The notes beneath the pieces were generated by a model. That model worked only from the letters and a program-made list of their open reading frames with translations. It had not been told where the DNA came from and made no database searches. Source: Bryoerythrophyllum caledonicum (taxonomy: Eukaryota > Streptophyta > Bryopsida > Pottiales > Pottiaceae). From it: a stretch of 64,000 nt of DNA. This document shows, piece by piece, positions 1 through 64,000 of this stretch. A program made the position numbers and the translations under genes. Within the stretch, counting starts at the first letter, position 1; every line of letters starts with the position of its first letter. The stretch is from assembly GCA_963971425.1 (NCBI GenBank), contig OZ020515.1:21324637-21388636 (forward strand), read 5' to 3'.

Positions 1-298
1 GCCGGTTCCGGGTTCGAGCTTTATCAAACTCGTTGAACGGCCTGGATAGTTGCAACTTGGTACTTGCTAGTGAAAGCAGGAAATAAGCAGCCAACCGGCC
101 ACCTACGCTTCCCTGAGCTACAGTGACAAGATGCAGGCTTCCAAGTTATGCTAACAAGCTCCGGTTACCCCCCCATTGAACCAAACCGTGGATTTCTCCA
201 CGACCCCAACCTTTTGTATCCTTCTCCTCATATTCTATCCGATGTCTAAGGCAACATCTTTAATATTTTCACACAATATATTAATTTACAACGCGACA
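1..298 (-). repeat. Partial LTR (5' part of U3 in element orientation)
   Basis: This stretch is nearly identical to the last 298 bp (plus-strand order) of every complete LTR in the window. It ends in GCGACA, which on the minus strand is the LTR start TGTCGC. The rest of this LTR lies to the left of the window, so at least one more unit or the array edge is there. Confidence 0.9.
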
Positions 299-315
299 TG
301 CACCCCCTCTAAACC
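299..315 (-). other. Polypurine tract
   Basis: On the minus strand the sequence before the 3' LTR is GGTTTAGAGGGGGTGCA, followed by TGTCGC of the LTR. The purine run AGAGGGGG (plus-strand 303-310) is the expected primer for plus-strand DNA synthesis. It sits four bases away from the inferred LTR start instead of touching it. The same tract occurs at 9259, 18219, 27178, 36137 and 45097 in the other copies. Confidence 0.7.
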
Positions 316-350
316 TGCACATCCTCTGGTATGTGCCAAGTTTAGCCTTC

Positions 351-3300
351 TTAATTTTCCTCCGCGCTTTGATTATCATTCTCTAACTCTTCCTCTGTTT
401 CTGGTTGAGTATCAGACGCATCAAAGTCATTGATTTCTAACCCTCCACCTCTTCTCCGAAACACTTTGATACGCTTGCCGGCCACAGGAATCCTTAATGG
501 AGTTCCATCCAATTCTCGTAGTGAGTAAGTAGCATTATTATGCACTTTGATCACCACGTAAGGTCCAAACCATCGCCTTGCAAACTTTCTGACTGTACTG
601 TGTTGATGCTCCAAAGTACTATCAAACACCAACACCCAGTCTCCTTCTTCAATCTTCCTCATTCTCAAACGGTGGGTTCTATCAAATCTTTCCTTGTTGC
701 CAAGCCTAGCAGCCTTGAGCCTTTCCAAAGCTTTTTGCATATGCTCGGGCAATCTTCCAAGCTGCTGAATGCGTAGCTCCAATAGTTTTTCTGTTGTAAC
801 ATTGTCTTCCCAAGATAGAAATACCCAGGTTGGAATAGATTCTTCTCCAGGCATTATAGGTTTGTGTCCATGCATAAGCTCAACCGGCATATAACCAGTG
901 ACTGTGCTATGTGTGGTTCTATCAGCCCATAGAGCAAACGGGAGCAATCTTGGCCAAAGGTTAGGCTTTCCTTTACAGGCCTTAACCAATGCGTGAATGA
1001 TAGGAGGATGACCTCTCTCAATCTTGCCATTGGCCTCCGGATTGTAAGCCGTTGTCAGCCTCAATTGCACCCCATATCTTTGGAAGAATTCTCGTGCTTC
1101 ACTAGCATCCAATTCTCCTCTATCTGCTCGCATTCGACCAATACTCCCATACCGACTGAAAATATCCTCGAGTATAAATCGGCAAATCCCTTCTGTCCCC
1201 TTGGTTCGCAAAGCCCTTCCTTCAACAAAATTTGAAAGTTCTTCTCTTGCCAATACAAGATATTTCATTCCCCAAATCCCAGGTGGCATCGCAACCAAAT
1301 CAATCATCCATTGAAAGTGAATGGAAGGAGGGTAAGTGGGATGCAGTTCATCTCTATGTCGGATCTTTGATTGCAGCTGACATGTAATACATGAAGCCAC
1401 AAACTCCTCAACGTCCTTGTATAAGCCCTTCCACCAATATCGTTCCTTGATTTTTGTGTAAGTGGCCCAAATCCCTCTGTGACCAGCCCAAAGTGCATCA
1501 TGAAATTCCTTGAGCACTTGTACTTTGGTCTCAAAATCACCCACTACTCTCAAAGGTAATTCATCAGCCCTCTTCCATAGGAATCCATTACGTAAAAGAT
1601 ATCCATAGGACTGTTGTCTGATGTCTTTGAAGGTCTTTTCAATCCATCCTTCTTGCCTCTTCAAAGTGCTCAAATAAAGTCCAATTTCTTTGAGCCTCCC
1701 TTCATATAACTCTTCTTTGAATGACAATATCTCATTCTTTGAACGTCCTCCATTTGTAGCCAACACATATGCTTCATCTGAGTGGTCCTCACTGTCTCCA
1801 TGAGCCATCATTTCTTCTTCGTGAAAGTATCTGGCTCTTGATAACATATCCGCCACAAGATTCTTCTTCCCAATAATGTGTACCAAAACTGGGTTCAAAG
1901 ATTTGATGTATGCTATCCATCGCAACATAGCAATGTCCGGTGAAGAGCAGTTGGCAATCATGCCAAGAAGAGGTAAGCAGTCAGTCTCTAATACAACATT
2001 TGCGCCAATCAAGTAGTTTCTGTCTGCTTTCAAAGCTGTTAGCGCACCCCAAAGCTCTCTCTTGACTTGTGGATATGCCCTTTGACGTTCCGTAAGGATC
2101 CTTGCTCCAAATCGGATAGCAAACCGATTCCCTTCTGCATCATCTTGGCCAATAGCCCATCCAATGGCTATAGGACTTGTATCAACTGTCACAATCACCG
2201 GTCTCTCACTCTTGTATTCCACTTGTTTTAGAACCGGTGGTGACTCTAAAATCTTCTTCAACTCCTCCATAGCCAAAGTTTGCTCTTGTTCCCAAAGAAA
2301 TTTGTTCCTCTTTCTCAAAAGTTTATAAAGAGGCTCGGATATATGAGCAAAATGAGGTATCCAAATTTGATAGAAGACACAAGCTCCTAGAAACCTCCTT
2401 ACTTCAGTGACATTGCTACAGGCTTTCATTCTGCCAATAGCATCCACTTTCTCAGGGTTAGGTTTCCGCCCAAATCTCCCACATAGATGTCCAACCACTA
2501 AGATTTCATCTACTCCAAACTTGGACTTGTCAATGGACAGAGTTAAATCCACCTCTTCAAGTCTGCTCAAGATCTTGTTTACATCACTGATATGCTCGTT
2601 TACAAATACTCTGCATCCATCGTCTTGAACAGTACAGTCTCTTCTTGCCTCCGCACAACCTTTTATAGGAATATCATCTACAAAAGGTATTGTTTTCTCA
2701 GGTATAAAGTCTCTCAGAATTTGATTCATAGCATTTTGCATATGTGCTACCGAATTAGTAGCACCTTGAGGCAATGTACACATTCGCACTAATCCAAGTG
2801 GAGTTTTCATGGTTGTCAGATCTCTACTCTCAGCTGCAAGCTGGAATTGATCATAACCAGAATATAGGTCTCCAATGGAATAAATAGCATGCCCCGCAAA
2901 TGCTTCTGCCACTTCATCAACAATAGGTCCAGATCCTTTGTTTCTGATCGTCACCTTGTTAGCTGGCTGCATATCTTGAATAAATCGCAATGCCCCAGAC
3001 TTTTTTGGTACGGTGAACCAACGATTGGAATATGGAGCCATCGAAGGCTCAAGTATCCCCATGTGTATCTTCTCCTTCAACAAATCAATCAATTTGGGAA
3101 GTAGTGCCCGTGGTACAGGTATTGGCTTCAAATCCCAAGGCACATGCGGCACAGTAAAAATAACCATCGGCGCAACCACACTTGGTTGTACACATCCAAT
3201 CTCATCTGGTGAAGAAGCAAAGGCCTTTCCATGCTTAGAGAGCATATCTTGGAACTTCTTCTTTTCTAGCTCCGTTAAGAATACATCCCCTCCAATTTTC

Positions 3301-3864
3301 AAATTTGTCAATGTTTCTTCTGTAAACTTGTGACCAATTGTCTTGGCCCCTCTCAAACTCGGTTCTCTCCCCGCTTGTCTGATGTGCTCATCCGTGTCAG
3401 ATGGTAATTGGGTCGCCACAGGTTTGACTTTCTTAGCCACTGTTTTGTACTTGGTGTTCACCATGGCCTCATATTTCAACCCATGGCTTTGACAAACACC
3501 AGCTTTTGCCACTACATGGCAAATTTCATCATACAATGCTTGTGTATGTATTTTGATTACAATATCAGAAGCATTGTTTCTCTCCCTACTAACTTGCAAG
3601 TTTTGTAAGACTTGCAAAACATCATCTGCAAAGCCTTGTTCCTCATAGACTCCAGAAATAGTCTCTTCATCTAAAAGTAAACTCACTCTTTTTTAGATTT
3701 TTCTCTATCTTTTTCACCACCCTTCTATGTACAGGTTCCAAATCTTCAACACATGTGAACCGCGAAAATCCATGCTCTGTAATACTTAAAAACCCACTTT
3801 TAATAGTATGTACAGTGGAGGGTCTTGAACTTTCAGATTCTTTTGCACCCGTGGACCTCCACAT
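351..3864 (-). CDS. pol: pol polyprotein, copy 1, broken by a 1-nt frame change near its N-terminus
   Basis: Reads from an ATG at 3864, 14 nt after the gag stop. After about 60 codons a run of six T at 3689-3694 (five in copies 3 and 4) shifts the frame and stops the first ORF at 3667. The remaining 1111 codons, which hold every catalytic domain, stay open from about 3686 to 351 but have no ATG near their start. In the intact numbering of copy 3, RT motifs, RNase H, the zinc-binding domain and integrase core follow in Ty3/gypsy order. The C-terminal acidic tail reads EELE here and in copy 2, but EESE in copies 3-6 (base 385). The break could be a replication slip in the homopolymer, a sequencing error, or a site rescued by slippage. 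I infer that this copy is probably non-functional. Confidence 0.9.
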
Positions 3865-3878
3865 TCCACGTGTGCTGT

Positions 3879-3942
3879 TTAGAAATCCGAAAAAGTATGA
3901 GAAGTAGGTAGAGGACCATCTCTGAGCTGGACACGGTGCCTC
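3879..3942 (-). promoter_or_regulatory. gag/pol frame overlap, candidate -1 frameshift zone
   Basis: The pol frame is offset by -1 from gag and is open for 64 nt before the gag TAA (3879-3881). The last stop in the pol frame is the TGA just above 3942. Within the overlap the minus strand reads ACT TTT TCG in the gag frame. The five-U run (plus 3890-3894) could allow -1 slippage, but it is not a perfect X-XXY-YYZ heptamer. An alternative is reinitiation at the pol ATG, 14 nt past the gag stop. The arrangement is the same in all six copies. Confidence 0.4.
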
Positions 3943-6563
3943 TCATTCTCAGATCTCACTGTCAAGAATTGCACGGATCTCTTGCCATCAAGACTTCGAA
4001 TTCGTGCATAGTGGGATCCATCATCCAATACTTTAGTCTCCATTCTTGATGCTGTAATATATGGTTGCCCCAAAATCACGGGATAAGCTCCCTGATTTTG
4101 GACAAAGAACTTTTGCTCCACTTCCACATCACCAATCTTTGCTGACACAGCAGGACAAGCTCCAAATAGATGTGTCCGCCCACTATTGGCTGCTCTCATC
4201 ACCCATCCATGGTTAGTGTCAATAGGCCATTTGCCTTTCTCATAGACACTTCGAGACATGATATTTATCTCAGAACCATGGTCTACGAGAGCCAAAATCG
4301 GATCATCCATCCCCCCAAGCTTCACACGCGTCTCGGTGGTGGCTCTAGCCCAACACGGTAGAAAATAATCCGATCTCTCTTCACCTTCTCTTTCCAAAGA
4401 ATGGACTATGCCGCATTTAAAGGTATTGGCTTCTATTATAGCCCTTCCCTCAAATGCTGCCACAATGTCCACCTTCTCCATCTTATTTTTCTTCTCTTCT
4501 AGAGGTCTTGGTGATTTGGTTGATTTCTTCAAGCCGTTCACCCCCTCTAACTCTCCATTTACCACATGATGGCATTCCAAAAGATTCTTTGATTTCGCAA
4601 AATCTTTCTTCTCACCAATGGTGTATCCTTTGGCAATCATGTGCAAAATCTCATCCTCCTCTTCATCAGTGAGACAAAGCTCTTCTTCTTCACCACCATC
4701 ATCATCTACCGCCCTTTTCTCCTTTGCCTCTGGCTCACACATCAAGGCAAATACTTGCCCAACCTCTTCCTCTTCATCTTCAGTCATGTGGGTGTCCAAA
4801 GCCTTCACCATGACTGTCTCAGCTGTCATCTGTCTCTTCCTCTTGATGACATCAATAATCAGCTCATGAAAATCCTTCTTGGCAATGCCAAGAGCTTCTC
4901 TGAGCGTGAATTCAATCTTGGCATCCAAGATTCTCTCTTCCAACACCCCCTTCATGTCAATGGAAGATTCAATATCAGATTTCAACTTATAAGCGGGTCC
5001 CTTTCCCTTGCCTTTGTTAGAATCTTCTTTTTCTTTGCCCTTCTTGTTGCCACTTGGTTCTCCCCACACTTTCTCAGGTAGTGGTGCATCTCTTGGGTGA
5101 ACAAATGAAGGTTTAGCAGGCCTTGAGCGTGTATGAACACCAGGCTTTTCTTCGTTGGCAACCTCTTTTGCACCTTGAGGCCTCTTCTTCTGTGCAGGCT
5201 CTTCAACATCACCTTCATCAGCAGCTCTACCTCTTTTTTCTTCCACAGAGGCTTCGTGTTGCTCATCATCACTTTGCACCTCACCCAAAAATGCTCTGAT
5301 GCTGATAGCATCCACTGGGTCTTCCCATCCGGTTGCCTTTCTTATGGCTTGAGCTCCTCTCTTCAATGTTTCAACACATGGAGTCAATTTGGCCTCAACC
5401 GGATGATAATCCACTCCAATGGCAAATGCCTCTGCACCTTGTACATGCATGCCACTTGATCTTCCAGATTTGTCCTCCATTAGCTTCTTCATTCCTCCTT
5501 TGCCAAAATTAGTGGGTACTGGCAAGTCGGTGGCCTTATCATGGATCTTTCCATCCTCGAAGTGCACAATGCCTTCCTTAAGAGCCACATCAAGAGACAT
5601 ACAACCACGAAGGTTGTGGTCTTCCTCTTCATCGCACCACAAGCACCTCCTCACAAATTTTCTCACACCATCAGATGATTGAGAAGAATTTGATGTTCGT
5701 GACTTCCGCAGCTCGTTCATTTCCACCCTCAACTCCTTGAAACCCTTGATAAGCTCATCGAGGGCACCTCCTTCAACAATTTTTGCAGCCTTTGAAGTAG
5801 ATGGCTCAGTTTTAGAGGACGCTGGAGTTTTTGAAAGCTTCTGAGCTGGAGCAACGGTTGCTTCAATTCGAGTGACAACGCCCCTAGACTTCACTCGCCG
5901 TTGTTTGGCAATAAGAGTGACAGTCTCTTCAATTCTCCTCCAGTCATTCGTGAAACCACCTTCAGTAGTTCGGTCACCCAAAAGTAGAAGCAGTCTATCT
6001 TCCAAAGCAGCATCTGCTGCTTGAAGAAACAACTCTGCCTTTCTAGTATCCAAAAGGCGTCTCTCTGCCATTGGCAGCTGGCTGTACTTCTTCTCAAAAT
6101 CACGCAACAACTCATTCGGCCCCATATCGTTTCCAGGTTGCTGCTCCACCCAATCCAAAAAAGACCTCTTGGTCATCCTCTCCGAATCTTCATCAAAGTA
6201 TTCATCTCGCAATCTTTCTTCAAAGATTGTCCAAGATGTCACAGCCTCATCTTCAATTATCTCGCGTATCCGTTCTCGAATCTCAGGTATCACAGCCAAG
6301 CCAAAGGTCTCAACCATGCGATTTTCTGGCACTTGATGAACCTCCATTTCGCAAAGATACACCCGTAGGAAGCTTGTGATGTTCTTCCCATCAAACCTTC
6401 CAATCTTGTCCACAATTCCTTTCAGAGCTTTCGTGGAACTCTGGCCACCAATCGGCTGTCCTCTCTGTTGCTCCATAAGCATCGCCAGAGCACCAAGAAG
6501 CCTCTCCATATTTGGTTGGGCTCCACCGGAACCATCACCAGTAGCACCTCCAGAATCACCCAT
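3879..6563 (-). CDS. gag: Gag-protease polyprotein, copy 1 (894 aa)
   Basis: The first ATG is at 6563, about 30 nt downstream of the primer binding site. The frame is open further upstream but has no ATG there. Residues 1-230 look like a retrotransposon capsid region, with FDGKNITSFL near residue 57 and a helical stretch ending in SFLDWVEQQ. A zinc knuckle at about 307-321 is C-X2-C-X5-H-X4-C, one residue longer than the usual CCHC. A long Lys/Glu-rich linker with acidic runs follows. The aspartic protease domain is at the C-terminus: the active-site motif is LVDHGSE (Asp about 761), where DSG or DTG is usual, and VILGQP near 829-834 fits the end of the fold. Gag packages the RNA and the protease matures the polyproteins in cytoplasmic particles. 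The ORF is intact in this copy. Confidence 0.93.
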   Translation of the reverse strand: MGDSGGATGDGSGGAQPNMERLLGALAMLMEQQRGQPIGGQSSTKALKGIVDKIGRFDGKNITSFLRVYLCEMEVHQVPENRMVETFGLAVIPEIRERIREIIEDEAVTSWTIFEERLRDEYFDEDSERMTKRSFLDWVEQQPGNDMGPNELLRDFEKKYSQLPMAERRLLDTRKAELFLQAADAALEDRLLLLLGDRTTEGGFTNDWRRIEETVTLIAKQRRVKSRGVVTRIEATVAPAQKLSKTPASSKTEPSTSKAAKIVEGGALDELIKGFKELRVEMNELRKSRTSNSSQSSDGVRKFVRRCLWCDEEEDHNLRGCMSLDVALKEGIVHFEDGKIHDKATDLPVPTNFGKGGMKKLMEDKSGRSSGMHVQGAEAFAIGVDYHPVEAKLTPCVETLKRGAQAIRKATGWEDPVDAISIRAFLGEVQSDDEQHEASVEEKRGRAADEGDVEEPAQKKRPQGAKEVANEEKPGVHTRSRPAKPSFVHPRDAPLPEKVWGEPSGNKKGKEKEDSNKGKGKGPAYKLKSDIESSIDMKGVLEERILDAKIEFTLREALGIAKKDFHELIIDVIKRKRQMTAETVMVKALDTHMTEDEEEEVGQVFALMCEPEAKEKRAVDDDGGEEEELCLTDEEEDEILHMIAKGYTIGEKKDFAKSKNLLECHHVVNGELEGVNGLKKSTKSPRPLEEKKNKMEKVDIVAAFEGRAIIEANTFKCGIVHSLEREGEERSDYFLPCWARATTETRVKLGGMDDPILALVDHGSEINIMSRSVYEKGKWPIDTNHGWVMRAANSGRTHLFGACPAVSAKIGDVEVEQKFFVQNQGAYPVILGQPYITASRMETKVLDDGSHYARIRSLDGKRSVQFLTVRSENERHRVQLRDGPLPTSHTFSDF

Positions 6564-6594
6564 TGTCCTCAACAAAGCTAGCAGCCCCAAAGCG

Positions 6595-6612
6595 CTCTCA
6601 GTGGAAGCACCA
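6595..6612 (-). other. Primer binding site (PBS)
   Basis: The minus strand reads TGGTGCTTCCACTGAGAG, two bases inside the LTR end CGACA. Its complement ends in CCA like a mature tRNA 3' end, as required for minus-strand priming. I could not assign the tRNA species. Similar TTTGGTGCTT-type leaders are, from memory, found in some plant gypsy elements. Other copies are at 15555-15572, 24514-24531, 33473-33490, 42433-42450 and 51393-51410. The PBS sits only about 30 nt before the gag ATG. Confidence 0.7.
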
Positions 6613-7030
6613 AATGTCGAGTAGCGAGAGTTTTTCTTTGGGAAATCGCGGAGATCCTAGCTGCTGCTAAAAATTGTTTGAGAACAAAGATTGTCTCCAA
6701 ATAAATCTCTAGTCTTGACCACCAGATCTTCTTGTCTTCAAATTTTTAATCTTGAATCTTCAATCTTGAATCTTCAAACTCCTCCCCGTTGGCCTATCCT
6801 GTGGTGGCTCTAAAGGGTTAAGGGTAAGGGTAGGTGATAAGAAACCACGGCCTCGGACGGGTAAAACGGGACGGCCAAACCACGAGCTGACCGTCCGAAA
6901 GATTGGCTCCTAAACTTCAAACCCACGGTGACCAGCAATCGCGCCTTACCGGTGGGAACAACATAAACACGACCGTGTGGGCCATTAACCCCACTTCGCC
7001 GCAACAAAGTTTACGAAGCAGAATTGAAAA

Positions 7031-7170
7031 ACAACTAGCCTCCAAAACCGGCTGGGAATAACAAATAAAAACAACGAGCCTCCAAAGCCGGCTAGGAATA
7101 ACAAGCAACACGCGAGTCTTCTAGTCTTCTTATCTTCAAGTCTTCATGTCTTCTTATCTTCAAGTCTTGA
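7031..7170 (-). repeat. Short direct repeats and CT-rich stretch in the LTR
   Basis: Two copies of a 40-bp unit containing CCTCCAAA(A/G)CCGGCT(G/A)GGAATAACAA start near 7031 and 7071. A CT-rich block follows at about 7118-7170, with TCTTCTTATCTTCAAGTCTT repeated twice. The same block is in every LTR. On the transcribed strand this gives a GA-rich leader segment between the LTR ORF and gag. Function unknown. Confidence 0.6.
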
Positions 7171-7234
7171 AGTGTTCAAAAACACAAAAGACCTCCCAAA
7201 GTTCTTGTCCACACTAGCTGCGAGCTTCCGATCG

Positions 7235-7790
7235 ATGCCACAGATGATTTGAGCCGCCAAATGCCAAGTGCTATAGTTTTTTGGAAAGCTGGTGCAATAA
7301 GCTAATACCCTCCAAAATCTCAAGTTATTCTAAACTACCTTCTAAAAGTTATGGAGGTTCAAAGTTTGTGCCTTCTTATGTCGATGGCAGCAAACCCTCT
7401 CCAACTTCGGCGGCTATAACTTCTATATTACTATTCTAAATGAGCCGTATAATAGCTTTATAGAAAGCTAATTTAATAAGCTACAACTCCTCTAAATTTC
7501 ACTTCAAACTAATCTACTCACTAAAAGTTGTGTAAGCTTAAAACTCACGCCTCCCCACTTCCAAGACGGCAGAACTCTCCTCTACTTAGATGGCTATAAC
7601 TTTTTCATAGCGCATCTATATGAGTCGAGTGATAGCTTCTTAGAAAGCTAATACAATGAGGAATGCTTCTCTCAAATTTCAAGTCCGAACACAAAGTATC
7701 GAAGCCGTGGTGAAGGCCCGAAGTTGCTGCTCCTCTAATTGGGTAGCGGCCAACTACTCCTTACTCAATCTCTCATAACTTTTGCGTATG
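7235..7790 (-). repeat. Diverged tandem repeat of about 180 bp inside the LTR
   Basis: Matching landmarks recur at 180-190 bp spacing. TGAG(C/T)CG followed by a TAGCTT/GAAAGCTAA block occurs near 7250, 7441 and 7621. The (GG)CTATAACTT landmark occurs near 7412, 7592 and, as CTCATAACTT, 7772. Three to four units are recognisable and well diverged from each other, so the internal duplication is much older than the tandem array. The block is repeated in every LTR. Confidence 0.65.
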
Positions 7791-8238
7791 AACTCCAAAT
7801 TGAACAAAAACACCGCTCAAAGAAGCGCAACTTCACAAGGAACAACTTCACAAACTTTCATAACATTCTCATGAAAAACGAGTACACACCGCCCGATCTC
7901 CTTCTCGGGAATTTTCTCACAGCACTCTCTACACACCAAAAAAACACACCAAGAGGAAAGGAGAGTCGCCCCTTATCCTTCCACATCAGCCCATGCCTAA
8001 GCCACATGGGCATCTAAAGCCTATTGGTTAACCTCCAAAAGCACTCTAAAGTCTATCAAGATAAGATAGGAAAGAAACCCCAACCATTGGGCTTCAAAAG
8101 GTGTGGTTCCAAAAGAATTCTAAGACGGTCAAACTTTTTCTTAGTTTCTTTTCTTTTTCTTTCTTGGATCTTGATCTAATGTAAACATAAACATATAACA
8201 AACTCCTATATTAACAACTAAATGGATTCTACCTTCAT

Positions 8239-8661
8239 CTAACCATATAAAAACTCTAGAATTTGACGGAGTACCGCTGAAACATAACTTGCTCTCCGTT
8301 CATCGTTTAAAAAGGTCAGCGGCCCTCGAAGCCAAAGACGGTGGCCCATCTCATTAGAAAAGCGACTCACCATTTGGCCTTCATTGGTATTTTCAAAACA
8401 CCCTTCAAACACCATCTGACGGCCACCCGTCAATGAAGCTTCAGCCTCCAATACAATCACTAGAACTTTCGCGTCCGGTTGTAGATTCACAAATGCAAGT
8501 TGCCGTAGACTTGGATCTGGACGTGGTTGAACACGACGCTCGGAAGGCCCCGCTTCATCTCGCACTCGCCGTCTGGAAGTTGATGGCTGAGAAGATTGAA
8601 ACGGATCCTCCGGTAATTGCAATAACGACAACTCCCACTCATCTGGGTCTTGAGAATCCAT
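8239..8661 (-). CDS. LTR-encoded ORF, copy 1, 140 aa, unknown function
   Basis: Starts at an ATG (8661) in good context (A at -3, G at +4), about 70 bp downstream of a TATA box, so it should be the first ORF of the element's transcript. Residues 1-50 are polar and probably disordered, with acidic, Ser/Gln/Pro and Arg-rich parts (STSRRRVRDEAGPSERR). Residues 53-140 look foldable: hydrophobic strands (KVLVIVLEAEA), FEGCFENTNEGQ, HRLWLRGPLTFL, and a C-terminal helix ending LRQILEFLYG. There is no signal peptide, membrane segment or zinc motif. I do not recognise the family. It lies in R-U5, upstream of the PBS, where retrotransposons normally have no gene. The reading frame is intact in five of six copies. 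Residue 14 is Leu here (Ser in copies 2, 3 and 6). Confidence 0.6.
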   Translation of the reverse strand: MDSQDPDEWELSLLQLPEDPFQSSQPSTSRRRVRDEAGPSERRVQPRPDPSLRQLAFVNLQPDAKVLVIVLEAEASLTGGRQMVFEGCFENTNEGQMVSRFSNEMGHRLWLRGPLTFLNDERRASYVSAVLRQILEFLYG

Positions 8662-8728
8662 ACTATCAACTCTAAGCTATCCAAGCTATTGGCTTGAAGC
8701 AAATCATGTGAGGCAAAGAAACTATCTT

Positions 8729-8740
8729 CCTTTTTATATC
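8729..8740 (-). promoter_or_regulatory. TATA box of the LTR promoter
   Basis: The minus strand reads GATATAAAAAGG, a strong RNA polymerase II TATA element. It lies about 520 nt into the LTR and about 70 nt upstream of the LTR ORF ATG. Transcription would be expected to start near 8700. The same site is at 17689-17700, 26648-26659, 35607-35618, 44567-44578 and 53527-53538. Confidence 0.65.
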
Positions 8741-9310
8741 TCTCAGTAACTTCTTTAAGAAGCTTGCCTTCACTGAATTACTCAAATAGCCATAAATAAT
8801 TCTATTTTAACTAAAAGTAGTCCGCATCAAAAGATCTGGCTAAAGGACAAGGTCGCGACATTGTACAGTCCCTCAACAGTTGTATAAAGCCACCTTGAGT
8901 CCACTAATGGTCGCCAAGTTGCGGACTTGGTTGGCTGTCAAGGTCCGTCGATTGTTGCCTGCCGGTTCCGGGTTCGAGCTTTATCAAACTCGTTGAACGG
9001 CCTGGATAGTTGCAACTTGGTACTTGCTAGTGAAAGCAGGAAATAAGCAGCCAACCGGCCACCTACGCTTCCCTGAGCTACAGTGACAAGATGCAGGCTT
9101 CCAAGTTATGCTAACAAGCTCCGGTTACCCCCCCATTGAACCAAACCGTGGATTTCTCCACGACCCCAACCTTTTGTATCTTTCTCCTCATATTCTATCC
9201 GATGTCTAAGGCAACATCTTTAATATTTTCACACAATATATTAATTTACAACGCGACATGCACCCCCTCTAAACCTGCACATCCTCTGGTATGTGCCAAG
9301 TTTAGCCTTC

Positions 9311-12300
9311 TTAATTTTCCTCCGCGCTTTGATTATCATTCTCTAACTCTTCCTCTGTTTCTGGTTGAGTATCAGACGCATCAAAGTCATTGATTTCTAA
9401 CCCTCCACCTCTTCTCCGAAACACTTTGATACGCTTGCCGGCCACAGGAATCCTTAATGGAGTTCCATCCAATTCTCGTAGTGAGTAAGTAGCATTATTA
9501 TGCACTTTGATCACCACGTAAGGTCCAAACCATCGCCTTGCAAACTTTCTGACTGTACTGTGTTGATGCTCCAAAGTACTATCAAACACCAACACCCAGT
9601 CTCCTTCTTCAATCTTCCTCATTCTCAAACGGTGGGTTCTATCAAATCTTTCCTTGTTGCCAAGCCTAGCAGCCTTGAGCCTTTCCAAAGCTTTTTGCAT
9701 ATGCTCGGGCAATCTTCCAAGCTGCTGAATGCGTAGCTCCAATAGTTTTTCTGTTGTAACATTGTCTTCCCAAGATAGAAATACCCAGGTTGGAATAGAT
9801 TCTTCTCCAGGCATTATAGGTTTGTGTCCATGCATAAGCTCAACCGGCATATAACCAGTGACTGTGCTATGTGTGGTTCTATCAGCCCATAGAGCAAACG
9901 GGAGCAATCTTGGCCAAAGGTTAGGCTTTCCTTTACAGGCCTTAACCAATGCGTGAATGATAGGAGGATGACCTCTCTCAATCTTGCCATTGGCCTCCGG
10001 ATTGTAAGCCGTTGTCAGCCTCAATTGCACCCCATATCTTTGGAAGAATTCTCGTGCTTCACTAGCATCCAATTCTCCTCTATCTGCTCGCATTCGACCA
10101 ATACTCCCATACCGACTGAAAATATCCTCGAGTATAAATCGGCAAATCCCTTCTGTCCCCTTGGTTCGCAAAGCCCTTCCTTCAACAAAATTTGAAAGTT
10201 CTTCTCTTGCCAATACAAGATATTTCATTCCCCAAATCCCAGGTGGCATCGCAACCAAATCAATCATCCATTGAAAGTGAATGGAAGGAGGGTAAGTGGG
10301 ATGCAGTTCATCTCTATGTCGGATCTTTGATTGCAGCTGACATGTAATACATGAAGCCACAAACTCCTCAACGTCCTTGTATAAGCCCTTCCACCAATAT
10401 CGTTCCTTGATTTTTGTGTAAGTGGCCCAAATCCCTCTGTGACCAGCCCAAAGTGCATCATGAAATTCCTTGAGCACTTGTACTTTGGTCTCAAAATCAC
10501 CCACTACTCTCAAAGGTAATTCATCAGCCCTCTTCCATAGGAATCCATTACGTAAAAGATATCCATAGGACTGTTGTCTGATGTCTTTGAAGGTCTTTTC
10601 AATCCATCCTTCTTGCCTCTTCAAAGTGCTCAAATAAAGTCCAATTTCTTTGAGCCTCCCTTCATATAACTCTTCTTTGAATGACAATATCTCATTCTTT
10701 GAACGTCCTCCATTTGTAGCCAACACATATGCTTCATCTGAGTGGTCCTCACTGTCTCCATGAGCCATCATTTCTTCTTCGTGAAAGTATCTGGCTCTTG
10801 ATAACATATCCGCCACAAGATTCTTCTTCCCAATAATGTGTACCAAAACTGGGTTCAAAGATTTGATGTATGCTATCCATCGCAACATAGCAATGTCCGG
10901 TGAAGAGCAGTTGGCAATCATGCCAAGAAGAGGTAAGCAGTCAGTCTCTAATACAACATTTGCGCCAATCAAGTAGTTTCTGTCTGCTTTCAAAGCTGTT
11001 AGCGCACCCCAAAGCTCTCTCTTGACTTGTGGATATGCCCTTTGACGTTCCGTAAGGATCCTTGCTCCAAATCGGATAGCAAACCGATTCCCTTCTGCAT
11101 CATCTTGGCCAATAGCCCATCCAATGGCTATAGGACTTGTATCAACTGTCACAATCACCGGTCTCTCACTCTTGTATTCCACTTGTTTTAGAACCGGTGG
11201 TGACTCTAAAATCTTCTTCAACTCCTCCATAGCCAAAGTTTGCTCTTGTTCCCAAAGAAATTTGTTCCTCTTTCTCAAAAGTTTATAAAGAGGCTCGGAT
11301 ATATGAGCAAAATGAGGTATCCAAATTTGATAGAAGACACAAGCTCCTAGAAACCTCCTTACTTCAGTGACATTGCTACAGGCTTTCATTCTGCCAATAG
11401 CATCCACTTTCTCAGGGTTAGGTTTCCGCCCAAATCTCCCACATAGATGTCCAACCACTAAGATTTCATCTACTCCAAACTTGGACTTGTCAATGGACAG
11501 AGTTAAATCCACCTCTTCAAGTCTGCTCAAGATCTTGTTTACATCACTGATATGCTCGTTTACAAATACTCTGCATCCATCGTCTTGAACAGTACAGTCT
11601 CTTCTTGCCTCCGCACAACCTTTTATAGGAATATCATCTACAAAAGGTATTGTTTTCTCAGGTATAAAGTCTCTCAGAATTTGATTCATAGCATTTTGCA
11701 TATGTGCTACCGAATTAGTAGCACCTTGAGGCAATGTACACATTCGCACTAATCCAAGTGGAGTTTTCATGGTTGTCAGATCTCTACTCTCAGCTGCAAG
11801 CTGGAATTGATCATAACCAGAATATAGGTCTCCAATGGAATAAATAGCATGCCCCGCAAATGCTTCTGCCACTTCATCAACAATAGGTCCAGATCCTTTG
11901 TTTCTGATCGTCACCTTGTTAGCTGGCTGCATATCTTGAATAAATCGCAATGCCCCAGACTTTTTTGGTACGGTGAACCAACGATTGGAATATGGAGCCA
12001 TCGAAGGCTCAAGTATCCCCATGTGTATCTTCTCCTTCAACAAATCAATCAATTTGGGAAGTAGTGCCCGTGGTACAGGTATTGGCTTCAAATCCCAAGG
12101 CACATGCGGCACAGTAAAAATAACCATCGGCGCAACCACACTTGGTTGTACACATCCAATCTCATCTGGTGAAGAAGCAAAGGCCTTTCCATGCTTAGAG
12201 AGCATATCTTGGAACTTCTTCTTTTCTAGCTCCGTTAAGAATACATCCCCTCCAATTTTCAAATTTGTCAATGTTTCTTCTGTAAACTTGTGACCAATTG

Positions 12301-12824
12301 TCTTGGCCCCTCTCAAACTCGGTTCTCTCCCCGCTTGTCTGATGTGCTCATCCGTGTCAGATGGTAATTGGGTCGCCACAGGTTTGACTTTCTTAGCCAC
12401 TGTTTTGTACTTGGTGTTCACCATGGCCTCATATTTCAACCCATGGCTTTGACAAACACCAGCTTTTGCCACTACATGGCAAATTTCATCATACAATGCT
12501 TGTGTATGTATTTTGATTACAATATCAGAAGCATTGTTTCTCTCCCTACTAACTTGCAAGTTTTGTAAGACTTGCAAAACATCATCTGCAAAGCCTTGTT
12601 CCTCATAGACTCCAGAAATAGTCTCTTCATCTAAAAGTAAACTCACTCTTTTTTAGATTTTTCTCTATCTTTTTCACCACCCTTCTATGTACAGGTTCCA
12701 AATCTTCAACACATGTGAACCGCGAAAATCCATGCTCTGTAATACTTAAAAACCCACTTTTAATAGTATGTACAGTGGAGGGTCTTGAACTTTCAGATTC
12801 TTTTGCACCCGTGGACCTCCACAT
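9311..12824 (-). CDS. pol: pol polyprotein, copy 2, same 1-nt frame break as copy 1
   Basis: Carries the six-T form of the homopolymer (12649-12654), so the ATG-started frame ends after 65 codons and the 1111-codon catalytic part follows in another frame. The protein encoded is identical to that of copy 1, including the EELE tail. All RT, RNase H and integrase active-site residues are present. Confidence 0.9.
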
Positions 12825-12838
12825 TCCACGTGTGCTGT

Positions 12839-15523
12839 TTAGAAATCCGAAAAAGTATGAGAAGTAGGTAGAGGACCATCTCTGAGCTGGACACGGTGCC
12901 TCTCATTCTCAGATCTCACTGTCAAGAATTGCACGGATCTCTTGCCATCAAGACTTCGAATTCGTGCATAGTGGGATCCATCATCCAATACTTTAGTCTC
13001 CATTCTTGATGCTGTAATATATGGTTGCCCCAAAATCACGGGATAAGCTCCCTGATTTTGGACAAAGAACTTTTGCTCCACTTCCACATCACCAATCTTT
13101 GCTGACACAGCAGGACAAGCTCCAAATAGATGTGTCCGCCCACTATTGGCTGCTCTCATCACCCATCCATGGTTAGTGTCAATAGGCCATTTGCCTTTCT
13201 CATAGACACTTCGAGACATGATATTTATCTCAGAACCATGGTCTACGAGAGCCAAAATCGGATCATCCATCCCCCCAAGCTTCACACGCGTCTCGGTGGT
13301 GGCTCTAGCCCAACACGGTAGAAAATAATCCGATCTCTCTTCACCTTCTCTTTCCAAAGAATGGACTATGCCGCATTTAAAGGTATTGGCTTCTATTATA
13401 GCCCTTCCCTCAAATGCTGCCACAATGTCCACCTTCTCCATCTTATTTTTCTTCTCTTCTAGAGGTCTTGGTGATTTGGTTGATTTCTTCAAGCCGTTCA
13501 CCCCCTCTAACTCTCCATTTACCACATGATGGCATTCCAAAAGATTCTTTGATTTCGCAAAATCTTTCTTCTCACCAATGGTGTATCCTTTGGCAATCAT
13601 GTGCAAAATCTCATCCTCCTCTTCATCAGTGAGACAAAGCTCTTCTTCTTCACCACCATCATCATCTACCGCCCTTTTCTCCTTTGCCTCTGGCTCACAC
13701 ATCAAGGCAAATACTTGCCCAACCTCTTCCTCTTCATCTTCAGTCATGTGGGTGTCCAAAGCCTTCACCATGACTGTCTCAGCTGTCATCTGTCTCTTCC
13801 TCTTGATGACATCAATAATCAGCTCATGAAAATCCTTCTTGGCAATGCCAAGAGCTTCTCTGAGCGTGAATTCAATCTTGGCATCCAAGATTCTCTCTTC
13901 CAACACCCCCTTCATGTCAATGGAAGATTCAATATCAGATTTCAACTTATAAGCGGGTCCCTTTCCCTTGCCTTTGTTAGAATCTTCTTTTTCTTTGCCC
14001 TTCTTGTTGCCACTTGGTTCTCCCCACACTTTCTCAGGTAGTGGTGCATCTCTTGGGTGAACAAATGAAGGTTTAGCAGGCCTTGAGCGTGTATGAACAC
14101 CAGGCTTTTCTTCGTTGGCAACCTCTTTTGCACCTTGAGGCCTCTTCTTCTGTGCAGGCTCTTCAACATCACCTTCATCAGCAGCTCTACCTCTTTTTTC
14201 TTCCACAGAGGCTTCGTGTTGCTCATCATCACTTTGCACCTCACCCAAAAATGCTCTGATGCTGATAGCATCCACTGGGTCTTCCCATCCGGTTGCCTTT
14301 CTTATGGCTTGAGCTCCTCTCTTCAATGTTTCAACACATGGAGTCAATTTGGCCTCAACCGGATGATAATCCACTCCAATGGCAAATGCCTCTGCACCTT
14401 GTACATGCATGCCACTTGATCTTCCAGATTTGTCCTCCATTAGCTTCTTCATTCCTCCTTTGCCAAAATTAGTGGGTACTGGCAAGTCGGTGGCCTTATC
14501 ATGGATCTTTCCATCCTCGAAGTGCACAATGCCTTCCTTAAGAGCCACATCAAGAGACATACAACCACGAAGGTTGTGGTCTTCCTCTTCATCGCACCAC
14601 AAGCACCTCCTCACAAATTTTCTCACACCATCAGATGATTGAGAAGAATTTGATGTTCGTGACTTCCACAGCTCGTTCATTTCCACCCTCAACTCCTTGA
14701 AACCCTTGATAAGCTCATCGAGGGCACCTCCTTCAACAATTTTTGCAGCCTTTGAAGTAGATGGCTCAGTTTTAGAGGACGCTGGAGTTTTTGAAAGCTT
14801 CTGAGCTGGAGCAACGGTTGCTTCAATTCGAGTGACAACGCCCCTAGACTTCACTCGCCGTTGTTTGGCAATAAGAGTGACAGTCTCTTCAATTCTCCTC
14901 CAGTCATTCGTGAAACCACCTTCAGTAGTTCGGTCACCCAAAAGTAGAAGCAGTCTATCTTCCAAAGCAGCATCTGCTGCTTGAAGAAACAACTCTGCCT
15001 TTCTAGTATCCAAAAGGCGTCTCTCTGCCATTGGCAGCTGGCTGTACTTCTTCTCAAAATCACGCAACAACTCATTCGGCCCCATATCGTTTCCAGGTTG
15101 CTGCTCCACCCAATCCAAAAAAGACCTCTTGGTCATCCTCTCCGAATCTTCATCAAAGTATTCATCTCGCAATCTTTCTTCAAAGATTGTCCAAGATGTC
15201 ACAGCCTCATCTTCAATTATCTCGCGTATCCGTTCTCGAATCTCAGGTATCACAGCCAAGCCAAAGGTCTCAACCATGCGATTTTCTGGCACTTGATGAA
15301 CCTCCATTTCGCAAAGATACACCCGTAGGAAGCTTGTGATGTTCTTCCCATCAAACCTTCCAATCTTGTCCACAATTCCTTTCAGAGCTTTCGTGGAACT
15401 CTGGCCACCAATCGGCTGTCCTCTCTGTTGCTCCATAAGCATCGCCAGAGCACCAAGAAGCCTCTCCATATTTGGTTGGGCTCCACCGGAACCATCACCA
15501 GTAGCACCTCCAGAATCACCCAT
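12839..15523 (-). CDS. gag: Gag-protease polyprotein, copy 2 (894 aa)
   Basis: Intact from the ATG at 15523. It differs from copy 1 by a single residue: Arg to Trp just before the zinc knuckle (NELWKSRT), a C-to-T change on the sense strand at 14668 in a CpG. The knuckle and protease motifs are unchanged. Confidence 0.93.
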   Translation of the reverse strand: MGDSGGATGDGSGGAQPNMERLLGALAMLMEQQRGQPIGGQSSTKALKGIVDKIGRFDGKNITSFLRVYLCEMEVHQVPENRMVETFGLAVIPEIRERIREIIEDEAVTSWTIFEERLRDEYFDEDSERMTKRSFLDWVEQQPGNDMGPNELLRDFEKKYSQLPMAERRLLDTRKAELFLQAADAALEDRLLLLLGDRTTEGGFTNDWRRIEETVTLIAKQRRVKSRGVVTRIEATVAPAQKLSKTPASSKTEPSTSKAAKIVEGGALDELIKGFKELRVEMNELWKSRTSNSSQSSDGVRKFVRRCLWCDEEEDHNLRGCMSLDVALKEGIVHFEDGKIHDKATDLPVPTNFGKGGMKKLMEDKSGRSSGMHVQGAEAFAIGVDYHPVEAKLTPCVETLKRGAQAIRKATGWEDPVDAISIRAFLGEVQSDDEQHEASVEEKRGRAADEGDVEEPAQKKRPQGAKEVANEEKPGVHTRSRPAKPSFVHPRDAPLPEKVWGEPSGNKKGKEKEDSNKGKGKGPAYKLKSDIESSIDMKGVLEERILDAKIEFTLREALGIAKKDFHELIIDVIKRKRQMTAETVMVKALDTHMTEDEEEEVGQVFALMCEPEAKEKRAVDDDGGEEEELCLTDEEEDEILHMIAKGYTIGEKKDFAKSKNLLECHHVVNGELEGVNGLKKSTKSPRPLEEKKNKMEKVDIVAAFEGRAIIEANTFKCGIVHSLEREGEERSDYFLPCWARATTETRVKLGGMDDPILALVDHGSEINIMSRSVYEKGKWPIDTNHGWVMRAANSGRTHLFGACPAVSAKIGDVEVEQKFFVQNQGAYPVILGQPYITASRMETKVLDDGSHYARIRSLDGKRSVQFLTVRSENERHRVQLRDGPLPTSHTFSDF

Positions 15524-15574
15524 TGTCCTCAACAAAGCTAGCAGCCCCAAAGCGCTCTCAGTGGAAGCACCAAA

Positions 15575-18218
15575 TGTCGAGTAGCGAGAGTTTTTCTTTG
15601 GGAAATCGCGGAGATCCTAGCTGCTGCTAAAAATTGTTTGAGAACAAAGATTGTCTCCAAATAAATCTCTAGTCTTGACCACCAGATCTTCTTGTCTTCA
15701 AATTTTTAATCTTCATTCTTCAATCTTCAATCTTCAAACTCCTCCCCGTTGGCCTATCCTGTGGTGGCTCTAAAGGGTTAAGGGTAAGGGTAGGTGATAA
15801 GAAACCACGGCCTCGGACGGGTAAAACGGGACGGCCAAACCACGAGCTGACCGTCCGAAAGATTGGCTCCTAAACTTCAAACCCACGGTGACCAGCAATC
15901 GCGCCTTACCGGTGGGAACAACATAAACACGACCGTGTGGGCCATTAACCCCACTTCGCCGCAACAAAGTTTACGAAGCAGAATTGAAAAACAACTAGCC
16001 TCCAAAACCGGCTGGGAATAACAAATAAAAACAACGAGCCTCCAAAGCCGGCTAGGAATAACAAGCAACACGCGAGTCTTCTAGTCTTCTTATCTTCAAG
16101 TCTTCATGTCTTCTTATCTTCAAGTCTTGAAGTGTTCAAAAACACAAAAGACCTCCCAAAGTTCTTGTCCACACTAGCTGCGAGCTTCCGATCGATGCCA
16201 CAGATGATTTGAGCCGCCAAATGCCAAGTGCTATAGTTTTTTGGAAAGCTGGTGCAATAAGCTAATACCCTCCAAAATCTCAAGTTATTCTAAACTACCT
16301 TCTAAAAGTTATGGAGGTTCAAAGTTTGTGCCTTCTTATGTCGATGGCAGCAAACCCTCTCCAACTTCGGCGGCTATAACTTCTATATTACTATTCTAAA
16401 TGAGCCGTATAATAGCTTTATAGAAAGCTAATTTAATAAGCTACAACTCCTCTAAATTTCACTTCAAACTAATCTACTCACTAAAAGTTGTGTAAGCTTA
16501 AAACTCACGCCTCCCCACTTCCAAGACGGCAGAACTCTCCTCTACTTAGATGGCTATAACTTTTTCATAGCGCATCTATATGAGTCGAGTGATAGCTTCT
16601 TAGAAAGCTAATACAATGAGGAATGCTTCTCTCAAATTTCAAGTCCGAACACAAAGTATCGAAGCCGTGGTGAAGGCCCGAAGTTGCTGCTCCTCTAATT
16701 GGGTAGCGGCCAACTACTCCTTACTCAATCTCTCATAACTTTTGCGTATGAACTCCAAATTGAACAAAAACACCGCTCAAAGAAGCGCAACTTCACAAGG
16801 AACAACTTCACAAACTTTCATAACATTCTCATGAAAAACGAGTACACACCGCCCGATCTCCTTCTCGGGAATTTTCTCACAGCACTCTCTACACACCAAA
16901 AAAACACACCAAGAGGAAAGGAGAGTCGCCCCTTATCCTTCCACATCAGCCCATGCCTAAGCCACATGGGCATCTAAAGCCTATTGGTTAACCTCCAAAA
17001 GCACTCTAAAGTCTATCAAGATAAGATAGGAAAGAAACCCCAACCATTGGGCTTCAAAAGGTGTGGTTCCAAAAGAATTCTAAGACGGTCAAACTTTTTC
17101 TTAGTTTCTTTTCTTTTTCTTTCTTGGATCTTGATCTAATGTAAACATAAACATATAACAAACTCCTATATTAACAACTAAATGGATTCTACCTTCATCT
17201 AACCATATAAAAACTCTAGAATTTGACGGAGTACCGCTGAAACATAACTTGCTCTCCGTTCATCGTTTAAAAAGGTCAGCGGCCCTCGAAGCCAAAGACG
17301 GTGGCCCATCTCATTAGAAAAGCGACTCACCATTTGGCCTTCATTGGTATTTTCAAAACACCCTTCAAACACCATCTGACGGCCACCCGTCAATGAAGCT
17401 TCAGCCTCCAATACAATCACTAGAACTTTCGCGTCCGGTTGTAGATTCACAAATGCAAGTTGCCGTAGACTTGGATCTGGACGTGGTTGAACACGACGCT
17501 CGGAAGGCCCCGCTTCATCTCGCACTCGCCGTCTGGAAGTTGATGGCTGAGAAGATTGAAACGGATCCTCCGGTAATTGCGATAACGACAACTCCCACTC
17601 ATCTGGGTCTTGAGAATCCATACTATCAACTCTAAGCTATCCAAGCTATTGGCTTGAAGCAAATCATGTGAGGCAAAGAAACTATCTTCCTTTTTATATC
17701 TCTCAGTAACTTCTTTAAGAAGCTTGCCTTCACTGAATTACTCAAATAGCCATAAATAATTCTATTTTAACTAAAAGTAGTCCGCATCAAAAGATCTGGC
17801 TAAAGGACAAGGTCGCGACATTGTACAGTCCCTCAACAGTTGTATAAAGCCACCTTGAGTCCACTAATGGTCGCCAAGTTGCGGACTTGGTTGGCTGTCA
17901 AGGTCCGTCGATTGTTGCCTGCCGGTTCCGGGTTCGAGCTTTATCAAACTCGTTGAACGGCCTGGATAGTTGCAACTTGGTACTTGCTAGTGAAAGCAGG
18001 AAATAAGCAGCCAACCGGCCACCTACGCTTCCCTGAGCTACAGTGACAAGATGCAGGCTTCCAAGTTATGCTAACAAGCTCCGGTTACCCCCCCATTGAA
18101 CCAAACCGTGGATTTCTCCACGACCCCAACCTTTTGTATCCTTCTCCTCATATTCTATCCGATGTCTAAGGCAACATCTTTAATATTTTCACACAATATA
18201 TTAATTTACAACGCGACA
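15575..18218 (-). repeat. LTR 2 (2644 bp), between copies 2 and 3
   Basis: Same ends and internal layout as LTR 1. It has A at the site equivalent to 7323 (like LTR 1; LTRs 3-6 have G) and G at the site equivalent to 8621 (LTR ORF Ser14). It shares the common sequence at the CT-rich positions where LTR 1 differs. Confidence 0.88.
17199..17621 (-). CDS. LTR-encoded ORF, copy 2, 140 aa, unknown function
   Basis: Intact. Differs from copy 1 only at residue 14 (Ser instead of Leu, a C/T difference in a CpG). Same position relative to its TATA box. Confidence 0.6.
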   Translation of the reverse strand: MDSQDPDEWELSLSQLPEDPFQSSQPSTSRRRVRDEAGPSERRVQPRPDPSLRQLAFVNLQPDAKVLVIVLEAEASLTGGRQMVFEGCFENTNEGQMVSRFSNEMGHRLWLRGPLTFLNDERRASYVSAVLRQILEFLYG

Positions 18219-18270
18219 TGCACCCCCTCTAAACCTGCACATCCTCTGGTATGTGCCAAGTTTAGCCTTC

Positions 18271-21200
18271 TTAATTTTCCTCCGCGCTTTGATTATCATT
18301 CTCTGACTCTTCCTCTGTTTCTGGTTGAGTATCAGACGCATCAAAGTCATTGATTTCTAACCCTCCACCTCTTCTCCGAAACACTTTGATACGCTTGCCG
18401 GCCACAGGAATCCTTAATGGAGTTCCATCCAATTCTCGTAGTGAGTAAGTAGCATTATTATGCACTTTGATCACCACGTAAGGTCCAAACCATCGCCTTG
18501 CAAACTTTCTGACTGTACTGTGTTGATGCTCCAAAGTACTATCAAACACCAACACCCAGTCTCCTTCTTCAATCTTCCTCATTCTCAAACGGTGGGTTCT
18601 ATCAAATCTTTCCTTGTTGCCAAGCCTAGCAGCCTTGAGCCTTTCCAAAGCTTTTTGCATATGCTCGGGCAATCTTCCAAGCTGCTGAATGCGTAGCTCC
18701 AATAGTTTTTCTGTTGTAACATTGTCTTCCCAAGATAGAAATACCCAGGTTGGAATAGATTCTTCTCCAGGCATTATAGGTTTGTGTCCATGCATAAGCT
18801 CAACCGGCATATAACCAGTGACTGTGCTATGTGTGGTTCTATCAGCCCATAGAGCAAACGGGAGCAATCTTGGCCAAAGGTTAGGCTTTCCTTTACAGGC
18901 CTTAACCAATGCGTGAATGATAGGAGGATGACCTCTCTCAATCTTGCCATTGGCCTCCGGATTGTAAGCCGTTGTCAGCCTCAATTGCACCCCATATCTT
19001 TGGAAGAATTCTCGTGCTTCACTAGCATCCAATTCTCCTCTATCTGCTCGCATTCGACCAATACTCCCATACCGACTGAAAATATCCTCGAGTATAAATC
19101 GGCAAATCCCTTCTGTCCCCTTGGTTCGCAAAGCCCTTCCTTCAACAAAATTTGAAAGTTCTTCTCTTGCCAATACAAGATATTTCATTCCCCAAATCCC
19201 AGGTGGCATCGCAACCAAATCAATCATCCATTGAAAGTGAATGGAAGGAGGGTAAGTGGGATGCAGTTCATCTCTATGTCGGATCTTTGATTGCAGCTGA
19301 CATGTAATACATGAAGCCACAAACTCCTCAACGTCCTTGTATAAGCCCTTCCACCAATATCGTTCCTTGATTTTTGTGTAAGTGGCCCAAATCCCTCTGT
19401 GACCAGCCCAAAGTGCATCATGAAATTCCTTGAGCACTTGTACTTTGGTCTCAAAATCACCCACTACTCTCAAAGGTAATTCATCAGCCCTCTTCCATAG
19501 GAATCCATTACGTAAAAGATATCCATAGGACTGTTGTCTGATGTCTTTGAAGGTCTTTTCAATCCATCCTTCTTGCCTCTTCAAAGTGCTCAAATAAAGT
19601 CCAATTTCTTTGAGCCTCCCTTCATATAACTCTTCTTTGAATGACAATATCTCATTCTTTGAACGTCCTCCATTTGTAGCCAACACATATGCTTCATCTG
19701 AGTGGTCCTCACTGTCTCCATGAGCCATCATTTCTTCTTCGTGAAAGTATCTGGCTCTTGATAACATATCCGCCACAAGATTCTTCTTCCCAATAATGTG
19801 TACCAAAACTGGGTTCAAAGATTTGATGTATGCTATCCATCGCAACATAGCAATGTCCGGTGAAGAGCAGTTGGCAATCATGCCAAGAAGAGGTAAGCAG
19901 TCAGTCTCTAATACAACATTTGCGCCAATCAAGTAGTTTCTGTCTGCTTTCAAAGCTGTTAGCGCACCCCAAAGCTCTCTCTTGACTTGTGGATATGCCC
20001 TTTGACGTTCCGTAAGGATCCTTGCTCCAAATCGGATAGCAAACCGATTCCCTTCTGCATCATCTTGGCCAATAGCCCATCCAATGGCTATAGGACTTGT
20101 ATCAACTGTCACAATCACCGGTCTCTCACTCTTGTATTCCACTTGTTTTAGAACCGGTGGTGACTCTAAAATCTTCTTCAACTCCTCCATAGCCAAAGTT
20201 TGCTCTTGTTCCCAAAGAAATTTGTTCCTCTTTCTCAAAAGTTTATAAAGAGGCTCGGATATATGAGCAAAATGAGGTATCCAAATTTGATAGAAGACAC
20301 AAGCTCCTAGAAACCTCCTTACTTCAGTGACATTGCTACAGGCTTTCATTCTGCCAATAGCATCCACTTTCTCAGGGTTAGGTTTCCGCCCAAATCTCCC
20401 ACATAGATGTCCAACCACTAAGATTTCATCTACTCCAAACTTGGACTTGTCAATGGACAGAGTTAAATCCACCTCTTCAAGTCTGCTCAAGATCTTGTTT
20501 ACATCACTGATATGCTCGTTTACAAATACTCTGCATCCATCGTCTTGAACAGTACAGTCTCTTCTTGCCTCCGCACAACCTTTTATAGGAATATCATCTA
20601 CAAAAGGTATTGTTTTCTCAGGTATAAAGTCTCTCAGAATTTGATTCATAGCATTTTGCATATGTGCTACCGAATTAGTAGCACCTTGAGGCAATGTACA
20701 CATTCGCACTAATCCAAGTGGAGTTTTCATGGTTGTCAGATCTCTACTCTCAGCTGCAAGCTGGAATTGATCATAACCAGAATATAGGTCTCCAATGGAA
20801 TAAATAGCATGCCCCGCAAATGCTTCTGCCACTTCATCAACAATAGGTCCAGATCCTTTGTTTCTGATCGTCACCTTGTTAGCTGGCTGCATATCTTGAA
20901 TAAATCGCAATGCCCCAGACTTTTTTGGTACGGTGAACCAACGATTGGAATATGGAGCCATCGAAGGCTCAAGTATCCCCATGTGTATCTTCTCCTTCAA
21001 CAAATCAATCAATTTGGGAAGTAGTGCCCGTGGTACAGGTATTGGCTTCAAATCCCAAGGCACATGCGGCACAGTAAAAATAACCATCGGCGCAACCACA
21101 CTTGGTTGTACACATCCAATCTCATCTGGTGAAGAAGCAAAGGCCTTTCCATGCTTAGAGAGCATATCTTGGAACTTCTTCTTTTCTAGCTCCGTTAAGA

Positions 21201-21783
21201 ATACATCCCCTCCAATTTTCAAATTTGTCAATGTTTCTTCTGTAAACTTGTGACCAATTGTCTTGGCCCCTCTCAAACTCGGTTCTCTCCCCGCTTGTCT
21301 GATGTGCTCATCCGTGTCAGATGGTAATTGGGTCGCCACAGGTTTGACTTTCTTAGCCACTGTTTTGTACTTGGTGTTCACCATGGCCTCATATTTCAAC
21401 CCATGGCTTTGACAAACACCAGCTTTTGCCACTACATGGCAAATTTCATCATACAATGCTTGTGTATGTATTTTGATTACAATATTAGAAGCATTGTTTC
21501 TCTCCCTACTAACTTGCAAGTTTTGTAAGACTTGCAAAACATCATCTGCAAAGCCTTGTTCCTCATAGACTCCAGAAATAGTCTCTTCATCTAAAAGTAA
21601 ACTCACTCTTTTTAGATTTTTCTCTATCTTTTTCACCACCCTTCTATGTACAGGTTCCAAATCTTCAACACATGTGAACCGCGAAAATCCATGCTCTGTA
21701 ATACTTAAAAACCCACTTTTAATAGTATGTACAGTGGAGGGTCTTGAACTTTCAGATTCTTTTGCACCCGTGGACCTCCACAT
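18271..21783 (-). CDS. pol: pol polyprotein, copy 3, intact (1170 aa): RT, RNase H, integrase
   Basis: ATG at 21783, open throughout thanks to the five-T homopolymer (21609-21613). Reverse transcriptase spans about 250-430, with motif A IGDLYSGYDQF (Asp 332) and the catalytic box FVDD (Asp 396 and 397; YVDD or YIDD is usual). RNase H follows with Asp 561, Glu 603, Asp 628 and Asp 672 (ADMLSR). The integrase zinc domain is H788-X6-H795-X29-C825-X2-C828. The core has Asp 855, Asp 914 and Glu 949, a D,D(34)E spacing one shorter than usual. A GPY motif (WFGPYVV, about 1098-1104) marks the C-terminal domain, which ends in an acidic tail with no chromodomain. The enzyme copies element RNA into DNA and inserts it in the nucleus. 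Residue 100 is Asn here and in copy 4, Asp elsewhere. Confidence 0.95.
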   Translation of the reverse strand: MWRSTGAKESESSRPSTVHTIKSGFLSITEHGFSRFTCVEDLEPVHRRVVKKIEKNLKRVSLLLDEETISGVYEEQGFADDVLQVLQNLQVSRERNNASNIVIKIHTQALYDEICHVVAKAGVCQSHGLKYEAMVNTKYKTVAKKVKPVATQLPSDTDEHIRQAGREPSLRGAKTIGHKFTEETLTNLKIGGDVFLTELEKKKFQDMLSKHGKAFASSPDEIGCVQPSVVAPMVIFTVPHVPWDLKPIPVPRALLPKLIDLLKEKIHMGILEPSMAPYSNRWFTVPKKSGALRFIQDMQPANKVTIRNKGSGPIVDEVAEAFAGHAIYSIGDLYSGYDQFQLAAESRDLTTMKTPLGLVRMCTLPQGATNSVAHMQNAMNQILRDFIPEKTIPFVDDIPIKGCAEARRDCTVQDDGCRVFVNEHISDVNKILSRLEEVDLTLSIDKSKFGVDEILVVGHLCGRFGRKPNPEKVDAIGRMKACSNVTEVRRFLGACVFYQIWIPHFAHISEPLYKLLRKRNKFLWEQEQTLAMEELKKILESPPVLKQVEYKSERPVIVTVDTSPIAIGWAIGQDDAEGNRFAIRFGARILTERQRAYPQVKRELWGALTALKADRNYLIGANVVLETDCLPLLGMIANCSSPDIAMLRWIAYIKSLNPVLVHIIGKKNLVADMLSRARYFHEEEMMAHGDSEDHSDEAYVLATNGGRSKNEILSFKEELYEGRLKEIGLYLSTLKRQEGWIEKTFKDIRQQSYGYLLRNGFLWKRADELPLRVVGDFETKVQVLKEFHDALWAGHRGIWATYTKIKERYWWKGLYKDVEEFVASCITCQLQSKIRHRDELHPTYPPSIHFQWMIDLVAMPPGIWGMKYLVLAREELSNFVEGRALRTKGTEGICRFILEDIFSRYGSIGRMRADRGELDASEAREFFQRYGVQLRLTTAYNPEANGKIERGHPPIIHALVKACKGKPNLWPRLLPFALWADRTTHSTVTGYMPVELMHGHKPIMPGEESIPTWVFLSWEDNVTTEKLLELRIQQLGRLPEHMQKALERLKAARLGNKERFDRTHRLRMRKIEEGDWVLVFDSTLEHQHSTVRKFARRWFGPYVVIKVHNNATYSLRELDGTPLRIPVAGKRIKVFRRRGGGLEINDFDASDTQPETEEESENDNQSAEEN

Positions 21784-21797
21784 TCCACGTGTGCTGT

Positions 21798-24482
21798 TTA
21801 GAAATCCGAAAAAGTATGAGAAGTAGGTAGAGGACCATCTCTGAGCTGGACACGGTGCCTCTCATTCTCAGATCTCACTGTCAAGAATTGCACGGATCTC
21901 TTGCCATCAAGACTTCGAATTCGTGCATAGTGGGATCCATCATCCAATACTTTAGTCTCCATTCTTGATGCTGTAATATATGGTTGCCCCAAAATCACGG
22001 GATAAGCTCCCTGATTTTGGACAAAGAACTTTTGCTCCACTTCCACATCACCAATCTTTGCTGACACAGCAGGACAAGCTCCAAATAGATGTGTCCGCCC
22101 ACTATTGGCTGCTCTCATCACCCATCCATGGTTAGTGTCAATAGGCCATTTGCCTTTCTCATAGACACTTCGAGACATGATATTTATCTCAGAACCATGG
22201 TCTACGAGAGCCAAAATCGGATCATCCATCCCCCCAAGCTTCACACGCGTCTCGGTGGTGGCTCTAGCCCAACACGGTAGAAAATAATCCGATCTCTCTT
22301 CACCTTCTCTTTCCAAAGAATGGACTATGCCGCATTTAAAGGTATTGGCTTCTATTATAGCCCTTCCCTCAAATGCTGCCACAATGTCCACCTTCTCCAT
22401 CTTATTTTTCTTCTCTTCTAGAGGTCTTGGTGATTTGGTTGATTTCTTCAAGCCGTTCACCCCCTCTAACTCTCCATTTACCACATGATGGCATTCCAAA
22501 AGATTCTTTGATTTCGCAAAATCTTTCTTCTCACCAATGGTGTATCCTTTGGCAATCATGTGCAAAATCTCATCCTCCTCTTCATCAGTGAGACAAAGCT
22601 CTTCTTCTTCACCACCATCATCATCTACCGCCCTTTTCTCCTTTGCCTCTGGCTCACACATCAAGGCAAATACTTGCCCAACCTCTTCCTCTTCATCTTC
22701 AGTCATGTGGGTGTCCAAAGCCTTCACCATGACTGTCTCAGCTGTCATCTGTCTCTTCCTCTTGATGACATCAATAATCAGCTCATGAAAATCCTTCTTG
22801 GCAATGCCAAGAGCTTCTCTGAGCGTGAATTCAATCTTGGCATCCAAGATTCTCTCTTCCAACACCCCCTTCATGTCAATGGAAGATTCAATATCAGATT
22901 TCAACTTATAAGCGGGTCCCTTTCCCTTGCCTTTGTTAGAATCTTCTTTTTCTTTGCCCTTCTTGTTGCCACTTGGTTCTCCCCACACTTTCTCAGGTAG
23001 TGGTGCATCTCTTGGGTGAACAAATGAAGGTTTAGCAGGCCTTGAGCGTGTATGAACACCAGGCTTTTCTTCGTTGGCAACCTCTTTTGCACCTTGAGGC
23101 CTCTTCTTCTGTGCAGGCTCTTCAACATCACCTTCATCAGCAGCTCTACCTCTTTTTTCTTCCACAGAGGCTTCGTGTTGCTCATCATCACTTTGCACCT
23201 CACCCAAAAATGCTCTGATGCTGATAGCATCCACTGGGTCTTCCCATCCGGTTGCCTTTCTTATGGCTTGAGCTCCTCTCTTCAATGTTTCAACACATGG
23301 AGTCAATTTGGCCTCAACCGGATGATAATCCACTCCAATGGCAAATGCCTCTGCACCTTGTACATGCATGCCACTTGATCTTCCAGATTTGTCCTCCATT
23401 AGCTTCTTCATTCCTCCTTTGCCAAAATTAGTGGGTACTGGCAAGTCGGTGGCCTTATCATGGATCTTTCCATCCTCGAAGTGCACAATGCCTTCCTTAA
23501 GAGCCACATCAAGAGACATACAACCACGAAGGTTGTGGTCTTCCTCTTCATCGCACCACAAGCACCTCCTCACAAATTTTCTCACACCATCAGATGATTG
23601 AGAAGAATTTGATGTTCGTGACTTCCGCAGCTCGTTCATTTCCACCCTCAACTCCTTGAAACCCTTGATAAGCTCATCGAGGGCACCTCCTTCAACAATT
23701 TTTGCAGCCTTTGAAGTAGATGGCTCAGTTTTAGAGGACGCTGGAGTTTTTGAAAGCTTCTGAGCTGGAGCAACGGTTGCTTCAATTCGAGTGACAACGC
23801 CCCTAGACTTCACTCGCCGTTGTTTGGCAATAAGAGTGACAGTCTCTTCAATTCTCCTCCAGTCATTCGTGAAACCACCTTCAGTAGTTCGGTCACCCAA
23901 AAGTAGAAGCAGTCTATCTTCCAAAGCAGCATCTGCTGCTTGAAGAAACAACTCTGCCTTTCTAGTATCCAAAAGGCGTCTCTCTGCCATTGGCAGCTGG
24001 CTGTACTTCTTCTCAAAATCACGCAACAACTCATTCGGCCCCATATCGTTTCCAGGTTGCTGCTCCACCCAATCCAAAAAAGACCTCTTGGTCATCCTCT
24101 CCGAATCTTCATCAAAGTATTCATCTCGCAATCTTTCTTCAAAGATTGTCCAAGATGTCACAGCCTCATCTTCAATTATCTCGCGTATCCGTTCTCGAAT
24201 CTCAGGTATCACAGCCAAGCCAAAGGTCTCAACCATGCGATTTTCTGGCACTTGATGAACCTCCATTTCGCAAAGATACACCCGTAGGAAGCTTGTGATG
24301 TTCTTCCCATCAAACCTTCCAATCTTGTCCACAATTCCTTTCAGAGCTTTCGTGGAACTCTGGCCACCAATCGGCTGTCCTCTCTGTTGCTCCACAAGCA
24401 TCGCCAGAGCACCAAGAAGCCTCTCCATATTTGGTTGGGCTCCACCGGAACCATCACCAGTAGCACCTCCAGAATCACCCAT
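21798..24482 (-). CDS. gag: Gag-protease polyprotein, copy 3 (894 aa)
   Basis: Intact from the ATG at 24482. Carries Val in place of Met near residue 30 (MLVEQQR), shared only with copy 4. With the open pol and LTR ORF this is the only unit in the window in which every ORF is uninterrupted, and so the best candidate for a coding-competent copy. Confidence 0.93.
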   Translation of the reverse strand: MGDSGGATGDGSGGAQPNMERLLGALAMLVEQQRGQPIGGQSSTKALKGIVDKIGRFDGKNITSFLRVYLCEMEVHQVPENRMVETFGLAVIPEIRERIREIIEDEAVTSWTIFEERLRDEYFDEDSERMTKRSFLDWVEQQPGNDMGPNELLRDFEKKYSQLPMAERRLLDTRKAELFLQAADAALEDRLLLLLGDRTTEGGFTNDWRRIEETVTLIAKQRRVKSRGVVTRIEATVAPAQKLSKTPASSKTEPSTSKAAKIVEGGALDELIKGFKELRVEMNELRKSRTSNSSQSSDGVRKFVRRCLWCDEEEDHNLRGCMSLDVALKEGIVHFEDGKIHDKATDLPVPTNFGKGGMKKLMEDKSGRSSGMHVQGAEAFAIGVDYHPVEAKLTPCVETLKRGAQAIRKATGWEDPVDAISIRAFLGEVQSDDEQHEASVEEKRGRAADEGDVEEPAQKKRPQGAKEVANEEKPGVHTRSRPAKPSFVHPRDAPLPEKVWGEPSGNKKGKEKEDSNKGKGKGPAYKLKSDIESSIDMKGVLEERILDAKIEFTLREALGIAKKDFHELIIDVIKRKRQMTAETVMVKALDTHMTEDEEEEVGQVFALMCEPEAKEKRAVDDDGGEEEELCLTDEEEDEILHMIAKGYTIGEKKDFAKSKNLLECHHVVNGELEGVNGLKKSTKSPRPLEEKKNKMEKVDIVAAFEGRAIIEANTFKCGIVHSLEREGEERSDYFLPCWARATTETRVKLGGMDDPILALVDHGSEINIMSRSVYEKGKWPIDTNHGWVMRAANSGRTHLFGACPAVSAKIGDVEVEQKFFVQNQGAYPVILGQPYITASRMETKVLDDGSHYARIRSLDGKRSVQFLTVRSENERHRVQLRDGPLPTSHTFSDF

Positions 24483-24533
24483 TGTCCTCAACAAAGCTAG
24501 CAGCCCCAAAGCGCTCTCAGTGGAAGCACCAAA

Positions 24534-27177
24534 TGTCGAGTAGCGAGAGTTTTTCTTTGGGAAATCGCGGAGATCCTAGCTGCTGCTAAAAATTGTTTGA
24601 GAACAAAGATTGTCTCCAAATAAATCTCTAGTCTTGACCACCAGATCTTCTTGTCTTCAAATTTTTAATCTTCATTCTTCAATCTTCAATCTTCAAACTC
24701 CTCCCCGTTGGCCTATCCTGTGGTGGCTCTAAAGGGTTAAGGGTAAGGGTAGGTGATAAGAAACCACGGCCTCGGACGGGTAAAACGGGACGGCCAAACC
24801 ACGAGCTGACCGTCCGAAAGATTGGCTCCTAAACTTCAAACCCACGGTGACCAGCAATCGCGCCTTACCGGTGGGAACAACATAAACACGACCGTGTGGG
24901 CCATTAACCCCACTTCGCCGCAACAAAGTTTACGAAGCAGAATTGAAAAACAACTAGCCTCCAAAACCGGCTGGGAATAACAAATAAAAACAACGAGCCT
25001 CCAAAGCCGGCTAGGAATAACAAGCAACACGCGAGTCTTCTAGTCTTCTTATCTTCAAGTCTTCATGTCTTCTTATCTTCAAGTCTTGAAGTGTTCAAAA
25101 ACACAAAAGACCTCCCAAAGTTCTTGTCCACACTAGCTGCGAGCTTCCGATCGATGCCACAGATGATTTGAGCCGCCAAATGCCAAGTGCTATAGTTTTT
25201 TGGAAAGCTGGTGCAATAAGCTAATACCCTCCAAAATCTCAGGTTATTCTAAACTACCTTCTAAAAGTTATGGAGGTTCAAAGTTTGTGCCTTCTTATGT
25301 CGATGGCAGCAAACCCTCTCCAACTTCGGCGGCTATAACTTCTATATTACTATTCTAAATGAGCCGTATAATAGCTTTATAGAAAGCTAATTTAATAAGC
25401 TACAACTCCTCTAAATTTCACTTCAAACTAATCTACTCACTAAAAGTTGTGTAAGCTTAAAACTCACGCCTCCCCACTTCCAAGACGGCAGAACTCTCCT
25501 CTACTTAGATGGCTATAACTTTTTCATAGCGCATCTATATGAGTCGAGTGATAGCTTCTTAGAAAGCTAATACAATGAGGAATGCTTCTCTCAAATTTCA
25601 AGTCCGAACACAAAGTATCGAAGCCGTGGTGAAGGCCCGAAGTTGCTGCTCCTCTAATTGGGTAGCGGCCAACTACTCCTTACTCAATCTCTCATAACTT
25701 TTGCGTATGAACTCCAAATTGAACAAAAACACCGCTCAAAGAAGCGCAACTTCACAAGGAACAACTTCACAAACTTTCATAACATTCTCATGAAAAACGA
25801 GTACACACCGCCCGATCTCCTTCTCGGGAATTTTCTCACAGCACTCTCTACACACCAAAAAAACACACCAAGAGGAAAGGAGAGTCGCCCCTTATCCTTC
25901 CACATCAGCCCATGCCTAAGCCACATGGGCATCTAAAGCCTATTGGTTAACCTCCAAAAGCACTCTAAAGTCTATCAAGATAAGATAGGAAAGAAACCCC
26001 AACCATTGGGCTTCAAAAGGTGTGGTTCCAAAAGAATTCTAAGACGGTCAAACTTTTTCTTAGTTTCTTTTCTTTTTCTTTCTTGGATCTTGATCTAATG
26101 TAAACATAAACATATAACAAACTCCTATATTAACAACTAAATGGATTCTACCTTCATCTAACCATATAAAAACTCTAGAATTTGACGGAGTACCGCTGAA
26201 ACATAACTTGCTCTCCGTTCATCGTTTAAAAAGGTCAGCGGCCCTCGAAGCCAAAGACGGTGGCCCATCTCATTAGAAAAGCGACTCACCATTTGGCCTT
26301 CATTGGTATTTTCAAAACACCCTTCAAACACCATCTGACGGCCACCCGTCAATGAAGCTTCAGCCTCCAATACAATCACTAGAACTTTCGCGTCCGGTTG
26401 TAGATTCACAAATGCAAGTTGCCGTAGACTTGGATCTGGACGTGGTTGAACACGACGCTCGGAAGGCCCCGCTTCATCTCGCACTCGCCGTCTGGAAGTT
26501 GATGGCTGAGAAGATTGAAACGGATCCTCCGGTAATTGCGATAACGACAACTCCCACTCATCTGGGTCTTGAGAATCCATACTATCAACTCTAAGCTATC
26601 CAAGCTATTGGCTTGAAGCAAATCATGTGAGGCAAAGAAACTATCTTCCTTTTTATATCTCTCAGTAACTTCTTTAAGAAGCTTTCCTTCACTGAATTAC
26701 TCAAATAGCCATAAATAATTCTATTTTAACTAAAAGTAGTCCGCATCAAAAGATCTGGCTAAAGGACAAGGTCGCGACATTGTACAGTCCCTCAACAGTT
26801 GTATAAAGCCACCTTGAGTCCACTAATGGTCGCCAAGTTGCGGACTTGGTTGGCTGTCAAGGTCCGTCGATTGTTGCCTGCCGGTTCCGGGTTCGAGCTT
26901 TATCAAACTCGTTGAACGGCCTGGATAGTTGCAACTTGGTACTTGCTAGTGAAAGCAGGAAATAAGCAGCCAACCGGCCACCTACGCTTCCCTGAGCTAC
27001 AGTGACAAGATGCAGGCTTCCAAGTTATGCTAACAAGCTCCGGTTACCCCCCCATTGAACCAAACCGTGGATTTCTCCACGACCCCAACCTTTTGTATCC
27101 TTCTCCTCATATTCTATCCGATGTCTAAGGCAACATCTTTAATATTTTCACACAATATATTAATTTACAACGCGACA
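24534..27177 (-). repeat. LTR 3 (2644 bp), between copies 3 and 4
   Basis: Same ends and layout as LTR 1. It has G at the 7323-equivalent site and G at the 8621-equivalent site. A private G-to-T change at 26685 lies upstream of the TATA box in element orientation. Confidence 0.88.
26158..26580 (-). CDS. LTR-encoded ORF, copy 3, 140 aa, unknown function
   Basis: Intact, with Ser at residue 14, identical to copy 2. It belongs to the LTR upstream (in element sense) of the only fully open gag-pol copy. Confidence 0.6.
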   Translation of the reverse strand: MDSQDPDEWELSLSQLPEDPFQSSQPSTSRRRVRDEAGPSERRVQPRPDPSLRQLAFVNLQPDAKVLVIVLEAEASLTGGRQMVFEGCFENTNEGQMVSRFSNEMGHRLWLRGPLTFLNDERRASYVSAVLRQILEFLYG

Positions 27178-27229
27178 TGCACCCCCTCTAAACCTGCACA
27201 TCCTCTGGTATGTGCCAAGTTTAGCCTTC

Positions 27230-30200
27230 TTAATTTTCCTCCGCGCTTTGATTATCATTCTCTGACTCTTCCTCTGTTTCTGGTTGAGTATCAGACGCAT
27301 CAAAGTCATTGATTTCTAACCCTCCACCTCTTCTCCGAAACACTTTGATACGCTTGCCGGCCACAGGAATCCTTAATGGAGTTCCATCCAATTCTCGTAG
27401 TGAGTAAGTAGCATTATTATGCACTTTGATCACCACGTAAGGTCCAAACCATCGCCTTGCAAACTTTCTGACTGTACTGTGTTGATGCTCCAAAGTACTA
27501 TCAAACACCAACACCCAGTCTCCTTCTTCAATCTTCCTCATTCTCAAACGGTGGGTTCTATCAAATCTTTCCTTGTTGCCAAGCCTAGCAGCCTTGAGCC
27601 TTTCCAAAGCTTTTTGCATATGCTCGGGCAATCTTCCAAGCTGCTGAATGCGTAGCTCCAATAGTTTTTCTGTTGTAACATTGTCTTCCCAAGATAGAAA
27701 TACCCAGGTTGGAATAGATTCTTCTCCAGGCATTATAGGTTTGTGTCCATGCATAAGCTCAACCGGCATATAACCAGTGACTGTGCTATGTGTGGTTCTA
27801 TCAGCCCATAGAGCAAACGGGAGCAATCTTGGCCAAAGGTTAGGCTTTCCTTTACAGGCCTTAACCAATGCGTGAATGATAGGAGGATGACCTCTCTCAA
27901 TCTTGCCATTGGCCTCCGGATTGTAAGCCGTTGTCAGCCTCAATTGCACCCCATATCTTTGGAAGAATTCTCGTGCTTCACTAGCATCCAATTCTCCTCT
28001 ATCTGCTCGCATTCGACCAATACTCCCATACCGACTGAAAATATCCTCGAGTATAAATCGGCAAATCCCTTCTGTCCCCTTGGTTCGCAAAGCCCTTCCT
28101 TCAACAAAATTTGAAAGTTCTTCTCTTGCCAATACAAGATATTTCATTCCCCAAATCCCAGGTGGCATCGCAACCAAATCAATCATCCATTGAAAGTGAA
28201 TGGAAGGAGGGTAAGTGGGATGCAGTTCATCTCTATGTCGGATCTTTGATTGCAGCTGACATGTAATACATGAAGCCACAAACTCCTCAACGTCCTTGTA
28301 TAAGCCCTTCCACCAATATCGTTCCTTGATTTTTGTGTAAGTGGCCCAAATCCCTCTGTGACCAGCCCAAAGTGCATCATGAAATTCCTTGAGCACTTGT
28401 ACTTTGGTCTCAAAATCACCCACTACTCTCAAAGGTAATTCATCAGCCCTCTTCCATAGGAATCCATTACGTAAAAGATATCCATAGGACTGTTGTCTGA
28501 TGTCTTTGAAGGTCTTTTCAATCCATCCTTCTTGCCTCTTCAAAGTGCTCAAATAAAGTCCAATTTCTTTGAGCCTCCCTTCATATAACTCTTCTTTGAA
28601 TGACAATATCTCATTCTTTGAACGTCCTCCATTTGTAGCCAACACATATGCTTCATCTGAGTGGTCCTCACTGTCTCCATGAGCCATCATTTCTTCTTCG
28701 TGAAAGTATCTGGCTCTTGATAACATATCCGCCACAAGATTCTTCTTCCCAATAATGTGTACCAAAACTGGGTTCAAAGATTTGATGTATGCTATCCATC
28801 GCAACATAGCAATGTCCGGTGAAGAGCAGTTGGCAATCATGCCAAGAAGAGGTAAGCAGTCAGTCTCTAATACAACATTTGCGCCAATCAAGTAGTTTCT
28901 GTCTGCTTTCAAAGCTGTTAGCGCACCCCAAAGCTCTCTCTTGACTTGTGGATATGCCCTTTGACGTTCCGTAAGGATCCTTGCTCCAAATCGGATAGCA
29001 AACCGATTCCCTTCTGCATCATCTTGGCCAATAGCCCATCCAATGGCTATAGGACTTGTATCAACTGTCACAATCACCGGTCTCTCACTCTTGTATTCCA
29101 CTTGTTTTAGAACCGGTGGTGACTCTAAAATCTTCTTCAACTCCTCCATAGCCAAAGTTTGCTCTTGTTCCCAAAGAAATTTGTTCCTCTTTCTCAAAAG
29201 TTTATAAAGAGGCTCGGATATATGAGCAAAATGAGGTATCCAAATTTGATAGAAGACACAAGCTCCTAGAAACCTCCTTACTTCAGTGACATTGCTACAG
29301 GCTTTCATTCTGCCAATAGCATCCACTTTCTCAGGGTTAGGTTTCCGCCCAAATCTCCCACATAGATGTCCAACCACTAAGATTTCATCTACTCCAAACT
29401 TGGACTTGTCAATGGACAGAGTTAAATCCACCTCTTCAAGTCTGCTCAAGATCTTGTTTACATCACTGATATGCTCGTTTACAAATACTCTGCATCCATC
29501 GTCTTGAACAGTACAGTCTCTTCTTGCCTCCGCACAACCTTTTATAGGAATATCATCTACAAAAGGTATTGTTTTCTCAGGTATAAAGTCTCTCAGAATT
29601 TGATTCATAGCATTTTGCATATGTGCTACCGAATTAGTAGCACCTTGAGGCAATGTACACATTCGCACTAATCCAAGTGGAGTTTTCATGGTTGTCAGAT
29701 CTCTACTCTCAGCTGCAAGCTGGAATTGATCATAACCAGAATATAGGTCTCCAATGGAATAAATAGCATGCCCCGCAAATGCTTCTGCCACTTCATCAAC
29801 AATAGGTCCAGATCCTTTGTTTCTGATCGTCACCTTGTTAGCTGACTGCATATCTTGAATAAATCGCAATGCCCCAGACTTTTTTGGTACGGTGAACCAA
29901 CGATTGGAATATGGAGCCATCGAAGGCTCAAGTATCCCCATGTGTATCTTCTCCTTCAACAAATCAATCAATTTGGGAAGTAGTGCCCGTGGTACAGGTA
30001 TTGGCTTCAAATCCCAAGGCACATGCGGCACAGTAAAAATAACCATCGGCGCAACCACACTTGGTTGTACACATCCAATCTCATCTGGTGAAGAAGCAAA
30101 GGCCTTTCCATGCTTAGAGAGCATATCTTGGAACTTCTTCTTTTCTAGCTCCGTTAAGAATACATCCCCTCCAATTTTCAAATTTGTCAATGTTTCTTCT

Positions 30201-30742
30201 GTAAACTTGTGACCAATTGTCTTGGCCCCTCTCAAACTCGGTTCTCTCCCCGCTTGTCTGATGTGCTCATCCGTGTCAGATGGTAATTGGGTCGCCACAG
30301 GTTTGACTTTCTTAGCCACTGTTTTGTACTTGGTGTTCACCATGGCCTCATATTTCAACCCATGGCTTTGACAAACACCAGCTTTTGCCACTACATGGCA
30401 AATTTCATCATACAATGCTTGTGTATGTATTTTGATTACAATATTAGAAGCATTGTTTCTCTCCCTACTAACTTGCAAGTTTTGTAAGACTTGCAAAACA
30501 TCATCTGCAAAGCCTTGTTCCTCATAGACTCCAGAAATAGTCTCTTCATCTAAAAGTAAACTCACTCTTTTTAGATTTTTCTCTATCTTTTTCACCACCC
30601 TTCTATGTACAGGTTCCAAATCTTCAACACATGTGAACCGCGAAAATCCATGCTCTGTAATACTTAAAAACCCACTTTTAATAGTATGTACAGTGGAGGG
30701 TCTTGAACTTTCAGATTCTTTTGCACCCGTGGACCTCCACAT
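27230..30742 (-). CDS. pol: pol polyprotein, copy 4, intact reading frame (1170 aa)
   Basis: Five-T form, open from the ATG at 30742. It shares Asn 100 with copy 3. A private Pro-to-Ser change (C-to-T on the sense strand, plus-strand 29845) turns FIQDMQPANKVT into FIQDMQSANKVT, a conserved RT motif, so activity may be reduced. The accompanying gag is broken. Confidence 0.93.
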   Translation of the reverse strand: MWRSTGAKESESSRPSTVHTIKSGFLSITEHGFSRFTCVEDLEPVHRRVVKKIEKNLKRVSLLLDEETISGVYEEQGFADDVLQVLQNLQVSRERNNASNIVIKIHTQALYDEICHVVAKAGVCQSHGLKYEAMVNTKYKTVAKKVKPVATQLPSDTDEHIRQAGREPSLRGAKTIGHKFTEETLTNLKIGGDVFLTELEKKKFQDMLSKHGKAFASSPDEIGCVQPSVVAPMVIFTVPHVPWDLKPIPVPRALLPKLIDLLKEKIHMGILEPSMAPYSNRWFTVPKKSGALRFIQDMQSANKVTIRNKGSGPIVDEVAEAFAGHAIYSIGDLYSGYDQFQLAAESRDLTTMKTPLGLVRMCTLPQGATNSVAHMQNAMNQILRDFIPEKTIPFVDDIPIKGCAEARRDCTVQDDGCRVFVNEHISDVNKILSRLEEVDLTLSIDKSKFGVDEILVVGHLCGRFGRKPNPEKVDAIGRMKACSNVTEVRRFLGACVFYQIWIPHFAHISEPLYKLLRKRNKFLWEQEQTLAMEELKKILESPPVLKQVEYKSERPVIVTVDTSPIAIGWAIGQDDAEGNRFAIRFGARILTERQRAYPQVKRELWGALTALKADRNYLIGANVVLETDCLPLLGMIANCSSPDIAMLRWIAYIKSLNPVLVHIIGKKNLVADMLSRARYFHEEEMMAHGDSEDHSDEAYVLATNGGRSKNEILSFKEELYEGRLKEIGLYLSTLKRQEGWIEKTFKDIRQQSYGYLLRNGFLWKRADELPLRVVGDFETKVQVLKEFHDALWAGHRGIWATYTKIKERYWWKGLYKDVEEFVASCITCQLQSKIRHRDELHPTYPPSIHFQWMIDLVAMPPGIWGMKYLVLAREELSNFVEGRALRTKGTEGICRFILEDIFSRYGSIGRMRADRGELDASEAREFFQRYGVQLRLTTAYNPEANGKIERGHPPIIHALVKACKGKPNLWPRLLPFALWADRTTHSTVTGYMPVELMHGHKPIMPGEESIPTWVFLSWEDNVTTEKLLELRIQQLGRLPEHMQKALERLKAARLGNKERFDRTHRLRMRKIEEGDWVLVFDSTLEHQHSTVRKFARRWFGPYVVIKVHNNATYSLRELDGTPLRIPVAGKRIKVFRRRGGGLEINDFDASDTQPETEEESENDNQSAEEN

Positions 30743-30756
30743 TCCACGTGTGCTGT

Positions 30757-33441
30757 TTAGAAATCCGAAAAAGTATGAGAAGTAGGTAGAGGACCATCTC
30801 TGAGCTGGACACGGTGCCTCTCATTCTCAGATCTCACTGTCAAGAATTGCACGGATCTCTTGCCATCAAGACTTCGAATTCGTGCATAGTGGGATCCATC
30901 ATCCAATACTTTAGTCTCCATTCTTGATGCTGTAATATATGGTTGCCCCAAAATCACGGGATAAGCTCCCTGATTTTGGACAAAGAACTTTTGCTCCACT
31001 TCCACATCACCAATCTTTGCTGACACAGCAGGACAAGCTCCAAATAGATGTGTCCGCCCACTATTGGCTGCTCTCATCACCCATCCATGGTTAGTGTCAA
31101 TAGGCCATTTGCCTTTCTCATAGACACTTCGAGACATGATATTTATCTCAGAACCATGGTCTACGAGAGCCAAAATCGGATCATCCATCCCCCCAAGCTT
31201 CACACGCGTCTCGGTGGTGGCTCTAGCCCAACACGGTAGAAAATAATCCGATCTCTCTTCACCTTCTCTTTCCAAAGAATGGACTATGCCGCATTTAAAG
31301 GTATTGGCTTCTATTATAGCCCTTCCCTCAAATGCTGCCACAATGTCCACCTTCTCCATCTTATTTTTCTTCTCTTCTAGAGGTCTTGGTGATTTGGTTG
31401 ATTTCTTCAAGCCGTTCACCCCCTCTAACTCTCCATTTACCACATGATGGCATTCCAAAAGATTCTTTGATTTCGCAAAATCTTTCTTCTCACCAATGGT
31501 GTATCCTTTGGCAATCATGTGCAAAATCTCATCCTCCTCTTCATCAGTGAGACAAAGCTCTTCTTCTTCACCACCATCATCATCTACCGCCCTTTTCTCC
31601 TTTGCCTCTGGCTCACACATCAAGGCAAATACTTGCCCAACCTCTTCCTCTTCATCTTCAGTCATGTGGGTGTCCAAAGCCTTCACCATGACTGTCTCAG
31701 CTGTCATCTGTCTCTTCCTCTTGATGACATCAATAATCAGCTCATGAAAATCCTTCTTGGCAATGCCAAGAGCTTCTCTGAGCGTGAATTCAATCTTGGC
31801 ATCCAAGATTCTCTCTTCCAACACCCCCTTCATGTCAATGGAAGATTCAATATCAGATTTCAACTTATAAGCGGGTCCCTTTCCCTTGCCTTTGTTAGAA
31901 TCTTCTTTTTCTTTGCCCTTCTTGTTGCCACTTGGTTCTCCCCACACTTTCTCAGGTAGTGGTGCATCTCTTGGGTGAACAAATGAAGGTTTAGCAGGCC
32001 TTGAGCGTGTATGAACACCAGGCTTTTCTTCGTTGGCAACCTCTTTTGCACCTTGAGGCCTCTTCTTCTGTGCAGGCTCTTCAACATCACCTTCATCAGC
32101 AGCTCTACCTCTTTTTTCTTCCACAGAGGCTTCGTGTTGCTCATCATCACTTTGCACCTCACCCAAAAATGCTCTGATGCTGATAGCATCCACTGGGTCT
32201 TCCCATCCGGTTGCCTTTCTTATGGCTTGAGCTCCTCTCTTCAATGTTTCAACACATGGAGTCAATTTGGCCTCAACCGGATGATAATCCACTCCAATGG
32301 CAAATGCCTCTGCACCTTGTACATGCATGCCACTTGATCTTCCAGATTTGTCCTCCATTAGCTTCTTCATTCCTCCTTTGCCAAAATTAGTGGGTACTGG
32401 CAAGTCGGTGGCCTTATCATGGATCTTTCCATCCTCGAAGTGCACAATGCCTTCCTTAAGAGCCACATCAAGAGACATACAACCACGAAGGTTGTGGTCT
32501 TCCTCTTCATCGCACCACAAGCACCTCCTCACAAATTTTCTCACACCATCAGATGATTAAGAAGAATTTGATGTTCGTGACTTCCGCAGCTCGTTCATTT
32601 CCACCCTCAACTCCTTGAAACCCTTGATAAGCTCATCGAGGGCACCTCCTTCAACAATTTTTGCAGCCTTTGAAGTAGATGGCTCAGTTTTAGAGGACGC
32701 TGGAGTTTTTGAAAGCTTCTGAGCTGGAGCAACGGTTGCTTCAATTCGAGTGACAACGCCCCTAGACTTCACTCACCGTTGTTTGGCAATAAGAGTGACA
32801 GTCTCTTCAATTCTCCTCCAGTCATTCGTGAAACCACCTTCAGTAGTTCGGTCACCCAAAAGTAGAAGCAGTCTATCTTCCAAAGCAGCATCTGCTGCTT
32901 GAAGAAACAACTCTGCCTTTCTAGTATCCAAAAGGCGTCTCTCTGCCATTGGCAGCTGGCTGTACTTCTTCTCAAAATCACGCAACAACTCATTCGGCCC
33001 CATATCGTTTCCAGGTTGCTGCTCCACCCAATCCAAAAAAGACCTCTTGGTCATCCTCTCCGAATCTTCATCAAAGTATTCATCTCGCAATCTTTCTTCA
33101 AAGATTGTCCAAGATGTCACAGCCTCATCTTCAATTATCTCGCGTATCCGTTCTCGAATCTCAGGTATCACAGCCAAGCCAAAGGTCTCAACCATGCGAT
33201 TTTCTGGCACTTGATGAACCTCCATTTCGCAAAGATACACCCGTAGGAAGCTTGTGATGTTCTTCCCATCAAACCTTCCAATCTTGTCCACAATTCCTTT
33301 CAGAGCTTTCGTGGAACTCTGGCCACCAATCGGCTGTCCTCTCTGTTGCTCCACAAGCATCGCCAGAGCACCAAGAAGCCTCTCCATATTTGGTTGGGCT
33401 CCACCGGAACCATCACCAGTAGCACCTCCAGAATCACCCAT
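30757..33441 (-). pseudogene. gag: Gag-protease, copy 4, broken by two stop codons
   Basis: Same start position as the intact copies, but two premature stops interrupt it. One is an Arg codon CGA to TGA at 32773-32775 (about residue 223), the other a Gln codon CAA to TAA at 32557-32559 (about residue 295), just before the zinc knuckle. Both are C-to-T on the sense strand. The last 595 codons, holding knuckle and protease, remain open but lack a natural start. It shares the Val near residue 30 with copy 3. Confidence 0.93.
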
Positions 33442-33492
33442 TGTCCTCAACAAAGCTAGCAGCCCCAAAGCGCTCTCAGTGGAAGCACCAAA

Positions 33493-36136
33493 TGTCGAGT
33501 AGCGAGAGTTTTTCTTTGGGAAATCGCGGAGATCCTAGCTGCTGCTAAAAATTGTTTGAGAACAAAGATTGTCTCCAAATAAATCTCTAGTCTTGACCAC
33601 CAGATCTTCTTGTCTTCAAATTTTTAATCTTCATTCTTCAATCTTCAATCTTCAAACTCCTCCCCGTTGGCCTATCCTGTGGTGGCTCTAAAGGGTTAAG
33701 GGTAAGGGTAGGTGATAAGAAACCACGGCCTCGGACGGGTAAAACGGGACGGCCAAACCACGAGCTGACCGTCCGAAAGATTGGCTCCTAAACTTCAAAC
33801 CCACGGTGACCAGCAATCGCGCCTTACCGGTGGGAACAACATAAACACGACCGTGTGGGCCATTAACCCCACTTCGCCGCAACAAAGTTTACGAAGCAGA
33901 ATTGAAAAACAACTAGCCTCCAAAACCGGCTGGGAATAACAAATAAAAACAACGAGCCTCCAAAGCCGGCTAGGAATAACAAGCAACACGCGAGTCTTCT
34001 AGTCTTCTTATCTTCAAGTCTTCATGTCTTCTTATCTTCAAGTCTTGAAGTGTTCAAAAACACAAAAGACCTCCCAAAGTTCTTGTCCACACTAGCTGCG
34101 AGCTTCCGATCGATGCCACAGATGATTTGAGCCGCCAAATGCCAAGTGCTATAGTTTTTTGGAAAGCTGGTGCAATAAGCTAATACCCTCCAAAATCTCA
34201 GGTTATTCTAAACTACCTTCTAAAAGTTATGGAGGTTCAAAGTTTGTGCCTTCTTATGTCGATGGCAGCAAACCCTCTCCAACTTCGGCGGCTATAACTT
34301 CTATATTACTATTCTAAATGAGCCGTATAATAGCTTTATAGAAAGCTAATTTAATAAGCTACAACTCCTCTAAATTTCACTTCAAACTAATCTACTCACT
34401 AAAAGTTGTGTAAGCTTAAAACTCACGCCTCCCCACTTCCAAGACGGCAGAACTCTCCTCTACTTAGATGGCTATAACTTTTTCATAGCGCATCTATATG
34501 AGTCGAGTGATAGCTTCTTAGAAAGCTAATACAATGAGGAATGCTTCTCTCAAATTTCAAGTCCGAACACAAAGTATCGAAGCCGTGGTGAAGGCCCGAA
34601 GTTGCTGCTCCTCTAATTGGGTAGCGGCCAACTACTCCTTACTCAATCTCTCATAACTTTTGCGTATGAACTCCAAATTGAACAAAAACACCGCTCAAAG
34701 AAGCGCAACTTCACAAGGAACAACTTCACAAACTTTCATAACATTCTCATGAAAAACGAGTACACACCGCCCGATCTCCTTCTCGGGAATTTTCTCACAG
34801 CACTCTCTACACACCAAAAAAACACACCAAGAGGAAAGGAGAGTCGCCCCTTATCCTTCCACATCAGCCCATGCCTAAGCCACATGGGCATCTAAAGCCT
34901 ATTGGTTAACCTCCAAAAGCACTCTAAAGTCTATCAAGATAAGATAGGAAAGAAACCCCAACCATTGGGCTTCAAAAGGTGTGGTTCCAAAAGAATTCTA
35001 AGACGGTCAAACTTTTTCTTAGTTTCTTTTCTTTTTCTTTCTTGGATCTTGATCTAATGTAAACATAAACATATAACAAACTCCTATATTAACAACTAAA
35101 TGGATTCTACCTTCATCTAACCATATAAAAACTCTAGAATTTGACGGAGTACCGCTGAAACATAACTTGCTCTCCGTTCATCGTTTAAAAAGGTCAGCGG
35201 CCCTCGAAGCCAAAGACGGTGGCCCATCTCATTAGAAAAGCGACTCACCATTTGGCCTTCATTGGTATTTTCAAAACACCCTTCAAACACCATCTGACGG
35301 CCACCCGTCAATGAAGCTTCAGCCTCCAATACAATCACTAGAACTTTCGCGTCCGGTTGTAGATTCACAAATGCAAGTTGCCGTAGACTTGGATCTGGAC
35401 GTGGTTGAACACGACGCTCGGAAGGCCCCGCTTCATCTCGCACTCACCGTCTGGAAGTTGATGGCTGAGAAGATTGAAACGGATCCTCCGGTAATTGCAA
35501 TAACGACAACTCCCACTCATCTGGGTCTTGAGAATCCATACTATCAACTCTAAGCTATCCAAGCTATTGGCTTGAAGCAAATCATGTGAGGCAAAGAAAC
35601 TATCTTCCTTTTTATATCTCTCAGTAACTTCTTTAAGAAGCTTGCCTTCACTGAATTACTCAAATAGCCATAAATAATTCTATTTTAACTAAAAGTAGTC
35701 CGCATCAAAAGATCTGGCTAAAGGACAAGGTCGCGACATTGTACAGTCCCTCAACAGTTGTATAAAGCCACCTTGAGTCCACTAATGGTCGCCAAGTTGC
35801 GGACTTGGTTGGCTGTCAAGGTCCGTCGATTGTTGCCTGCCGGTTCCGGGTTCGAGCTTTATCAAACTCGTTGAACGGCCTGGATAGTTGCAACTTGGTA
35901 CTTGCTAGTGAAAGCAGGAAATAAGCAGCCAACCGGCCACCTACGCTTCCCTGAGCTACAGTGACAAGATGCAGGCTTCCAAGTTATGCTAACAAGCTCC
36001 GGTTACCCCCCCATTGAACCAAACCGTGGATTTCTCCACGACCCCAACCTTTTGTATCCTTCTCCTCATATTCTATCCGATGTCTAAGGCAACATCTTTA
36101 ATATTTTCACACAATATATTAATTTACAACGCGACA
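33493..36136 (-). repeat. LTR 4 (2644 bp), between copies 4 and 5
   Basis: Same ends and layout as LTR 1. It has G at the 7323-equivalent site and A at the 8621-equivalent site. It carries the private change at 35446 that creates a stop in its ORF. Confidence 0.88.
35117..35539 (-). pseudogene. LTR-encoded ORF, copy 4, truncated by a stop codon
   Basis: The ATG at 35539 is present, but Arg codon 33 is changed from CGA to TGA (plus-strand 35444-35446), leaving a 32-residue peptide. The altered base sits in the context GGCGAGTG, the same as one of the two gag stops of copy 4. Residue 14 is Leu. Confidence 0.6.
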
Positions 36137-36188
36137 TGCACCCCCTCTAAACCTGCACATCCTCTGGTATGTGCCAAGTTTAGCCTTC

Positions 36189-39100
36189 TTAATTTTCCTC
36201 CGCGCTTTGATTATCATTCTCTGACTCTTCCTCTGTTTCTGGTTGAGTATCAGACGCATCAAAGTCATTGATTTCTAACCCTCCACCTCTTCTCCGAAAC
36301 ACTTTGATACGCTTGCCGGCCACAGGAATCCTTAATGGAGTTCCATCCAATTCTCGTAGTGAGTAAGTAGCATTATTATGCACTTTGATCACCACGTAAG
36401 GTCCAAACCATCGCCTTGCAAACTTTCTGACTGTACTGTGTTGATGCTCCAAAGTACTATCAAACACCAACACCCAGTCTCCTTCTTCAATCTTCCTCAT
36501 TCTCAAACGGTGGGTTCTATCAAATCTTTCCTTGTTGCCAAGCCTAGCAGCCTTGAGCCTTTCCAAAGCTTTTTGCATATGCTCGGGCAATCTTCCAAGC
36601 TGCTGAATGCGTAGCTCCAATAGTTTTTCTGTTGTAACATTGTCTTCCCAAGATAGAAATACCCAGGTTGGAATAGATTCTTCTCCAGGCATTATAGGTT
36701 TGTGTCCATGCATAAGCTCAACCGGCATATAACCAGTGACTGTGCTATGTGTGGTTCTATCAGCCCATAGAGCAAACGGGAGCAATCTTGGCCAAAGGTT
36801 AGGCTTTCCTTTACAGGCCTTAACCAATGCGTGAATGATAGGAGGATGACCTCTCTCAATCTTGCCATTGGCCTCCGGATTGTAAGCCGTTGTCAGCCTC
36901 AATTGCACCCCATATCTTTGGAAGAATTCTCGTGCTTCACTAGCATCCAATTCTCCTCTATCTGCTCGCATTCGACCAATACTCCCATACCGACTGAAAA
37001 TATCCTCGAGTATAAATCGGCAAATCCCTTCTGTCCCCTTGGTTCGCAAAGCCCTTCCTTCAACAAAATTTGAAAGTTCTTCTCTTGCCAATACAAGATA
37101 TTTCATTCCCCAAATCCCAGGTGGCATCGCAACCAAATCAATCATCCATTGAAAGTGAATGGAAGGAGGGTAAGTGGGATGCAGTTCATCTCTATGTCGG
37201 ATCTTTGATTGCAGCTGACATGTAATACATGAAGCCACAAACTCCTCAACGTCCTTGTATAAGCCCTTCCACCAATATCGTTCCTTGATTTTTGTGTAAG
37301 TGGCCCAAATCCCTCTGTGACCAGCCCAAAGTGCATCATGAAATTCCTTGAGCACTTGTACTTTGGTCTCAAAATCACCCACTACTCTCAAAGGTAATTC
37401 ATCAGCCCTCTTCCATAGGAATCCATTACGTAAAAGATATCCATAGGACTGTTGTCTGATGTCTTTGAAGGTCTTTTCAATCCATCCTTCTTGCCTCTTC
37501 AAAGTGCTCAAATAAAGTCCAATTTCTTTGAGCCTCCCTTCATATAACTCTTCTTTGAATGACAATATCTCATTCTTTGAACGTCCTCCATTTGTAGCCA
37601 ACACATATGCTTCATCTGAGTGGTCCTCACTGTCTCCATGAGCCATCATTTCTTCTTCGTGAAAGTATCTGGCTCTTGATAACATATCCGCCACAAGATT
37701 CTTCTTCCCAATAATGTGTACCAAAACTGGGTTCAAAGATTTGATGTATGCTATCCATCGCAACATAGCAATGTCCGGTGAAGAGCAGTTGGCAATCATG
37801 CCAAGAAGAGGTAAGCAGTCAGTCTCTAATACAACATTTGCGCCAATCAAGTAGTTTCTGTCTGCTTTCAAAGCTGTTAGCGCACCCCAAAGCTCTCTCT
37901 TGACTTGTGGATATGCCCTTTGACGTTCCGTAAGGATCCTTGCTCCAAATCGGATAGCAAACCGATTCCCTTCTGCATCATCTTGGCCAATAGCCCATCC
38001 AATGGCTATAGGACTTGTATCAACTGTCACAATCACCGGTCTCTCACTCTTGTATTCCACTTGTTTTAGAACCGGTGGTGACTCTAAAATCTTCTTCAAC
38101 TCCTCCATAGCCAAAGTTTGCTCTTGTTCCCAAAGAAATTTGTTCCTCTTTCTCAAAAGTTTATAAAGAGGCTCGGATATATGAGCAAAATGAGGTATCC
38201 AAATTTGATAGAAGACACAAGCTCCTAGAAACCTCCTTACTTCAGTGACATTGCTACAGGCTTTCATTCTGCCAATAGCATCCACTTTCTCAGGGTTAGG
38301 TTTCCGCCCAAATCTCCCACATAGATGTCCAACCACTAAGATTTCATCTACTCCAAACTTGGACTTGTCAATGGACAGAGTTAAATCCACCTCTTCAAGT
38401 CTGCTCAAGATCTTGTTTACATCACTGATATGCTCGTTTACAAATACTCTGCATCCATCGTCTTGAACAGTACAGTCTCTTCTTGCCTCCGCACAACCTT
38501 TTATAGGAATATCATCTACAAAAGGTATTGTTTTCTCAGGTATAAAGTCTCTCAGAATTTGATTCATAGCATTTTGCATATGTGCTACCGAATTAGTAGC
38601 ACCTTGAGGCAATGTACACATTCGCACTAATCCAAGTGGAGTTTTCATGGTTGTCAGATCTCTACTCTCAGCTGCAAGCTGGAATTGATCATAACCAGAA
38701 TATAGGTCTCCAATGGAATAAATAGCATGCCCCGCAAATGCTTCTGCCACTTCATCAACAATAGGTCCAGATCCTTTGTTTCTGATCGTCACCTTGTTAG
38801 CTGGCTGCATATCTTGAATAAATCGCAATGCCCCAGACTTTTTTGGTACGGTGAACCAACGATTGGAATATGGAGCCATCGAAGGCTCAAGTATCCCCAT
38901 GTGTATCTTCTCCTTCAACAAATCAATCAATTTGGGAAGTAGTGCCCGTGGTACAGGTATTGGCTTCAAATCCCAAGGCACATGCGGCACAGTAAAAATA
39001 ACCATCGGCGCAACCACACTTGGTTGTACACATCCAATCTCATCTGGTGAAGAAGCAAAGGCCTTTCCATGCTTAGAGAGCATATCTTGGAACTTCTTCT

Positions 39101-39702
39101 TTTCTAGCTCCGTTAAGAATACATCCCCTCCAATTTTCAAATTTGTCAATGTTTCTTCTGTAAACTTGTGACCAATTGTCTTGGCCCCTCTCAAACTCGG
39201 TTCTCTCCCCGCTTGTCTGATGTGCTCATCCGTGTCAGATGGTAATTGGGTCGCCACAGGTTTGACTTTCTTAGCCACTGTTTTGTACTTGGTGTTCACC
39301 ATGGCCTCATATTTCAACCCATGGCTTTGACAAACACCAGCTTTTGCCACTACATGGCAAATTTCATCATACAATGCTTGTGTATGTATTTTGATTACAA
39401 TATCAGAAGCATTGTTTCTCTCCCTACTAACTTGCAAGTTTTGTAAGACTTGCAAAACATCATCTGCAAAGCCTTGTTCCTCATAGACTCCAGAAATAGT
39501 CTCTTCATCTAAAAGTAAACTCACTCTTTTTTAGATTTTTCTCTATCTTTTTCACCACCCTTCTATGTACAGGTTCCAAATCTTCAACACATGTGAACCG
39601 CGAAAATCCATGCTCTGTAATACTTAAAAACCCACTTTTAATAGTATGTACAGTGGAGGGTCTTGAACTTTCAGATTCTTTTGCACCCGTGGACCTCCAC
39701 AT
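36189..39702 (-). CDS. pol: pol polyprotein, copy 5, 1-nt frame break
   Basis: Six-T form of the homopolymer, so the ATG-started frame ends after 65 codons (39505). The 1111-codon catalytic part is open. It combines the Asp residue of copies 1 and 2 with the EESE tail of copies 3 and 4, showing that the copies are mosaics. Confidence 0.9.
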
Positions 39703-39716
39703 TCCACGTGTGCTGT

Positions 39717-42401
39717 TTAGAAATCCGAAAAAGTATGAGAAGTAGGTAGAGGACCATCTCTGAGCTGGACACGGTGCCTCTCATTCTCAGATCTCACTGT
39801 CAAGAATTGCACGGATCTCTTGCCATCAAGACTTCGAATTCGTGCATAGTGGGATCCATCATCCAATACTTTAGTCTCCATTCTTGATGCTGTAATATAT
39901 GGTTGCCCCAAAATCACGGGATAAGCTCCCTGATTTTGGACAAAGAACTTTTGCTCCACTTCCACATCACCAATCTTTGCTGACACAGCAGGACAAGCTC
40001 CAAATAGATGTGTCCGCCCACTATTGGCTGCTCTCATCACCCATCCATGGTTAGTGTCAATAGGCCATTTGCCTTTCTCATAGACACTTCGAGACATGAT
40101 ATTTATCTCAGAACCATGGTCTACGAGAGCCAAAATCGGATCATCCATCCCCCCAAGCTTCACACGCGTCTCGGTGGTGGCTCTAGCCCAACACGGTAGA
40201 AAATAATCCGATCTCTCTTCACCTTCTCTTTCCAAAGAATGGACTATGCCGCATTTAAAGGTATTGGCTTCTATTATAGCCCTTCCCTCAAATGCTGCCA
40301 CAATGTCCACCTTCTCCATCTTATTTTTCTTCTCTTCTAGAGGTCTTGGTGATTTGGTTGATTTCTTCAAGCCGTTCACCCCCTCTAACTCTCCATTTAC
40401 CACATGATGGCATTCCAAAAGATTCTTTGATTTCGCAAAATCTTTCTTCTCACCAATGGTGTATCCTTTGGCAATCATGTGCAAAATCTCATCCTCCTCT
40501 TCATCAGTGAGACAAAGCTCTTCTTCTTCACCACCATCATCATCTACCGCCCTTTTCTCCTTTGCCTCTGGCTCACACATCAAGGCAAATACTTGCCCAA
40601 CCTCTTCCTCTTCATCTTCAGTCATGTGGGTGTCCAAAGCCTTCACCATGACTGTCTCAGCTGTCATCTGTCTCTTCCTCTTGATGACATCAATAATCAG
40701 CTCATGAAAATCCTTCTTGGCAATGCCAAGAGCTTCTCTGAGCGTGAATTCAATCTTGGCATCCAAGATTCTCTCTTCCAACACCCCCTTCATGTCAATG
40801 GAAGATTCAATATCAGATTTCAACTTATAAGCGGGTCCCTTTCCCTTGCCTTTGTTAGAATCTTCTTTTTCTTTGCCCTTCTTGTTGCCACTTGGTTCTC
40901 CCCACACTTTCTCAGGTAGTGGTGCATCTCTTGGGTGAACAAATGAAGGTTTAGCAGGCCTTGAGCGTGTATGAACACCAGGCTTTTCTTCGTTGGCAAC
41001 CTCTTTTGCACCTTGAGGCCTCTTCTTCTGTGCAGGCTCTTCAACATCACCTTCATCAGCAGCTCTACCTCTTTTTTCTTCCACAGAGGCTTCGTGTTGC
41101 TCATCATCACTTTGCACCTCACCCAAAAATGCTCTGATGCTGATAGCATCCACTGGGTCTTCCCATCCGGTTGCCTTTCTTATGGCTTGAGCTCCTCTCT
41201 TCAATGTTTCAACACATGGAGTCAATTTGGCCTCAACCGGATGATAATCCACTCCAATGGCAAATGCCTCTGCACCTTGTACATGCATGCCACTTGATCT
41301 TCCAGATTTGTCCTCCATTAGCTTCTTCATTCCTCCTTTGCCAAAATTAGTGGGTACTGGCAAGTCGGTGGCCTTATCATGGATCTTTCCATCCTCGAAG
41401 TGCACAATGCCTTCCTTAAGAGCCACATCAAGAGACATACAACCACGAAGGTTGTGGTCTTCCTCTTCATCGCACCACAAGCACCTCCTCACAAATTTTC
41501 TCACACCATCAGATGATTGAGAAGAATTTGATGTTCGTGACTTCCGCAGCTCGTTCATTTCCACCCTCAACTCCTTGAAACCCTTGATAAGCTCATCGAG
41601 GGCACCTCCTTCAACAATTTTTGCAGCCTTTGAAGTAGATGGCTCAGTTTTAGAGGACGCTGGAGTTTTTGAAAGCTTCTGAGCTGGAGCAACGGTTGCT
41701 TCAATTCGAGTGACAACGCCCCTAGACTTCACTCGCCGTTGTTTGGCAATAAGAGTGACAGTCTCTTCAATTCTCCTCCAGTCATTCGTGAAACCACCTT
41801 CAGTAGTTCGGTCACCCAAAAGTAGAAGCAGTCTATCTTCCAAAGCAGCATCTGCTGCTTGAAGAAACAACTCTGCCTTTCTAGTATCCAAAAGGCGTCT
41901 CTCTGCCATTGGCAGCTGGCTGTACTTCTTCTCAAAATCACGCAACAACTCATTCGGCCCCATATCGTTTCCAGGTTGCTGCTCCACCCAATCCAAAAAA
42001 GACCTCTTGGTCATCCTCTCCGAATCTTCATCAAAGTATTCATCTCGCAATCTTTCTTCAAAGATTGTCCAAGATGTCACAGCCTCATCTTCAATTATCT
42101 CGCGTATCCGTTCTCGAATCTCAGGTATCACAGCCAAGCCAAAGGTCTCAACCATGCGATTTTCTGGCACTTGATGAACCTCCATTTCGCAAAGATACAC
42201 CCGTAGGAAGCTTGTGATGTTCTTCCCATCAAACCTTCCAATCTTGTCCACAATTCCTTTCAGAGCTTTCGTGGAACTCTGGCCACCAATCGGCTGTCCT
42301 CTCTGTTGCTCCATAAGCATCGCCAGAGCACCAAGAAGCCTCTCCATATTTGGTTGGGCTCCACCGGAACCATCACCAGTAGCACCTCCAGAATCACCCA
42401 T
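39717..42401 (-). CDS. gag: Gag-protease polyprotein, copy 5 (894 aa)
   Basis: Intact from the ATG at 42401 and identical in protein sequence to copy 1 (Met near residue 30, Arg before the knuckle). Confidence 0.93.
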   Translation of the reverse strand: MGDSGGATGDGSGGAQPNMERLLGALAMLMEQQRGQPIGGQSSTKALKGIVDKIGRFDGKNITSFLRVYLCEMEVHQVPENRMVETFGLAVIPEIRERIREIIEDEAVTSWTIFEERLRDEYFDEDSERMTKRSFLDWVEQQPGNDMGPNELLRDFEKKYSQLPMAERRLLDTRKAELFLQAADAALEDRLLLLLGDRTTEGGFTNDWRRIEETVTLIAKQRRVKSRGVVTRIEATVAPAQKLSKTPASSKTEPSTSKAAKIVEGGALDELIKGFKELRVEMNELRKSRTSNSSQSSDGVRKFVRRCLWCDEEEDHNLRGCMSLDVALKEGIVHFEDGKIHDKATDLPVPTNFGKGGMKKLMEDKSGRSSGMHVQGAEAFAIGVDYHPVEAKLTPCVETLKRGAQAIRKATGWEDPVDAISIRAFLGEVQSDDEQHEASVEEKRGRAADEGDVEEPAQKKRPQGAKEVANEEKPGVHTRSRPAKPSFVHPRDAPLPEKVWGEPSGNKKGKEKEDSNKGKGKGPAYKLKSDIESSIDMKGVLEERILDAKIEFTLREALGIAKKDFHELIIDVIKRKRQMTAETVMVKALDTHMTEDEEEEVGQVFALMCEPEAKEKRAVDDDGGEEEELCLTDEEEDEILHMIAKGYTIGEKKDFAKSKNLLECHHVVNGELEGVNGLKKSTKSPRPLEEKKNKMEKVDIVAAFEGRAIIEANTFKCGIVHSLEREGEERSDYFLPCWARATTETRVKLGGMDDPILALVDHGSEINIMSRSVYEKGKWPIDTNHGWVMRAANSGRTHLFGACPAVSAKIGDVEVEQKFFVQNQGAYPVILGQPYITASRMETKVLDDGSHYARIRSLDGKRSVQFLTVRSENERHRVQLRDGPLPTSHTFSDF

Positions 42402-42452
42402 TGTCCTCAACAAAGCTAGCAGCCCCAAAGCGCTCTCAGTGGAAGCACCAAA

Positions 42453-45096
42453 TGTCGAGTAGCGAGAGTTTTTCTTTGGGAAATCGCGGAGATCCTAGCT
42501 GCTGCTAAAAATTGTTTGAGAACAAAGATTGTCTCCAAATAAATCTCTAGTCTTGACCACCAGATCTTCTTGTCTTCAAATTTTTAATCTTCATTCTTCA
42601 ATCTTCAATCTTCAAACTCCTCCCCGTTGGCCTATCCTGTGGTGGCTCTAAAGGGTTAAGGGTAAGGGTAGGTGATAAGAAACCACGGCCTCGGACGGGT
42701 AAAACGGGACGGCCAAACCACGAGCTGACCGTCCGAAAGATTGGCTCCTAAACTTCAAACCCACGGTGACCAGCAATCGCGCCTTACCGGTGGGAACAAC
42801 ATAAACACGACCGTGTGGGCCATTAACCCCACTTCGCCGCAACAAAGTTTACGAAGCAGAATTGAAAAACAACTAGCCTCCAAAACCGGCTGGGAATAAC
42901 AAATAAAAACAACGAGCCTCCAAAGCCGGCTAGGAATAACAAGCAACACGCGAGTCTTCTAGTCTTCTTATCTTCAAGTCTTCATGTCTTCTTATCTTCA
43001 AGTCTTGAAGTGTTCAAAAACACAAAAGACCTCCCAAAGTTCTTGTCCACACTAGCTGCGAGCTTCCGATCGATGCCACAGATGATTTGAGCCGCCAAAT
43101 GCCAAGTGCTAAAGTTTTTTGGAAAGCTGGTGCAATAAGCTAATACCCTCCAAAATCTCAGGTTATTCTAAACTACCTTCTAAAAGTTATGGAGGTTCAA
43201 AGTTTGTGCCTTCTTATGTCGATGGCAGCAAACCCTCTCCAACTTCGGCGGCTATAACTTCTATATTACTATTCTAAATGAGCCGTATAATAGCTTTATA
43301 GAAAGCTAATTTAATAAGCTACAACTCCTCTAAATTTCACTTCAAACTAATCTACTCACTAAAAGTTGTGTAAGCTTAAAACTCACGCCTCCCCACTTCC
43401 AAGACGGCAGAACTCTCCTCTACTTAGATGGCTATAACTTTTTCATAGCGCATCTATATGAGTCGAGTGATAGCTTCTTAGAAAGCTAATACAATGAGGA
43501 ATGCTTCTCTCAAATTTCAAGTCCGAACACAAAGTATCGAAGCCGTGGTGAAGGCCCGAAGTTGCTGCTCCTCTAATTGGGTAGCGGCCAACTACTCCTT
43601 ACTCAATCTCTCATAACTTTTGCGTATGAACTCCAAATTGAACAAAAACACCGCTCAAAGAAGCGCAACTTCACAAGGAACAACTTCACAAACTTTCATA
43701 ACATTCTCATGAAAAACGAGTACACACCGCCCGATCTCCTTCTCGGGAATTTTCTCACAGCACTCTCTACACACCAAAAAAACACACCAAGAGGAAAGGA
43801 GAGTCGCCCCTTATCCTTCCACATCAGCCCATGCCTAAGCCACATGGGCATCTAAAGCCTATTGGTTAACCTCCAAAAGCACTCTAAAGTCTATCAAGAT
43901 AAGATAGGAAAGAAACCCCAACCATTGGGCTTCAAAAGGTGTGGTTCCAAAAGAATTCTAAGACGGTCAAACTTTTTCTTAGTTTCTTTTCTTTTTCTTT
44001 CTTGGATCTTGATCTAATGTAAACATAAACATATAACAAACTCCTATATTAACAACTAAATGGATTCTACCTTCATCTAACCATATAAAAACTCTAGAAT
44101 TTGACGGAGTACCGCTGAAACATAACTTGCTCTCCGTTCATCGTTTAAAAAGGTCAGCGGCCCTCGAAGCCAAAGACGGTGGCCCATCTCATTAGAAAAG
44201 CGACTCACCATTTGGCCTTCATTGGTATTTTCAAAACACCCTTCAAACACCATCTGACGGCCACCCGTCAATGAAGCTTCAGCCTCCAATACAATCACTA
44301 GAACTTTCGCGTCCGGTTGTAGATTCACAAATGCAAGTTGCCGTAGACTTGGATCTGGACGTGGTTGAACACGACGCTCGGAAGGCCCCGCTTCATCTCG
44401 CACTCGCCGTCTGGAAGTTGATGGCTGAGAAGATTGAAACGGATCCTCCGGTAATTGCAATAACGACAACTCCCACTCATCTGGGTCTTGAGAATCCATA
44501 CTATCAACTCTAAGCTATCCAAGCTATTGGCTTGAAGCAAATCATGTGAGGCAAAGAAACTATCTTCCTTTTTATATCTCTCAGTAACTTCTTTAAGAAG
44601 CTTGCCTTCACTGAATTACTCAAATAGCCATAAATAATTCTATTTTAACTAAAAGTAGTCCGCATCAAAAGATCTGGCTAAAGGACAAGGTCGCGACATT
44701 GTACAGTCCCTCAACAGTTGTATAAAGCCACCTTGAGTCCACTAATGGTCGCCAAGTTGCGGACTTGGTTGGCTGTCAAGGTCCGTCGATTGTTGCCTGC
44801 CGGTTCCGGGTTCGAGCTTTATCAAACTCGTTGAACGGCCTGGATAGTTGCAACTTGGTACTTGCTAGTGAAAGCAGGAAATAAGCAGCCAACCGGCCAC
44901 CTACGCTTCCCTGAGCTACAGTGACAAGATGCAGGCTTCCAAGTTATGCTAACAAGCTCCGGTTACCCCCCCATTGAACCAAACCGTGGATTTCTCCACG
45001 ACCCCAACCTTTTGTATCCTTCTCCTCATATTCTATCCGATGTCTAAGGCAACATCTTTAATATTTTCACACAATATATTAATTTACAACGCGACA
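42453..45096 (-). repeat. LTR 5 (2644 bp), between copies 5 and 6
   Basis: Same ends and layout as LTR 1. It has G at the 7323-equivalent site, A at the 8621-equivalent site, and a private T-to-A change at 43112. Confidence 0.88.
44077..44499 (-). CDS. LTR-encoded ORF, copy 5, 140 aa, unknown function
   Basis: Intact. Leu at residue 14, identical to copy 1. Confidence 0.6.
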   Translation of the reverse strand: MDSQDPDEWELSLLQLPEDPFQSSQPSTSRRRVRDEAGPSERRVQPRPDPSLRQLAFVNLQPDAKVLVIVLEAEASLTGGRQMVFEGCFENTNEGQMVSRFSNEMGHRLWLRGPLTFLNDERRASYVSAVLRQILEFLYG

Positions 45097-45148
45097 TGCA
45101 CCCCCTCTAAACCTGCACATCCTCTGGTATGTGCCAAGTTTAGCCTTC

Positions 45149-48100
45149 TTAATTTTCCTCCGCGCTTTGATTATCATTCTCTGACTCTTCCTCTGTTTCT
45201 GGTTGAGTATCAGACGCATCAAAGTCATTGATTTCTAACCCTCCACCTCTTCTCCGAAACACTTTGATACGCTTGCCGGCCACAGGAATCCTTAATGGAG
45301 TTCCATCCAATTCTCGTAGTGAGTAAGTAGCATTATTATGCACTTTGATCACCACGTAAGGTCCAAACCATCGCCTTGCAAACTTTCTGACTGTACTGTG
45401 TTGATGCTCCAAAGTACTATCAAACACCAACACCCAGTCTCCTTCTTCAATCTTCCTCATTCTCAAACGGTGGGTTCTATCAAATCTTTCCTTGTTGCCA
45501 AGCCTAGCAGCCTTGAGCCTTTCCAAAGCTTTTTGCATATGCTCGGGCAATCTTCCAAGCTGCTGAATGCGTAGCTCCAATAGTTTTTCTGTTGTAACAT
45601 TGTCTTCCCAAGATAGAAATACCCAGGTTGGAATAGATTCTTCTCCAGGCATTATAGGTTTGTGTCCATGCATAAGCTCAACCGGCATATAACCAGTGAC
45701 TGTGCTATGTGTGGTTCTATCAGCCCATAGAGCAAACGGGAGCAATCTTGGCCAAAGGTTAGGCTTTCCTTTACAGGCCTTAACCAATGCGTGAATGATA
45801 GGAGGATGACCTCTCTCAATCTTGCCATTGGCCTCCGGATTGTAAGCCGTTGTCAGCCTCAATTGCACCCCATATCTTTGGAAGAATTCTCGTGCTTCAC
45901 TAGCATCCAATTCTCCTCTATCTGCTCGCATTCGACCAATACTCCCATACCGACTGAAAATATCCTCGAGTATAAATCGGCAAATCCCTTCTGTCCCCTT
46001 GGTTCGCAAAGCCCTTCCTTCAACAAAATTTGAAAGTTCTTCTCTTGCCAATACAAGATATTTCATTCCCCAAATCCCAGGTGGCATCGCAACCAAATCA
46101 ATCATCCATTGAAAGTGAATGGAAGGAGGGTAAGTGGGATGCAGTTCATCTCTATGTCGGATCTTTGATTGCAGCTGACATGTAATACATGAAGCCACAA
46201 ACTCCTCAACGTCCTTGTATAAGCCCTTCCACCAATATCGTTCCTTGATTTTTGTGTAAGTGGCCCAAATCCCTCTGTGACCAGCCCAAAGTGCATCATG
46301 AAATTCCTTGAGCACTTGTACTTTGGTCTCAAAATCACCCACTACTCTCAAAGGTAATTCATCAGCCCTCTTCCATAGGAATCCATTACGTAAAAGATAT
46401 CCATAGGACTGTTGTCTGATGTCTTTGAAGGTCTTTTCAATCCATCCTTCTTGCCTCTTCAAAGTGCTCAAATAAAGTCCAATTTCTTTGAGCCTCCCTT
46501 CATATAACTCTTCTTTGAATGACAATATCTCATTCTTTGAACGTCCTCCATTTGTAGCCAACACATATGCTTCATCTGAGTGGTCCTCACTGTCTCCATG
46601 AGCCATCATTTCTTCTTCGTGAAAGTATCTGGCTCTTGATAACATATCCGCCACAAGATTCTTCTTCCCAATAATGTGTACCAAAACTGGGTTCAAAGAT
46701 TTGATGTATGCTATCCATCGCAACATAGCAATGTCCGGTGAAGAGCAGTTGGCAATCATGCCAAGAAGAGGTAAGCAGTCAGTCTCTAATACAACATTTG
46801 CGCCAATCAAGTAGTTTCTGTCTGCTTTCAAAGCTGTTAGCGCACCCCAAAGCTCTCTCTTGACTTGTGGATATGCCCTTTGACGTTCCGTAAGGATCCT
46901 TGCTCCAAATCGGATAGCAAACCGATTCCCTTCTGCATCATCTTGGCCAATAGCCCATCCAATGGCTATAGGACTTGTATCAACTGTCACAATCACCGGT
47001 CTCTCACTCTTGTATTCCACTTGTTTTAGAACCGGTGGTGACTCTAAAATCTTCTTCAACTCCTCCATAGCCAAAGTTTGCTCTTGTTCCCAAAGAAATT
47101 TGTTCCTCTTTCTCAAAAGTTTATAAAGAGGCTCGGATATATGAGCAAAATGAGGTATCCAAATTTGATAGAAGACACAAGCTCCTAGAAACCTCCTTAC
47201 TTCAGTGACATTGCTACAGGCTTTCATTCTGCCAATAGCATCCACTTTCTCAGGGTTAGGTTTCCGCCCAAATCTCCCACATAGATGTCCAACCACTAAG
47301 ATTTCATCTACTCCAAACTTGGACTTGTCAATGGACAGAGTTAAATCCACCTCTTCAAGTCTGCTCAAGATCTTGTTTACATCACTGATATGCTCGTTTA
47401 CAAATACTCTGCATCCATCGTCTTGAACAGTACAGTCTCTTCTTGCCTCCGCACAACCTTTTATAGGAATATCATCTACAAAAGGTATTGTTTTCTCAGG
47501 TATAAAGTCTCTCAGAATTTGATTCATAGCATTTTGCATATGTGCTACCGAATTAGTAGCACCTTGAGGCAATGTACACATTCGCACTAATCCAAGTGGA
47601 GTTTTCATGGTTGTCAGATCTCTACTCTCAGCTGCAAGCTGGAATTGATCATAACCAGAATATAGGTCTCCAATGGAATAAATAGCATGCCCCGCAAATG
47701 CTTCTGCCACTTCATCAACAATAGGTCCAGATCCTTTGTTTCTGATCGTCACCTTGTTAGCTGGCTGCATATCTTGAATAAATCGCAATGCCCCAGACTT
47801 TTTTGGTACGGTGAACCAACGATTGGAATATGGAGCCATCGAAGGCTCAAGTATCCCCATGTGTATCTTCTCCTTCAACAAATCAATCAATTTGGGAAGT
47901 AGTGCCCGTGGTACAGGTATTGGCTTCAAATCCCAAGGCACATGCGGCACAGTAAAAATAACCATCGGCGCAACCACACTTGGTTGTACACATCCAATCT
48001 CATCTGGTGAAGAAGCAAAGGCCTTTCCATGCTTAGAGAGCATATCTTGGAACTTCTTCTTTTCTAGCTCCGTTAAGAATACATCCCCTCCAATTTTCAA

Positions 48101-48662
48101 ATTTGTCAATGTTTCTTCTGTAAACTTGTGACCAATTGTCTTGGCCCCTCTCAAACTCGGTTCTCTCCCCGCTTGTCTGATGTGCTCATCCGTGTCAGAT
48201 GGTAATTGGGTCGCCACAGGTTTGACTTTCTTAGCCACTGTTTTGTACTTGGTGTTCACCATGGCCTCATATTTCAACCCATGGCTTTGACAAACACCAG
48301 CTTTTGCCACTACATGGCAAATTTCATCATACAATGCTTGTGTATGTATTTTGATTACAATATCAGAAGCATTGTTTCTCTCCCTACTAACTTGCAAGTT
48401 TTGTAAGACTTGCAAAACATCATCTGCAAAGCCTTGTTCCTCATAGACTCCAGAAATAGTCTCTTCATCTAAAAGTAAACTCACTCTTTTTTAGATTTTT
48501 CTCTATCTTTTTCACCACCCTTCTATGTACAGGTTCCAAATCTTCAACACATGTGAACCGCGAAAATCCATGCTCTGTAATACTTAAAAACCCACTTTTA
48601 ATAGTATGTACAGTGGAGGGTCTTGAACTTTCAGATTCTTTTGCACCCGTGGACCTCCACAT
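45149..48662 (-). CDS. pol: pol polyprotein, copy 6, 1-nt frame break
   Basis: Six-T form, as in copies 1, 2 and 5. The 65-codon ATG-started frame (48465-48662) is out of frame with the 1111-codon catalytic part. Protein sequence is identical to copy 5, including the EESE tail. Confidence 0.9.
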
Positions 48663-48676
48663 TCCACGTGTGCTGT

Positions 48677-51361
48677 TTAGAAATCCGAAAAAGTATGAGA
48701 AGTAGGTAGAGGACCATCTCTGAGCTGGACACGGTGCCTCTCATTCTCAGATCTCACTGTCAAGAATTGCACGGATCTCTTGCCATCAAGACTTCGAATT
48801 CGTGCATAGTGGGATCCATCATCCAATACTTTAGTCTCCATTCTTGATGCTGTAATATATGGTTGCCCCAAAATCACGGGATAAGCTCCCTGATTTTGGA
48901 CAAAGAACTTTTGCTCCACTTCCACATCACCAATCTTTGCTGACACAGCAGGACAAGCTCCAAATAGATGTGTCCGCCCACTATTGGCTGCTCTCATCAC
49001 CCATCCATGGTTAGTGTCAATAGGCCATTTGCCTTTCTCATAGACACTTCGAGACATGATATTTATCTCAGAACCATGGTCTACGAGAGCCAAAATCGGA
49101 TCATCCATCCCCCCAAGCTTCACACGCGTCTCGGTGGTGGCTCTAGCCCAACACGGTAGAAAATAATCCGATCTCTCTTCACCTTCTCTTTCCAAAGAAT
49201 GGACTATGCCGCATTTAAAGGTATTGGCTTCTATTATAGCCCTTCCCTCAAATGCTGCCACAATGTCCACCTTCTCCATCTTATTTTTCTTCTCTTCTAG
49301 AGGTCTTGGTGATTTGGTTGATTTCTTCAAGCCGTTCACCCCCTCTAACTCTCCATTTACCACATGATGGCATTCCAAAAGATTCTTTGATTTCGCAAAA
49401 TCTTTCTTCTCACCAATGGTGTATCCTTTGGCAATCATGTGCAAAATCTCATCCTCCTCTTCATCAGTGAGACAAAGCTCTTCTTCTTCACCACCATCAT
49501 CATCTACCGCCCTTTTCTCCTTTGCCTCTGGCTCACACATCAAGGCAAATACTTGCCCAACCTCTTCCTCTTCATCTTCAGTCATGTGGGTGTCCAAAGC
49601 CTTCACCATGACTGTCTCAGCTGTCATCTGTCTCTTCCTCTTGATGACATCAATAATCAGCTCATGAAAATCCTTCTTGGCAATGCCAAGAGCTTCTCTG
49701 AGCGTGAATTCAATCTTGGCATCCAAGATTCTCTCTTCCAACACCCCCTTCATGTCAATGGAAGATTCAATATCAGATTTCAACTTATAAGCGGGTCCCT
49801 TTCCCTTGCCTTTGTTAGAATCTTCTTTTTCTTTGCCCTTCTTGTTGCCACTTGGTTCTCCCCACACTTTCTCAGGTAGTGGTGCATCTCTTGGGTGAAC
49901 AAATGAAGGTTTAGCAGGCCTTGAGCGTGTATGAACACCAGGCTTTTCTTCGTTGGCAACCTCTTTTGCACCTTGAGGCCTCTTCTTCTGTGCAGGCTCT
50001 TCAACATCACCTTCATCAGCAGCTCTACCTCTTTTTTCTTCCACAGAGGCTTCGTGTTGCTCATCATCACTTTGCACCTCACCCAAAAATGCTCTGATGC
50101 TGATAGCATCCACTGGGTCTTCCCATCCGGTTGCCTTTCTTATGGCTTGAGCTCCTCTCTTCAATGTTTCAACACATGGAGTCAATTTGGCCTCAACCGG
50201 ATGATAATCCACTCCAATGGCAAATGCCTCTGCACCTTGTACATGCATGCCACTTGATCTTCCAGATTTGTCCTCCATTAGCTTCTTCATTCCTCCTTTG
50301 CCAAAATTAGTGGGTACTGGCAAGTCGGTGGCCTTATCATGGATCTTTCCATCCTCGAAGTGCACAATGCCTTCCTTAAGAGCCACATCAAGAGACATAC
50401 AACCACGAAGGTTGTGGTCTTCCTCTTCATCGCACCACAAGCACCTCCTCACAAATTTTCTCACACCATCAGATGATTGAGAAGAATTTGATGTTCGTGA
50501 CTTCCGCAGCTCGTTCATTTCCACCCTCAACTCCTTGAAACCCTTGATAAGCTCATCGAGGGCACCTCCTTCAACAATTTTTGCAGCCTTTGAAGTAGAT
50601 GGCTCAGTTTTAGAGGACGCTGGAGTTTTTGAAAGCTTCTGAGCTGGAGCAACGGTTGCTTCAATTCGAGTGACAACGCCCCTAGACTTCACTCGCCGTT
50701 GTTTGGCAATAAGAGTGACAGTCTCTTCAATTCTCCTCCAGTCATTCGTGAAACCACCTTCAGTAGTTCGGTCACCCAAAAGTAGAAGCAGTCTATCTTC
50801 CAAAGCAGCATCTGCTGCTTGAAGAAACAACTCTGCCTTTCTAGTATCCAAAAGGCGTCTCTCTGCCATTGGCAGCTGGCTGTACTTCTTCTCAAAATCA
50901 CGCAACAACTCATTCGGCCCCATATCGTTTCCAGGTTGCTGCTCCACCCAATCCAAAAAAGACCTCTTGGTCATCCTCTCCGAATCTTCATCAAAGTATT
51001 CATCTCGCAATCTTTCTTCAAAGATTGTCCAAGATGTCACAGCCTCATCTTCAATTATCTCGCGTATCCGTTCTCGAATCTCAGGTATCACAGCCAAGCC
51101 AAAGGTCTCAACCATGCGATTTTCTGGCACTTGATGAACCTCCATTTCGCAAAGATACACCCGTAGGAAGCTTGTGATGTTCTTCCCATCAAACCTTCCA
51201 ATCTTGTCCACAATTCCTTTCAGAGCTTTCGTGGAACTCTGGCCACCAATCGGCTGTCCTCTCTGTTGCTCCATAAGCATCGCCAGAGCACCAAGAAGCC
51301 TCTCCATATTTGGTTGGGCTCCACCGGAACCATCACCAGTAGCACCTCCAGAATCACCCAT
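48677..51361 (-). CDS. gag: Gag-protease polyprotein, copy 6 (894 aa)
   Basis: Intact from the ATG at 51361, with the same protein sequence as copies 1 and 5. It belongs to the last full unit before the right edge of the array, so in element sense it is the most upstream unit. Confidence 0.93.
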   Translation of the reverse strand: MGDSGGATGDGSGGAQPNMERLLGALAMLMEQQRGQPIGGQSSTKALKGIVDKIGRFDGKNITSFLRVYLCEMEVHQVPENRMVETFGLAVIPEIRERIREIIEDEAVTSWTIFEERLRDEYFDEDSERMTKRSFLDWVEQQPGNDMGPNELLRDFEKKYSQLPMAERRLLDTRKAELFLQAADAALEDRLLLLLGDRTTEGGFTNDWRRIEETVTLIAKQRRVKSRGVVTRIEATVAPAQKLSKTPASSKTEPSTSKAAKIVEGGALDELIKGFKELRVEMNELRKSRTSNSSQSSDGVRKFVRRCLWCDEEEDHNLRGCMSLDVALKEGIVHFEDGKIHDKATDLPVPTNFGKGGMKKLMEDKSGRSSGMHVQGAEAFAIGVDYHPVEAKLTPCVETLKRGAQAIRKATGWEDPVDAISIRAFLGEVQSDDEQHEASVEEKRGRAADEGDVEEPAQKKRPQGAKEVANEEKPGVHTRSRPAKPSFVHPRDAPLPEKVWGEPSGNKKGKEKEDSNKGKGKGPAYKLKSDIESSIDMKGVLEERILDAKIEFTLREALGIAKKDFHELIIDVIKRKRQMTAETVMVKALDTHMTEDEEEEVGQVFALMCEPEAKEKRAVDDDGGEEEELCLTDEEEDEILHMIAKGYTIGEKKDFAKSKNLLECHHVVNGELEGVNGLKKSTKSPRPLEEKKNKMEKVDIVAAFEGRAIIEANTFKCGIVHSLEREGEERSDYFLPCWARATTETRVKLGGMDDPILALVDHGSEINIMSRSVYEKGKWPIDTNHGWVMRAANSGRTHLFGACPAVSAKIGDVEVEQKFFVQNQGAYPVILGQPYITASRMETKVLDDGSHYARIRSLDGKRSVQFLTVRSENERHRVQLRDGPLPTSHTFSDF

Positions 51362-51412
51362 TGTCCTCAACAAAGCTAGCAGCCCCAAAGCGCTCTCAGT
51401 GGAAGCACCAAA

Positions 51413-54056
51413 TGTCGAGTAGCGAGAGTTTTTCTTTGGGAAATCGCGGAGATCCTAGCTGCTGCTAAAAATTGTTTGAGAACAAAGATTGTCTCCAAAT
51501 AAATCTCTAGTCTTGACCACCAGATCTTCTTGTCTTCAAATTTTTAATCTTCATTCTTCAATCTTCAATCTTCAAACTCCTCCCCGTTGGCCTATCCTGT
51601 GGTGGCTCTAAAGGGTTAAGGGTAAGGGTAGGTGATAAGAAACCACGGCCTCGGACGGGTAAAACGGGACGGCCAAACCACGAGCTGACCGTCCGAAAGA
51701 TTGGCTCCTAAACTTCAAACCCACGGTGACCAGCAATCGCGCCTTACCGGTGGGAACAACATAAACACGACCGTGTGGGCCATTAACCCCACTTCGCCGC
51801 AACAAAGTTTACGAAGCAGAATTGAAAAACAACTAGCCTCCAAAACCGGCTGGGAATAACAAATAAAAACAACGAGCCTCCAAAGCCGGCTAGGAATAAC
51901 AAGCAACACGCGAGTCTTCTAGTCTTCTTATCTTCAAGTCTTCATGTCTTCTTATCTTCAAGTCTTGAAGTGTTCAAAAACACAAAAGACCTCCCAAAGT
52001 TCTTGTCCACACTAGCTGCGAGCTTCCGATCGATGCCACAGATGATTTGAGCCGCCAAATGCCAAGTGCTATAGTTTTTTGGAAAGCTGGTGCAATAAGC
52101 TAATACCCTCCAAAATCTCAGGTTATTCTAAACTACCTTCTAAAAGTTATGGAGGTTCAAAGTTTGTGCCTTCTTATGTCGATGGCAGCAAACCCTCTCC
52201 AACTTCGGCGGCTATAACTTCTATATTACTATTCTAAATGAGCCGTATAATAGCTTTATAGAAAGCTAATTTAATAAGCTACAACTCCTCTAAATTTCAC
52301 TTCAAACTAATCTACTCACTAAAAGTTGTGTAAGCTTAAAACTCACGCCTCCCCACTTCCAAGACGGCAGAACTCTCCTCTACTTAGATGGCTATAACTT
52401 TTTCATAGCGCATCTATATGAGTCGAGTGATAGCTTCTTAGAAAGCTAATACAATGAGGAATGCTTCTCTCAAATTTCAAGTCCGAACACAAAGTATCGA
52501 AGCCGTGGTGAAGGCCCGAAGTTGCTGCTCCTCTAATTGGGTAGCGGCCAACTACTCCTTACTCAATCTCTCATAACTTTTGCGTATGAACTCCAAATTG
52601 AACAAAAACACCGCTCAAAGAAGCGCAACTTCACAAGGAACAACTTCACAAACTTTCATAACATTCTCATGAAAAACGAGTACACACCGCCCGATCTCCT
52701 TCTCGGGAATTTTCTCACAGCACTCTCTACACACCAAAAAAACACACCAAGAGGAAAGGAGAGTCGCCCCTTATCCTTCCACATCAGCCCATGCCTAAGC
52801 CACATGGGCATCTAAAGCCTATTGGTTAACCTCCAAAAGCACTCTAAAGTCTATCAAGATAAGATAGGAAAGAAACCCCAACCATTGGGCTTCAAAAGGT
52901 GTGGTTCCAAAAGAATTCTAAGACGGTCAAACTTTTTCTTAGTTTCTTTTCTTTTTCTTTCTTGGATCTTGATCTAATGTAAACATAAACATATAACAAA
53001 CTCCTATATTAACAACTAAATGGATTCTACCTTCATCTAACCATATAAAAACTCTAGAATTTGACGGAGTACCGCTGAAACATAACTTGCTCTCCGTTCA
53101 TCGTTTAAAAAGGTCAGCGGCCCTCGAAGCCAAAGACGGTGGCCCATCTCATTAGAAAAGCGACTCACCATTTGGCCTTCATTGGTATTTTCAAAACACC
53201 CTTCAAACACCATCTGACGGCCACCCGTCAATGAAGCTTCAGCCTCCAATACAATCACTAGAACTTTCGCGTCCGGTTGTAGATTCACAAATGCAAGTTG
53301 CCGTAGACTTGGATCTGGACGTGGTTGAACACGACGCTCGGAAGGCCCCGCTTCATCTCGCACTCGCCGTCTGGAAGTTGATGGCTGAGAAGATTGAAAC
53401 GGATCCTCCGGTAATTGCGATAACGACAACTCCCACTCATCTGGGTCTTGAGAATCCATACTATCAACTCTAAGCTATCCAAGCTATTGGCTTGAAGCAA
53501 ATCATGTGAGGCAAAGAAACTATCTTCCTTTTTATATCTCTCAGTAACTTCTTTAAGAAGCTTGCCTTCACTGAATTACTCAAATAGCCATAAATAATTC
53601 TATTTTAACTAAAAGTAGTCCGCATCAAAAGATCTGGCTAAAGGACAAGGTCGCGACATTGTACAGTCCCTCAACAGTTGTATAAAGCCACCTTGAGTCC
53701 ACTAATGGTCGCCAAGTTGCGGACTTGGTTGGCTGTCAAGGTCCGTCGATTGTTGCCTGCCGGTTCCGGGTTCGAGCTTTATCAAACTCGTTGAACGACC
53801 TGGATAGTTGCAACTTGGTACTTGCTAGTGAAAGCAGGAAATAAGCAGCCAACCGGCCACCTACGCTTCCCTGAGCTACAGTGACAAGATGCAGGCTTCC
53901 AAGTTATGCTAACAAGCTCCGGTTACCCCCCCATTGAACCAAACCGTGGATTTCTCCACGACCCCAACCTTTTGTATCCTTCTCCTCATATTCTATCCGA
54001 TGTCTAAGGCAACATCTTTAATATTTTCACACAATATATTAATTTACAACGCGACA
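51413..54056 (-). repeat. LTR 6 (2644 bp), outer LTR at the right edge of the array
   Basis: Complete LTR whose minus-strand start TGTCGC lies at 54056 against non-array DNA. In all other LTRs the plus-strand sequence after GCGACA is TGCACCCC; here it is CCGGTTGTGG. This gives an independent fix of the LTR boundary. It has G at the 7323- and 8621-equivalent sites and a private G-to-A at 53798. If this edge is an insertion end, the target-site duplication would be CCGGT (54057-54061), to be matched at the unseen left edge. Confidence 0.9.
53037..53459 (-). CDS. LTR-encoded ORF, copy 6, 140 aa, unknown function
   Basis: Intact. Ser at residue 14, as in copies 2 and 3. This copy lies in the outermost LTR, whose promoter would drive the first unit of the array. 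Confidence 0.6.
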   Translation of the reverse strand: MDSQDPDEWELSLSQLPEDPFQSSQPSTSRRRVRDEAGPSERRVQPRPDPSLRQLAFVNLQPDAKVLVIVLEAEASLTGGRQMVFEGCFENTNEGQMVSRFSNEMGHRLWLRGPLTFLNDERRASYVSAVLRQILEFLYG

Positions 54057-54189
54057 CCGGTTGTGGATTGTTTCTGCAAGGTTGCAGGAAGGCATGTCGG
54101 CTCTCTCGTCAAGCGTGAGATCCTGAGAAGGTACAATAAATACGACAAAAATGATCAGAAGTCTCACTTATATTGAACATGGGAGTTTT

Positions 54190-55140
54190 TAAAAGTAATG
54201 GGTGAAGAAGGCTTACAAGATGCATAGTACCGCCCCATTGTCGATATCGGAAGTGTCAGAACGCCATCCAATCCTCTAGAGCACGACGACCAGTTTCGGT
54301 TGTGGCACTAGAAGACACCTACCATGCACGAATTACTTTGTATTGCGCTTCAGCCTCTTCTTAAGTCTTTGCGTTCTTCCAGACTTTACAAAGGGCAATG
54401 TGTTGTTCTCTAAAGCTGGGTAGAATGCTTCTGGTGGTGGTTTGCTGAAGACATTTGGTCCAATGAAATAAGCAAGTCCATTCTTTGTTATCCATAGGCT
54501 TCTCCTTATCGCCAAAGCCATAAACTCGCCGAACGGGGTGCCAATTCGCTCTAGCGCTATCTGCCATAAATCCTTTGAAGTTTGTCTCCTGTAGGCCGTG
54601 GTTCTTCATTGTGCCATTCAAATTCTCCCAGAACAGTTGTTGGGCTTCAGCGTCCTCCGATTGCATGTCGCACATGGCAATTGCCATGACTCTACAATAC
54701 TTACTGTTATACACATGGCATGCTATGGTAGTCCAATCCTTCACTCACTTTATATGATCAAACATCAACCAACAATCTTGGAGATCCCCCCCGGCTTGCA
54801 TACGCTTTACAAGGTCGACACCACTACCTGGACGATCAACAGACATCTTAAAAACAAAAACTTTATCTTTAGATTGACCCAGAAGCTTGTTTTCGTGGAT
54901 AAACTCAAACTTGAACGATTCCTTCAGGTCCATGATGTTGTCCATCACACCCTTTCCTCCGCTATAGAACCTTTTGCATCATGGTCCTTCACTTAGTAAA
55001 TGGACTGGACGAGATCGACATTACTATCAAATACTTCTTCTTCAATTTGAACTGTTCCAATCCTATATCCAAATCGAAAACATAGCAATGAGTTGGGGAC
55101 AATGACAGTGCCATCTTGAGAAACAAACATAATAAACGGA
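54190..55140 (-). pseudogene. Decayed transposase-like gene with several in-frame stops
   Basis: One minus-strand frame carries protein-like sequence from about 54950 down to about 54190, interrupted by stops at 54745-54747, 54361-54363, 54319-54321 and 54256-54258. Recognisable pieces are CRVMAIAMCDMQSEDAEAQ, NFKGFMADSARANW, CLFHWTKCLQ and, past the stops, HFRYRQWGG. A second coding-like piece in another frame at about 55010-55130 suggests an added frameshift. From memory, this set of motifs matches uncharacterised, transposase-like proteins repeated in moss, lycophyte and fern genomes. I cannot name the superfamily; a MULE-type DDE enzyme is one option. Replacing single bases would remove all four stops (for example Arg or Trp codons), so this is an old inactivated copy. 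Confidence 0.5.
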
Positions 55141-55149
55141 ACGCCCCCT

Positions 55150-56040
55150 TGATGAGAAGTTAGTGAAGCCATAAACCTCGACTCTCAATGATTGATTCCT
55201 CAGCTATGGACGATGACTCAGGAATGCGCAAATACTAAGAGGCTTTCTTAGCGTCCTCATTCAAGTGAAGAGGTTTGTAAATTTTGATTACGGCGGAAAC
55301 ATGTATTCATGGAAATGGCTATTGTCATGTAGTCTTTCAAAAGCGTCATGAATGAATATAACAAAAGGCTTAGGACAAGAAACTTAGATTAGCAAAGCAA
55401 TGAAATTAAATATAGAACAACTTTGCGTATGCCTCTTAAAGGTGTAGGGAGTATTGCGGCGCTATTCTGAAATTGTTTTGGTAAAAGTGAAGTATAATTT
55501 TATACGACGACTGATCCATAAAATAGTAAGGGCACGCCATGTGGGATAGAGTTTCAATTCAAAATAAAGGCTGACAGCATCGTTTAATATAGCCAAAGCA
55601 CTTGCGCTTGCAGATGTGAAGGTTGCGATAAGGATTCATAGAACCAGACAATCTGTCGAAGGAAAAGCGTCAATATATTTAGGGTTGTGTTAACATGGTG
55701 GGGATGTTTTTGTAGAGAGGACTCGACAGTTTGAGATTTAGTGCTGAGGATGACTAGGAATGTTAGACGGTGGAGACGAACAACTTATTATTCAAATTCC
55801 AAGCAAACCGTTGCAGTGAAAAAACGTAGAGTACAGAAGGCATTATTGGAATCTCAAAATAGATATTAGACAAACCTGATTGGGTTGAGCGATTCAGAGA
55901 GTTGAATAGTATCCACGAAGGAGACCCTCGAGTATCGTCAAGGGTTCATGTATTTTTCTATTCGACTGACCAATTGTGATCTATTTTTATAGTGTGGAAA
56001 GCTTAGGGTTTGCTTCAATCATCTTTTGATACTTGGCTTT
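55150..56040. other. No recognisable feature
   Basis: AT-rich single-copy-looking sequence. I saw no long ORF, repeat, tRNA or clear domain on either strand. The last 70 bases look like the 3' end of a plant intron (T-rich, ending TTGTGTAG at 56061). Confidence 0.4.
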
Positions 56041-56061
56041 GCTGCTTTATATGTTGTGTAG

Positions 56062-56448
56062 GTGACAACCAGTTTTGTGCACTCGCTTGAGAATCAAGAA
56101 GAAAAAGACTCTTTGCAAACAAATTTGATGAGCGGGACAGAGAGATCAATGGCATCGGAGAGCTCGCATCAAGGGTGTAGGGATGATAACGAACAAGTTG
56201 AAGACTCTGAAGTTCAAAGCGGGGGCATGGTTGAAGCTCCCGTTAGCGTTGAGAATCCGTTACGGTCTTCAAGGATTATAAATGGTTCCTCCTCAAAGAC
56301 AATGCTGTCTAGAGGACACTGTCGTCATGGAAGCGCGGACAACCTCAGGATGGTATTGCAGGAGTCGGAGCAAGTTCCATCGATTCAGATACTTCTTTAT
56401 ACAATTATTTTCAAAATACATGAATATGATTACAAACTGCACTACTAA
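56062..56448 (+). other. Weak plus-strand ORF, possible exon
   Basis: An open frame of 128 codons directly follows a T-rich stretch ending TTGTGTAG, like a 3' splice site. It begins with GTG, not ATG, so if real it is an internal or terminal exon. The product is Ser/Glu-rich (ENQEEKDSLQ, SESSHQGCRDDNEQVEDSE) and looks disordered, with a hydrophobic end. No family recognised. It could be chance. Confidence 0.2.
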
Positions 56449-56692
56449 GAGCATGGTGTAGGTATTATAATTATTGTATTTAGATTTATGGTTTGAAAGT
56501 AGTATGACTGTAAGTTAGAATTAAGAAATATGGGGAGCAACAATCTTTTGCTAAACCTTCCATTAACATTCTTTTGCTCTTTCGTATGAAGATTTTTCTT
56601 TCTTTGAAGATGTTAAACAAATTCTTTTCTATAATGTAGAATTTATTCCAACTTAATTCAATAATTTCTATATAATTTGGGTCGGCACAGGT

Positions 56693-56927
56693 AAATTGGC
56701 GGTCGCCCAATTTAGCCGCAATCGAAGTCCGGTCGTCGCTCGGTTGGTGCGTGGTCGCTAGGTTATTGCTCCGGTCGATGCCCAGTAGGTGCTGGCGGCC
56801 CACTAGATGACTAAACGCCGGGCCATCGGCACCTAGTGGGCGTCGACCGGAGCACTAGCCGAGCGACCACACACCAAACGAGCGATGATCGGGCCCTGAT
56901 CGCGGGTAAACATTCGGCGACCGCAAT
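56693..56927. repeat. GC-rich foldback with arms of about 100 bp
   Basis: The left arm (about 56693-56792) and the reverse complement of the right arm (about 56829-56927) align along their whole length with scattered mismatches. Examples are GTGGTCGCT, GCTCCGGTCGA and GCGGTCGCC. The loop is about 36 bp. The block is clearly more GC-rich than the AT-rich DNA around it. It could be a foldback or MITE-type element, or a hairpin RNA source. I found no clear target-site duplication. Confidence 0.7.
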
Positions 56928-57027
56928 TGTTGTCGACAAAAGTTCATTGTGTGTTCAAATTGTGTGGCCTTTTCTCTATGAACGAGTCTTGATAGTGATA
57001 CTGGGCGCCAAACCCAATTCAATTTAG

Positions 57028-57229
57028 ATGGCCATACCGGTAAGTAATCCAATTTCCTTCAAAGACTTTCTCCGTATTTTGATTTATGCGCGCAAATTTA
57101 ATGTTGATTGTGGGACTCCTGTAGGTCGTGGACTTGAGGTCAATTCGGGAAGACTCCAGAGTTGAGATGGCAACTAGCGCAGAAGGTGACGACAATCATC
57201 CATGTTTCAAAAATATATGTGACCCATGA
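57028..57229 (+). pseudogene. Possible two-exon gene start, cut off by satellite DNA
   Basis: ATG at 57028 gives MAIP, followed at once by GTAAGT (57040-57045), a consensus plant 5' splice site. A 3' splice site, CTCCTGTAG, ends at 57124. Removing the 85-bp interval joins MAIP to VVDLRSIREDSRVEMATSAE, and the frame then runs into the satellite and stops at 57229. An N-terminus of the type MAIPVVDL recalls plant 2-oxoglutarate/Fe(II) dioxygenases, but about 40 residues is too short to assign. The reading is inference from splice-like signals; an intron after only four codons is unusual. Confidence 0.2.
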
Positions 57230-60200
57230 AAACCACCTTCGGATCAGAAGGGGGTTTTCTAAGGTCACCTAAAAAACTTTGAGCATGGAAATCCACGAAG
57301 CTCCAATGTAGACTGCCGTGCATGTCGATGTTTTCAAAAATTTCCGTGATGCTTGAAAACCATCTTCGGATCCGAAGGTGGTTTTCAAAGGACACTGAAA
57401 TTTTTGAAAATGCGGAACTCTGCAGAGCGTAAAATGTGGGCAACCATGGATTTCCATGTTTAAAAAAATTTCTATGACCCATAAAAACCACCTTCGGATC
57501 CGAACGTGGTTTTCAAGGGTCACCAAAAAAACTTTAAGCATGGAAATCCGCAGAGCTCAAATGTGAGCAACCGTGGATTTCCATGTTTTAAAAAATTAAT
57601 GTGACCCATGAAAACCACCTTCGGATCCGAAGGTGGTTTTCTACAGTCACCAAAAAAATTTTAAGCATGGAAATCCACGAAGCTCGAATGTAGACTGCCG
57701 TGGATGTCCATGTTTTCAAAAATTTCCGGGATGCTTGAAAACCATCTTCGGATGCAAAGGTAATTATCAAAGGACACTGAAATTTTTGAAAATGCGGAAC
57801 TCCGCGGAGCTTAAATGTGGGCAACCGTGGATTTCCATGTTTTCAAAAATTTCTATGAGCCATGAAAACCACCATCGGATCCGAAGGTGGTTTTCAAGAG
57901 TCACTAGAAAAAATTTAAGCATGGAAATCCATGGAGCTCGAATGTAGACAGCCGTGGATGTCCATGTTTTCAAAAATTTCCGGAATGCTTGAAAACCATC
58001 TTCGGATCCGAAAGTGGTTTTCAAGGGACACTCAATTTTTTGAAAATGCGAAACTCCGCGGCGCTTAAATGTGGGCAACCGTGGATTTCCATGTTTTCAA
58101 AAATTTCTATGACCCATGAAAACCACCTTCGGATCCGAACGTGGTTTTTAAGGGTCACCAAAAAAACTTTAAGCATGGAAATCCACAGAGTTCAAATATG
58201 GGCAACCGTGGATTTCCATGTTTTCAAAAATATATGTGACCCATGAAAACCACCTTCGGATCCGAAGGTGGTTTTCTAGGGTCACAAAAAAAAATTTAAA
58301 GCATGGAAATCCACGGAGCTCGAATGTAGACTGCAGTGGATGTCCATGTTTTCAAAAATTTCCGGGATGCTTCAAAACCATCTTCGGATCCAAAGGTGGT
58401 TTTCAAGGGACACTGAATTTTTTGAAAATGCGGAACTCTGCGGAGCTTAAATGTGGGCAACCGTGGATTTCCATGTTTTCAAAAAAAATTGTGACCCATG
58501 AAAACCACCTTTGGATCCGAAGGTGGATTTCTAGGATCACCAAAACAGTTTTAAGCATGGAAATCCACGGAGCTCGAATGTAGACTGCCGTGGATGTCCA
58601 TGTTTTCAAAAATTTCCAGGATGCTTCAAAACCATCTTCGGATCCGAAAGTGGTTTTCAAGGGACACTCAATTTTTTGAAAATGCGGAACTCCGCGGCGC
58701 TTAAATGTGGGAAACCGTGGATTTCCATGTTTTCAAAAATTTCTGTGAGCCATGAAAACCACCTTCAAATCCGAAGGTGGTTTTCAAGAGTCACTAGAAA
58801 AAATTTAAGCATGGAAATCCACGGAGCTCGAATGTACACTGCCGTGGATGTCCATGTTTTAAAAAATTTCCGTGATGCTTGAAAACCATCTTCGGATGCG
58901 AAGGTGATTTTCAAGGGACACTGAAATTTTTGAAAATGCGGAACTCTGCGGAGCTTAAATGTGGGCAACCATGGATTTCCATGTTTTCAAATATTCCTGT
59001 GACCCATGAAAACCACCTTCGGATCCGAAGGTGGTTTTCTAGGGTCACAAAAAAAATTTTAAGCATAGAAATCCACGGAGCTTGAATGTAAACTGCCGTG
59101 GATGTCCATGTTTTCAAAAATTTCCGGGATGCTTGAAAACCATCTTCGGATCCGAAAGTGGTTTTCAAGGGACACTCAATTTTTTGAAAATGCGGAACTC
59201 CGCGGAGCTTAAATGTGGGCCACCGTGGATTTCCATGTTTTCAAAAATTTCTATGACCCATGAAAACCACCTTCGGATCCAAAGGTGGTTTTCAAGGGTC
59301 ACCAAAAAAACTTTAAGCATGGAAATCCGCAGAGCTCAAATGTGGGCAACCGTGGATTTCCATGTTTTCAAAAATTTATGTGACCCATGAAAACCACCTT
59401 CGGATCCAAAGGTGGTTTTCTAGGGTCACCAAAAAAAATTTTAAGCATGGAAATCCACGGAGCTCGAATGTAGACAACCGTGGATGTCTATGTTTTCAAA
59501 AGTTTCCCTGATGGTTGAAAATCATCTTCGGATCCGAACGTGGTTTTCAAGGGACACTCAATTTTTTGAAAATGCAAAACTCCGCGGAGCTTAAATGTGG
59601 GCAATTGTGGATTTCCATGTTTTCAAAAATTTCTATGAGCAATGAAAACCACCATCAGATCCGAAGGTGGTTTTCAAGGGTCACTAGAAAAATTTTAGGC
59701 ATGGGATTCGACGGAGCTCGAATGTACACTGCCGTGGATGTCCATGTTTTCAAAATTTTCCGTAATGGTTGAAAACCATCTTTGGATCCGAAAGTGGTTT
59801 TCAAAGGACACTCAAATTTTTGAAAATGCAAAACTCTACGGAGCTAAAATGTAGGCAACCATAGATTTCCATGTTTTCAAAAAAATTTGTGACCCATGAA
59901 AACCACCTTCGGATTTGAAGGTGGTTTTCTAGGGTCACCAAAAAAAATTTTAAGCATGGAAATCCACAGAGCTCGAATGTAGACTGCCGTGGATGTCCAT
60001 GTTTTCAAAAAATTCCGGGATGCTTGAAAACCATCTTCGGATCCGAAAGTGGTTTTCAAGGGACACTGAAATTTTTGAAAATGCGGAACTCCGCGGAGCT
60101 TAAATGTGGGCAACCGTGGATTTCCATGTTTTCAAAAATTTCTGGGAGCCATGAAAACCACCTTCGGATCCAAAGGTGGTTTTCAAGGGTCACTTGAAAA

Positions 60201-61498
60201 ATTTTAAGCATGGAAATCCACAGAGCTCGAATGTAGAGTGCCCTGGATGTCCATGTTTTGAAAAATTTCGGTGATGCTTGAAAACCATCTTCCGATCCGA
60301 AGGTGGTTTTTAAGGGACACTAAAATTTTTGAAAATGCGGAACTCTGCGGACCTTAAATGTGGGCAACTGTGGATTCCCATGTTTTCAAAAATTTATGTG
60401 ACCCATGAAAACCACCTTCGGATCCGAAGGTGGTTTTTTAGGGTCACCAAAATAATTTAAGCATGGATATCCACGGAGCTGAAATGTAGACCGCCGTGGA
60501 TGTCCATGTTTTCAAAAATTTCCGTGATGCTTGAAAACCATCTTCGGATGCAAAGGTGATTTTCTAGGGACACTGAAATTTTTGAAAATGCGGAACTCCG
60601 CGGAGCTTAAATGTGGGCAACCGTGGATTTCCATGTTTTCAAAAATTTATGTGACCCATGAAAACCACCTTCGGATCCGAAGGTGGTTTACAAGGGTCAC
60701 CAAAAAAACTTTAAGCATGGAAATCCGCAAAGCTCAAATGTGGGCAACCGTGGATTTCCATGTTTTCAAAAATTTATGTGACCCATGAAAACCACCTTCG
60801 GATCTGAAGGTGGTTTTCTAGGGTCACCAAAAAGATTTTAAGCATGGAAATCCACGGAGCTCGAATGTTGACTGCCGTGGATGTCCATGTTTTCAAAAAT
60901 TTCCGTGATGTTTGAAAACCATCTTCGGATGCAAAGGTGATTTTCAAGGGACATTGAAATTTTTGAAAATGCGGAACTCCGCAGAGCTTAAATGTGGGCA
61001 ACTGTGGATTTCCGTGTTTTCAAAAATTTCTATGAGCCATGAAAACCACCTTCGGATCCGAAGGTGGTTTTCAAGAGTCACTAGAAAAATTTTGAGCATG
61101 GAAATCCACGGAGCTCGAATGTAGACCGCTGTGGATGTCCATGTTTTCAAAAGTTTCTGTGATGCTTGAAAACCATCTTCGGATGCGAAGGTGATTTTTA
61201 AGGGACACTGGAATTTTTGAAAATGCAGAACTCCGCAGAGCTTAAATGTGGGCAACCGTGGATATCAATGTTTTCAAAATTTCTATGAGCCATGAAAACC
61301 ACCACCTGATCCGAAGGTGGTTTTCAAGAGTTACTTAAAAAAATTTCAGCATGGAAATCCACGGAGCTCGAATGAAGACTGCCGTGGATGTCCATGTTTT
61401 CAAAATTTTCCATGATGCTTGAAAACCATCTTTGGATCCAAAGGTGGTTTACAAGGGACACTAAATTTTTGAAAATGCGAAACTCTGCGGAGCTAAAA

Positions 61499-62160
61499 TG
61501 TGGGCAACCGTGGATTTCCATGTTTTCAAAAATTTCTATGAGCCATGAAAACCACCATCGAATCCGAAGGTGGTTTTCAAGGGCCACCCAAAAAAATTAT
61601 TAACATGGGAATCCACGGAGCTGGAATGTGGGCTACCACCGATTTCCATGCTTTCAAAAATTTATGAGACCCATGAAAACCACCTTCAGATCCGAAGGTG
61701 GTTTTCTAGGGTCACCAAGAAAATTTTAAGCATGGAAATCCACGGAGCCCGAATGTAGATTGCCGTGGATGTCCATGTTTTCAAAAATTTCCGTGATGCT
61801 TGAAAACCATCTTCTGATGCAAAGGTGGTTTTCAAGGGACACTAAATTTTTTGAAAATGCGGAACTCCGCGGAGCTTAAATGTGGGCAACCGTGGATTTC
61901 CATGTTTTCAAAAATTTCTATGAGCCATGAAAACCACCATCGAATCCGAAGGTGGTTTTCAAGGGCCACCCAAAAAAATTATTAACATGGGAATCCATGG
62001 ACCTGGAATGTGGGCTACCACCGATTTCCATGCTTTCAAAAATTTATGAGACCCATGAAAGCCACCTTCAGATCCGAAGGTGGTTTTCTAGGGTCACCAA
62101 GAAAATTTTAAGCATGAAAATCCTTGGAGCTCGAATGTAGGCTGCCGTGGATGTGGATGT
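61499..62160. repeat. Duplicated trimer within the satellite (offset about 382 bp)
   Basis: The block starting TGTGGGCAACCGTGG at 61499 recurs at 61881 with the same rare variants: CATCGAATCCG, GGGCCACCC, ATTATTAACATGGG, CTACCACCGATTTCC and the CTTTCAAAAA change. Three monomers were copied as one unit, with a few later substitutions. Confidence 0.85.
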
Positions 62161-62880
62161 TTTCAAAATTTTCCGTAATGGTTGAAAACCATCTTCAGAT
62201 CCCAAGGTGGTTTGGAAGGGTCACCAGAGCAATTTTAAGCATGGAAATCTGCGGAGCTAAAATGTGGGCAACCGTGGATTGCCATGTTTTAAAAAATTTA
62301 TGTGACCCATGTAAACCACCTTCGGATCTGAAGGTGGTTTTTTAAGGTCACCAAAAAAATTTTAAGCATGGAAATCCACGGAGCTCGAATGTAGGCTGCC
62401 GTGGATGCCCATGTTTTCATAAATTTCCGTGATGCTTGAAAACCATCTTCGGATCCCAAGGTGGTTCTAAAGTGACACTAAAATTTTTGAAACAGTGGAA
62501 CTCCGCGGAGCTCAAATGTGGGCAACCCTGGATTTCCATGTTTTCAAAAATTTCTGTGACCCATGAATACCACCTTCGGATCCGAAGGTGGTTTCTTAGG
62601 GTCACCAAAAAAATTTTAAGCATGGGAATCCTTGGAGCTCGAATGTGCCCTGGATGTCCATGATTTCAAAATTTTCCGTGATGGTTGAAAACCATTTTTG
62701 GATCCAAAGGTGGTTTGCAAGGGTCACCAAAGAAATTTTAAGCATGGAAATCCGCGGAGCTCAAATGTGGGCTACCGTGGATTTCCATGTTTTCAAAAAT
62801 TTATGTGACCCATGAAAACCACCTTTGGATCCGAAGGTGGTTTGCAAGGGTCACCAAAGAAATTTTAAGTATGGAAATCC

Positions 62881-63380
62881 GCGGAGCTAAAATGTGGGCT
62901 ACCATGGATTTCCATGTTTTCAAAAATTTATGTGACCCATGAATACCACCTTCGGATCCGAAGGTGGTTTTTTAGGGTCACTAGAAAAACTTTAATCATG
63001 GAAATCCTTGGAGCTTGAATGTGCTGTGGATGTCCATGTTTTCAAAATTTTCCATGATGGTTGAAAACCATCTTCGGATCCGAAGGTGGTTTGCAAGGGT
63101 CACCAAAGAAATTTTAAGCATGGAAATCCGCGGAGCTAAAATGTAGGCTACCGTGGATTTCCATGTTTTCAAAAATTTATGTGACCCATGAATACCACCT
63201 TTGGATCCGAAGGTGGTTTTTTAGGGTCACTAGAAAAACTTTAATCATGGAAATCCTTGGAGCTTGAATGTGCTGTGGATGTCCATGTTTTCAAAATTTT
63301 CCATGATGGTTGAAAACCATCTTCGGATCCGAAGGTGGTTTGCAAGGGTCACCAAAGAAATTTTAAGCATGGAAATCCAC
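62881..63380. repeat. Duplicated shortened dimer within the satellite (offset 249 bp)
   Basis: Two adjacent 249-bp units share GAATACCACC, GGTTTTTTAGGGTCACTAG, ACTTTAATCATGG and the deleted form GAATGTGCTGTGGATG (about 5 bp shorter than GAATGTAGGCTGCCGTGGATG). The unit is shorter than two standard monomers because of this deletion. Confidence 0.85.
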
Positions 63381-64000
63381 GGAGCTCAAATGTGGGCTAT
63401 TGTGAATTTCCATGTTTTCGAAAATTTCTGTGACCCATGAAAACCACCTTTGGATCCGAAGGTGGTTTTCTAGGGTCACTAGAAAAATTTTAAGCATGGA
63501 AATCCTTGGAGCTGGAATGTAGGCTGCCGTGGATGCCCATGTTTTCATAAATTTTGGTGATGCTTGACATCCATCTTCGGATCCCAAGGTGGTTTTTAAG
63601 GGACACTAAAATTTTTGAAAATGCGGAACTCCGCGGAGCTTAAATGTGGGCATTCGTGGATTTCCATGTTTTCAAAAAAAATTATGACCCATGAATACCA
63701 CCTTCGGATCCAAAGGTGGTATTTTAGGGTCACCAAAAAAATTTTAAGCATGGAAATCCTTGGAGCTCGAATGAAGGCTGCCGTGGATGTCCATGTTTTC
63801 AAAATTTTCCGTGATGGTTGAAAACCATCTTCGGATCCGAAGGTGGTTTGGAAGGGTCACCAAAGAAATTTTAAGCATGGAAATCTGCGGAGCTCAAATG
63901 TGGGCTACCGTGGATTTCCATGTTTTCAAAAATTTATGTGACCCATGAAAACCACCTTTGGATCCGAAGGTGGTTTGCAAGGGTCACCAAAGAAATTTTA

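Follow-up and report, generated by a model that had tools for sequence, protein, structure and literature searches.

A tandem array of Ty3/Gypsy retrotransposons with shared LTRs derives from one insertion and probably grew in place

Introduction

In the origin of satellite DNA, the passage from dispersed transposon to tandem repeat is a step still to be explained. The locus described here raises this question in a concrete form: how does a row of near-identical retrotransposons come to occupy a single site? The window, i.e., the whole stretch of 64,000 nucleotides that was analysed (C2:21324637-21388636, in an assembly of 437 Mb and 894 contigs), is filled from base 1 to base 54056 by a tandem array that illustrates a mobile element turning satellite-like. 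Single-LTR tandem arrays are already known, and this one is a strong further example. In rice and other plants, tandem LTR retrotransposons alternate LTRs with internal regions, have an LTR at both ends and are mostly Gypsy elements; the excerpts of the rice study cited here leave their origin undecided between the insertion of a concatemer and recombination in place (PMC11899658).

Results

The array and its insertion site

An earlier note had proposed a chain of retrotransposons with shared LTRs at this locus. The chain is real, with the period and the LTR length as claimed; the successive periods are 8960, 8960, 8959, 8959, 8960 and 8960 bp. Reading 100 kb to the left of the window and 40 kb to its right placed the array at window coordinates -2345 to 54056 (C2:21322291-21378692). 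The left edge, just beyond the window at -2345, falls precisely on an LTR end, and the array hence comprises seven LTRs and six internal regions of a Ty3/Gypsy element, 56,402 bp on the minus strand. The "at least six" elements of the note stand as six internal regions and can be sharpened to exactly six, with seven LTRs, in this assembly, on which the number rests. All seven LTRs are 2644 bp long and the six internal regions 6315-6316 bp, which gives n internal regions and n+1 LTRs (6 and 7), with an LTR at both ends. The features are listed below, with units numbered from the 5' end, i.e., from right to left in the window.

51413..54056, minus strand: LTR1, the 5' outer LTR (2644 bp), with ends TGTCG...CGACA and with C at LTR position 638
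45097..51412, minus strand: internal region 1, with gag-like ORF 48677-51388 and pol ORF 45149-48484 (domains taken from the matching ORFs of other units)
42453..45096, minus strand: LTR2, shared, array-private T at LTR position 638
36137..42452, minus strand: internal region 2, 0 differences from region 1
33493..36136, minus strand: LTR3, shared, T at 638
27178..33492, minus strand: internal region 3, gag-like frame broken, three variants in common with region 4
24534..27177, minus strand: LTR4, shared, C at 638
18219..24533, minus strand: internal region 4, with pol ORF 18271-21783 (1170 aa)
15575..18218, minus strand: LTR5, shared, C at 638 and T at 1936
9259..15574, minus strand: internal region 5
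6615..9258, minus strand: LTR6, shared, T at 638 and T at 1936
299..6614, minus strand: internal region 6, with gag-like ORF 3879-6590 (DUF4100) and pol ORF 351-3686
1..298, minus strand: LTR7, the 3' outer LTR, truncated by the start of the window and continuing to -2345, T at 638
54057..54060, no strand: 4-bp target duplication CCGG, right copy (the left one lies at -2349..-2346)
54061..57198, no strand: host repeat, the insertion target of the element, resuming left of the array to about -4361
57199..64000, no strand: 127-bp tandem block inside the host repeat, continuing to about 65237

The left flank of the array reads ...CCACCGG and the right flank CCGGTTGTGG, and all three of the host-repeat copies without the insertion that were checked (empty sites) read CCACCGGTTGTGG. 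Since both flanks carry CCGG and the empty sites read as they do, the target duplication around the whole array is 4 bp, CCGG, and not the 5-bp CCGGT once proposed, and the array traces to one insertion. A matching duplication at both outer edges, which had been suggested as a test, is thus found at -2349..-2346 and 54057..54060. The array derives from one insertion and was expanded later. Nested or repeated insertions are ruled out, since all joints are exact to the LTR and no extra bases separate the units. In the 100 kb to the left of the window, we found one further repeat pair of LTR size, which is not tandem.

Three other copies of the host repeat are about 93% identical to that of the window. 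The 127-bp repeat spans 57199-65237, about 8 kb in the window copy, and had been taken for a true satellite next to the array. All three other copies contain 1.0-1.26 kb of it at the equivalent place, and up to 2 kb past the block (67302-69311) are also common to the host-repeat copies. The matching place in three copies and the shared stretch beyond indicate an internal block of the host repeat that was expanded here. An independent satellite beside the array is rejected accordingly, as the 127-bp repeat belongs to the dispersed host repeat. The window copy lacks about 1.1 kb at 54967-54979 that is present in the three other copies compared (C6 and C2). It also has an inverted repeat at 56694-56928, near the 127-bp block, seen as an opposite-strand self-match and possibly part of the terminal structure of the host repeat. 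A 470-aa ORF in the C6 copy has zero Pfam matches.

Coding capacity and class of the element

The LTRs read TGTCG...CGACA, with a putative primer site, TTTGGTGCTTCCACTGAG, directly inside and a putative purine-rich tract at the other end of the internal region, ending AGAGGGGGTGCA. Both were named by eye; a tRNA scan with bacterial settings gave nothing useful. Each unit carries, on the minus strand and within the internal region, a gag-like ORF and a pol ORF. The pol frame (1111 or 1170 aa) is open in all six units and the gag-like frame (903 aa) in five of the six. Pfam matches in pol occur in the order RVT_1 (285-459), RT_RNaseH (552-653), H2C2 (781-831) and rve (851-942, scoring below the curated cut-off), and the best match among solved structures is Ty3 Gag-Pol (7q5b, E 1.6e-51). 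By this predicted order of reverse transcriptase, RNase H and integrase, the element is a Ty3/Gypsy (Metaviridae) LTR retrotransposon. The terminal features of Metaviridae are found as well: TG...CA LTR ends, the putative primer site and purine tract, and the 4-bp duplication.

The first ORF matches DUF4100 (E 1.5e-9), which we take to be a fungal family, and has a weak match to gag-asp_proteas (E 0.048, under the cut-off). No chromodomain, as expected of a chromovirus, was found at E values up to 1 with HMMER filters that drop most weak matches; the C terminus of pol gave a weak SH3_Tf2-1 match alone. The LTRs contain short TCTTCA-like repeats (window positions 6748-6777, 7115-7179, 15686-15737 and their repeats), which also occur near position 1761 in the LTRs of a related family on C6, some of which have lost a 7-bp copy.

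Variants between the units

The six units differ at 18 aligned columns, one of them a 1-bp indel; ten lie in LTRs and eight in internal regions. Internal regions 3 and 4 have three variants in common. They alone carry G at internal position 139 (A at all seven other places read, in six loci), their A at position 3049 recurs in the two units of the C14 array (18 of the 22 matches have G), and their homopolymer at 2921 is one base shorter than in the other four regions. One variant is common to internal regions 5 and 6, and another to LTR5 and LTR6. LTR position 638 shows a different distribution, with T in LTR2, LTR3, LTR6 and LTR7 and C in LTR1, LTR4 and LTR5. Among the 100 of 109 genome-wide matches listed, all 93 other LTRs have C at this site, and T is confined to the window array. 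The remaining twelve variable columns, which make ten events when three close columns in LTR6 are taken as one, are private to one unit.

The array has multi-unit variants that are absent from the other copies checked. The mixing of 638 T among the LTRs favours unequal LTR-LTR exchange in place, with conversion, over a ready-made concatemer, and the mutation appears to postdate the insertion and to have spread within the array.

Other arrays in the genome

A search for the junction between LTR end and primer site, allowing up to 3 mismatches, gave 262 places (control, 0). Of the 100 of these listed, 55 belong to ten chains and the other 45 are isolated; close matches and contigs with low numbers are over-represented among them, and these shares are therefore not genome-wide. 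The ten chains among the matches listed have 6 (window), 6, 5, 6, 18, 4, 3, 2 and 2 units, plus an irregular group of 3; the 5-unit chain contains one double-length gap. Hence a chain of this kind does not stand out as exceptional in this genome: there are at least ten, one of them of 18 units. The irregular three-junction group sits at C6:24026605, other chains lie at C447 and C10:6016346, and the chain at C2:34.4 has a 16-kb gap.

The longest array among the matches listed, at C6:19707660-19853628, has 18 units of 8005 bp over 146 kb, GCGG on both sides and outer LTRs of 1893 and 1886 bp. Its family is related to that of the window (67-74% identity in two pieces compared with the internal region of the window), and an array on C3, with a unit of 8610 bp, represents a third family. 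We read the edges of eight arrays from these three families: those of the window, C9, C11 and C14; those of C6 and two on C2; and that of C3. All eight end at LTR ends. The match of the outer duplications also extends to them: it is perfect over 4 bp at seven of the eight, and the eighth (C2:32.0 Mb) has CCAG/CCGG, three of four bases.

We compared 900 bp of each unit of the 18-unit array. Two C-to-T changes, at positions 92 and 118, are common to units 3 and 4 and are absent from all ten other places read (eight loci, two arrays being read twice). A G-to-T change at position 296 occurs in units 5, 8, 9, 13, 14 and 15, and T is found there in one of the ten other places. Over 900 bp x 18 there are zero base substitutions limited to a single unit; the sole private difference is the loss of a 7-bp repeat in unit 7. 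Shared variants sit in adjacent units more often than in a random order (p about 0.006 for four variant sets, about 0.009 when the LTR 638 set is added, in a post hoc test).

Solo LTRs and two-LTR elements

For the window family, 100 of the 109 LTR matches were listed and resolve into 74 loci, of which 60 have a single LTR, 9 are two-LTR elements and 5 are arrays of 2 to 6 units. Among these listed matches, 17 of the 26 internal regions so counted fall in arrays. The LTR match was exact over 29 bases, so that a partner LTR altered there escapes detection, and a fraction of the one-LTR loci may in fact be larger. Ten one-LTR loci, all plus-strand and hand-chosen, were sampled. Both LTR ends were present in eight, five of which have a perfect 4-bp duplication; the other three comprise one with ACGG/ATGG and two without a duplication. 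In the two loci left of the ten, one end is missing within the stretch read. We read both expected edges of seven of the nine stand-alone elements whose junction match is exact, omitting two on short contigs. Both edges and a perfect 4-bp duplication are present in six; the seventh has the 5' edge only, with LTRs 8085 bp apart. Unequal LTR exchange is expected to yield two products, solo LTRs and expanded arrays.

Discussion

How the array may have grown

We consider that the array probably arose by a single insertion followed by growth in place, through unequal LTR-LTR exchange with conversion. On this view, a single insertion placed a Ty3/Gypsy element with two LTRs at a CCGG site within another repeat. 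Its long, near-identical LTRs could then mispair on sister chromatids or homologues, and crossing-over within an LTR would add one or a few units per exchange, each new unit sharing an LTR with its neighbour. The reciprocal product of each exchange would be a shorter array or a solo LTR, and ongoing exchange and conversion would spread new mutations among the units. One insertion, exact edges and shared LTRs are what the locus displays; a like architecture recurs at other loci, and solo LTRs of the same family have intact duplications. Three further steps belong to this account: we infer that the shared variants arose after the insertion, that the exchange was presumably crossing-over and not the reintegration of circles excised from that array, and that unequal exchange likewise produced the initial duplication.

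Some observations weigh against growth in place. Position 638 is a CpG, where recurrent C-to-T change is easier, and nine of the 109 matches were unlisted. In the window array, ten variants occur in one unit each, which would be equally expected of a static array. Furthermore, if the array was built otherwise, variants could still have spread among its units by conversion without crossing-over.

Among the mechanisms raised in the earlier note, the best fit is expansion by unequal LTR-LTR exchange, and a single burst making all units is at odds with the shared variants. Rolling-circle amplification is possible as a contributor. The periodic pattern expected of one multi-unit rolling-circle burst was not seen in the 18-unit array, where the 296 variant was inspected by eye.

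A concatemer could also have been made beforehand, by rolling-circle copying of a one-LTR circle, from a read-through multimeric RNA or by joining of cDNAs, and inserted whole by integrase. This would likewise yield LTR-exact edges and one target duplication, it suits near-identical units with many variants private to one of them, and the option is kept for rice in the excerpts cited (PMC11899658). We nevertheless find it unlikely. Independent mutation of such units predicts private variants only, whereas here several units share variants, both in runs and apart. A concatemer of mixed sources requires a donor with T at 638, and there is none in the 93 other LTRs among the 100 of 109 matches listed.

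In another scenario, cDNAs or one-LTR circles from other copies recombined homologously into a resident LTR, which would preserve the outer duplication and the shared-LTR layout and has a precedent in yeast, as cited in the excerpts of PMC11899658. The A at 3049 is also in the C14 array and the T at 296 of the C6 family at one of ten places elsewhere; hence, some input from other copies is possible. As a full explanation it seems quite improbable, given that the lineage markers (T at 638, G at 139, and T at 92 and 118 in the C6 array) are absent from the other copies checked.

Finally, near-identical units of about 9 kb are hard to assemble from short reads or from reads shorter than the array, yet an assembly artefact that multiplied one element or miscounted the units is very improbable, since 18 aligned columns, one of them a 1-bp indel, distinguish the units, and eight arrays of three families all end in LTRs, with perfect duplications in seven cases and three of four bases in one.

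An LTR variant unseen in the other LTRs among the matches listed, and present in separated LTRs of the array, is direct evidence of in-place turnover of a full-length coding element. Moreover, arrays of 2, 3, 4, 6 and 18 units, together with solo LTRs of the same family, provide a series for measuring rates of growth and loss.

Comparison with known systems

The tandems of rice are among the closest in description. In the excerpts of PMC11899658, they have a target duplication and, at one of two loci, near-identical units, and one locus occurs in solo, single and tandem states; a rice locus with a stated unit number has two internal regions and three LTRs, whereas the arrays described here have 6 and up to 18 units and shared array-private variants. 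Cassandra/TRIM arrays of plants are also alike, with an LTR-internal-LTR-internal order, shared LTRs and up to 12 repeats, according to the parts of PMC7215508 used here. In contrast to the small, non-coding Cassandra, the units of the window are full-length, with pol open in six of six and the gag-like frame in five. Tandems of a centromeric retroelement in kangaroos, likened by their description as cited in the same excerpts of PMC11899658, have shared internal LTRs and a recombination model.

Yeast Ty elements form tandems by integrase-independent recombination (cited in the excerpts of PMC11899658), and the pol of the window is nearest to Ty3 among solved structures. Unlike what is described for Ty, the window units share variants absent from the other copies checked, a pattern that speaks for expansion at the locus over repeated uptake of cDNA from elsewhere. 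The parts of the rust-fungus literature covered (including PMC10067951) held nothing on such arrays. A search of titles and abstract openings found no fungal array with many full-length units, which is no proof of absence from print. A paper on LTR-bearing circular DNAs of Magnaporthe (PMC9694575) is a possible lead there.

Integration sites

All 18 perfect duplications read have the form NCGN: those of seven arrays, six stand-alone elements and five solo LTRs. CpG has a background of 2.95% per position in 199,701 bases. Apparently, this Gypsy group prefers CpG-centred integration sites. Gypsy families of Drosophila also make mostly 4-bp duplications, at sites that are palindromic but AT-rich, as reported in the portion of PMC3276498 used here. 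On CpG-centred targets, our search of titles and abstract openings gave nothing clearly on topic. It is conceivable, though we say so tentatively, that the long LTRs of the group are recombination hotspots, with arrays of up to 18 full units and solo LTRs, in place of two-LTR elements, as their usual state and the arrays of coding elements as self-homogenising macrosatellites, and that the integrase is aimed at NCGN.

The imperfect duplications CCAG/CCGG and ACGG/ATGG are compatible with a lost CpG. Two loci have non-matching flanks, C3:19511221 (TCAA/TCGT) and the one-LTR locus C3:5877216 (ACGT/AACC). At the latter there is no direct duplication, and a 10-bp piece of the left flank reappears three bases past the LTR. 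In the fifteen sites of arrays and stand-alone elements, with C2:32.0 represented by its right copy and C10:19127064 by its 5' copy, the first base is never T and the last is never A.
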